A stretch of 40,534 nt of DNA from Planctomyces sp. (GTDB taxonomy: Bacteria > Planctomycetota > Planctomycetia > Planctomycetales > Planctomycetaceae): NCBI GenBank assembly GCA_005798445.1, contig SYJG01000338.1:1-40534 (forward strand). The letters run 5' to 3'. Position numbers and translations under genes: made by a program. This document shows, in pieces, positions 1 through 40,534 of the stretch. Every line of letters starts with the position of its first letter. The first letter of the stretch is position 1. Below the pieces are notes generated by a model. The model did no database searches. It was not told the DNA's origin and saw nothing but the letters and a program-made list of their open reading frames with translations.

Positions 1-561
1 CACCGCGACGTCTTCAACATCCTGCTGCAACTACTCGACGACGGCAGGCTGACTGACGGCCACGGCCGCACAGTCGATTTCACAAACACGATCGTCGTGA
101 TGACCTCGAACATCGGCAGCCAGTCGATCATGGAATTGGCCGAGGGGCGAGCGCTGAGCGGCGAGGGACTCAACAAAGAAATCAACCGCCGCGTGATGGA
201 CTCGCTGCGACGTGAGTTCCTGCCGGAATTCCTCAATCGCGTCGATGAGGTCATCGTCTTCCATCCGCTCGGCCGCGCCGAGATTCGCCAGATCGTCGAT
301 CTGCAACTCCGCCGCCTGGCAAAGCAACTCGACGAGAACGGTTTCGGTTTTGAGATCACCGACGCCGCGAAAGATCAGCTCGGCGAAGAAGGCTACGACC
401 CGGCGTATGGTGCTCGGCCACTGAAGCGAGTCATTCAACAGCGATTGCAAAATCAACTCGCCAACGAGTTGCTGTCCAGCCGCTTGCCGCCGGGCTGCAA
501 GATCGTGATCGACGTGAACGAGGGCGAGTTCGTGTTCGACCACAAGGCTTCTGATTCGTAA
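1..561 (+). CDS. clpB: ATP-dependent chaperone ClpB, C-terminal fragment
   Basis: This is the 3' end of a gene that begins before the window; 186 codons remain, in frame from base 1 to a TAA stop. ClpB is the cytoplasmic AAA+ disaggregase that works with DnaK. The fragment starts just after the expected Walker B of the second nucleotide-binding domain. It carries the sensor-1 segment (VVMTSNIGS), the arginine-finger segment ([12 protein letters not shown]), and the small D2 domain with sensor 2 ([15 protein letters not shown]). These match ClpB/ClpC D2 closely. ClpC is the main alternative, since the distinguishing middle domain is outside the window. The gene converges on the PSD1 gene; the gap holds a perfect 28-bp inverted repeat. 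Confidence 0.9.
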
Positions 562-647
562 CAGGTACATTCGGCATTGCGAAAATAACGCCACCGGGGC
601 AAGGGGACTGTCGTTTTATACTTCGCGCGGGGAATCATGAGAGATTC

Positions 648-723
648 GGCGAGCGGCAGGGCGTCAGCCCTCCGAGGCAGAGCAAATGGAATCACTCGGA
701 GGGCTGACGCCCTGCCGCTCGCC
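648..723. repeat. Palindromic element, family 1, intergenic copy
   Basis: Two perfectly complementary 28-nt arms (648-675 and 696-723) flank a 20-nt loop. The arm core reads GCAGGGCGTCAGCCCTCCGA. It sits between the convergent clpB and PSD1 genes, where the hairpin could end transcription from both sides, although no T-tract follows. The left arm plus about 30 nt upstream (617-665) recurs in reverse orientation at 26940-26990, and a related element lies inside the PSD1 gene at 2639-2716. Confidence 0.85.
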
Positions 724-839
724 AAAAACATCTCATTCGAGACCGCGTGGGGTATAGCGGCGGGGTCCGGAGACCCGCGCCGAACTCGGCGACGATGACC
801 TCGGAAGCAAGCCATGCCACCCGCAGACAAGAGACACGC

Positions 840-3800
840 TCAAGGGACATAGATGAATTCCTTGAGGTTGAAAATGCTGTGCGCCACGTCTTTCCAGACG
901 GCTTGGCTCGTAAGTACCTCGGCCGGTGGAACACCGTGAAGTTCGGCGATCTGCTCGACCGCTTGCTCGAAGCGAGTTTGCTCTTCCGGCGCGAGCGCAC
1001 GTTGGCACGCGGTCCCGAACATCGTTTGCAAGCGTTCCGCGACCGATTTGTGCGAACGAGTGATCAACCGCTGCGCCCAGACTTCGGCTTGTTGCAGCAC
1101 AAACGGATCGTTGAGCAGCGCGAGCGCCTGAGCCGGAACGTTTGTGACGTCGCGGCGGCCTTGAGTCACCTTGCCGCCGGGGAAGTTGAACGCTTCGAGA
1201 AACTTCGGGCCTTCCATCAGATTGTTCTTGATGTAAATGCTGCGGCGGCCGTGACCGTCCAGCGGGCCGGCAAAGAGGCGGCGATCGGCATAGTCCTTGT
1301 CTCGGAACGGCTGCACGCTGGGACCGAACAGCGTGCGATCGAGTCGGTCGCTCGCGGCCAGCATCGAATCGCGAATCGCCTCGGCTTCCAATCGTCGAGC
1401 CGGATAATGCTGCAACAACCGGTTCTGCGGATCGACTTCCCGCGATGCGGCCGACGGTTGATTCGACAACTGAAACGTCTGCGTCAGCACGAGCGACCGG
1501 ATCAACTTCTTCATCGACCAGCCTTCGGCCACGAAGCGAGTCGCCAGATGATCGAGCAGCTCCGGGTGCGACGGCAGTTCGCCGACATGCCCGAAGTCAT
1601 CGACCGTCCGAACGAGTCCCGTTCCAAACAAGTGATGCCAGACGCGATTCACGATGACTCGCGCCGTGAGCGGATTACTCGGACTCGCGATCTGATCGGC
1701 GAGTTCCAGCCGCCCGCTGCCGGCTGTCACGAATGGATCGCGCGAGGCGGACAGCACTTCGAGGTATCGTCGCGGGGCGACTTCTCCCGGCCGAGTGACG
1801 TCGCCGCGGCCGAAGATCGGTTGATCGTAGGCCTGACCCGATTCGCCAACTCCCGCGACGACACGCGGCAGAGCGAGTTGTGCTTCGGTCTGCCGGTATT
1901 CCTTTGCCAACTCGGTCAATCGCGGCGAAGAGCCGACTTGATTGGCGAGCAGTTCGCGTCGCAGCAATGCGTCGAGCCACCGAGCATCCTCGTCCGTCGC
2001 ACGATCCTCGGCCCAAGCTCGCAGTACAGCTTCGATGACAGCGACATATCGAGTCGAAATATCGGCGAGAGACGTCGGCTCATCTCCGGTGAACAACGGA
2101 CGCAGATGCGACACTTCCGCTCGCGGCGGTTCCGGACCATCGTGCAGCACGACACGCGTGATGCCGAAGTACGACCGCGGATTCTCGGCCGCCTTGTCCC
2201 ACGGCAATTTGTAGTTCTCTTTGTCGCCTCCCAGTGCCGAAAGCTGATCGGGAAACTTCGGGTTGTCGAACATCGTCATCAGCTCGGCATACGTCCGCAG
2301 CGAGTCGCGGTCGTCAGGAGGCGAGAAGGTCTCCCAATGCAGATCGGCCGAGGTCAACGCTCGGTAGTTTTTGTAGTTCAACTGACAGTTGTTCGAGACC
2401 AACCGCACCGCGCTGCTCCGCTGGCCGAGCACTTGAAAGCTGATGTTCTTCTTGCCGAGCGGCAGGACCGGCGAGCGAAGTGTGCCATTGAGTTTGTCCG
2501 ACAGCGCGTGCGTGAAACAGCCGGCCGGCAACACCGCGCGAACGAGCGCGTCGCCGTCGGGATGCATCGCGAAATCGCCGCTGCGCCCCGGATTGTTTCG
2601 CAGCGCTTGCCCGCCGATCTGCCAACCATTTGCTTCAAGCGAGCGGGGCGGCGTCAGCCCCCCGGTTTTTGCGAAGTTGACTGAAGAGACCGGGGGGCTG
2701 ACGCCACCCCGCTCGCCTGAAGAGAGGGAGTAGTCGCCGAACGTCTCGAACTGCGACCGGTTGAATTCGATTCGATCACGGTCCTCTTTGGCATACCGGT
2801 CGGCCAGCTTCTGCCACTCCGCCGGGACTGCGGCGGGATCGGTCATCGTCGCGGTGACGAGAACTCGCAACGGCTCGAACGGATCTTCGAGCGGCATCTT
2901 TTCGGCGGCCAGAACGGCGATCCATTTTTCCAATTGCTTGGCATCCAAGCCTACCGCGAGTTCCGCAGCGTCGGGTCGGTTCGCGCGTTTCGCGATCGCC
3001 GCTTGCAAGTACCGTGCGAACTGTGACGTCTCTTGCGACCAGACAGCAGCGAGCTCCTTACGCAGTTCCTTCTTCAACTCCGTCAGCCGTTGTGTGAGCT
3101 TCGCGTTGACGTCGGGCGCGTCGATGCAGTGACTCACCAGCCGCGAGCTGCGCAGGATGCCGAGCATCCCGTAGTAGTCCTGCATCGAGACCGCATCGAG
3201 TTTGTGGTTGTGACACCGAGCACACGCGACGGTCGTCGCTTGAAACGCCTTCGTCAGCGTGTCGATCTGATTGTCGATGATGTCGTAGCCCAGCGACGCC
3301 AGGCTGATGCAGTCGTCGTGATTGACCTCGCCGAAGCGGTAAAAGCCGGTGCCAATGATCGACTCGTTAAAGCGTTCGGTGGGATGCAGGCGAGCTCTGT
3401 AGGGTGGGTCGAGTCCGCGAGACCCACCAACGGCAGTTGCGCGTCCATCGCTAGTGGTGGGTCTCGATGACTCGACCCACCCTACGGGAAGCAAGTCCCC
3501 CGCGATGTGCTCGCGAATGAATTGGTCGAACGGGATGTCGGCGTTGAAGGCCCGGATCAGGTAATCGCGATACCGCCAGGCGTGATGGACTTCGTAGTTC
3601 CACTCATTGCCGTGAGTCTCGGTGAAACGAACGACGTCCATCCAATGCCGCGACCATCGCTCACCGAAGTGCGGAGAGTCAAGCATTGAATCGACGAGCT
3701 TCTCGACCGCAACACGGGAGGGCGAGGCTCCCGCAGAGCCGCCATCACGCACGCACTCCGCAACTTGTTCGGATGTCGGCGGCAGCCCGGTCAGCACGAG

Positions 3801-4409
3801 GCTCAATCTGCGGACGAGCGTTCGCGGATTGGCTGGTTCAGCGGGCGTGAGTCCCTGTTGCTCCATTCGCGCGAGCACAAAGCGATCGACGGCATGATCG
3901 GACCAACCGGCCTGTTTTGGTTTCGGGACTTCCACGTTCTGCACCGGTTGCAAGCTCCACCAGCGAGCGCGAACGCGCATCGTCTCTTCCCACGAGTCAG
4001 CGGCCTTCGCGGGGACCGGCTTGTCGCGCGGATCGGGTGCTCCTCGTTTGATCCACTCTTCGAGGTCCGCGATGGCCACCGCCGGCAGTTTCCCTTTCGG
4101 TGGCATCTTCAGGGAGTCGTCGGTGTACCGCACCGCTTTGATGAGCAGACTCTCGTCCGGCTTCCCCGGCACGATCGCAGCTCCCGAATCGCCCCCTTTG
4201 CGCATGCCGTTGCGGCTGTCGAGCAACAATCCGCCCCCCAACTTCTTGGCATCGGCCGCGTGGCACTCGGAGCAATGCGCAACGAGCAACGGTCGGATTT
4301 TCTTCTCGAAGAATTCGATGCCAGCGTCGTCCGCGTCGGCTGGACCTGGCGACAAGATCGCCGCGAGAGAGACGGCCGATAAAGCAACGAGGTTTCGCAA
4401 TGCGTTCAT
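840..4409 (-). CDS. PSD1 / DUF1549 / DUF1553 cytochrome-like surface protein
   Basis: This 1189-residue exported protein belongs to a family found mainly in Planctomycetota. In order: signal peptide (about 1-27), planctomycete cytochrome c domain with haem motif CSECH at 46-50 and a distal MPPKGKLP segment, DUF1549 (about 155-420) with a second CxxCH (CARCHNHK), and DUF1553 near the C-terminus (LTARVIVNRVWHHLFGTGL onward). The biochemical role of the family is not settled; polysaccharide breakdown has been proposed from gene context. The start is an ATG before a clear signal peptide, with no strong ribosome site. The frame carries two complete palindromic elements (3399-3485 and 2639-2716) and one short one (about 3716-3742). 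These insert low-complexity stretches such as GWVESSRPTT and SGERGGVSPP without breaking the frame. No DUF1501 partner is adjacent. Confidence 0.92.
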   Translation of the reverse strand: MNALRNLVALSAVSLAAILSPGPADADDAGIEFFEKKIRPLLVAHCSECHAADAKKLGGGLLLDSRNGMRKGGDSGAAIVPGKPDESLLIKAVRYTDDSLKMPPKGKLPAVAIADLEEWIKRGAPDPRDKPVPAKAADSWEETMRVRARWWSLQPVQNVEVPKPKQAGWSDHAVDRFVLARMEQQGLTPAEPANPRTLVRRLSLVLTGLPPTSEQVAECVRDGGSAGASPSRVAVEKLVDSMLDSPHFGERWSRHWMDVVRFTETHGNEWNYEVHHAWRYRDYLIRAFNADIPFDQFIREHIAGDLLPVGWVESSRPTTSDGRATAVGGSRGLDPPYRARLHPTERFNESIIGTGFYRFGEVNHDDCISLASLGYDIIDNQIDTLTKAFQATTVACARCHNHKLDAVSMQDYYGMLGILRSSRLVSHCIDAPDVNAKLTQRLTELKKELRKELAAVWSQETSQFARYLQAAIAKRANRPDAAELAVGLDAKQLEKWIAVLAAEKMPLEDPFEPLRVLVTATMTDPAAVPAEWQKLADRYAKEDRDRIEFNRSQFETFGDYSLSSGERGGVSPPVSSVNFAKTGGLTPPRSLEANGWQIGGQALRNNPGRSGDFAMHPDGDALVRAVLPAGCFTHALSDKLNGTLRSPVLPLGKKNISFQVLGQRSSAVRLVSNNCQLNYKNYRALTSADLHWETFSPPDDRDSLRTYAELMTMFDNPKFPDQLSALGGDKENYKLPWDKAAENPRSYFGITRVVLHDGPEPPRAEVSHLRPLFTGDEPTSLADISTRYVAVIEAVLRAWAEDRATDEDARWLDALLRRELLANQVGSSPRLTELAKEYRQTEAQLALPRVVAGVGESGQAYDQPIFGRGDVTRPGEVAPRRYLEVLSASRDPFVTAGSGRLELADQIASPSNPLTARVIVNRVWHHLFGTGLVRTVDDFGHVGELPSHPELLDHLATRFVAEGWSMKKLIRSLVLTQTFQLSNQPSAASREVDPQNRLLQHYPARRLEAEAIRDSMLAASDRLDRTLFGPSVQPFRDKDYADRRLFAGPLDGHGRRSIYIKNNLMEGPKFLEAFNFPGGKVTQGRRDVTNVPAQALALLNDPFVLQQAEVWAQRLITRSHKSVAERLQTMFGTACQRALAPEEQTRFEQAVEQIAELHGVPPAEVLTSQAVWKDVAHSIFNLKEFIYVP
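2639..2716. repeat. Palindromic element, family 1, in frame inside PSD1 gene
   Basis: Arms of 28 nt (2639-2666 and 2689-2716) pair with one mismatch around a 22-nt loop. The element lies wholly inside the PSD1 gene and keeps its frame. It encodes SGERGGVSPP on one arm and KTGGLTPPRS on the other. The core shares GGCGTCAGCCC with the intergenic element at 648-723. Confidence 0.85.
3399..3485. repeat. Palindromic element, family 2, in frame inside PSD1 gene
   Basis: Arms of 31 nt (3399-3429 and 3455-3485) begin and end with GTAGGGTGGGTCGAG and its complement. It lies in the DUF1549 region between AGDLLP and RLHPTERFNES, two blocks that are normally nearly adjacent in this family. Read in frame it gives GWVESSRPTT and GGSRGLDPPY. 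Confidence 0.85.
3716..3742. repeat. Short palindromic element encoding GSAGASPSR, inside PSD1 gene
   Basis: GGGAGGGCGAGGCTCCCGC forms a small hairpin. In the gene frame it encodes GGSAGASPSR between ECVRD and VAVEKLVDSML of the DUF1549 domain. From memory, similar GSAGASPS / REGEAPAEP strings recur in planctomycete genomes, which suggests a dispersed element; only one copy was seen here. Confidence 0.55.
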
Positions 4410-4464
4410 CAGAGGTTCTCAGCACTGCGGATCAAAGGGTGGGAGACAACAGGGCTGGGCATCG

Positions 4465-4553
4465 TAACCCGAAGCGCCAGCGAGGGCGAACGTTTTGTGG
4501 TCCGTCAATTTCGAAGTCACTGGAGGTTTCGCCCTCGCTAGCACTTCGGGTTA
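4465..4553. repeat. Palindromic element, family 3 (AACCCGAAGCGCCAGCGAGG), copy 1
   Basis: Imperfect 26-nt arms (4465-4490 and 4528-4553) begin TAACCCGAAGCGCCAGCGAG and end with the complement. The element fills the gap between the nitrilase gene stop and the PSD1 gene start, both on the minus strand. A second copy with the same arms is at 36801-36896. Confidence 0.85.
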
Positions 4554-4571
4554 TTTTCGGCGAGAGATCGC

Positions 4572-5450
4572 TTACACGGACGTGACGTCTCGCGAGCGGG
4601 GATGATCGACCAACTGGCCGCTATGGAGTTGGCCGCTCATCGCGGCGGGCCTCCACGGAGCGGGAGCGTCGAAGCAGCCGGGATCGAGCTTCATCTCGGT
4701 GACGAGCACTCCGGCACGATGTCGCGGCAAGCGACCGACGATCAGACCGTCGGGGCGAACCGCGAAACTCCCCCAGCACGACGGGCGGGCGGTGCTGTTA
4801 TTCGCGCTGATCCAGAAATGATTCTCGGCCGCTCGGCATTGCATGGTCGCCGGGACGATCGTCTTCCAGATGTTGTATTTCGGATCAGCCGCAACCGTCT
4901 TGCGAGCGTTGTGAAACGACTGAAACATCACCTCGACGCCAAGCTGCTTGTAGCCACGATACAGCTCCGGAAAGCGATAGTCGTAGCAGATGGCGACTCC
5001 GCAGGTGATCCCCTTCACTTGGAACGTCACGAAGCGGTCGCCCGGTGAATAGTGGCACAGATCGAGCGTCGTCTTCTTGCCGACGGTCCCCGTGCAAAAG
5101 CGTTTGTCGTAGCGATCGACCATCTGACCTTTCGGATTGATGACGTACACGCAGTTGTGCGGCTTGTGCTTTTCGTCCAACTGATGCGTCGAGCCGAGCA
5201 GCACCAAGACTCGATGTTGTTTGGCAGCGGCCATCACGTCGCGCGTCGCGTCGGCCAGTGCCGTCCAATCCAAATCGGCAATGCCGGGGAGATCAACGCC
5301 AGCATATCCGGACAACGCACACTCCGAAAAATGCACGACGTCGGCCGATTGCTCGGCGGCCTGAGCGATCTGCTTCAGCACCCAACGACGGTTATGCTCA
5401 ACTTGGCCTTCCACGGAAAACTGGCAGGTGGCAATGCGGAGCGATTTCAT
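4572..5450 (-). CDS. Carbon-nitrogen hydrolase (nitrilase superfamily)
   Basis: A 292-residue cytoplasmic hydrolase that would cleave a non-peptide C-N bond (amide or nitrile) in an unidentified small substrate. All three nitrilase-superfamily catalytic residues are visible: Glu43 (FSECALSG), Lys116 (DRYDKRFC) and Cys155 (CGVAICYDYRFPELYR). Length is normal for the family. I chose the ATG at 5450 because MKSLRIATCQF is the usual first strand; the frame remains open 25 codons further upstream but that part is unlike the family. It is divergent from the 402-residue gene at 5513, separated by 62 bp that should hold both promoters. The PSD1 gene follows on the same strand beyond a palindromic element. 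Confidence 0.88.
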   Translation of the reverse strand: MKSLRIATCQFSVEGQVEHNRRWVLKQIAQAAEQSADVVHFSECALSGYAGVDLPGIADLDWTALADATRDVMAAAKQHRVLVLLGSTHQLDEKHKPHNCVYVINPKGQMVDRYDKRFCTGTVGKKTTLDLCHYSPGDRFVTFQVKGITCGVAICYDYRFPELYRGYKQLGVEVMFQSFHNARKTVAADPKYNIWKTIVPATMQCRAAENHFWISANNSTARPSCWGSFAVRPDGLIVGRLPRHRAGVLVTEMKLDPGCFDAPAPWRPAAMSGQLHSGQLVDHPRSRDVTSV

Positions 5451-5512
5451 CGAACGAGACCTCCAGGCAACGAGTCTTGTGGCAGCGAGCGAGCAAGACA
5501 TACCATCGGCGC

Positions 5513-6721
5513 ATGGAAAAATCACTCGACCGCAAGTTGGCCGCGATCCATGCCGATCCCAGCGGCTGCAAGGAATTCATCATCGCGGACGCGAAGGACG
5601 CCGACATGGGCTTTTCCATCGGCGCTCCGGGCAAGTCGCCGGAACGGCACGACGGCGAAGTCCGCTTCAAGACGTTGGCTCAGTACCGCCAGCAGATCCG
5701 CGAGGTCATCGACCAAGGGGTCGTCGACATCGTGCTGATGTCGGCCAGCACCAGCGAAGTGCTGACGATTCAGGAGCGGCTATTCGACAACTCGCACATC
5801 ACCCCGGCGGCTCGCGCGAACGACGCGACCGACGTCCATATTCATCGGGGCGGCCGGATTCACACGACTCCCGCTCGGCCGTTTCGCACGGCGAGCCTCG
5901 ACCACATGCAGTGCGGGCATCTCGACTGCGAACCGTCAGAGCGAACGCTCGGCGTCGATCTCGGCCTGTACTCGGTGACGTTCAACAACCAGTTGGAGTT
6001 GGACATCGACGTGCTCAATCAGTTCAAAGAGTTCCGTGAGGAGTGCGAACAGAAACAGTTCCGCTATTTCCTGGAGATCTTCGACCCGAACGTCCCCGAT
6101 GCCGTCGCGCCGGATCAGTTGCCGGGGTTCATCAACGACGTGATCGCTCGCTCGCTGGCCGGAGTCACGAGTGCCGGCCGGCCGACGTTTCTGAAGATGG
6201 TCTATCACGGACCGCGCGCGATGGAGGAGCTCGTCCGCTTCGATCCGCACCTGGTCGTCGGCATCCTCGGTGGCGGAGCGGGAACGACGCTCGATGCGTT
6301 CCTGCTGATTCACGAGGCTCAAAAGTACGGAGCCAAAGTCGCGCTCTTCGGCCGCAAGATCAACAACGCCGAGCACCAACTCGCGTTCATCCAAATGCTG
6401 CGCTACATCACCGACGGACTGATCGAACCTCGCGAAGCGGTGCAGGCTTATCACGGTGTCCTGCAAGAATTGAAGATCTCTCCGCAGCGATCGCTCGACG
6501 ACGATCTCACGCTGCAAACCAACGTCATGAGCTACGGCGGAAGCGGCACGGTCATTAGCCTGCCATCGCCAACTGGCTTGACGAACGCCGGGTCCACGGC
6601 TGCACCAGAATTAGTCATTTCCGCCTCGACGAACGAATCTCCGAACTTCGCGAAAATGTCGGCTGGCGACCGGCTTCAGTATCACCAGGAACGGCTCAAC
6701 CGGCTGTTCGGCAAGAAGTAG
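5513..6721 (+). CDS. Conserved hypothetical protein, probable alpha/beta-barrel
   Basis: 402 residues, start ATG at 5513 (MEKSLDRKLAAIHADPSG). I do not recognise a named family with certainty. Alternating strands and helices, and the glycine-rich segment VVGILGGGAGTTLDAFLL followed by KVALFGRKINN, resemble a TIM-barrel aldolase-type fold with a phosphate-binding loop; this is inference. There is no signal peptide, so it should act in the cytoplasm. The divergent neighbour is a nitrilase-family hydrolase, which suggests a shared catabolic step. The last 60 residues look less conserved. Confidence 0.75.
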   Translation: MEKSLDRKLAAIHADPSGCKEFIIADAKDADMGFSIGAPGKSPERHDGEVRFKTLAQYRQQIREVIDQGVVDIVLMSASTSEVLTIQERLFDNSHITPAARANDATDVHIHRGGRIHTTPARPFRTASLDHMQCGHLDCEPSERTLGVDLGLYSVTFNNQLELDIDVLNQFKEFREECEQKQFRYFLEIFDPNVPDAVAPDQLPGFINDVIARSLAGVTSAGRPTFLKMVYHGPRAMEELVRFDPHLVVGILGGGAGTTLDAFLLIHEAQKYGAKVALFGRKINNAEHQLAFIQMLRYITDGLIEPREAVQAYHGVLQELKISPQRSLDDDLTLQTNVMSYGGSGTVISLPSPTGLTNAGSTAAPELVISASTNESPNFAKMSAGDRLQYHQERLNRLFGKK

Positions 6722-6739
6722 CCCGGCCCGTTCGGCAAC

Positions 6740-7550
6740 TCAAAGCAGCAGAGCGCTCCGAGACAGAGATTCCAGAGCCGGAGTCAGCCAGCGCTCGATC
6801 AGCTCGCGAATGGCGGCTGGGTCTTGGACGTGGTTGCCGTCTTGGTGCAGCAGAAGATCGCCAGACTGCACTTGCTGAGTCAGAGCTTCCAGCAAGTCGG
6901 CTCGGCGGCGCGTGCCATTCAGCAGGATCAGCAACTGACGCTGAAAATCGTCCAGCGGAACGGAGCCATGCAGCCGATCCGTGACGGGCAGTCGGGCTTC
7001 CGCCTGGGCGCGGGCCAAGGGTGACGCGGTGGGGGTCTCACCGATTGGCAATGTGAATCGGGGGCGAATGGTGCGCAGATCAACCTGTGATATGCCGTAG
7101 CAGCGAAACTAGGTCTCCGCGAGATGCAGCGTCGCGGGACTCATCGCGTCGGTTTGCACAGCGGACATGCAGCACCTACAAGAACACACCGTGGCACAGG
7201 ATGTAATCGAATGAATCGGCCGGCGCGTCGAAGGCCAAAATATCCTGATGGCGCAGCTCGACGTTCTTCAGTCCCGCCTGTTCGATCAACCGCTGCCCGT
7301 CTTGAATCTGGCGGCTCGACAGGTCGACTCCCAGAAACGTCCCTTCCGGAAATTGATCGGCGATCGGCAGCAGATTTCCGCCGCTGGCGCAGCCCAACTC
7401 CAAGACTCGCGCCCGCTCGATTGGCGATGGCGACATGCCGTGCAGAGTCGCGATCACCGCCAACCGATCGGGATGCGACTGCCGAAACGGTTGGCTCTTG
7501 TACGGGACGCGGTCATACGACGTGGCGACGAAGTCGGATATGTTTGGCAT
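6740..7550 (-). pseudogene. Broken methyltransferase copy (N- and C-terminal parts only)
   Basis: A close relative of the intact methyltransferase at 9734-11314 with the middle missing. The 5' part (7550 to about 7170) matches its first 130 or so codons, through the SAM motif (VLELGCASGGNLLPI) and CHGVF. There a TGG codon has become TAG. The sequence then jumps about 775 bp relative to the intact copy and resumes at MSAVQTDAMSPATL, where a second in-frame TAG replaces a Leu codon near 7110. The C-terminal segment then runs open to 6740. The deletion plus two nonsense codons make it non-functional as one protein. Confidence 0.85.
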
Positions 7551-7581
7551 AGGGCGAATGATCCTTCACAAACGTTGGCGG

Positions 7582-7998
7582 TCAGTCGGCCCAATTGACG
7601 ACATGGAGTCCGGAGACTGTGCGAAAGTGCCGCACGTTGCGAGTCACCAGTGTGGCTCGCTGGGCCAAGACGATGCTGGCGATGAGCAAATCGGCGTGAC
7701 CAATTTTCCGCAGGGATTTCGCCTGGCGCAGCCGATCAAACTGCTGAGCCGCCGAGGTGTCGAAGGGAATCACAATCACCTCCGCCAGTCGAGCCTCGGC
7801 GTCGTCCAAACGTTGCTGAGCAGTCTGCAACTGAATTCCATCCGCCGCCTTGAGCACAAAATCGAAACGGCCGCGAAGGACTTCAATCCGAGTGACGATC
7901 GTGATCGCGATGTCTTCTTCGGCGGAATCCAGACGGCGTTGAATTTGAGGATGCCCCAACATCAACAGAGTCAGCGTGTCGGTGTCCAAAAGAATCAA
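7582..7998 (-). CDS. PIN-domain ribonuclease toxin (VapC-like)
   Basis: 138 residues forming one PIN domain, a Mg-dependent RNase fold that is the toxin half of VapBC-type modules. The acidic residues are visible: Asp5 (LLDTDTL), Glu39 (TRIEVLRG) and Asp103 (GHADLLIAS), with the late TRNVRHF motif. The start is TTG at 7998, whose last two bases lie in the TGA stop of the upstream gene (TTGA overlap). A GGGAG sequence sits about 7 nt before it, so translation is probably coupled. The upstream gene is the likely antitoxin. The pair lies in the accessory island. Confidence 0.88.
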   Translation of the reverse strand: MILLDTDTLTLLMLGHPQIQRRLDSAEEDIAITIVTRIEVLRGRFDFVLKAADGIQLQTAQQRLDDAEARLAEVIVIPFDTSAAQQFDRLRQAKSLRKIGHADLLIASIVLAQRATLVTRNVRHFRTVSGLHVVNWAD

Positions 7999-8372
7999 GT
8001 CGATTCTCCCACCATCGGTCGACCTCGCTGTCGGTAGATCTCCGCGAGCATCGGCTCGACGGTCGGATCAGCCTTCCAGGAACCAGCGAGCGATTGCAAC
8101 GCGGCTTTTCCGGTGCGCCGAGTCTGCGGAGCCAACAGCCACTGTTGAATGGCCGACTTCAGAATTCGCCAGTCCTGCCCGACTCGCCGAGCCGGGAGGT
8201 TTTGCTCGTCGATCGCTTGCAACACCGCGACCTCGCTGACTCGCAGATACTCCGCCGCTTCCGCGAGCGTCAGCACATCGGCCGTTCCGTTGGTGGATCG
8301 AGCGAGCTTAGGAATGCCGGACGGGGATTTGGTCCGAGCCTTCTTGGACGACTTCGTCGCAGTGGCGGGCAT
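7995..8372 (-). CDS. HTH (excisionase-type) antitoxin
   Basis: 125 residues from an ATG at 8372. A basic, low-complexity N-terminus (TKSSKKARTK) leads into an excisionase/MerR-like helix-turn-helix (about 33-80: LTLAEAAEYLRVSEVAVLQA, ending in WRILKSAIQQWL). It overlaps the PIN toxin gene by the TTGA junction, so I infer it is the cognate antitoxin and that it autoregulates the pair. The frame is open a further 29 codons upstream, but MPATATK is the more natural start. Confidence 0.78.
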   Translation of the reverse strand: MPATATKSSKKARTKSPSGIPKLARSTNGTADVLTLAEAAEYLRVSEVAVLQAIDEQNLPARRVGQDWRILKSAIQQWLLAPQTRRTGKAALQSLAGSWKADPTVEPMLAEIYRQRGRPMVGEST

Positions 8373-8455
8373 GAGAATCACTCCGTGACTTGAGTCGTCG
8401 GCATTGTAATGGTGACCGAACCAATTCGTAGCCCGGACGCCTACGTCCGAACGAC

Positions 8456-9298
8456 TCACCGCGCAGTGGCCACGTTTGGCCGTTGTGGGTCGAGGACTTT
8501 GCTGATGAAGCGGGCTTGGAAGCGGGTGAGGAGTTCGGGGAGTCCCTCGCGGAGTTCCAGGTCGCGTTCTTCCGTGTACAGGCCGAAGACATCGTAGAAG
8601 ACGACTTCCTCACTCTCGCGCTGTTGTGGCCGGTCTCCTGACCGAGCCACGCTGGGGCGTGTCCAGCGGCCGAACTCGGAGGGGTTGGCCAGCAGCATCA
8701 GGCAGGACATTTTGGTGTTGGGAGCGAACGGCTCCGGCGGTTCGCCGTTGGCGATGATCGTGTGCGGGCCGCCCAGCCATGTGTCGTTGTCGTGCGGGTA
8801 GCGAGCGATCCGCTTGAGCCATTCGATCGGCCAGTAGAATTCATTGGGCAGCCGATCCTCTTGTTGTGGGCGGTCTCCTGACCGAGCCACAGTCCCTTGA
8901 CCGAAGGTCTCCTCATTCGGACCGCTTGCCCCATTCGAAAGACCTGCGGTCGGCCGAAGTGGCTCGGTCGGGAGACCGGCCACAACAGCGTGTTGCGGGT
9001 TCGCAAACGCATCGAGCGTCAACGGCCAGTCGCTCGGCAGCCGCAACACCAGCTCGGCAAACTGAAACGCCTCGCCCCCCGCCGGAACGGTCAGCGGTCG
9101 AGCCGACATCCCCTCCGTCACCAGAATCTGCTCGTCCTCCGTCCGAATCACAGGAATCGCAATCGGCAAATCCGTCGGCACGATCTCGCGAAGAGCCAAC
9201 GGCTCCGGGGCGCCGAGGAAAGAAGAAAGATGAGTCACGAAACCATCGTCTCTCGGAAAATCCGGAACAGTGGCCAGCCCAAGCTCTTCGGCCGTCAT
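8456..9298 (-). CDS. SUFU-domain protein with ankyrin-like upstream part (putative immunity protein, damaged)
   Basis: From ATG 9298 this is 280 residues; the open frame extends upstream to 9691. Directly before the ATG it encodes an ankyrin-like unit (GADINSAWAGERALG, then NEYGHEDIAENLRTNGA), so the true N-terminus appears lost or replaced. The body is a suppressor-of-fused (SUFU) domain: ILVTEGMSARPL, then WPIEWLKRIARYPHDNDTWL, then KMSCLMLLA and VVFYDVFGLYTEERDLELRE. SUFU and ankyrin proteins are documented immunity proteins of bacterial polymorphic toxins, so immunity is my inference. Two palindromic elements interrupt the domain in frame: a full one (8862-8987) and a single arm (8622-8650, read as VARSGDRPQQ). 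Whether the protein still folds is doubtful. Confidence 0.7.
   Translation of the reverse strand: MTAEELGLATVPDFPRDDGFVTHLSSFLGAPEPLALREIVPTDLPIAIPVIRTEDEQILVTEGMSARPLTVPAGGEAFQFAELVLRLPSDWPLTLDAFANPQHAVVAGLPTEPLRPTAGLSNGASGPNEETFGQGTVARSGDRPQQEDRLPNEFYWPIEWLKRIARYPHDNDTWLGGPHTIIANGEPPEPFAPNTKMSCLMLLANPSEFGRWTRPSVARSGDRPQQRESEEVVFYDVFGLYTEERDLELREGLPELLTRFQARFISKVLDPQRPNVATAR
8622..8650. repeat. Palindromic element, family 4, single arm in SUFU gene
   Basis: One 29-nt arm (TGTTGTGGCCGGTCTCCTGA then CCGAGCCAC) inside the SUFU gene, read in frame as VARSGDRPQQ. The same half-element interrupts the SUFU copy at 11668-11696 at the equivalent position, so it pre-dates the duplication. Confidence 0.8.
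8862..8987. repeat. Palindromic element, family 4, full copy in SUFU gene
   Basis: Outer arms 8862-8890 and 8959-8987 (29 nt) pair almost perfectly. An internal CGACCGCAGGTCT-type repeat forms a second, inner stem. It adds about 42 residues to the SUFU frame between DAFANPQ and NEFYWPIEW. Nearly identical copies are at 11908-12033 and, less similar, 9601-9725. Confidence 0.85.
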
Positions 9299-9426
9299 TG
9301 CGCCATTTGTTCGGAGATTCTCCGCGATGTCCTCATGACCATACTCGTTGGCAACATTCAAGGCCCCCAAGGCCCTTTCACCGGCCCAAGCTGAGTTGAT
9401 GTCCGCCCCTCGGCCAGCGCTCACTA

Positions 9427-9600
9427 ACGGCCAGCAGCAGCAGGCAGGACATTTTCGTGTTGGGAGCGAACGGCTCCGGCGGTTCGCCGTTGGCGATGAT
9501 CGTGTGTGGGCCACCCAGCCAAGTGTCGTTGTCGTGCGGGTAGCGCGCGATCCGCTTGAGCCATTCGATCGGCCAGTAGAATTCATTGAGCCGCCGATCT
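9427..9600 (-). pseudogene. Duplicated SUFU-domain fragment
   Basis: About 55 codons nearly identical to the SUFU segment of the neighbouring gene (NEFYWPIEWLKRIARYPHDN through to KMSCLLLLA). The fragment is bounded on its 5' side by a palindromic element (9601-9725) and runs straight into the ankyrin-like sequence in a different frame. It has neither a complete domain nor its own credible start. Confidence 0.8.
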
Positions 9601-9725
9601 TGTTGTGGCCGGTCTCCCGACCGAGCCACTTCGGCCGACCGTAGGTCTCCCGAAGGCAACACGTGGTCCGAATGAGGAGACCTTCGGTCAACGGGCTGTG
9701 GCTCGGTCAGGAGACCGGCCATAAC
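9601..9725. repeat. Palindromic element, family 4, between methyltransferase and SUFU fragment
   Basis: Outer arms 9601-9629 and 9697-9725 carry TGTTGTGGCCGGTCTCCCGA then CCGAGCCAC and a near-complement. It sits exactly between the 3' end of the intact methyltransferase (stop at 9734) and the duplicated SUFU fragment. Confidence 0.82.
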
Positions 9726-9733
9726 GCGTGGAC

Positions 9734-11314
9734 TCAAACCAGCAGAGCGCTCCGAGACAGAGATTCCAGAGCCGGAGTCAGCCAGCGCTCGATCAGTTCG
9801 CGAATGCCGGCTGCGTCTTGGACACGGTTGCCATCTTGGTGCAGCAAAAGATCGCCAGACTGCACTTGCTGAGTCAGAGCCTCCAGCAGGTCGGCTCGGC
9901 GGCGGGTGCCATTCAGCAGGATCAGCAACTGACGCTGAAAATCGTCCAGCGGAACGGAGCCATGCAGCCGATCCGTGACGGGCAGTCGGGCTTCCGCCTG
10001 GGCGCGGGCCAAGGGTGACGCAGCAGGACTTTCTCCGATCGGCAATGTGAATCGGGGGCGAACGGTGCGCAGATCAACTTGCGATGTGCCGTAGCAGCGG
10101 AGCAACGTCTCCGCGAGATGCAGCGTCGCCGGACTCATCGCGTCGGTTTGCACGGCGGACATGCGGTTGCCGACTCGTGAGCGGGCGATGGCCGCCAGTT
10201 CAAGGAACGGCAAAGATGAGGGCCATGCCTCGCGGAGTTGCAGCATGGCCGCTTTGACCACCGGGTCCGAGGTTGTCAGCACCGACGAGCCGCGACGGAA
10301 CGTCGTCCGTTCTTCCGCTTGCAGGCTGACCTCGCCTTCTGGCTTGGTGGAGGATGCGACTTCCAGCCGGAGCAACTGTTGTGGCTTGGGAGCACGATCG
10401 AGCAACACGTCTTTCCGGCAGAGCAGTGTTTGGCGAAACATGCGGTTGCGGACGAAGTCCATGTACTGTTCCCGCTCGACGATGTCGCGCGACACGCTTT
10501 GCAGCATGGCTCGGATCGGATCGGGAAAATTCTCCAGGGACATCGAGCCGAAATCCGCCTCGCCCAGATATTGCAGGTTGCTGGAGTCCACACGTTCCGC
10601 GAACTCGTGGAAGTAGATGGGGTCGTTGATCTCCTCCAAGTGTTCGTGCATCAGATACGAGTCGTCGGCCCCGCTGATCGCTTCGAGTTCATTCTTCAGC
10701 AGGATGCCGTAGGCGTTGTTCTCCGATTTGATCGACTCGCTGAGAAACGTCAGCAGGCCGCGAGCTTGATTGAGCTGCTGTTCTGGCTTGTCGAAGAACT
10801 GCGCTCGATACCGCATGATGTCCCGAATCATGCCCCGCATGTGCCAGCCGGGGTAGGTGTTGTAGCTGACGTAGGCCACTCCGTTGGGACTGAGGCACTT
10901 CCCGCAGATATCCAGAATCTTTCGCTGCACCGCATCCGGCACCCACGAGAAGACGCCGTGACACAGGATGTAATCGAACGACTCCGGCGGCGCGTCGAAG
11001 GCCAAAATATCCTGATGCCGCAGTTCGACGTTTTTCAGTCCCGCCTGTTCGATCAGCCGCTGTCCGTCTTGGATCTGGCGGCTCGACAGGTCGAGTCCCA
11101 GAAACGCCCCCTCCGGAAATTGATCGGCGATCGGCAGCAGATTTCCGCCGCTGGCGCAGCCCAACTCCAGCACTCGCGCCTGCTCGATCGGCAGCGGCGA
11201 CATGCCGTGCAGAGTCGCGATCACCGCCAACCGGTCGGGATGCGACTGCCGAAACGGATGGCTCTTGTACGGCACGCGGTCATACGAGGTAGCGGCGGCG
11301 GAAGCGGTCGGCAT
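9734..11314 (-). CDS. SAM-dependent methyltransferase with methyltransferase regulatory domain
   Basis: 526 residues from ATG 11314; a TTG at 11335 would add seven. The N-terminal class I methyltransferase domain has the SAM-binding motif I VLELGCASGG (about 46-55), the acidic LGLDLS of strand 2, and FDYILCHGVFSW at motif IV. A second domain (from YNTYPGWHMRGMIRDIMRY onward) matches the methyltransferase regulatory domain family (PF10119). The C-terminal third is less conserved. The substrate is unknown. Length is normal and no stops intervene, so this is the one intact member of three related copies here; the others are at 6740-7550 and 12010-12392. A cytoplasmic location is expected. Confidence 0.88.
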   Translation of the reverse strand: MPTASAAATSYDRVPYKSHPFRQSHPDRLAVIATLHGMSPLPIEQARVLELGCASGGNLLPIADQFPEGAFLGLDLSSRQIQDGQRLIEQAGLKNVELRHQDILAFDAPPESFDYILCHGVFSWVPDAVQRKILDICGKCLSPNGVAYVSYNTYPGWHMRGMIRDIMRYRAQFFDKPEQQLNQARGLLTFLSESIKSENNAYGILLKNELEAISGADDSYLMHEHLEEINDPIYFHEFAERVDSSNLQYLGEADFGSMSLENFPDPIRAMLQSVSRDIVEREQYMDFVRNRMFRQTLLCRKDVLLDRAPKPQQLLRLEVASSTKPEGEVSLQAEERTTFRRGSSVLTTSDPVVKAAMLQLREAWPSSLPFLELAAIARSRVGNRMSAVQTDAMSPATLHLAETLLRCYGTSQVDLRTVRPRFTLPIGESPAASPLARAQAEARLPVTDRLHGSVPLDDFQRQLLILLNGTRRRADLLEALTQQVQSGDLLLHQDGNRVQDAAGIRELIERWLTPALESLSRSALLV

Positions 11315-11357
11315 AGCAAGTGAATCTCTCTGCAAAATGGAGCCAACAGCAGCGCTC

Positions 11358-11503
11358 GGCGCGGGTCTCTTGACCTCGCCGAAACGCGCGACCGATAGGT
11401 CTCCCGCACGATGATCAAGGTACGTTCAATGACTTCCGGAAACAGGATGGAGACCTGCGGTCCATCTCTGCGGCGGGGTCAGGAGACCCACGCCGAGCGC
11501 GTT
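11358..11503. repeat. Palindromic element, family 5 (GGCGCGGGTCTCCTGACCCC type)
   Basis: An imperfect inverted repeat: CGGCGCGGGTCTCTTGACCT near 11357 pairs with CGGCGGGGTCAGGAGACCCA near 11471, with an inner GGTCTCCC / GGAGACCTGCGG pair. It separates the start of the intact methyltransferase from the SUFU end of the chimeric frame. A related element lies inside cbiM (25951-26078), and a half-copy near 760-785. Confidence 0.7.
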
Positions 11504-11516
11504 GCTCACCAGAGCA

Positions 11517-12392
11517 TCACAGCGCCACGTTGGGACGTTGTGGGTCGAGGACTTTGCTGATGAACCGGTCTTGGAATCGGTTGAGGAGTTCTGGCAGTCC
11601 CTCGCGGAGTTCCAGGTCGCGTTCTTCCGTGTAGAGGCCGAAGACATCGTAGAAGACGACTTCTTCTTGTTGTGGGCGGTCTCCTGACCGAGCCACGCTG
11701 GGGCGAGTCCAGCGGCCGAACTCGGAGGGGTTGGCCAGCAGCATCAGGCAGGACATTTTGGTGTTGGGAGCGAACGGCTCCGGCGGTTCGCCGTTGGCGA
11801 TGATTGTGTGCGGGCCGACCAGCCATGTGTCGTTGTCGTGCGGGTAGCGCGCGATCCGCTTGAGCCATTCGATCGGCCAGTAGAATTCATTGAGCCGCCG
11901 ATCCTCTTGTTGTGGGCGGTCTCCTGACCGAGCCACAGTCCCTTGACCGAAGGTCTCCTCATTCGGACCGCTTGCCCCATTCGGGAGACCTGCGGTCGGC
12001 CGAAGTGGCTCGGTCGGGAGACCGGCCACAACAGCGTGACATAGGATGTAATCGAACGACTCCGGCGGCGCGTCGAAGGCCAAAATATCTTGATGCCTCA
12101 GCTCGACGTTCTTCAGTCCCGCCTGTTCGATCAGCCGTTGTCCGTCTTGAATCTGCCGGCTCGACAGGTCGAGTCCCAGAAACGTCCCCTCCGGAAATTG
12201 ATCGGCGATCGGCAGCAGATTTCCGCCGCTGGCGCAGCCCAACTCCAAGACTCGCGCCCGCTCGATTGGCGGCGGCGTCATGCCGTGCAGAGTCGCGATC
12301 ACCGCCAGCCGGTCGGGATGCGACTGCCGAAATGGGTGGCTTTTGTACGGCACTCGGTCATACGAGGTAGCGGCGGCGGAAGCGGTCGGCAT
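11517..12392 (-). CDS. Chimeric frame: methyltransferase N-terminus joined to SUFU C-terminus
   Basis: An uninterrupted frame whose two halves belong to different families. Residues 1 to about 120 copy the methyltransferase start through the SAM motif as far as FDYILCH. A family 4 palindromic element (11908-12033) follows in frame, then the SUFU C-terminal half (NEFYWPIEW... to DPQRPNVAL). The methyltransferase break falls exactly at the element's edge. The SUFU part again carries the half-element at 11668-11696. The N-terminal SUFU half (ILVTEGMSARPL) is absent. Neither half is a complete domain, so function is unlikely; it may be translated. Confidence 0.65.
   Translation of the reverse strand: MPTASAAATSYDRVPYKSHPFRQSHPDRLAVIATLHGMTPPPIERARVLELGCASGGNLLPIADQFPEGTFLGLDLSSRQIQDGQRLIEQAGLKNVELRHQDILAFDAPPESFDYILCHAVVAGLPTEPLRPTAGLPNGASGPNEETFGQGTVARSGDRPQQEDRRLNEFYWPIEWLKRIARYPHDNDTWLVGPHTIIANGEPPEPFAPNTKMSCLMLLANPSEFGRWTRPSVARSGDRPQQEEVVFYDVFGLYTEERDLELREGLPELLNRFQDRFISKVLDPQRPNVAL
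11668..11696. repeat. Palindromic element, family 4, single arm in chimeric SUFU
   Basis: A 29-nt single arm (TGTTGTGGGCGGTCTCCTGA then CCGAGCCAC), at the same SUFU position as 8622-8650 in the other copy. It is in frame and read as VARSGDRPQQ. Confidence 0.8.
11908..12033. repeat. Palindromic element, family 4, at fusion junction
   Basis: A 126-nt element with outer arms 11908-11936 and 12005-12033, almost identical to 8862-8987. Its right edge is the breakpoint of the truncated methyltransferase: homology to the intact copy begins again within a few bases, at about 12035. Confidence 0.85.
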
Positions 12393-12465
12393 AACAAGCG
12401 AATCTCTCTGCAAAATGGAGCCAATAGCAGCGCTCGGCGCTGGTCTCCTGGTGACGACATCTCAT

Positions 12466-12822
12466 TCAATAAACAGGAGGCTTCCATTGAATGTCTTTCA
12501 ACCGTCCAATCTGCTCCCGCAAAAGATCCTCCAGGTGGCCGAAGACTCGATCCTCTGCGTCGAACTCAGTGCCGCTTTCCGGATGAACGGCGCTGACAAC
12601 CTGCAACGTATACCAGTTTTTGGTGCCACCCATTAGAACCACTTCCAAATCTAAGAAGTTTCGCGCCAGCCTAAGTGCGTGCGCACCGTCCCACGTTCCT
12701 CGGTCCTCCTCAACGAACTCGATTCCGGCGAAGAGACCTTCCGACAATCGTTGCGCAACATCATACAAATCCAAGGACGATGTGATGTCAGCAAACCCTT
12801 GCAACGCGGTGACAGTCGGCAT
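12466..12822 (-). CDS. Small protein, putative immunity partner of the upstream toxin-like gene
   Basis: 118 residues from ATG 12822, starting 2 bp after the stop of the toxin-like gene; this spacing is typical of toxin-immunity pairs. I do not recognise the family. It is acidic, with a predicted alpha/beta layout: helix around LYDVAQRLSEGLF, strands around LDLEVVLMG and NWYTLQVVSAV, and a C-terminal helix VFGHLEDLLREQIGRLKDI. No signal peptide or membrane segment is visible. Immunity function is inferred only from position, size and charge. Confidence 0.65.
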   Translation of the reverse strand: MPTVTALQGFADITSSLDLYDVAQRLSEGLFAGIEFVEEDRGTWDGAHALRLARNFLDLEVVLMGGTKNWYTLQVVSAVHPESGTEFDAEDRVFGHLEDLLREQIGRLKDIQWKPPVY

Positions 12823-12824
12823 GA

Positions 12825-14672
12825 TTAATGTCCATTCGGAATGATGTGTCGTTCGTCTAATCCAACTTTTGCAGCAAACTCGGCTTCCGAAAAAACGCGT
12901 ACCCAGAATGTTTCTTTTCGAATCCCCGGTAACCCTTTCACCCGTTTGGCCATCGCTTCAATCGCCGACTGATACTGTCGCAAACTACCAAGATTCCTGT
13001 GGACAGCGGTGTTTAGCGGAATTCGTGCTGCAAGTTCATTGCTCACGATAAACGCATCAACGTCGTAGTCAAACGGATCAAATTGGCCTCCCTCGAACTT
13101 GAGTCCCCGTGCAAGACTTCCACGGACGCCGACTTTTGCATCCGGATTTCTGGCAGCGAACGGCTTTAGGATTTGATCGACCAACAGAAGGATGGCTTGC
13201 CTTGCTTGTTCTCGGCTCGCGATATCCGCCAATCCTTGCTTCACATAGAGTTCGGTTCGGGCAGCGGACGTGAGATGTGCTTTGGGAATGCCGCCGAGCT
13301 TTGCAATCGCGTTATTCCATTCTCGCAGGCGATGAGCGTCAGCCGCTCCTTTGGCCGCGTAGCCGCCTATGCCGAATAAGATGATCTCCGCTCCGCCGCC
13401 GGGGCCGAAGACGTCGTTCAAAGCAAAAGTCCATCCCGTGTTTTCGATCTCTTGAGGCGTCGCGCCTGCGGCGGACATGTACTCGTAGAGGAGGTGGCGA
13501 TCACGCTCCCTTGCCTCAATGGCTGCTCTCGCGGCCTCGGGTGTTCCGGGGGCCGCGCTGATTTCGGCGAAGACGCCGCTGTTCGGCTTTTCGGGGTAAT
13601 TGATCCGCTTCCAATCCTTGAATGACCCACCAGACACAACTGAATCGACAATTCTCCGAAAGATCTCGAAATCAGAGAGTTTAGAATCGACCTCGACTTT
13701 CTTGAGGTCGTTATCGACTTTGAGCGTACCGTCCCAAAATCGTTCAAACCAACTGAAGGCACGAAGCTGAACCGTGTAGCCTTTGTCCGCCAAGAATTCT
13801 GCGACCAATGGTGCCAAGAAGTCGATTCGCACCATGATGCGGGCAACGCGGTCGGAAACCGCCGGCGCTGAGTTCTGCGCCTGCGCCGCCTTTTGTTGAA
13901 TCTGTTTTACGGTCTCATCCTGTTCCTTTTCGATCTGAGTCTTAACCCGCTCCGGCTTCTCGCGAGCTTTGAGAGTTTCAGTCAATGTGCCGGTGTTAGC
14001 CTCCGTCAAGACTGGATTATTGACAGCCGCATCGGCGGCCGCGTCTGTCTTGTACGCCACAGCAAGTGCTTTCGTCTGTTCGGCGCGGCCATCGTCGGTC
14101 TTGCCGGAGTCGGCGCGGCGCAGGGTGTCGTCGTTGATTTCGAGCTTGGCGTTGGTCAGGGCGACTTGGGCCATCCAGCCGTTGAGTTGCGGGTTGGCGT
14201 CGGCGACCGTGCGCGGGGGCATCTGCAAACTGCGGTCTCGCTCGTCGAGCTTTTGCGCGGTCTCTTCGCTTTGGTAGTGCCGCCGCAGTGTCTCGGCAAA
14301 GCCCTGCATCTCGCTGGCGGGGACGGTCGGCACCCCGTCGATGCTCAGCGGCTCCATCACCTCCGAGTTGGGGAAGGTGGCCAAAACGACGCGATCAAAC
14401 CAGACCACCAGTGAACCGTGTGTGCTCCAGGGATTCGTCGGCGGTTCGTGGATCGGTTTCGTCAGCACCGCTTCGGCGTCATCCGCCTGGCCCAGCCCGC
14501 GAATGTGCTCGACGTTCCGCACCCGCTCGGCCCCGTCCCGTTCCGAGCCCCACAACGCACCACCACTCTCGGCCGCCTGCCCATTGATCGCCGGCCGAGC
14601 AGGCAAGTCCTCCGCCACGACACCTGGATGAGCGTAGTACGTCCCCACACTCGGCACCGTCCAAGAAATCAA
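12825..14672 (-). CDS. Putative polymorphic-toxin-like protein with nucleotidyltransferase-like C-terminus (5' end uncertain)
   Basis: About 615 residues from a TTG at 14672. The frame stays open to 15191 with an ATG at 14894, but codons before roughly 14740 look non-coding, so a lost 5' end is possible. The middle is charged and helical (EKPERVKTQIEKEQDETVKQ). A glycine-rich stretch (FGPGGGAEIILFGIGGYAAKG) precedes the last 180 residues. Near residues 513-541, GVRGSLARG followed by FDYDVDAFIVS matches the GS...DxD pattern of nucleotidyltransferase folds. C-terminal nucleotidyltransferase effectors are known in polymorphic toxins, and a small gene follows at once. Toxin function is inference; a housekeeping nucleotidyltransferase is unlikely given the long non-enzymatic N-terminal part. 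Confidence 0.6.
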   Translation of the reverse strand: MISWTVPSVGTYYAHPGVVAEDLPARPAINGQAAESGGALWGSERDGAERVRNVEHIRGLGQADDAEAVLTKPIHEPPTNPWSTHGSLVVWFDRVVLATFPNSEVMEPLSIDGVPTVPASEMQGFAETLRRHYQSEETAQKLDERDRSLQMPPRTVADANPQLNGWMAQVALTNAKLEINDDTLRRADSGKTDDGRAEQTKALAVAYKTDAAADAAVNNPVLTEANTGTLTETLKAREKPERVKTQIEKEQDETVKQIQQKAAQAQNSAPAVSDRVARIMVRIDFLAPLVAEFLADKGYTVQLRAFSWFERFWDGTLKVDNDLKKVEVDSKLSDFEIFRRIVDSVVSGGSFKDWKRINYPEKPNSGVFAEISAAPGTPEAARAAIEARERDRHLLYEYMSAAGATPQEIENTGWTFALNDVFGPGGGAEIILFGIGGYAAKGAADAHRLREWNNAIAKLGGIPKAHLTSAARTELYVKQGLADIASREQARQAILLLVDQILKPFAARNPDAKVGVRGSLARGLKFEGGQFDPFDYDVDAFIVSNELAARIPLNTAVHRNLGSLRQYQSAIEAMAKRVKGLPGIRKETFWVRVFSEAEFAAKVGLDERHIIPNGH

Positions 14673-14977
14673 CGTGCGGAAGGTCTTGGTCCGAGTCTGG
14701 GCATCCCGAAACTTCCCCAAGTCTCCAGCATGCCGGCGGGACGGTTCGGCCGGAAATCGCCGAATCGCGGAGCACGAATCGCGGATCGCGAGATCGGGAC
14801 GATCTTCGAATCCGCGATTGAATGGCTCTTCGCATCCTCGATATCGTGTCGATGCCGAGACGGTCGAGTAGCCGTCCGGTTTGTTCCGACACATCGAATC
14901 CCCGTGGACGCTCAGTGGCCGGATTGCTTCGCGCCAAAGTTGGCTCCGCTCGCGCCAACAACGATGTCTCCGGCCGA
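14673..14977. other. Divergent intergenic region, gene starts unresolved
   Basis: This separates the toxin-like gene from the TPR gene. It is rich in short CGCGATTCG-type repeats (14755-14825), as in non-coding sequence. Alternative starts for both flanking genes fall here (14894 on minus, 14822 and 14852 on plus). No clear promoter was seen. Confidence 0.5.
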
Positions 14978-16225
14978 GTGAGGCGCTCGCTGACACGGTG
15001 GGGTCTGTTCGTCGTGATCGCGATTGTCGTGGTGAGTGGCGTGCTCGTGTCAATCTCGCGACGACAGGAACGGGCACTGGCGGCAGTCGAGCAATTGCTG
15101 AGCAAAGGGGACGTGTCCGCCGCAATCCGCGAAGTCGGAGCATTCCAGCGAGAATATCCCACTGACGGTCGCGCGATCGCACTTCGCGCACGCATTCTTC
15201 TGAAGGTTGGCAGGCCGCGAGAGGCTGCTCAGTTGTTCGAGCAACACGGCGCGGCGACCGCCGTCGATCTGCATGCCTGGGCGAAGTCCTATTTGATGCA
15301 GTCCCAATGGTCGCTTGCCGCGCCGATCCTGACCCGGTTCCTGCAATTGGATCCCAAGAACCCGGACGTCTTGTACGAATTGATGGTGTGCAACACTCGC
15401 ATCGGACATCTGAAGGAGGCGCTCAAGTTGGCAGACCAACTGGCACAGCTCCCGACTCATGAGGTACTCGGACACTTGTACTTGGCGACCATTCACAACG
15501 ATTTGAAGAACGAAGAACAGGCCGTATTGGAATTCGGCAAAGTTTTGCAACTCGATCCGGAGCTGCGTGGATTGTCCATTTCTCCGGAAGAATTCCTGTC
15601 GGCATACGGTGGCACGCTGGTCAGTTTGGGACGGAGTGATGAGGCGGTCGGCCTCTTGAAGCGCAGTCTGGAGACACGCGCCACACCGGATGCTGCTGTG
15701 TCGCTCGGCCAGGCGCTCTTGCAGCTTGGCGAAACACGCGAGGCGGTTGCCAACTGGGAGCTCGCAGTGAAGTTGGAACCGAAGTCTCACCAGGCTCGCG
15801 AATCGCTCGCCGACATCGCACTTCGCGAGGGTCAAGCGCAAACGGCTCTGGAGTGGTTACAACCCTTGGAGGACAGCGCCAGGCTGGAACCGGCGACGGC
15901 ATTCCTGCTGCAGCGAATTTATCAGCGCTTGGGAGACACCGAGAAAGCCGCGATCTGGCAAGCTCGAACGGCACAATTGCGGCGGAAACGCGAAGTCGAA
16001 TCGGCCGTGGATCGTTTGCAAATCGAAGCTCCCCATTCGTACTGGGCGCAGATCATTCGAGCGTATCGTTTCGCGGAAGCCGGAAACTGGTTGGAAGCCG
16101 AAGTCCTGATGCAACAGATCCGTGACTCGGATTCGCCTGAGGCATTCGTGCAGCAATTCCGGCATTCCGTCAAAACTCACGGAGCGTTGCCTCCGCTGGA
16201 AACAATTCCGATTCGGTTGTTCTGA
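14978..16225 (+). CDS. Membrane-anchored TPR protein (first of a pair)
   Basis: 415 residues from GTG 14978. One N-terminal membrane segment (WGLFVVIAIVVVSGVLV, about 8-24) is followed by a periplasmic or paryphoplasmic array of tetratricopeptide repeats: VEQLLSKGDVSAAIREVGAF, ARILLKVGRPREAAQLFEQH, LATIHNDLKNEEQAVLEFGK, LVSLGRSDEAVGLLKRSLET and others. TPRs serve protein-protein contacts; there is no enzymatic motif. ATGs at 14822 and 14852 are in frame. I prefer the GTG because it places the membrane segment at the N-terminus and gives nearly the length and layout of the related protein at 22208 (425 residues). It is followed after 25 bp by the propeller lipoprotein gene, so the two are probably co-transcribed. 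Confidence 0.78.
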   Translation: MRRSLTRWGLFVVIAIVVVSGVLVSISRRQERALAAVEQLLSKGDVSAAIREVGAFQREYPTDGRAIALRARILLKVGRPREAAQLFEQHGAATAVDLHAWAKSYLMQSQWSLAAPILTRFLQLDPKNPDVLYELMVCNTRIGHLKEALKLADQLAQLPTHEVLGHLYLATIHNDLKNEEQAVLEFGKVLQLDPELRGLSISPEEFLSAYGGTLVSLGRSDEAVGLLKRSLETRATPDAAVSLGQALLQLGETREAVANWELAVKLEPKSHQARESLADIALREGQAQTALEWLQPLEDSARLEPATAFLLQRIYQRLGDTEKAAIWQARTAQLRRKREVESAVDRLQIEAPHSYWAQIIRAYRFAEAGNWLEAEVLMQQIRDSDSPEAFVQQFRHSVKTHGALPPLETIPIRLF

Positions 16226-16238
16226 GGAACGCGGAACG

Positions 16239-16243
16239 AGGAG
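16239..16243 (+). promoter_or_regulatory. Ribosome binding site deciding a TTG start
   Basis: AGGAG lies 7 nt before TTG 16251. The next in-frame ATG (16290) has no such site, so TTG is the better start for the propeller lipoprotein. Confidence 0.6.
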
Positions 16244-16250
16244 ATCACCG

Positions 16251-18086
16251 TTGAGAAGCAGCGTCCGCGGATTCCACGATGTCGCATCAATGCGGCTGGT
16301 CATGCTGTTCGCGTTGTGCGTGCTGGGTTGCCACGACCAGTCAGTACCAGCACCTCGTGGTCCAACGACCAAACACAGACCGGGAGCCGCTCAGACCGAA
16401 TTCGCGAAGTCGATGCCGTCTGGTTTTTCGAGCCGCGGCTTGAACGATTCTGCGTGGTTCGACGATGTGACGTCCTCCAGCGGAATTGATTTCGTTCACG
16501 TTTCCGGGGACTCGCCCGAGAAGCCATTTCCGGCGGCGAATGGGAGTGGACTGGGAATGATCGACTTCGATCTCGATGGCTGGCAGGATTTGATGTTTCT
16601 GACCGGAACAGCCTTTCCGATTGATGTGAGTCGGAAGGCACCTCGCAATCGAATCTTTCGGAATCGCGGGGAACTACACTTTGAAGATGTGACGGACCAG
16701 ACAGGACTGGGACACACAGGTTTCAGCGCGGGCCTCGCGGTCGGAGACTTCGACAACGATGGTTTTCCCGATGTGTATGTGACGTGCTTCGGTGCCAATC
16801 AGATGTATTTGAATCAGGGTGACGGCACCTTCGAAGACGTTGGCGCTCAAGCAGGTGTTGGCCACGCTCAGTGGGGCACAAGTGCCGCCTGTTTGGACTT
16901 CGACAACGATGGATTCCTGGATCTCTATGTCTGCAATTACGGCAAATGGTCGCTCGAGACGAATCCCTACTGCGGAGATGCAGCGCGCGGCGTGAGAGTG
17001 TTTTGCAGTCCCCGATCGATCGAACCCGTGCATGACGTCTTGTACCGAAACTTGGGAGATGGCCGGTTCGAAAACGTCACGGAGGCGGTGGGGTTGGAAA
17101 CCGCGCCGGCACGAAGTCAGGGAGTTGTCGCCGCCGATCTGAACAACGATGGCTGGATTGACTTGTACGTTGGCAATGATCTGCAGGCGAATTCCCTCTT
17201 CTTGAATCGGGGTGGCACAAAATTCGAGAGTGTGGGTGAGCTCATGGGAGCTGCCTACGACTATGTCGGAAACATGCAAGCTAGCATGGGAGTTGACGCA
17301 GCCGACATCAATGGTGATGGCTGGCTGGATCTGTTCGCGACCAACTTCGAAGACGAACACAACGCACTCTACGAAAATCTGCGCGGCGAGTTCTTTGATG
17401 AAGTGGCCCACCAACGTGGACTGGCTCGCGAATCACTTCCGTGGGTCGGCTGGGGGACTCTGTTTGCCGACTTTGATCTGGATCGCCGGCTGGATGTGAT
17501 GGTCGTGAACGGTCACGTCGACAATAACCGACGTGAATTGGGGCAAGATTCATCCTACGAGCAGCCGGCATTGGTTTGGAAGAACAACGGAAAACGCTTC
17601 GACTTTCTCGGAGTTGCCGCTGGGAAGTTCTTCGAGTCTCGTGGGTGTGCGCGCGGACTCTCAGTCGGCGATCTCGATAACGACGGTGCCGTTGATGTCG
17701 TGATTGGCCACCAGGATGCGGCCCCTGTGCTCTTGCGAAATCTCAACCGCGCTCCTCCGGAGGCGGTGACTCGAATCCTCCAAATCCGCCTGGTTGGAAC
17801 AAGCTCCAATCGCGACGCCGTGGGCTCCAGGCTGGTCGTCGATGATCCGGAGGGAACATCACAAGTGCGCATCGTTCGCGGTGGCGGGAGTTATCTTTCG
17901 GCGCATGATCTCCAGCAAGTCCTCGTCGCTTCCGAGTCCAATGAATCCATCGTTGCTTCGATTCATTGGCCAAATGGAATTCAACACACTCTTGAGCCGC
18001 TCATGCCGGGTCATCAGTATGTTGTGATCGAACCAGACTCGACGGATGCGAAGCCGAGAGTGCTCAATCGGGGGAAGCTGAAATGA
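16251..18086 (+). CDS. CRTAC1-type FG-GAP/VCBS propeller lipoprotein with ASPIC/UnbV domain (first)
   Basis: 611 residues from TTG 16251 (or 598 from ATG 16290). The signal peptide ends in lipobox VLGC (Cys27 from the TTG), so it should be an exported lipoprotein. Seven Ca-binding-type loops (DFDLDGWQD, DFDNDGFPD, DFDNDGFLD, DLNNDGWID, DINGDGWLD, DFDLDRRLD, DLDNDGAVD) predict a seven-bladed beta-propeller. The C-terminus has the ASPIC/UnbV signature (IVRGGGSYLSAHDLQQVLV, IHWPNGIQHTLE). The family is common in Planctomycetota and Acidobacteriota; its function is not established. Its stop overlaps the next start (ATGA). It pairs with a TPR gene upstream and has a counterpart of the same length at 20376. 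Confidence 0.9.
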   Translation: MRSSVRGFHDVASMRLVMLFALCVLGCHDQSVPAPRGPTTKHRPGAAQTEFAKSMPSGFSSRGLNDSAWFDDVTSSSGIDFVHVSGDSPEKPFPAANGSGLGMIDFDLDGWQDLMFLTGTAFPIDVSRKAPRNRIFRNRGELHFEDVTDQTGLGHTGFSAGLAVGDFDNDGFPDVYVTCFGANQMYLNQGDGTFEDVGAQAGVGHAQWGTSAACLDFDNDGFLDLYVCNYGKWSLETNPYCGDAARGVRVFCSPRSIEPVHDVLYRNLGDGRFENVTEAVGLETAPARSQGVVAADLNNDGWIDLYVGNDLQANSLFLNRGGTKFESVGELMGAAYDYVGNMQASMGVDAADINGDGWLDLFATNFEDEHNALYENLRGEFFDEVAHQRGLARESLPWVGWGTLFADFDLDRRLDVMVVNGHVDNNRRELGQDSSYEQPALVWKNNGKRFDFLGVAAGKFFESRGCARGLSVGDLDNDGAVDVVIGHQDAAPVLLRNLNRAPPEAVTRILQIRLVGTSSNRDAVGSRLVVDDPEGTSQVRIVRGGGSYLSAHDLQQVLVASESNESIVASIHWPNGIQHTLEPLMPGHQYVVIEPDSTDAKPRVLNRGKLK

Positions 18087-18628
18087 ATGAGCCGGCAACT
18101 TCATCGAATGGCGGTGAGACTTCTGGTCTCACAACACGCCAATCAAAAGCCCCTTGGGGCCGTTTGCTATTGATCGGACTGTGCCTGATGGGCCTCGGAG
18201 CCGGGGGAGTGTACTGGTGGACCTTCGAAGGGGGTGAGAAATGGTGGCGCACCGTTCTGCTGCCCGCCAAGGCGGCCTTTCGGGGAAAGATCACGTTGGA
18301 TGGTGTCCCACTTCGGGGCGGACAACTCATGGCTTGGCCTGAGCGAGCCGGCGTTCCCCGGTCGGTCGGTTTTATTGGCCAGGATGGTGAATTCCTCTTG
18401 CAAACCGACATTGATGGAAATTACTTCGAGTACGCTTTCGTCGGCCGGCATCGTGTCACCATCGCGCAGTTTGCGATGCAGGTGGGGGCGTCACCGCCGG
18501 TAATGACCTCGCCAGCCAAGTACGCCAATGCGGCAACATCAGGGTTGTCGATCACAGTGGATCGTGATGCCTCCAAGAACAACATCCTCATCGAATTGCA
18601 TTCCGATTCCAAAGAGTCCAATCAGTAG
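18083..18628 (+). CDS. Membrane-anchored small protein, carboxypeptidase-regulatory-like fold
   Basis: 181 residues whose ATG overlaps the preceding stop (ATGA), implying coupled translation. A short polar N-terminus leads to a membrane segment (LLLIGLCLMGLGAGGVYWW, about 28-46) and an exported domain of about 115 residues. The pattern FRGKITLDGVPLRGGQLMAW, then IDGNYFEYAFVGRHRVTIA, resembles the Ig-like carboxypeptidase-regulatory fold common in planctomycetes; this is a resemblance, not a firm assignment. It probably packs with the surface proteins encoded beside it. Confidence 0.78.
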   Translation: MNEPATSSNGGETSGLTTRQSKAPWGRLLLIGLCLMGLGAGGVYWWTFEGGEKWWRTVLLPAKAAFRGKITLDGVPLRGGQLMAWPERAGVPRSVGFIGQDGEFLLQTDIDGNYFEYAFVGRHRVTIAQFAMQVGASPPVMTSPAKYANAATSGLSITVDRDASKNNILIELHSDSKESNQ

Positions 18629-19131
18629 CAACCAGCGGCGGATTCTGGACGACGAGACCATCAGTTTCCCCGTTCATCAGCGACCTCGGATGCAATCGCT
18701 CCTAAAACTCCAGTGCCGAATCCCGGCATTCCTCCGAGATTCTGCACAAACTTGACGGACATAGTCTGCAACGAGTGTCCTCCAAGAGGCTTTGTTAGGG
18801 CATCTGAAAATCGCACTCGCTTGGGTCTGGATTTTGCGAATCAATACGCTGCGTTTTTGAGACCGTTCTGGTAAGGGATTTCACAGTGTCCGATTTCATG
18901 TCGCGAAGAATTTGAGGCACTAACACGTCTCGAAAAATGTGAACTTATGTTTGACAGGCACGCTCAAAAACGGCACGCTGACAGACACGGGAATGAAGTG
19001 CCGATCGGGTCCACGAGTTTTTGGTCTTTTTGATGACCAGGATGGCAACAACTGGTGGCATTGATACTATCTGACGAAGTGAATACCCGGAGAGTTTTCA
19101 TCCTTTTATTTTTTTGAGCTTGGAGGATTTT
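18629..19131. other. Intergenic leader region upstream of the DUF1559 gene
   Basis: About 500 bp without a convincing gene, more AT-rich than its surroundings. It probably holds the promoter and 5' untranslated region of the DUF1559 gene. A TTGACA occurs near 18952 but no good -10 box follows at the right spacing. A 33-codon minus-strand frame (18661-18762) is present and probably fortuitous. Confidence 0.5.
19122..19126 (+). promoter_or_regulatory. Strong ribosome binding site for the DUF1559 gene
   Basis: GGAGG lies 5 nt before ATG 19132. It fixes the start there rather than at the upstream in-frame TTG (19114), and suggests high expression. Confidence 0.75.
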
Positions 19132-20196
19132 ATGTCCAGACTTCGCTCTCGGTTTGGTTTCACGTTGATTGAGCTGCTGGTCGTCATCGCCATCATTGCT
19201 GTTCTAATTGCACTGCTTCTCCCAGCGGTTCAGCAGGCGCGAGAGGCGGCTCGGCGATCTCAGTGCAAGAACAATCTCAAGCAGATTGGTCTTGCCTTTC
19301 AAAATTATCATGACGTAGCAAAGCAGTTTCCCGTCAGCATTTCTTGGAGTGGCAGTGACGACTTTCGCGGAGCCTTCTCGGACAAAGTTTTTCTGCTTCC
19401 GTACCTTGAACAGAATACGAACTATAAGTCGACTGACTTTGCGACCGGCTGCGGTGCATTTGACTCTGGCGGTTGGAATTGTGGCGGCGGAAACCCAAAC
19501 ATCAGAACTCAGAGTGTCCGGTTCCCCATGTTTCTTTGCCCCTCGGAACCGAACGTGGTCGCTGGCGGACAAGCGAATTTCAATTACGCGATTAATCATG
19601 GTACTTCGCATTTGAATACCACAGGTAGCGCGAATATGGGCGCGGGAAATGGTAGTCACAATGGTGTCGCATCGTTCGTGCAGGGGGCAGGGGCACCAGC
19701 CAACCACTGGCTCAGAAGCGACCAGTCCGTGACGACCGGCAAAATCAGCGACGGCTTGAGCCAAACAGCACTGTATGCCGAAATTCAAATTGATTACCTA
19801 GCGAGCCAACCTGGTCCTGACCCGGACCAAAGAAAGCGTCGAACGCAAGTCCACACTTGGGCTGGGGGGACGAGTACTCAAGCGACTCGCCTGGATTGTC
19901 TCAACCAGACCGGGTTGAGTGGTCGTCCGAATATGCGTGGCCGAGCTTGGGCTTGGTCGTTCATGGGAGTCGGGTCGGCCTACAACCATACGATGATGCC
20001 GAATGAGAAAACCTGCCATTCCTATACCGATGACTGGGGCGGTTCAAACCTCATGGCGGCAGGCAGCCAACATGACGGAATCGCGCATATCGCTATGGCG
20101 GACGGAGCGGCGCGGGCGGTTTCGGCCAATGTGAGTAACGAGGTGTGGTGGGGCATCGGTACCCGTAATGGCCAGGAACCAGTTCCCAATTTCTAA
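19132..20196 (+). CDS. DUF1559 pseudopilin-like protein
   Basis: 354 residues. The N-terminus is a classic class III prepilin signal: SRLRSRFG before the cleavage site, then [20 protein letters not shown] with Glu at +5, followed by [20 protein letters not shown]. The rest is the DUF1559 (SBP_bac_10) domain, ending in the usual H-x-G-G/D-G-A-type block ([20 protein letters not shown]). DUF1559 proteins occur in many copies per planctomycete genome. They are thought to be exported and assembled or anchored like pseudopilins, with unknown function. It sits between two propeller/TPR pairs and is followed by a strong terminator. Confidence 0.93.
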
Positions 20197-20254
20197 GATC
20201 TCCAATCTCTGCGGCAAAACTGCAGAATTGGAATGGCAGAAGAGAGACATCTGG

Positions 20255-20295
20255 GAAAGGGCCGTGTGCGTTTCGTGCATGGCCCTTTCTTTTTC
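20255..20295 (+). terminator. Rho-independent terminator after the DUF1559 gene
   Basis: GAAAGGGCC (20255-20263) pairs with GGCCCTTTC (20281-20289) and is followed by TTTTTC. It ends the transcript of the preceding gene, so the next propeller gene needs its own promoter in the 80 bp that follow. Confidence 0.88.
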
Positions 20296-20375
20296 ATTTG
20301 TTGCAGTGGTTCTCCAAAACCCCAAATGGTCGATTGTTTGGCAACGTTGCCTGTCTATAAGGATTCGTCGAGATC

Positions 20376-22211
20376 ATGCGGTGGATCACCTGGGGAGCGA
20401 TCTGCGCCGTTCTGGCGTTCGAGGGATGCAGCGATGCTGAGTCGCCGCGCCGTGCCGCGCCATCGCGAGACCAATTGAACGGCACGCAACAAACGCGCGC
20501 CCAGGATTTGCAGCGCGCACGTGAGGAACTGAATGCCGTTCTTACGAGACACGATCCCCCGGACGTTGGCTCGTTCCCGCAGTTCACAGATGTCGCTGTC
20601 AACTGTGGTCTTGAATTCTCGTTTCATACCGACGCCATACCCGGGCGTTATTTCCTTCCGGAGATCATGGGGGGCGGGGCCGCTTGGTTTGACTTTGATC
20701 GTGATGGATGGCTGGACCTGTTTCTTGCCAATGGTGATGATCTCGCAGCGAAAACTTTCGGGCCGAAGCGTCACACCGATGTGCTCTTTCGCAATCGGGG
20801 AGGACAAGGTTTTGAGGAGGTCTCGCGTGCCGCATCGGCAGGTACAACTGGGTACGGGCAGGGATGCGCCGTTGGTGATTTTGATGCCGATGGATTTGAT
20901 GATCTCTATGTGACCGGATACCGGACCAGCACGTTATTGCAGAATCTTGGTGACGGAACCTTTGCTGATGTGACTCCGGAATCGGGGACGCTGAATGAAC
21001 TCTGGGGTGCGAGCGTTGTGTGGTTGGACATCAACGATGATCGCCATCTCGATTTGTATGTGGTGAATTACTTGGACGTCACGTTCGAGAATCAGCAGCA
21101 ATGCCGTTTCAATGGCGTTGCCGGCTACTGTGGTCCGGGGCATTACGAAGCAGTCAGTGATCGACTGTTTCAAAATCTTGGCGATGGCCGGTTTCGCGAT
21201 GTGTCCGATGAAGTTGGAATCGCAATCCCCAATGGAAAAGGATTGGGAGTGACGGTCCTCGACTTCGATTTGGATGGCCAGAACGAGATCTACGTCGCCA
21301 ATGACATGACGCCAAATTTTCTGTTTCAGCGTCTCGCGAATCGTGATCGAACAGGTCAATTGGATGCGGCGGGAGGGCTTCCCAGATTTCGGGATGTCGC
21401 GCCCATTGCAGGCTGCGCCGTCAGCGACATGGGGCAGAACGAGGCGAGCATGGGCGTCACCTGTGCCGATTTTGACAACAACGGTTTTTACGACATCTTC
21501 GTGACAAATTTCTATGCTCAGAAAAACACGTTGTACCGGAACTTGGGTGGGCTTCAATTTGAGGATGACAGTCGCCGGTCACGCATTGTCGCGATGAGTT
21601 ACGATCGCCTTGGATTCGGGACCGTGGCTTTGGACTACGACCGTGATGGCAGTTCGGACCTGTTTATCGCCAATGGTCACGTCTTGGGGCCCGCGCACAA
21701 ACCGTTCGAAATGCTTCCGCAGATTCTGCACAATGATGGACAGGCTCGATTCGATGACGTGGGAAGCAGAGTGGGTGATTACTTCCGACAGCTTTGTGTG
21801 GGGCGCGGTGCGGCCGGAGCGGATTATGACAACGACGGTGACTTGGATTTACTGGTGACTCATCTTGATCGCCCCGTCGCGCTGCTCCGCAATGAGACCA
21901 TCACGAGAAATCATTTTCTGGGCATCGAATTGCAACGGACTGACCGTCTCCCTCCGCAAGGGACACAGGTGATTGTCGAGGCCGGTCCACGGCGAATCTC
22001 TTGCATGAGCGTCGGCGGGGGAAGCTATCTGTGTGCGAGTGATTCACGGCTACTGATTGGCCTTGGAGACTGGAGCGACCCCGTGACGATTGAAATCCGC
22101 TGGCAATCTGGCAAAGTCGTTCGGCACAAGAATATTGCCGTGGACCGTTATTGGTTGGCGATCGAAGGACGCCCCCTATTGCCGCCGGTCAAGGGGGCTT
22201 CGACACCGTGA
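20376..22211 (+). CDS. CRTAC1-type FG-GAP/VCBS propeller lipoprotein with ASPIC/UnbV domain (second)
   Basis: 611 residues from ATG 20376. A short signal peptide has a possible lipoprotein Cys18 (AVLAFEGC, an atypical lipobox). Seven Asp-rich loops (DFDRDGWLD, DFDADGFDD, DINDDRHLD, DFDLDGQNE, DFDNNGFYD, DYDRDGSSD, DYDNDGDLD) predict seven propeller blades, and SVGGGSYLCASDSRLLIGLG is the ASPIC/UnbV block. The NEASMGV...DIFVTNF segment is shared with the first propeller protein, so the two are paralogues, although diverged. The stop overlaps the GTG of the TPR gene (GTGA), so translation is coupled. Function unknown; surface display or binding is inferred. Confidence 0.9.
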   Translation: MRWITWGAICAVLAFEGCSDAESPRRAAPSRDQLNGTQQTRAQDLQRAREELNAVLTRHDPPDVGSFPQFTDVAVNCGLEFSFHTDAIPGRYFLPEIMGGGAAWFDFDRDGWLDLFLANGDDLAAKTFGPKRHTDVLFRNRGGQGFEEVSRAASAGTTGYGQGCAVGDFDADGFDDLYVTGYRTSTLLQNLGDGTFADVTPESGTLNELWGASVVWLDINDDRHLDLYVVNYLDVTFENQQQCRFNGVAGYCGPGHYEAVSDRLFQNLGDGRFRDVSDEVGIAIPNGKGLGVTVLDFDLDGQNEIYVANDMTPNFLFQRLANRDRTGQLDAAGGLPRFRDVAPIAGCAVSDMGQNEASMGVTCADFDNNGFYDIFVTNFYAQKNTLYRNLGGLQFEDDSRRSRIVAMSYDRLGFGTVALDYDRDGSSDLFIANGHVLGPAHKPFEMLPQILHNDGQARFDDVGSRVGDYFRQLCVGRGAAGADYDNDGDLDLLVTHLDRPVALLRNETITRNHFLGIELQRTDRLPPQGTQVIVEAGPRRISCMSVGGGSYLCASDSRLLIGLGDWSDPVTIEIRWQSGKVVRHKNIAVDRYWLAIEGRPLLPPVKGASTP

Positions 22212-23485
22212 AGATTCGAGTTTGGGCACTCATCGCGGTCGGGATACTGAGTGTCGGAGGATACTTCGGCATGACTCGGATTGGGGCGATGCGAGCACAT
22301 GATCGGGCACAACGCGCGATTCGAATTCAAGACTGGCGGACTGTGCGGAACGAGTTGCAAACGTATCTGGACGTTTTTCCTTCCGATGATTCTGCACGAC
22401 TCAATCTGGCAGAAGCCTTCTTCAAAGATGCCCGGCTGAATCCAGAACGTGCGATTTCGTCAGCGATCCAACAACTCAATCACGTCCGGCGCGAGTCGGT
22501 ACTCTTTCCTGCGGCTCGTGTTCAAGAGGCGCGGATGTCTTTGTTTGCTCGGTTGCAGCCGCACTTGGCGGAATCTCTCTTGCGCGAAGCGCTGGCGGCT
22601 GATCCAGAAAGCGTTGATGCACATTTTGTGCTCTGGAAATTGTATGACCTCACGGGCCGATCACATTTAGCCGAACCGCACTTCCGAAAAGTGCTGGAGG
22701 CGACGCCGGACGAGCAACGTCCCTTCCGGTTACGCGAGTGGTACATGAGTCAGTTCTACCCCGCGACGGCGAATCCAGAGATTGATCAATTGATGGGATT
22801 CCTCGAACCAGGTGCTGTTCAAAATGCGGTCATGGAACTCCGCCGTCTGGAAGCGTTTCGTAGCCGGGAGCCCAAGGCGGCTTTGAACCATGCCATCGTT
22901 GCGCGGTGGTATTCTCTTGAAGGAGATCCAAAAGCAGCATTGCAACTCCTCCAAAAAGCGTTGGATGTGGCAGACGCACCACTACAAGAACCCTTCTTCG
23001 TAGCAACTTTGACCCAGGTGTTGTTTGATTTGGGCGAATTCGACAATGCTCTGAAACACTACCGAGCTTGGCCAGGTGACCTCTCGGGATATGAGTATTC
23101 CCGCTTGGGTGCCATCCTGGCTGACGAAGTTGAGCGAGACTTCGAGCGGGCGATCCGTGGCTATCGAGAAGTGATCGCCGTATGGCCAGGCCAGGCGGAT
23201 TGGAGAATTCAGTTTCGCCTCGCAAGATGCTTGGCAAAAGCTGGCGACGAAAGTGCCGCGGAAACCATGAGGCAGCAGGCCAAACAGGTCGAATTACTCA
23301 TGGAGGAAGACATTCACTCACCGCTGCGCCAGATGCTGGCAACTCCAGACCAACTTGAAATTTGTGAGCGAATGACGCAATTCTACGAACAATTGGGGCT
23401 GGTGTATGAAATGCAGCACTGGCGAGATCAGGTCAATCGCATTCAGCGAGAAAGTGATCGTGCGGAACGATCGCGAACAAAGTGA
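22208..23485 (+). CDS. Membrane-anchored TPR protein (second of the pair)
   Basis: 425 residues from GTG 22208, which overlaps the preceding stop (GTGA). A membrane segment (VWALIAVGILSVGGYFGM, about 5-22) anchors a helical repeat domain with TPR-like units (AQRAIRIQDWRTVRNELQTY, LNLAEAFFKDARLNPERAIS, AVVARWYSLEGDPKAALQLL-like, DLGEFDNALKHYRAW). It matches the first TPR protein in size and topology, though the repeats are more diverged. I infer that each TPR protein partners the adjacent propeller lipoprotein, perhaps helping its export or assembly. Confidence 0.85.
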   Translation: MKIRVWALIAVGILSVGGYFGMTRIGAMRAHDRAQRAIRIQDWRTVRNELQTYLDVFPSDDSARLNLAEAFFKDARLNPERAISSAIQQLNHVRRESVLFPAARVQEARMSLFARLQPHLAESLLREALAADPESVDAHFVLWKLYDLTGRSHLAEPHFRKVLEATPDEQRPFRLREWYMSQFYPATANPEIDQLMGFLEPGAVQNAVMELRRLEAFRSREPKAALNHAIVARWYSLEGDPKAALQLLQKALDVADAPLQEPFFVATLTQVLFDLGEFDNALKHYRAWPGDLSGYEYSRLGAILADEVERDFERAIRGYREVIAVWPGQADWRIQFRLARCLAKAGDESAAETMRQQAKQVELLMEEDIHSPLRQMLATPDQLEICERMTQFYEQLGLVYEMQHWRDQVNRIQRESDRAERSRTK

Positions 23486-23628
23486 CGACCAAAGATTCGA
23501 CCTGCGCGAAACGGTGGGAGGCTTTGTTTCGGTTTCCCTTGGCGACACTTCCGCCGAGGGCTGTTAGACGGATGTGTGCGGCAAGCACATTTTGAATTTC
23601 TCATCGCAGCGAACAAAGGATCTCGAAA

Positions 23629-23856
23629 ATGATGAATCTGAAACACACAGTCGTGGCCAGTGGATTGACGCTTGGCATGCTGATCTTTGCTGGATGTGGA
23701 TCCTCAGAACTTGGCCCGGCGGATCCAAGCCAAGTCCCCGTTGTTGATCCCGCCGTGATCCAGAAGGAAATCAATAACCCAGAAGGCCAGAAGCATTTGC
23801 CCAAGGGTGTCAAGATGCCCGCGAATGTGATGCCGCAGGATCAATCCAAGAAGTAA
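23629..23856 (+). CDS. Small lipoprotein
   Basis: 75 residues. The signal peptide ends in lipobox IFAGC (Cys23), leaving a mature chain of about 53 residues that is Pro- and Lys-rich (VPVVDPAVIQKEINNPEGQK, then HLPKGVKMP). No known domain. An AAGGA lies shortly before the start. It closes the surface-protein cluster, 143 bp after the second TPR gene. Its function is unknown; a small exported accessory of the propeller proteins is possible. Confidence 0.8.
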   Translation: MMNLKHTVVASGLTLGMLIFAGCGSSELGPADPSQVPVVDPAVIQKEINNPEGQKHLPKGVKMPANVMPQDQSKK

Positions 23857-23888
23857 CAGCGTCGTCCCCAAAGGGTGCGCACAAAGAG

Positions 23889-24788
23889 TCACTTTGGTCG
23901 TAATCGCCAAGGGACTTCGAGGCCGTGACGTTCCATGAGCGCCGCGTTGCCGAGGATGTCGCGAGTCTGGCCAGCGGCGCGAAGTTGGCCGCCGTCAAGC
24001 AGCAGAACTCGATGGCAAAGATCGACGACGATGTCCAAGTCGTGCGTCGCGATGATTTGGCTGCCCGAAAACTGTTTGAGGATCGCGATCAGCGTGCGAC
24101 GTGCTCGCGGGTCGAGGCTGCTGAACGGTTCGTCGAGCGCCAGGATGCTCGGCTGACAGGCGAAAACTCCGGCAAGACAGACTCGTTTGCGCTCGCCGAG
24201 GCTCAACCGCAGCGTGCTGCGCGGTTCGTAGCCAGTGAGTCCCACCGCGGTCAGGCTGTCGCGCACACGCTGCAGTACTTCGTTGTCCGACAAGCCCAAA
24301 TTCAACGGGCCGAAAGCGACATCCTCGAAGACGGTTGGGCAGAAGAGTTGGTCATCGGGATCTTGAAACAAGAATCCGACGCGGCGACGAACTTCGGCGA
24401 TGGTTTGTCGCGCGACGGGGATGTTGTCGATGAAGATGCCCCGTCCGGTCCCCTCTCCCTTCGGGTGAGGGCTAGGGTGAGGGCTGCGATTGGCCTGGAC
24501 GTTTTCTTGTTGCGGCGCGGTCTCTACCGACGAGCCCTCACCCGGCCTTCGGCCACCCTCTCCCAAGGGGAGAGGGGCAGCGTCCGGAAGTTTGCTCGGT
24601 AGCAGGCCGTTGAGGTGTTGCAGCAGCGTGGATTTGCCAGCTCCGCTGGGGCCGACGAGGCCAACGAATTCGCCGGGCTCGATCGTGAAACTGATGTCGG
24701 TCAACACATCGGGACCGCCTGGGTATCGAAACGAAAGTCGCTCGACACGCACAGCCGGTGATGTGGAGATGACACTGGATTCCGTCAC
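23889..24788 (-). CDS. cbiO: Cobalt/nickel ECF transporter ATPase CbiO, with in-frame insertion
   Basis: 299 residues from GTG 24788, which overlaps the cbiQ stop (GTGA). It is the energising ATPase of a Cbi-type importer. Visible motifs: Walker A GPSGAGKST (46-54), Q-loop FQDPDDQLF (Gln142), signature LSLGE (195-199), Walker B ILALDE (215-220) and switch His249 (IIATHD). Between Walker A and the next strand, residues about 70-116 are encoded by a palindromic element (24450-24577). It reads PLPLGEGGRRPGEG and PHPSPHPKGEG, replacing a normally short loop. All catalytic motifs survive, so the protein is probably active. Confidence 0.93.
   Translation of the reverse strand: MTESSVISTSPAVRVERLSFRYPGGPDVLTDISFTIEPGEFVGLVGPSGAGKSTLLQHLNGLLPSKLPDAAPLPLGEGGRRPGEGSSVETAPQQENVQANRSPHPSPHPKGEGTGRGIFIDNIPVARQTIAEVRRRVGFLFQDPDDQLFCPTVFEDVAFGPLNLGLSDNEVLQRVRDSLTAVGLTGYEPRSTLRLSLGERKRVCLAGVFACQPSILALDEPFSSLDPRARRTLIAILKQFSGSQIIATHDLDIVVDLCHRVLLLDGGQLRAAGQTRDILGNAALMERHGLEVPWRLRPK
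24450..24577. repeat. Palindromic element, family 6, in frame inside cbiO
   Basis: CCCCTCTCCCTTCGGGTGAG on one side and CTCCCAAGGGGAGAGGGG on the other, with inner CCTCACCC / GGGTGAGGG pairing, form a long imperfect hairpin. From memory, elements reading PLPLGEG / PSPHPKGEG are widespread in planctomycetes and some proteobacteria. Here it lies in a loop of the CbiO ATPase. Confidence 0.82.
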
Positions 24789-25447
24789 GGGCGATCCTCC
24801 CGTCGCGGCTCGATCCAGCGTGTGCGGCCGTCCCAACCGCGGGCGAGCATCGCGCCGTGAATTCGATCCGCTCGATCGAGCGCTCGGATCAGCAGACGCC
24901 CGACGAGATGCGCGGCGGATCGCCACGTTTGCCACAGAGTCGGCTGGCGAAACAAGCGGGCGGAACGAGCCGAGCGCATCCGATTCAGTTCATCCCAGAG
25001 CACGAACAGAAAGCGGTACATCAGCGACAGGATCGCCAGCAGCACGTCGGGGACTCGCAGGCGGCGCAGCGTTGCCAGCAGTTGATCGAACGGCATCACG
25101 TTGACCAGCCACAACGCCGTGCTGAATGACAGCGTGCCGCGAACAAGGATCGTCGCGAACAGCAGCCAACCTTTTTGACCAACCTGCGACAGCGGCAGAC
25201 TGATCGCCATCAAAAACAATGTCGGCCAAAAGAACAGCAACCGGCGACCGACGTATACCAGCGGAATTCTCGCCAACGTGTGCGCGAAGAAGATGACGCA
25301 GGCAACGATGCCGACCAGCGGGCCGTGTGTGATCGGCACGCATGTCGACGCGAGAATCATCGCGATCGCGGCGAAGAGTTTCGCGAACGGTGGCCAGCGA
25401 TGACACATCGATTGCCCGCGGCCGAAGCGATCGAGAAAGTCACTCAC
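24785..25447 (-). CDS. cbiQ: Cobalt/nickel ECF transporter transmembrane protein CbiQ
   Basis: 220 residues from GTG 25447 (VSDFLDRFGRGQS). This is the T-component that couples CbiO to the substrate-binding CbiM. Several membrane segments are seen (LFAAIAMILASTCV, LVGIVACVIFFAHT, LLFFWPTLFLMAISL, ILVRGTLSFSTALWLVNVM). They are followed by the cytoplasmic coupling region with Ala-Arg-Gly motifs (RSARSARLF and MLARGWDGRTR), which are typical of CbiQ. The upstream open frame runs through a palindromic repeat and is not part of the protein. Confidence 0.9.
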   Translation of the reverse strand: MSDFLDRFGRGQSMCHRWPPFAKLFAAIAMILASTCVPITHGPLVGIVACVIFFAHTLARIPLVYVGRRLLFFWPTLFLMAISLPLSQVGQKGWLLFATILVRGTLSFSTALWLVNVMPFDQLLATLRRLRVPDVLLAILSLMYRFLFVLWDELNRMRSARSARLFRQPTLWQTWRSAAHLVGRLLIRALDRADRIHGAMLARGWDGRTRWIEPRREDRP

Positions 25448-25460
25448 CGGCGGCCTCCCT

Positions 25461-25586
25461 GTAGTCCTGTCGCTCCGCGACAGGATTGCCGAATGTCGAA
25501 AGACAGCGCAGTCGCCGAACAACGTCGGATGAACCAATCAGCCGCAACGCGCGCACAGCTTTCCTGTCGCGGAGCGACAGGGCTAC
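25461..25586. repeat. Palindromic element, family 7 (CCTGTCGCTCCGCGACAGG)
   Basis: 24-nt arms at 25461-25484 and 25563-25586 (GTAGTCCTGTCGCTCCGCGA plus CAGG, and complement) flank about 78 nt. Each arm is itself a small palindrome. It fills the gap between cbiM and cbiQ, so it lies within the probable operon transcript. Confidence 0.85.
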
Positions 25587-25602
25587 GTTTTGGCGGCCAT
25601 CG

Positions 25603-26736
25603 TCACTCACCGGCAGCCTCACTGAGTTGTTGCGGCGCGGCAGGCAGTCCTTTGCCCAACAGCCACGCGAGGGCGAATACGGCGAGTGTTCCGCCGATTC
25701 CAGCCAACGAAACCGCGATCGACTGCCACGCGGCGACCGGAACGGGGACTTTGTCGTAGTCTTCCAGCAACCCCGGCACGCGATTCGTGAGATTGAAATT
25801 CTCGATGCCGAGTTTGCCGAGCACTGCTTCCAGTCCGTCATCGAAGCTCGACGCGAACGGCGACAGGAACGCCGCGATCGCCAGCGCGATGACGAGTCCA
25901 GCCACGAGCGTGCGCGTGAGCGGCAAGGCGCTAGCCGCCGGTTTCGCTCGCGCGCGGCGCGGGTCTCCCGACCCCGCCGTTGTCCCGACCGCAGGTCTCA
26001 CCGAGATGCGGTCGAGGTCCAATTCGGGAGACCTGCGGTCAGTCGCAAGCGGCGGGGTCGGGAGACACGCGCCGAGCGCTGATCGATCCGCGCCGAACGC
26101 ATCTTGCAGAAGCTCCGGCCGTTGATTCAGCACGAAGCTGATGGCGAAGCCGGTGATGAGCGCCTCACCGAGTCCGATCAGTGAATGGAAGCTGACCATC
26201 AGCGTAAAGAATCTCGAGAAGTCGATCTCGCTGGACGGCCACGAGAGACGGATCTCCAAACAGGCGAGTGACGCCGCCGCCATCACGCTCGCCCAGGCGG
26301 CGACCACCGAGCCGATGACGAGGCCCTTGCGGCTGTCTCCGACGAATCGCTGGACACACAGCCGCACGGCGTGTCCGCCCCAGGAACCGATCACCGCCAT
26401 GTGCAACACGTTTGCGCCGAGAGCGAACAAACCTCCGTCCGAGAACATCGCCCATTGCACGAACAGCACCAAGGTCAACGCGACGCAGCCGGCCCACGGA
26501 CCAACGACCGTCGCGGCAAGCACTCCGCCGAGCAAGTGCCCACTCACCGGTGTACCGATCGGAAAATTGACCATCTGCCCCGCGAAGACCAGCGCGGCCA
26601 TCATGCCGGTCAGCGGGATCGTCCGATCACCGACCGATTGCTTGAGCCGATGCACGCTGTAGCTCACCGCTGCGAGCGAGATCGCTCCGGTAGCGGCACA
26701 GACGACCGGACTGAGTACGCCGTCTTGGATGTGCAT
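25603..26736 (-). CDS. cbiM: Cobalt/nickel ECF transporter substrate-binding protein CbiM with C-terminal PDGLE domain
   Basis: 377 residues starting MHIQDG, the N-terminal Met-His that binds Co/Ni in CbiM/NikM proteins. Seven or so membrane segments follow (FAGQMVNFPIGTPVSGHLLG and GANVLHMAVIGSWGG are conserved). The C-terminus (FLSPFASSFDDGLEAVLGKL onward, plus a last membrane segment) is a PDGLE/CbiN-like domain, so the M and N components are fused. The linker between them (about 225-272) is encoded by a palindromic element at 25951-26078. The order M-Q-O on one strand forms a complete importer; whether it takes cobalt or nickel cannot be told from the sequence. Confidence 0.93.
   Translation of the reverse strand: MHIQDGVLSPVVCAATGAISLAAVSYSVHRLKQSVGDRTIPLTGMMAALVFAGQMVNFPIGTPVSGHLLGGVLAATVVGPWAGCVALTLVLFVQWAMFSDGGLFALGANVLHMAVIGSWGGHAVRLCVQRFVGDSRKGLVIGSVVAAWASVMAAASLACLEIRLSWPSSEIDFSRFFTLMVSFHSLIGLGEALITGFAISFVLNQRPELLQDAFGADRSALGACLPTPPLATDRRSPELDLDRISVRPAVGTTAGSGDPRRARAKPAASALPLTRTLVAGLVIALAIAAFLSPFASSFDDGLEAVLGKLGIENFNLTNRVPGLLEDYDKVPVPVAAWQSIAVSLAGIGGTLAVFALAWLLGKGLPAAPQQLSEAAGE
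25951..26078. repeat. Palindromic element, family 5, in frame inside cbiM
   Basis: GCGGCGCGGGTCTCCCGACC then CCGCCG (about 25955-25980) pairs with CGGCGGGGTCGGGAGACACG then CGCCGAGCG (about 26050-26078). An inner CCGCAGGTCTC / GGAGACCTGCGG pair is also present. It encodes the linker between the membrane and PDGLE parts of CbiM. Confidence 0.82.
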
Positions 26737-27333
26737 CGTGGAAGCTCCGAATCCGACAAGGTGGGTTGGGGCGAGGATTCTGCCAGACGATAGGGGCGGA
26801 TCGCAATTTCACGGCGGTTGGGCTTTTCAAAAGGGTGCAAATCGAGGGCAGGCATTGTCGCATTGTGCCGGCTCAGTGCTGGCAGAGTCGGTCATCGACG
26901 GGCCTTTCAAGTAAGCACGGGGCCTCGAATGAGGTGTTTTTGACGCCCTGCCGCTCGCCGAATCTCTCATGACTCCCCGCGCGAGGTGTAGCGTCGGATC
27001 GTGAATCATTTGAGCGGCAGACTTTCGGCTCTCGATGGCCGGCGGGCATAGCGCATTCGCCACCTTCGGTTCTCGCGGTTGAATAGACATGTTCCGTAAG
27101 TTCGCTGCGCGTGCGACGGTGCGAGCAATCGGTGCCGGTCGAGCATCCGCTGTGAGTTGTACGCTGCGCGGGATGTCGGCGAGATGCCGTCGTTGCCACG
27201 CGAACAAACGGCGTTTTGGGTCTCACTCCGCCGATATCTCCGTGTGATTTCCCAGAATCCACTTGCCAATTCTCCAAGCTTTATTTGCAGCGTCCGCCAC
27301 CCCAAGGCGTATCGCTCGTCGGAGTGGTGCGAC
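26737..27333. other. Divergent intergenic region with half-element
   Basis: About 600 bp between cbiM (minus) and the propeller lipoprotein gene (plus), without a convincing gene. It contains a heptamer repeat GCATTGT at 26852-26858 and 26860-26866, inside GGCA...TGCC, about 120 bp before cbiM, which might be an operator. It also holds a reverse copy of the family 1 element's outer half (26940-26990). No cobalamin or NiCo riboswitch was recognised. Confidence 0.5.
26940..26990. repeat. Half-copy of family 1 element with conserved flank
   Basis: Fifty bases that match the reverse complement of 617-665 with about four differences, including CCGCTCGCCGAATCTCTCAT. The homology extends about 30 nt beyond the palindrome arm, so the mobile unit is larger than the hairpin. 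Confidence 0.8.
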
Positions 27334-28866
27334 ATGAAATTTCCGTTTGTTCATTTCAGCCGCTGCGTTCGGACTCCGTTGTCGATCGCGACGATTGGTC
27401 TCTGCACGTTGTGGGGTTGTCGACACGTTCCTGGTTCTCGCCATGCCTGCGAGGATCGTCTCGAATCCGCGCCCGCTGTCGCGAGCGATGAGGAAATTCG
27501 CGGATCGGTTGACTACGAAGAGCCATCGCTGGCCCATCCCATCAGCCCGGATGCCTCGGAGCCTCCACTGGTCTCGCTGTCTGAGGGAGATACGTTTCCG
27601 TTGGTGCCGCGTGAAAGTCCCGAAGCCATCAGTCCGTCATCGGAACCAATATTGACTTCCGAAGAGCCGACTCCCGTCGCTGAGCTCCCGGTGGTTGAGA
27701 AGTCCGTCGAACCGGAAGAGGCTGCGCAGCCAACCGTGGTCGCTCGCCCACCTGCGCGCGAGCTTCCCGATTCAGACTTGGAGCTTCCCCAGCCGAAAAA
27801 GCTCGCCCCCGTTCCCAAAGAATTGGACGACGAGTTTTTCCCCGATCTGCCAGAATCGCCGCCGAAACGCGCAATTCCTCCTGAACCGGCGCGACCGACG
27901 GAAGTGGACGATAAGCCGCTCGCTGGATCGAGCGCCGAAGTTCCGCCGCCGGCGACACAGGAATCGGCTGCGGCCGAAAAGGACAAAGTGGCTGAAGCTC
28001 TCGCGCCGGCTCCCAGAAAAGAACCTGCTCGCGAAGTGGCCACAGTGCCTGCGGTCGATAACGAAGTCTTGTCGTTGGATTCGTACTGCGACGGACTCGT
28101 GTTTGATTCGCAGGGCTTCGGGTATGTGTCACATCGGAATCGGATCGTTCGGTTCTCACCGTCCGGTGAATCCTCGGTCTGGACGACACTCAATAGTCCG
28201 AAGGGTCATCGCATCGAACCGGAAGGAACGCACCTGATTTGCGACACCGAGCGTCGAGCCGTCCTGCGTCTGTCATTCGACGGCAAAGTGATCGGCATCG
28301 CCGCGAAGGAGTGTGATGGCTCGGCTTTGCGTGCTCCGTACGACATCGCGGTCGATCCGAACGGGGGCTTCTATTTCACTGATCCTGGCTATGTGCAGAT
28401 CAAGAACCCGATCGGCAAGCTGCATTATGTGGATCGCAGCGGCAACGTCTCGGTCGTGGCTGCGAAAATCGGATATCCGACCGGCATCGCGTTCGATGCG
28501 GAGCGGCAACGGCTGCTCGTCGCCGAATCGCTGTTCAATCGAATTGTCGCATTCAAACTCGCGGAGCCGGGCAAGATCGAATCCCACGAAGTCTTCATCC
28601 AACTTCCGAAGTCGCCCGACAGCGAATATCACCTTGCCAATCTGTGTCTGGATGTTTCGGGGAATCTGTATCTGACGCAGCCGCAGACGAAGTCGGTGCA
28701 TGTCTTCGATCCGCAAGGTCGCCCGATTGGCCGCTTCTCGACGGGCAAGGTGGCTCCGAGTTCCGTCGCTCTGCGTGCGCCCGATGCGGCAGAACTGTTC
28801 TTCACCGGAGAGCTTGAGAACCGGACTCGCAACGGCAAGGTCCTTCGGCTGGACCTCGGCAAGTGA
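27334..28866 (+). CDS. Lipoprotein with Pro/Glu-rich linker and SMP-30/NHL-like beta-propeller
   Basis: 510 residues from ATG 27334. The signal peptide ends at Cys29 (GLCTLWGC), a likely lipid anchor. Residues about 40-240 are a low-complexity Pro/Glu/Ala linker (EPEEAAQPTVVARPPARELP) that may span the cell wall. The last 260 residues (DGLVFDSQGFGYVSHRNRIV onward, with APYDIAVDPNGGFYFTDPGY and YPTGIAFDAERQRLLVAES) form an SMP-30/gluconolactonase or NHL-type propeller. The DP-x-G-G-x-Y-FTDPG block is typical of SMP-30 hydrolases, so a lactonase-type activity is possible but not shown. Earlier in-frame starts lack a signal peptide. Confidence 0.82.
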   Translation: MKFPFVHFSRCVRTPLSIATIGLCTLWGCRHVPGSRHACEDRLESAPAVASDEEIRGSVDYEEPSLAHPISPDASEPPLVSLSEGDTFPLVPRESPEAISPSSEPILTSEEPTPVAELPVVEKSVEPEEAAQPTVVARPPARELPDSDLELPQPKKLAPVPKELDDEFFPDLPESPPKRAIPPEPARPTEVDDKPLAGSSAEVPPPATQESAAAEKDKVAEALAPAPRKEPAREVATVPAVDNEVLSLDSYCDGLVFDSQGFGYVSHRNRIVRFSPSGESSVWTTLNSPKGHRIEPEGTHLICDTERRAVLRLSFDGKVIGIAAKECDGSALRAPYDIAVDPNGGFYFTDPGYVQIKNPIGKLHYVDRSGNVSVVAAKIGYPTGIAFDAERQRLLVAESLFNRIVAFKLAEPGKIESHEVFIQLPKSPDSEYHLANLCLDVSGNLYLTQPQTKSVHVFDPQGRPIGRFSTGKVAPSSVALRAPDAAELFFTGELENRTRNGKVLRLDLGK

Positions 28867-29164
28867 CCGTCCCACTCAATCGAGCGGCGAGGAAATCGAC
28901 GCACGATTGGGATCACCGACACGATCGCGACAACCGCAACGACCCAAAGTGTCTCAGTGGCGTGCAGGAATTTGGGTAGGCTCCGCAGAGTGCCCGGCCT
29001 TTGCCGATCGAAGCGAGGGGTATACTTCCCAGCCGCACAAAGTGCGTCCGGCTGGTGTTGCGCCCATCAAAGGGGTGCCGTTTCTGAAGAAACCAAACTA
29101 TTCAGAAAAGCCGGGCATCTGACGCGGCCGTTTCGTCCCTTGGAAGTGACCTCGGAGAGCAGCG
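28867..29164. other. Intergenic region before the M16 protease gene
   Basis: About 300 bp in which I see no gene, hairpin or repeat element. A TATACT at about 29018 could be a -10 box, but no -35 sits at a normal distance. Confidence 0.45.
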
Positions 29165-30463
29165 GTGTATCGGCAAGGCAGGCTTGAGAACGGCATTCGG
29201 ATCGTCACTGAGCACTTGCCGTGTTCGCGATCGGTGTCGTTAGGCGTGCTGATCGATGCCGGGCCACAAGATGATCCACCGGGTTTGAGCGGCTTGGCCC
29301 ATTTGTCGGAACATGCACTGTTTCAGGGAACCAGTGGCCGCAGCGCGTTTGAGATTGCTCGGCTGATGGACGTGGCGGGTGGGCAGATGGGTGCCTTCAC
29401 GGCTCGTGATTACACCTGCTTCCACGCGAACGTGCTCGACGAGTATCTGACCTATGCCACCGAATTATTCGGTGACATGTTGCTGAATTCCGACTTTCCG
29501 GACCAGAACATCGAACGTGAAAAACAAGCGGTGTTGCGCGAGATCGGACTGACGCGGGACACACCGACAGAACGAGTTCATCAGCAACTCAAGCAGTTGA
29601 TGTGGCCCACCCAAGCCTTGGGCCGCGCGGTGCACGGAAACTCGGAGTCGGTCGAACGGCTGACCGCGAACGACGTCCGCGCGTTCGTCCGACAACATTA
29701 CACGCCCGATCGAATCATCATCGCGGCCGCGGGCAACGTTGAACACGACGCTTTGGTCGATCAAATTCGGGACGGATTCTGGCGTCTGACGGGAACCCGG
29801 TCTCCACGGAAGACGACACGACCGCGATTTCGTTCCGGTGTCACGCTCGACCAATCGCCCGTCTCGCAGGCGTACTTCGCCATCGGTTTGGAAGCTCCGG
29901 CGTTTTGCGCGACGGATCGGTATCCCTTGTTCCTGCTCAATTCTGTGCTGGGCGGTGGCATGAGTTCGCGACTGTTCCGCAAGCTGCGAGAAGAGCGCGG
30001 CCTGGTTTACGGGATTTCGTCGGAGCTGCACGCCTATCGAGACGCCGGAGCGTGGGTGATCGAAGGGAGTTCGGCACCGGAACATCTCCTGTCGGTCGTG
30101 GCGCTGGCGATCCTCGAACTGCAACAACTCGCGACGTTTGAAACGGCGATCGACGAAGAGGAGTTGTGGACCGCGAAGATGCAGGTGCGCGGCCAGCATT
30201 TGCTCTCTGCCGACAACGCTCACACACGCATGAGCCGGCTGGCGACGCAAGAACTTTATTTCGGCCGACAGATTCCAGAAGCGGAAATCTTGGCGGAGAT
30301 TGAAGCAGTCACGATCGCTGATCTGCAGCAAACGTGCCGCAAACAATTGCTGCCGGCCGTCGACCAGTTGGCTCTGTCGGTCGTCGGCCCGGAAGCAGAC
30401 GAGTGCTATTCGCAGGAAACTTTGGAGATCTTGTTGGGCGAGTTCGCGTTGTGTGCGGCGTGA
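29165..30463 (+). CDS. M16-family zinc metalloprotease
   Basis: 432 residues from GTG 29165. The inverted zinc motif HxxEH is complete (His46-Leu-Ser-Glu49-His50), and the third ligand Glu126 (VLREIGLT) lies the usual 76 residues after. A second M16 domain follows (DQSPVSQAYFAIGLEAPAF, then LNSVLGGGMSSRLFRKLREE with the R...Y substrate-binding block GLVYGIS). The length is that of single-chain processing-peptidase-like bacterial M16B enzymes, and with an active site it should be a true protease. No signal peptide is seen, so it is probably cytoplasmic. A GGAG lies shortly upstream. Confidence 0.92.
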   Translation: MYRQGRLENGIRIVTEHLPCSRSVSLGVLIDAGPQDDPPGLSGLAHLSEHALFQGTSGRSAFEIARLMDVAGGQMGAFTARDYTCFHANVLDEYLTYATELFGDMLLNSDFPDQNIEREKQAVLREIGLTRDTPTERVHQQLKQLMWPTQALGRAVHGNSESVERLTANDVRAFVRQHYTPDRIIIAAAGNVEHDALVDQIRDGFWRLTGTRSPRKTTRPRFRSGVTLDQSPVSQAYFAIGLEAPAFCATDRYPLFLLNSVLGGGMSSRLFRKLREERGLVYGISSELHAYRDAGAWVIEGSSAPEHLLSVVALAILELQQLATFETAIDEEELWTAKMQVRGQHLLSADNAHTRMSRLATQELYFGRQIPEAEILAEIEAVTIADLQQTCRKQLLPAVDQLALSVVGPEADECYSQETLEILLGEFALCAA

Positions 30464-30568
30464 GATTCGATTTTCGATGGCCGATTTTTGATTTTCGATT
30501 TGGGAAGGCGACTCTTGCGATGTTCTCACTGCCTTCCATCGAAAATCAAAAATCAAAAATCGAAAATG
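30464..30568. repeat. AT-rich palindromic element, family 8, copy 1
   Basis: GATTTTTGATTTTCGATT (about 30483-30500) pairs with CATCGAAAATCAAAAATC and what follows (about 30537-30568), with a matching outer GATTCGATTTTCGATGG. It lies between the M16 protease gene and the 51-residue gene, and is far more AT-rich than its surroundings. Confidence 0.8.
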
Positions 30569-30583
30569 TTGAAGGGTGATGAC

Positions 30584-30739
30584 ATGGCTGTTCCTGAGAA
30601 CGTCAAAAAAATGTGGGTCGAGATCCAACGAAAGTACGACTTTCCAGTCAACGCGATCGGCGTGCGGATCCATCAGAAGGATTCTGCCACGCTGAAAGTA
30701 TGGAAGGACGAGGGGATCGATCAATTTCAAAAGAAGTGA
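30584..30739 (+). CDS. 51-residue conserved-looking protein of unknown function
   Basis: MAVPENVKKMWVEIQRKYDF to the TGA at 30737, preceded by GAAGGGTGATGAC as ribosome site. It is basic, with a helix (PENVKKMWVEIQRKY) and a possible beta segment (AIGVRIHQKDSATLKVWK). It is too short for domain assignment. It sits between two AT-rich palindromic elements, which frame it exactly. The good ribosome site and codon use like its neighbours argue that it is real. Confidence 0.65.
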   Translation: MAVPENVKKMWVEIQRKYDFPVNAIGVRIHQKDSATLKVWKDEGIDQFQKK

Positions 30740-30750
30740 GTGTGATGAAT

Positions 30751-30830
30751 TTGTGATTTTCGATTTTTGATTTTCGATTGAACCGCAGTTCTCGTTCACA
30801 ATCGAAAATCAAAAATCACAAATCGACAAT
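30751..30830. repeat. AT-rich palindromic element, family 8, copy 2
   Basis: TTGTGATTTTCGATTTTTGA then TTTTCGATTG (30751-30780) pairs with CAATCGAAAATCAAAAATCA then CAAATCG (30799 onward). It lies between the 51-residue gene and the signalling operon. It resembles copy 1 closely, but the loop differs. Confidence 0.85.
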
Positions 30831-30878
30831 CGTCGCCAACCACTCATTACGGATCAACGATGCAGGAGTAATTGACTC

Positions 30879-32093
30879 ATGCTGACTCAAGACAGCGATT
30901 CTTCGGTGGGTGAATTGGCGTTGCGACGCGGGGTGTCCGCAGCTCGCGCCGGATTGCGCTCCGTCGCCGCGTCTCAATTTGAGCGAGCGGCCGAAGACTC
31001 ACCCGATAACCTCAACGTATGGCTGTGGCTGGCGTGGGTTGCCAACTCGCCCGACAACACGATTCGCTGCTTGGAGCGTGTGTTGGAATTGTCACCGGGA
31101 CACGCGGCCGCAACCGCTGGTCTCGCGTGGGCTCGCGCATTGACGAATGACGCTACGATTGATCCCGCCACCGTTCCAGCCAGCATGCACGTTACCGAGT
31201 GCAGCGCATCGGTCGATTTGGAGACGCAAATCGAATCGTCGACTCTGGAATCGCCGATCACGGCGATCGATCACGCCTGTGAGACGATCGCGGCGGAGAT
31301 CGCGATGGAAACTCCCGCTGAGCCAGCGGCGGAAGAAGTGATCAGCGCAAATCCTGTTTTGGAACTGCCGCAGGTATCTCCTTCGGCAACGATTTCCCAG
31401 GCACTCGAAGATTTTCCGCCGGAGAATTCAACGCATCGCCGATGGGACGAGCTGGTGCAGCGCGGTTCGGAATCTCTGGCCGATGCCGCTTGGCCAAGTC
31501 TTGTGCCGCCGCCGCTGCCGACAGTCGCTGCGGATGTTCAATTTGATTCAGAACCGTTCGCGCGGTCGCGATTCCAGGGAATGCTCGCAACGACTCCCGT
31601 TGCTTCCCCTGAGCCGACGACGGATACCGGTCTTGTTCCGGAAGCCGCTACGGGCGTCGAGGCATTCACGACGTCGTTCAACCCGCCGATGCAGACGGTT
31701 TCTGCGGACGGACCACCGCTGGTGATGGTCGTCGATGACAGCCCGACGGTGCGCAAACTTGTGTCGTTGACGTTGGAGCGCCGCGGTTTTCGAGTGATCT
31801 CCGCATTCGACGGCGTGGCCGCGATCAAGGAACTCGGCGCGTGCCGGCCGGACCTGATCCTGTTGGATATCAACATGCCTCGGCTGGACGGCTATCGGCT
31901 GTGCAAACTCATCAAGAAGCACGAGGCCACGCAGTCGATTCCGGTCGTGATGCTGTCTGGCAAAGACGGGATGTTCGACAAGCTGCGCGGCCGATTGGTC
32001 GGCTGCTCGGACTACATCACCAAACCGTTTGAAGCGGATGCCCTGACTCACAAAGTTGCAAAGTACTTGAATCCCGCCAGCAGTTCGCTGTGA
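30879..32093 (+). CDS. Response regulator with N-terminal TPR-like region (PilG/PatA-like)
   Basis: 404 residues from ATG 30879. An N-terminal helical repeat (about 10-90: ARAGLRSVAASQFERAAEDS, CLERVLELSPGHAAATAG) resembles TPRs. A long Glu/Ala/Pro-rich linker follows, then a receiver domain (281-398) with the acid pair Asp286-Asp287, phospho-acceptor Asp330 (LILLDINMPRLDG), Ser360 and Lys382 (YITKPFEAD). There is no output domain after the receiver. The layout suits a scaffold-type regulator of gliding or twitching motility chemosensory systems. It heads an operon with a second receiver protein and CheW. Confidence 0.87.
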   Translation: MLTQDSDSSVGELALRRGVSAARAGLRSVAASQFERAAEDSPDNLNVWLWLAWVANSPDNTIRCLERVLELSPGHAAATAGLAWARALTNDATIDPATVPASMHVTECSASVDLETQIESSTLESPITAIDHACETIAAEIAMETPAEPAAEEVISANPVLELPQVSPSATISQALEDFPPENSTHRRWDELVQRGSESLADAAWPSLVPPPLPTVAADVQFDSEPFARSRFQGMLATTPVASPEPTTDTGLVPEAATGVEAFTTSFNPPMQTVSADGPPLVMVVDDSPTVRKLVSLTLERRGFRVISAFDGVAAIKELGACRPDLILLDINMPRLDGYRLCKLIKKHEATQSIPVVMLSGKDGMFDKLRGRLVGCSDYITKPFEADALTHKVAKYLNPASSSL

Positions 32094-32100
32094 CCCAACC

Positions 32101-32598
32101 GTGAACCCATTCGAAGAACCTTCCGTCGCCGCTGACGGCCGGCTGTCGAGCGACGACCGGTTGGAGTCGCTGTTGGTGCATCTCGTGGGACAGCTCGAAC
32201 AGCAGTTGACGAAGCTCGAACGAACGGAACAGGCCAAGAGCATGATTCGGATGATCGAGGGTTCGCTGAGCATGTTGGTCACGATCATCGACACCGGGTT
32301 CGAGAACTATGACAGCACATTCTTCTCGCACGAGTTGCCCTGCGTGTGGCGAGTGCGCGAGCGGAGCAAAGCGGCGCTGCATGTCTTGGACCGCGAGTTG
32401 TGGTCCAGCCTCAGCAGCCTCAATCCGCAAACCAAGAACACGACGCAGAAGATGTACCGCAGCCTCGGCGAGGATTTCGCACAGATGTTTCGCGACTTGT
32501 TCGCACGATTCGGCGAGGAGTTTCAGTCACCACAGCTCCGCGATGACTTTCACGAAAGTTACACCGCTTTGCTCGAAGAGTTCACCCAGCGCTGGTGA
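32101..32598 (+). CDS. Helical protein of unknown function in the signalling operon
   Basis: 165 residues from GTG 32101, 7 bp after the previous stop. I do not recognise a family. It is predicted almost wholly helical, with heptad-like stretches (LLVHLVGQLEQQLTKLERTE and MYRSLGEDFAQMFRDLFARF). No membrane segment. Its position between two receiver-domain genes suggests a role in the same pathway, perhaps as a phosphotransfer or adaptor protein; no His-phosphotransfer motif could be singled out. Confidence 0.75.
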   Translation: MNPFEEPSVAADGRLSSDDRLESLLVHLVGQLEQQLTKLERTEQAKSMIRMIEGSLSMLVTIIDTGFENYDSTFFSHELPCVWRVRERSKAALHVLDRELWSSLSSLNPQTKNTTQKMYRSLGEDFAQMFRDLFARFGEEFQSPQLRDDFHESYTALLEEFTQRW

Positions 32599-32620
32599 CT
32601 CCTGACCGACGGATGATTTG

Positions 32621-33076
32621 ATGCCGACCACCATCCTCATTGTTGATGACAGTCCGACCGCTCAGCGACTGATCCGCTTGGCAGTCGAGGCGGGTGGGTA
32701 TCGTGTGTTGACAGCGTCTGATGGCAATGACGCGATCGAAGTCGCGTTGCGCGAGCGACCTGACCTGATCGTGCTCGACATCATTTTGCCGAAGAAAAAC
32801 GGGTTTCAGGTCTGCCGTTCTCTCAAGGCGCTTCCAGAAACGCGCGGGATCAAGGTCGTGTTGCTCAGCAGCAAAAGCCACGAGATGGACATCCTGTGGG
32901 GCAAACGTCAGGGAGCTGACGGATATCTGACAAAGCCGTTCGAGTCAGACCAGTTGCTCATGTGCATCGAATCCACGTTGGGAGCCGAATCCGCTGCGCA
33001 GCTTGCTCCGAGTTCCGCAGGCGAGATCACTCGCACCACGACCGACGACACTCAAAACTTTCAGGTGCAATCGTGA
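32621..33076 (+). CDS. Stand-alone response regulator (PilH/CheY-like)
   Basis: 151 residues: a receiver domain (1-122) plus a 30-residue disordered tail. Acid pair Asp9-Asp10 (ILIVDDSPTAQ), phospho-acceptor Asp53 (LIVLDIILPKKNG), Ser83/84 and Lys105 (YLTKPFES) are all present, so it should be phosphorylated by a histidine kinase. The PKKNGFQ and GKRQGADGY segments are typical of PilH-type regulators. ATG 32621 was chosen over the TTG one codon earlier. Its stop overlaps the cheW start (GTGA). Confidence 0.9.
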   Translation: MPTTILIVDDSPTAQRLIRLAVEAGGYRVLTASDGNDAIEVALRERPDLIVLDIILPKKNGFQVCRSLKALPETRGIKVVLLSSKSHEMDILWGKRQGADGYLTKPFESDQLLMCIESTLGAESAAQLAPSSAGEITRTTTDDTQNFQVQS

Positions 33077-33732
33077 CTGACATGACGCTCTCGCCCAACA
33101 AGTCCGAATCCACCGCTGAACTCAGCCTGTACGAACTGGCCGCGAAGATCGCCCGCGAAACGCTGGGATCATTGCCTGACACACAACCAGCGGAAGAGGA
33201 GAGTTCTTCCGTGAAGCATGTGCTGTTCGTGCTCGACGACACACAGTACGCGGTGCCGATGGAGAATGTTCTGGAGCTGCAACGATTGCCGCGCATCACG
33301 CCGCTGCCAGGCGTGCCCGATTGGCTGCGTGGTGTGACGAATCTGCGCGGCGATGTGCTGTCGGTCATTGATCTGCGATCAATGCTGGGACTCCCCGCTG
33401 TTGAGAGTTCCACGTCGCAACGGTTGATCGTGGTCCGTTCGACGTTTGAGGAAATCGTCACCGGCTGGGTCGTCGATCGAGTGATCGGAATTCGGCACCT
33501 TGCGACCGAAAACGTGCAACCCACATCGACGCTGGCGACCGGAGCATCCACCAATTTCTTGAACAGGGTCGTCGAACACGACCATCACCAGATTGCCGTC
33601 TTGGACGTCAACCGTGTTCTCGCGTCACCAGAGATGCGAGAGTTCGAACCCATGTGGCCAGGGGTCTGTCGTTTTGAGGAACTCAATTACGAACACGATT
33701 GCCAGAGTCGCTACACTCCACCCCGACGATGA
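33073..33732 (+). CDS. cheW: CheW-like chemosensory coupling protein
   Basis: 219 residues from GTG 33073, overlapping the preceding stop (GTGA); an ATG at 33082 is also possible. After a 50-residue polar lead comes the CheW SH3-like fold: HVLFVLDDTQYAVPMENVLE, LPGVPDWLRGVTNLRGDVLS, VIDLRSMLGL and WVVDRVIGIRHL. CheW links receptors to the kinase CheA. Neither CheA nor a receptor gene is in the window, and the next gene is broken, so the rest of the pathway was lost or lies elsewhere. Confidence 0.92.
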   Translation: MTDMTLSPNKSESTAELSLYELAAKIARETLGSLPDTQPAEEESSSVKHVLFVLDDTQYAVPMENVLELQRLPRITPLPGVPDWLRGVTNLRGDVLSVIDLRSMLGLPAVESSTSQRLIVVRSTFEEIVTGWVVDRVIGIRHLATENVQPTSTLATGASTNFLNRVVEHDHHQIAVLDVNRVLASPEMREFEPMWPGVCRFEELNYEHDCQSRYTPPRR

Positions 33733-34085
33733 TGCCCAACAAAGAAGGAGGCTTCGCTCCGAATGATTCCCCCACCTGTCTGACGGACGGCGCGAACGGA
33801 ATCATTCTCGACGCGGCAGTGCTCGCGCTGGTCAACGAACATCGCCGAGTACATCCAGCCTCGACAATCCCGCGCGTCGTGCTGGATTTGAAACTGCCCC
33901 TTAAGAATGCTTCGGCTTGGCCCAGTGGTCGCGATACGGTCGGCGGACCAGCGCGTTGGCTTCCTCGTCACCGACGATCTGTTCTTTCTGCGGATCGAAC
34001 GTCAGTGACCGGCCGAGGCGAGTGGCGATGTTGCCGAGGTGGCACAACGACGTCGAGAGGTGGCCGGTCAGCGCGTCGGCATTGA
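33729..34085 (+). pseudogene. Truncated gene remnant after cheW
   Basis: An ATG overlapping the cheW stop (ATGA) opens a frame that reads plausibly as protein for about 55 codons (NGIILDAAVLALVNEHRRVH, then PRVVLDLKLPL). At about 33898 it runs into the antisense of the Gfo/Idh gene and becomes arginine-rich nonsense until 34085. I read this as the 5' end of a longer gene of the chemosensory operon, cut by a rearrangement. The family cannot be named from what remains. Confidence 0.55.
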
Positions 34086-35214
34086 GTTTCGTTCCGAGAC
34101 GAATCGCATCGCAGAAGTTCTGCACATGAGCGACGTCGTTCTGTGCCTCCAATTTCACCGCGATCGGGACCGGTTGATTGCGATCGGACAGGACTTCGAG
34201 CTTGCCTCGGCGGCTGAGGTACATCTGCCCTTTGGTGCCGTAGAACTCGGCCCCGCTGTCGGTGTTATGCGGGTAGTTCGAGGACCACAACCGCTGCTCG
34301 TAGATGAACAGCTTGCGGTTGCCCGGCTTCCCGTCGCCGGGGTACTCGAACGTGACCTGCTGCGTATCGGGAAACTCTTGGTCATCGTCGTGCATGAATT
34401 TGCCACCGAGCGCTGAGACCTTTGTCGGATGCGTGTCGACTCCCAAGCCCCAGCGCGTGTAGTCGATGTCATGCACTCCGTCGTTCCCCATGTCGCCGGT
34501 GCCGAAGTGATACCACCAGGTCCAACGGTTGTGAACTCGATTGGTCCGGTAGGGAATCATTGTCGCCGGCCCGACCCAGTTGTCGTAATCGAAGCCGGCC
34601 GGCGGAGCGGTCTCCTGCCCGCGTCCGATCGAGCCGCGCCGCTGGATGTTCCAGCATTTCGCCACCATCACGTTTCCGATGATCCCGTCGCGGAGCAGTT
34701 TGACCGCTTCGATCATCATTGACGTGCTACGGCTTTGAGTGCCGTGCTGCACCAGTGTCTTGTTGCGAGCGGACGCTTCGATCAGCAACCGCCCTTCGCG
34801 AATGTTGTGCGAGATCGGCTTCTCGACGTAGACGTGCTTGCCCGCCTCGCACGCCAGGATTGCGGCGATCGAGTGCCAGTGATCCGGCGTCGCGACGACG
34901 ACTGCGTCAACCGATTTGTCGTCCAGTATCCGCCGCAGATCGGCAACGGCTCGGTTCGGCGGGATCTCGAACGACTTCGCTGCGGCTGCTCGGCGGTTGT
35001 CATCGACATCACTGACGTACGCGACTTCGACGTTCGCGGTCTTGCGAAACAAGCCGGCGTCGTGATTGCCGCGACCTCCGCAACCGATCAGGCCAACGAC
35101 CAGCTTGTCGTTCGCGCTCTTGGGGGCGGCTTGCGCGGAGCCAATGGCCGAGCCGGCCAACAGGCCAGCAGAGGTCAGTTCCAGAAACTCACGACGATTG
35201 GAGCTCGCTGTCAT
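33901..35214 (-). CDS. Tat-exported Gfo/Idh/MocA-family oxidoreductase
   Basis: 437 residues. A twin-arginine signal (SSNRREFLELTSAGLLAGSA, about 5-30) marks export in folded form. The Rossmann fold has VGLIGCGGRGN (40-50), and the family motif EKPISHN is at 131-137. The C-terminal half carries the alpha/beta dehydrogenase domain with the GNDGVHDIDYTRWGLG block typical of planctomycete members. The NAD(P)-dependent substrate is probably a sugar or polyol, but is unknown. It appears downstream of the PQQ-like propeller gene on the same strand, with a small membrane frame between. Confidence 0.92.
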   Translation of the reverse strand: MTASSNRREFLELTSAGLLAGSAIGSAQAAPKSANDKLVVGLIGCGGRGNHDAGLFRKTANVEVAYVSDVDDNRRAAAAKSFEIPPNRAVADLRRILDDKSVDAVVVATPDHWHSIAAILACEAGKHVYVEKPISHNIREGRLLIEASARNKTLVQHGTQSRSTSMMIEAVKLLRDGIIGNVMVAKCWNIQRRGSIGRGQETAPPAGFDYDNWVGPATMIPYRTNRVHNRWTWWYHFGTGDMGNDGVHDIDYTRWGLGVDTHPTKVSALGGKFMHDDDQEFPDTQQVTFEYPGDGKPGNRKLFIYEQRLWSSNYPHNTDSGAEFYGTKGQMYLSRRGKLEVLSDRNQPVPIAVKLEAQNDVAHVQNFCDAIRLGTKLNADALTGHLSTSLCHLGNIATRLGRSLTFDPQKEQIVGDEEANALVRRPYRDHWAKPKHS

Positions 35215-35408
35215 GGTTGCTTTCCTAAATTTGGACGATGGAGGTACCCACTTTGCCGACTCATAACTTCCGAGTGGTCACAAACAATTCCGATCAGCGC
35301 ACCAAGTCCAAAAAGCAGACCAATGATGATTGTGCTACTTGAGAAGTTGACATACGACATCGCAATTGTGTTCGATTTTTCATCGACCGCCAGGCAAGCA
35401 TGCCCCAT
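35211..35408 (-). CDS. Possible small membrane protein
   Basis: 65 residues from ATG 35408, only 6 bp after the propeller gene stop. Its own stop overlaps the Gfo/Idh start (ATGA). One clear membrane segment (STIIIGLLFGLGALIGIVC, about 25-43) sits between polar ends. The tight spacing on both sides argues for translation; the lack of any recognised family leaves doubt. Confidence 0.4.
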   Translation of the reverse strand: MGHACLAVDEKSNTIAMSYVNFSSSTIIIGLLFGLGALIGIVCDHSEVMSRQSGYLHRPNLGKQP

Positions 35409-35414
35409 GCTCTG

Positions 35415-36701
35415 TCACTTTTTCACATCCAGGCAAACGATCTCTTTGTCGTCGCGCAGAAACAATCGGCCGTTCGACAGCGCCGGAGCTTGACGAGTTG
35501 ATTCGAGCACCGTCGCGCGGCCGAGTTCGTCGTAGCGTTTCGGCGTGGCTCGTGCAACGACGAGTTCGCCGTTCATTGTCGTGATAAACAGTTTGCCGTC
35601 AGCGGCGATCAGGTTCCCTTTGCCGAAGCGAGCCTCTTGCCACTTGCGTTCGCCGGTCGCGGCATCGATGCAGGTCAGATGCGTGATCGGACCGGCTCCG
35701 CCGACGTTGTCCATGCCGTACAAGTGACCGTCCAACAGCATCGAAGTTTGCCACTCGTTGCGCAGAACACTTTTGGGTCCAATGGAATGCCAGACTTCGC
35801 TGAGCTCGAACTTGTCTCCCTGCGGTTTCAGGGCGAGCAACACGCTGCCGTGATTCTCGCCCGCCGAGAGGAAGACTTGCCCTTGGATTTCCAGCGGCGT
35901 TGCGATGTTGCAGTGGAAATTCGTCTTGAAGGGATACTGCCACAGCACCGAACCTGTTTCAGGATCGACTCCCAATGCCGAGCTGCCAGTGAACGCGACA
36001 ACCTGTGAGCGGCCTCCCCCATTCAACAGCGCCGGCGACGAGTAGCCTGCCGAGTCGCTGCCGGCGGTCCAGAGCTGCTTGCCGGAATTCGTGTCGAATG
36101 CCACGAGCGTTCCCTTCGAAGCGCCGGCCGTGACGATGACGTGTTTGCCGACAACCAGCGGCGAGCAGGCCATGCCGTACTCCGCTTCCTTGCCGGAGAG
36201 TTCTTTGACGACGTGGTGTGACCAAACTTGTTTGCCGTCGCGGAAGTCATGCGCGGACAAGATCCCTTCGCCGGTGAAGGCAAAGACCTGATCGCCGGAG
36301 ATCGCTGGAGTTCCGCGCGGGCCGTTCCCCATCGCATTCTGGTATTCGGGAGCCAGTGACGTTTGCCAGACGGACTCGCCGGTCTTTGCATCGAGCGCGA
36401 TCAACCACTGCTTCTCGTCACGTTGCACGAGTGTCAGCACTCGGCCGCGACTGATCGCCAGGCCCGACATCCCGACTCCACCGGGAACGCGCCAGATTTC
36501 CTTCGGTCCATCGGCAGGCCAGCGATCTAGCAGGCCGGTCTCGGCAGACAGCCCGTTGCGTGTCGGGCCGAGGAACTGTGGCCACTCACCCTTGGCATCC
36601 GCTTGAGCTGTGGCACGCTCGGCCGTCAGCGACAAGGCGATCGCCATGAGAGCCATCATGATCCACATCTGCCGCACGTATCGCTGAACAGTGACGGTCA
36701 T
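35415..36701 (-). CDS. Exported PQQ-like beta-propeller protein
   Basis: 428 residues from ATG 36701, with AAGGAGG (36706-36712) 4 nt before it. The N-terminal signal peptide (MWIMMALMAIALSLTAERAT) has an AxA-type site near AERATAQA. The mature protein opens with WPQFLGPTRNGLS, a hallmark of planctomycete PQQ-like (quinoprotein alcohol dehydrogenase-like) propellers. Several blade repeats follow (LIALDAKTGESVWQTSL, LVAFDTNSGKQLWTAGS, ALGVDPETGSVLWQYPF, LTCIDAATGERKWQEAR). Catalytic quinoprotein residues were not evident, so it is probably a binding or scaffold protein. It is divergent from the second Gfo/Idh gene. Confidence 0.9.
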   Translation of the reverse strand: MTVTVQRYVRQMWIMMALMAIALSLTAERATAQADAKGEWPQFLGPTRNGLSAETGLLDRWPADGPKEIWRVPGGVGMSGLAISRGRVLTLVQRDEKQWLIALDAKTGESVWQTSLAPEYQNAMGNGPRGTPAISGDQVFAFTGEGILSAHDFRDGKQVWSHHVVKELSGKEAEYGMACSPLVVGKHVIVTAGASKGTLVAFDTNSGKQLWTAGSDSAGYSSPALLNGGGRSQVVAFTGSSALGVDPETGSVLWQYPFKTNFHCNIATPLEIQGQVFLSAGENHGSVLLALKPQGDKFELSEVWHSIGPKSVLRNEWQTSMLLDGHLYGMDNVGGAGPITHLTCIDAATGERKWQEARFGKGNLIAADGKLFITTMNGELVVARATPKRYDELGRATVLESTRQAPALSNGRLFLRDDKEIVCLDVKK

Positions 36702-36800
36702 CGTTCCTCCTTGTTGGACGCTTGAGATCGGGCTTCGGTCGCTCGTCGCACACGCGAGCGGTACTCTATCGACGATCGCACGAACCGTCGCGGCGAAATC

Positions 36801-36896
36801 TAACCCGAAGCGCCAGCGAGGGCGGACGCTTCACCAACTTTCATTCGCCGATTCAACGTCACTTGAAGCGCTCGCCCTCGCTGGCGCTTCGGGTTA
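36801..36896. repeat. Palindromic element, family 3, copy 2
   Basis: 24-nt arms (36801-36824 and 36873-36896) carry TAACCCGAAGCGCCAGCGAG and its exact complement. It lies in the divergent promoter region between the propeller gene and the second Gfo/Idh gene and ends 15 bp before the latter's ATG, so it probably forms a hairpin at its mRNA leader. Confidence 0.87.
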
Positions 36897-36911
36897 GTTT
36901 GGGAACCATCC

Positions 36912-37943
36912 ATGTCAGGAATCACCGTTGCCGTCCTCACGAACACTGCCGGAGCACACCTTGGTGCTTATCTCGAAGGACTTGCCAGCATCGAAGAGGT
37001 GGATGCGGTCGTCGTTGCCGATCCCAGCGGAGGAAGCGAGGCATCCGCGAAGAAAACTCTCGGAACCAAGCTGAAGAGCTTCGAGCGCGATCACGGCAAG
37101 GCTCTGGTTGAACACAAGCCGGCACTGGCGTTGGTCACGATGGAAGCGGTGCATTCGCCGCCGGCGATCCAAGCGGCGCTGGAAGCCAACTGTCATGTGT
37201 TGGCCGAGAAGCCTTCCTGCGTGCGAGCCGAGGATTTTGAGCCACTCGCGCGGCTGGCGGACATGAAGCATCGGCATCTGACGTTGGCTTTGGCGAATCG
37301 CTTGCTCGGCACCGTGCAGACGGCGAAGAAGCTGATTCAGTCGGGACAGATCGGGAAACTCTTCGGCTGCGAACTGCACATCATTGCCGATCAAACACGG
37401 CTCAAGAGCCCGACCTATCATCAATCGTGGTTCGCCGACAAAGCTCGCGCCGGCGGCGGGCATTTGATTTGGCTGGGGATTCATTGGCTCGATTTGGCGA
37501 TGTACATGACCGGGTCGAAGATCGTTGAGGTGACCGGCTTCACCGGCATTGTCGGTGGGCAGCCTCTGAAGGCGGAGGACTCGGCGGCGATGGCGTTGCG
37601 GTTCGACAACGGCAGCTTCGGGACAATGACCAGCGGCTACTACCTCGATCGCGGTTATCACTCGCACATCAAGATTTGGGGTTCGCACGGGTGGGTGCAA
37701 CTCGATCCACACGGCGGCGAGCCGTTGCAGTGGTACAGCACGAAGGACACTCCGCCGCAGATCAAGAAGTACGAAGGCCCGGCTGACCAATCCAGCTACA
37801 CTCCGCTGGTGAAAGAGTCCGTTCGAGCCGCGATGGGACTTACCCCGCCGCCGCTGTCCGGGGCCGACAGCCTGCATGTCCTGAAGACGGTCTTCGCCTG
37901 TTACCGTGCGGCCGAGACCGGCCACTCGCAGCACGTGAGGTGA
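36912..37943 (+). CDS. Gfo/Idh/MocA-family oxidoreductase, cytoplasmic
   Basis: 343 residues from ATG 36912, with no signal peptide, unlike the exported relative at 33901. The family motif EKPSCVR is at 99-105, and the C-terminal domain includes GGGHLIWLGIHWLDLAMYM, the usual G-G-x-L-x-D/W-x-G-x-H block. The N-terminal strand (ITVAVLTNTAGAHLGAYLEG) lacks the canonical GxGxxG, so cofactor binding may be altered. The substrate is unknown. Its leader contains a palindromic element. Confidence 0.88.
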   Translation: MSGITVAVLTNTAGAHLGAYLEGLASIEEVDAVVVADPSGGSEASAKKTLGTKLKSFERDHGKALVEHKPALALVTMEAVHSPPAIQAALEANCHVLAEKPSCVRAEDFEPLARLADMKHRHLTLALANRLLGTVQTAKKLIQSGQIGKLFGCELHIIADQTRLKSPTYHQSWFADKARAGGGHLIWLGIHWLDLAMYMTGSKIVEVTGFTGIVGGQPLKAEDSAAMALRFDNGSFGTMTSGYYLDRGYHSHIKIWGSHGWVQLDPHGGEPLQWYSTKDTPPQIKKYEGPADQSSYTPLVKESVRAAMGLTPPPLSGADSLHVLKTVFACYRAAETGHSQHVR

Positions 37944-38016
37944 CGAACGGGGTCACGACTTTCACTAACCCGAAGAGGTTGTGATTTTTTTGCCACCGTC
38001 GCCGGGACGCGTCGGT

Positions 38017-40278
38017 TTAGCTTGCAGCGGCGGACTGATTGCTAGCCGCCTCATCCGTGAAAAAGTCGATCTTGCCGGTGACGACGTCGTAGAGCGCGCC
38101 GACGACGGCGATTCGGCCTTCCTGGACCAGTCGATTGATGGTGCGACTATCCCGCTGGATGCGTTCGACGGTGTGCATGACATTCCGGCGAGCGACGGCG
38201 TCGACCAAGTTCGCTCTCTCATCCTCAGACAATCGTTCCAAATGTTGGCACGAGGGTAGGTCGATCGCATTTTGGATCTCGCGAATGATCGGCTCCAGAT
38301 GCTGGCAGCCGGTCGCCTGCTCGGCGTTGGTCTGCGAGCCTGCCAAGTTGACGGCCGCCGTCACCGCTCCGCATTGCGTGTGTCCGACAACGACAATCAG
38401 CTTTGCTCCGGCGACCGCACAGCCATATTCCATGCTGCCCAGCACCTTCTGGCTGATGATGTTGCCCGCGATGCGAATGCTGAAAATGTCCCCCAACCCA
38501 AGATCGAAGATCAACTCGGACGGCGTGCGCGAGTCAATGCAACTCAAGAGCACCGCGAGCGGGTGTTGCCCCAAGGCGGTCGCTTGGAGTTGTCGTTCCA
38601 AATCCCGCGTCAACCGCTTCCCGGTGCGGAAGCGTTCGTTGCCCTCTTGGAGAATCTTCAACACTTGGGCCGAAGTGAGCAGCCCTTGCAGATCGTGGGT
38701 CGAATAATCCACATATTGGATCTCGTTTTGAAGATTGTATTTGTTCCGAAAGCCGCGCAGGCTGACTTGCACGCCGCGAATCGGAGCCGTTTGTTCCTTG
38801 AAGTCGCGAATCATGCTGAGAATGTCCGGGTCGATGTAGACCGTGTTCAGAGCGTCCAGCAGGATGTGACCTCCGCGAGGAATCGAATTGAAGACTTTGT
38901 CCAGCGCCCCGCGGTTCAGAAAACTGACCTGATTGGCCAGTTCGACATGCAAGACATCGCCACCCAAATGCCGTTCAACGATGCTCCTGACCGGCCGCAG
39001 CACGTTGCTGCTCAAGATAAACGCGAGGCTGACGGCCAGTCCGATCAAAATGCCGACCAGCAAGTCGGTCATCACGATCGAAACGACGGTCAGGATGAAC
39101 GGCAGGAACTGATAGCGACCTTCGCTCCACATCTGCCGAAACAACGCGGGACTGGCCAGCTTGAGACCCGTCACCAACAGAATCGCGGCCAGACACGACA
39201 GCGGGATGAGGTTGAGAGTCATCGGCAGGAACATCACCGAGACCAGCAACAACGTGCCATGCACGATCGTGGCCAGCTTGGTCTGTCCTCCGGCGTTGAT
39301 GTTCACCGAACTCCGCACGATCACCGATGTCACCGGTAGTCCGCCGATGAGTCCGGACAGCACATTGCCAATCCCTTGAGCCAATAACTCGCGGCTGGGC
39401 GGGGATGAACGCTGTCGGCGATCCAGCTTGTCGACCGCCTCCAGGTTCAGCAGCGTTTCCAGTGAGGCCACGATCGCAATCGTGATTCCGGCGGTGTACA
39501 CGGCGGGATTTCCGAGTTGCGAAAAATCGGGCAGCTTGAGAAACCCCAAGAAATCACGCACGGAACTCGAGACCGGCACCTGAACCAAGTGGCTCGCCTC
39601 AATCGACCACCGGCCACCCCATTGCTCGAACAGCCGAGCCAGTCCGATACCCAGCAACACGACAATCAGCGGAGAGGGGACGATCGACTTCTTCAGCTTC
39701 GGAACCTTGTCCCAGATTACCAGCAGCACGATCGACAGGAGTCCGATGACGGCCGCACCTTGATGCAAGTCGCCGATCATCGCCAGGAATTCCGACAACG
39801 TATTCTCGTGGTCCGGCTGCGAGAACGACATTTCGCCTTCGGGATCGGTGTCGTGTCCCAGGACGTGCGGAATCTGTTTCAAAATCAAAATGACGCCGAT
39901 CGCCGCGAGCAGTCCTTTGATCACGCTGCTGGGAACGAACGCCGACAGAACACCGGCTCGCGCCAGCCCCAATCCAATTTGGATCAGCCCGCCAATCATC
40001 ACCGCCAACAAAAACGCCTCGAACGATCCGAGGTGCGCGATCTGCGCCGCCACGACCGCCGTCAGCCCGGCCGCCGGTCCACTGACGCTCGTGTGTGATT
40101 GACTCAGGACGCCGACCACCAAGCCACCGATGATTCCGGCCAACAGACCGGAAAACAGCGGCGCGTTCGACGCCAACGCAACTCCCAAGCACAACGGCAG
40201 AGCCACGAGAAAGACCACCAAGCCAGCGATCAAATCGCGAGGCACCGTGTTCCTCGAAAAGACTTTGGTTTGGGTCAT
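38017..40278 (-). CDS. SulP-family anion transporter fused to a beta-carbonic anhydrase
   Basis: 753 residues from ATG 40278; TGAGGAG (40285-40291) lies 6 nt before it. The first 430 or so residues are a SulP membrane domain (VPRDLIAGLVVFLVALPLCL, VSGPAAGLTAVVAAQ, GLPVTSVIVRSSVNINAG). A STAS-like region follows (DVLHVELANQVSFLNRGALD). From about 530 the chain is a beta-carbonic anhydrase with zinc ligands Cys580 (SCIDSRTPSE), His633 and Cys636 (VGHTQCGA), and the Asp582-Arg584 dyad. Such fusions are known in bacteria and are thought to couple bicarbonate transport to CO2 hydration. The active site looks complete. The 71 codons upstream of this ATG are not family-like. Confidence 0.94.
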   Translation of the reverse strand: MTQTKVFSRNTVPRDLIAGLVVFLVALPLCLGVALASNAPLFSGLLAGIIGGLVVGVLSQSHTSVSGPAAGLTAVVAAQIAHLGSFEAFLLAVMIGGLIQIGLGLARAGVLSAFVPSSVIKGLLAAIGVILILKQIPHVLGHDTDPEGEMSFSQPDHENTLSEFLAMIGDLHQGAAVIGLLSIVLLVIWDKVPKLKKSIVPSPLIVVLLGIGLARLFEQWGGRWSIEASHLVQVPVSSSVRDFLGFLKLPDFSQLGNPAVYTAGITIAIVASLETLLNLEAVDKLDRRQRSSPPSRELLAQGIGNVLSGLIGGLPVTSVIVRSSVNINAGGQTKLATIVHGTLLLVSVMFLPMTLNLIPLSCLAAILLVTGLKLASPALFRQMWSEGRYQFLPFILTVVSIVMTDLLVGILIGLAVSLAFILSSNVLRPVRSIVERHLGGDVLHVELANQVSFLNRGALDKVFNSIPRGGHILLDALNTVYIDPDILSMIRDFKEQTAPIRGVQVSLRGFRNKYNLQNEIQYVDYSTHDLQGLLTSAQVLKILQEGNERFRTGKRLTRDLERQLQATALGQHPLAVLLSCIDSRTPSELIFDLGLGDIFSIRIAGNIISQKVLGSMEYGCAVAGAKLIVVVGHTQCGAVTAAVNLAGSQTNAEQATGCQHLEPIIREIQNAIDLPSCQHLERLSEDERANLVDAVARRNVMHTVERIQRDSRTINRLVQEGRIAVVGALYDVVTGKIDFFTDEAASNQSAAAS

Positions 40279-40445
40279 GAATGGCTCCTCAATGAATCGA
40301 GTTCGGAAAACGGAGTGCCGCGATGTCACCCGAAGCGTGAGTTTTGAAGTTGCGCAGTTGTTGATTTTGAGACTGCTCCCCACCGACCTCGCGTCATTGG
40401 TATCTACACAACTCTGCGAACCCCATGAAAACGTGTCCGCCTTAC

Positions 40446-40521
40446 CTCTGCGCTCTTCGCTTCTCTGCGGTAAAAATGCAGTTTCCGTCACTTTTACCGC
40501 AGAGAAGCGAAGAGCGCAGAG
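40446..40521. repeat. Perfect 30-bp inverted repeat, family 9
   Basis: Arms 40446-40475 and 40492-40521 (GCGCTCTTCGCTTCTCTGCG plus flanks) are exact complements around a 16-nt loop. It lies upstream of the SulP-carbonic anhydrase gene, about 170 bp before its start, at the window's end. Confidence 0.9.
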
Positions 40522-40534
40522 ATGATGAAATTGC

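Follow-up and report, generated by a model that had tools for sequence, protein, structure and literature searches.

REP/BIME (REPIN) systems with their RAYT (TnpA-REP) enzymes, organised as REPtrons, are described as inverted pairs of short hairpins; a genome holds several families, and each family flanks a Y1 gene of its own (PMC3733652, PMC6006769). TnpA-REP is described as cleaving and rejoining REPs (PMC6006769). For Planctomycetes, both REPs and RAYT-type enzymes have been published (PMC3733652, PMC6006769), and a class 3 of TnpA-Y1 from Planctomycetes, Acidobacteria, and Proteobacteria is characterised by Y----Q and N-H-x-H motifs and by hairpins with a CnGA foot (PMC6006769). Intragenic REPs are reported for Opitutus terrae and Rickettsia; the cases described resemble ours in being in-frame palindromic insertions in protein genes (PMC10969869, PMC3733652). 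For the CGTC repeats, to which RPE-4 and RPE-6 are assigned, the account in PMC3733652 reports no dedicated transposase. The same source also gives an example from recB, where Xanthomonas campestris and X. oryzae carry different REPs at roughly one position. REP/RAYT systems and in-frame REPs are thus known already; what is new here is that the same protein loops are used repeatedly by different families. The literature within reach of our search, most of it outside subscription journals, held no recurrent insertion of different REP families at the same site in Planctomycetes.

The window is the whole stretch of DNA analyzed, 40,534 nucleotides in length (G000:C311:1-40534); its genome (G000) is a 7.96-Mb assembly of 553 contigs that is 90% complete. 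An earlier note on this stretch had described recurring palindromic elements and knew of no mechanism or name for them in planctomycetes. The recurrence is confirmed, and the hairpin arms and their coordinates in the window proved correct; the statement on mechanism and name is superseded by the REPs and RAYT-type enzymes described in PMC3733652 and PMC6006769. The unnamed elements gain a likely mechanism: most are very probably REP-type, non-autonomous elements moved by cognate RAYTs, with the in-gene survivors located in permissive loops, while two families differ. A single genus harbors many REP families beside their enzymes, and in frame in a penicillin-binding protein (PBP), UbiD, and a cobalt transporter.

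Palindromic elements in the window and their copy number

One scan of the window found 12 inverted-repeat elements with arms of at least 18 nt, compared to none in each of 20 dinucleotide shuffles. Two full elements (3399-3485 and about 11352-11500) and several half copies fall outside these 12. All are collected in Table 1, where families A, B, E4, and E5 are families 1, 3, 4, and 5 of the earlier note. Its recurring families had not included the full element at 25461-25586 and the half units at 758, 3716, and 25918. For family A it had given three places: the first (648) stands, the second (2639) is only A-like, with 6 of 26 positions mismatched per unit, and the third (26940) is an internally deleted copy. 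Its five places for E4 between 8.6 and 12.0 kb were also recovered; all fall within or beside direct duplications of 93-98% and so do not represent five independent events. In the ORF at 11517-12413(-), a methyltransferase N-terminus is fused to a SUFU domain, and the junction lies at an E4 element, as if duplication and rearrangement had occurred through the palindrome.

Table 1. Palindromic elements and a host gene in the window.
Feature	Position	Strand	Remarks
Family A composite, 140 bp	617..756		core BIME 648-723, unequal outer arms, ends TATAC...GTATA
Half unit, family E5	758..785	-	abuts family A composite
Host gene, PSCyt1/PSCyt2(DUF1549)/PSD1(DUF1553) protein	840..4409	-	1189 aa
A-like BIME	2633..2722		in frame, PSCyt1/PSCyt2/PSD1 gene 840-4409(-), site 2
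Family H BIME (GTAGGGTGGGTCGAG...), 87 bp	3399..3485		in frame, PSD1 gene 840-4409(-), site 1; GTAG-tagged
Half unit, family D	3716..3741	+	codes GSAGASPS, in frame in PSD1 gene 840-4409(-)
Family B BIME	4465..4553		intergenic
Family E4 half unit	8623..8650	+	within SUFU-domain ORF
Family E4 element	8862..8987		in frame, SUFU-domain ORF 8456-9691(-)
Family E4 element	9602..9725		5' edge of SUFU-domain ORF 8456-9691(-)
Family E5 element	11352..11500		
Family E4 half unit	11669..11696	+	duplicate of 8623
Family E4 element	11908..12033		duplicate of 8862; junction of methyltransferase-SUFU fusion ORF 11517-12413(-)
GTAG-type BIME (GTAGTCCTGTCGCTCCGCGACAGGA)	25461..25586		
Half unit, family C	25918..25942	+	
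Family E5 element	25950..26079		in frame, CbiM-PDGLE linker of gene 25603-26736(-)
Family A composite, one core arm deleted	26917..26991		
Family 8 element, A+T-rich (ATTTTCGATT...)	30470..30567		
Family 8, second copy	30749..30823		
Family B BIME	36797..36900		intergenic
170-bp MITE, cut by window end	40395..40534	+	TIR CATTGGTATCTACACAACTC at 40395, core hairpin 40446-40521

Copies of the arms occur throughout the genome, so the elements are not confined to the window. A genome-wide count was made for family A, and the other families were counted in a sample of the genome. With at most two mismatches, family A has 107 forward and 110 reverse half-units (217 in total; the backwards control gave 0). 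The 11 congeners have 17, 4, 3, 3, and 1 in five genomes and none in six; among 25 further genomes from the same taxonomic family a single one has 2, and 22 genomes of the same class have none. Contigs of this genome often end inside or just past family A and 40446-type elements, and the copy numbers from this draft assembly are therefore probably lower bounds. The sample was picked by family A hits, so that A is over-represented in it and its counts there are not a density.

The family B BIME at 4465 is also present in G009 and G006, diverged in G003, and absent in G005 and G011. Outside the window, 12 units of family 8 were counted in the sample; the family also occurs once near the UbiD N-terminus.

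RAYT transposases and the families that flank them

The genes called RAYTs here have HuH and Y motifs and a match to NF047646 or PF01797. In this genome the PF01797 profile search found 8 Y1 genes at E 0.001, and the NF047646 profile matched 12 times, at 11 loci (E 0.01); only one match (L148) exceeded the curated cut-off. The RAYTs of families E4 and D were found by NF047646 and are not among the PF01797 matches listed. As a test for flanking units, we determined the longest repeat shared by 650-nt windows at both ends of an ORF, with a threshold of 16 nt. A shared repeat of at least this length was present for 8 of the 11 RAYT ORFs of this genome and for 43 of 57 overall (from this genome and congeners, a subset of all profile matches), leaving 14 without one, compared to 12 of 600 random loci of this genome.

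The earlier note proposed looking for a Y1 gene, perhaps RAYT-like, between copies of the window's arms, and this genome contains two such genes. Six units and two inner units of E4 surround the RAYT at G000:C392 (L148, with HLH and YLHENP motifs) on both sides; for comparison, the 346,677 bases sampled from the genome beyond the window contain 2 units of this family. Four units of family D, which has a half copy at 3716, surround the RAYT at G000:C143 (L151), again on both sides. Congeners add four more pairings of Y1 genes with arms of window families: family H flanks RAYT L154 in G007, the 25461 type flanks L184 in G006, family A-like units flank L087 (G007) and L185 (G006), and family B-like units flank L218 (G010) and L217 (G008). 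An A/C-like unit flanks L221 (G002). For family 8 and the 40446 family, the search yielded no flanking RAYT. The suggestion that several families are moved by one enzyme fared less well: the families pair with different RAYTs, which argues for related enzymes, one per family, and the family A composite and the 40446 element are of another anatomy. E5 and E4 have only inner units in common.

The elements share with REP/BIME systems short imperfect hairpins at high copy number, often in inverted pairs, and a cognate RAYT with the same units, found in this genome for E4 and D and in congeners for H, the 25461 type, A-like, and B-like units. They differ in their location and, for several families as judged by eye, in the foot. 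GTAG occurs in H and the 25461 type; by eye, neither GTAG nor CGTC was seen in B, D, E4, and E5, and family A, also without a GTAG foot, has CGTC inside the hairpin. Many copies lie within enzymes, at sites used by other families in congeners. In contrast to the Rickettsia and O. terrae cases as described, several families here have matching RAYTs.

RAYTs L185, L186, L087, and L179 form a supported clade (99/93), which L181 adjoins (98/94). Judged by motifs, the A/B-clade RAYTs L185 and L218 resemble the published description of class 3 TnpA-Y1 in N-H-x-H, Y----Q (YTLEAQ and YVLEAQ), and hairpin flanks, whereas L087 and L179 do not match Y----Q exactly. The assembly of this genome shows no A/B-clade RAYT, even though its sampled sequence is rich in A and B units; a profile of the clade gave no member there, only a weak match to another RAYT. 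The gene may lie in the unassembled part, given 90% completeness and contigs often ending at A copies, or it may have been lost. G011 has four family A units, but no PF01797 match at E 0.01 was listed for it.

Several candidate REPtrons were rejected. A family C pair lies beside L155 and L089, but on one side only, and the two RAYTs are near copies, so this is probably a single event. E4 is located near L152; however, a GTAG-type pair is closer, and the contig ends there. L004, L150, and L153 have an A-like element about 0.6-0.7 kb from the ORF, but L004 and L150 are each accompanied by a separate pair, and L153 is decayed.

In the mechanism that we propose, an element made of two short hairpins (REPs), inverted relative to each other, would be copied and moved in single-stranded form by its HuH-Y1 transposase, the RAYT; the RAYT gene is itself bordered by units of the same family. 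Cleavage of the single strand and its copying would both be the work of the RAYT. Several RAYT-family pairs are found side by side in these planctomycetes. No target duplication was seen by eye at aligned REP-type sites, and movement is therefore deduced from presence and absence.

Copies in frame within genes

The reading frame around the elements was surveyed in 427,590 bases of this genome, made up of the window, 40 stretches, and 13 RAYT or Y1 loci. The survey contained 133 elements, 22 of them at edges; 111 were classed. Twelve are in frame inside a gene, four of these in the window (two being duplicates of each other), and 13 lie between two same-strand frames. One is in the same frame with a stop (L008 1260), 10 lie between opposite strands, 39 have coding sequence on one side, and 36 on neither. 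The hosts of the in-frame elements include a PBP (two elements), GlnE, UbiD, SUFU, DUF1549, and CbiM-PDGLE proteins.

The earlier note held that the copies inside genes all keep the frame. Comparison with orthologues upholds this for the elements at 2633, 3399, and 25950, and an open frame alone for the SUFU copies; the element at 9602-9725 lies at the ORF's 5' edge, and the survey put it among the elements with coding sequence on a single side. The elements are not built to be free of stops: 102 elements of at most 140 nt have on average 2.77 open frames of six, compared to 3.34 in shuffled sequences. Being no more open than shuffles, they do not owe frame keeping to a designed property of the element; it looks like the result of selection. 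Insertions into genes would survive only where the reading frame remains open and the protein can accommodate some 20-45 additional residues, presumably translated with the host, so that the survivors would be in frame and in loops and linkers.

In 11 of the 13 cases between same-strand frames, the upstream frame ends within -6 to +2 nt of the element start (the other two are L004 1246 and L013 4321), a figure that is partly forced because the scan excludes stops more than 6 nt before the element. Many elements thus stand directly behind stop codons, as would structural or regulatory hairpins (terminators, mRNA stabilizers) that are under selection and spread by recombination rather than transposition. 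We consider there to be next to no likelihood that the elements are of this kind, in view of 217 family A half-units in one species versus 0-17 in its congeners, of nested insertions, insertions within enzymes, and pairing with RAYTs, and of an Rfam scan of the window in which no family reached the gathering score.

Different families at the same protein site

Empty and occupied orthologues, both with open frames, were found for the PSD1 protein, the PBP, and UbiD (Table 2). In aligned orthologues, the inverted-repeat scores of 25 inserts were compared with those of 100 shuffles, and all frames were scanned at a score of at least 12.

Table 2. Occupancy of six protein sites in the genome of the window and in congeners.
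Site	Families present	Other states
PSD1 site 1	family H: own genome, G002, G007; GTAGGTTGGGTCTC family: G004, G006, G010	empty: G001, G003, G005, G008, G009, G011
PSD1 site 2	A-like: own genome, G002, G003, G004	without comparable insert: G005-G010
PBP site 206	family B: own genome, diverged G003; A-like: G004, G007; GTGGGGCAGG type: G005; GTAGCCGGCACAC type: G002	
PBP site 681	family D: own genome, G004, G007	empty: G002, G003, G005
UbiD site	E5: own genome; GTAGCTCGG type: G010, G007, weakly G005; GTAGCCAC type: G001	empty: G002, G003, G004, G006, G011, G012, G039; not alignable: G008
CbiM linker	E5: own genome; A-like: G007; GTAGGACGG type: G004; GGATGGGCAC type: G001, G005, G006	

The G005 repeats at PBP site 206 and in UbiD score 12.5 and 10.5, respectively (null maximum 9.0 for both). 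At PSD1 site 2, G011 has a weak D-like repeat (11.0, null maximum 10.5), the repeat in G001 is not significant (7.0, null 95% 8.0), and a repeat in this region of G006 scores 14.0. The G001 insert at PBP site 681 is not a palindrome (score 5.5). The CbiM linker has a weak repeat in G002 (12.0) and none at 12 in G003 and G008; as congener linkers hold other palindromes, the shorter linkers are partly of this kind and are not plain empty sites.

At least two families occur at one site in four of the six sites firmly, and in five when the weak G011 repeat is counted; two sites have four clear families each. The published Xanthomonas case concerns one site, in recB. When all rows are considered, 33 site-family events fall into 17 clusters versus 25.7 expected under uniform placement (P 6e-5). 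With scores of at least 18, 19 events form 12 clusters (16.6 expected, P 0.003), and without the families present in the genome of the window, 26 events form 16 clusters (21.4 expected, P 0.003). The proteins were picked for insertions in this genome and the families collapsed by eye; moreover, uniform placement ignores that inserts are tolerated in loops only, and the test thus rejects uniformity, not survivorship.

The simplest reading is independent insertion into few permissive loops: a small number of tolerant sites would be reused by different families in different species. As a further possibility, which we regard as rather unlikely, the loops could be heritable docking sites at which later RAYT systems swap the resident palindrome for their own element by hairpin-targeted exchange. 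If so, the linkers of orthologous enzymes would turn over as cassettes between species, rather than through independent hits. Retention of one family at one site across species (family D at PBP site 681 and family H at PSD1 site 1, each in three genomes) would also be expected if gene-internal copies were kept for a function of the peptide they code. That explanation is very improbable, as unrelated peptides of different families occupy the same site, other species have no insert, and the CbiM linker is predicted to be disordered: AlphaFold2 gives residues 211-270 block-mean pLDDT values of 42-57 (overall mean 72.9, 26 sequences). Because one and the same site can be empty, hold the same family, or hold another family, depending on the congener, chance survival, function, and in-place replacement can be tested directly against one another.

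The 11 named records nearest to the CbiM protein, at 69-79% identity, are labelled Planctomycetota, Planctomyces, or other planctomycete MAGs, some with the name of a lake (Erken, Pavin).

Two families of different structure

Two families would be exceptions to movement as simple hairpin pairs: family A, mainly a composite, and the 40446 element, a MITE that appears to land in hairpin loops. Family A copies are mostly 140-bp composites with unequal outer inverted arms. The sample has 81 units, 7 of them at edges; among the remaining 74, 64 have the outer arm (at most 6 edits of 26), compared to 5 of 1000 random positions. A search with the bare outer arm gave 27 hits, of which 25 were in loci examined (C70 and C219 were left out). 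Two of the 25 hits (in L035 and L036) are without an intact core, and one is the deleted copy of the window. Inspection of these loci showed no autonomous element.

The hairpin at 40446 forms the core of a MITE that measures 170-171 bp (261 bp in L225) and has 20-nt TIRs. Its arm occurs 16 times in this genome (control 0). Of the six distinct full copies seen, three are flanked by direct 9-bp target duplications: GTTTTGACT in L227, GGCTTGTCC in L236, and ACGCGAGGT in L225, which carries another core. In L227 the MITE is inside the loop of a family A element, and other A copies show how that loop looks when empty. The 9-bp sequences to the left and right of the MITE are in opposite orientation in L226 and L228, and L235 has no 9-bp duplication. 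TIRs, small size, and target duplication mark this element as a MITE. It resembles bacterial MITEs with TIR and TSD and REP-targeting insertion sequences in its TIRs, its 9-bp duplications, and its landing in palindromes; it differs from bacterial MITEs in its REP-like hairpin core and in the second core found between the same TIRs.

Alternatively, all elements might be plain MITEs of ordinary DDE insertion sequences, with TIRs and target duplication, and the Y1 genes bystanders. The 40446 element fits this description, and the family A composite, with its unequal outer arms and TA at the ends, may do so. For the elements as a whole we consider it improbable: E4, D, H, the 25461 type, and A/B-like units lie on both sides of Y1 genes far above random, and the aligned REP-type sites are without a target duplication visible by eye.

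In L010 (1912-1990), the outer arm of a family A composite runs into family B-like sequence, apparently a nested insertion. In L225, the 1497-1757 region (1742-2002) has the 20-nt TIRs of the 40446 type around a different core with CCCAGGG hairpins; this core is of the type located beside the Y1 genes L001 and L002.
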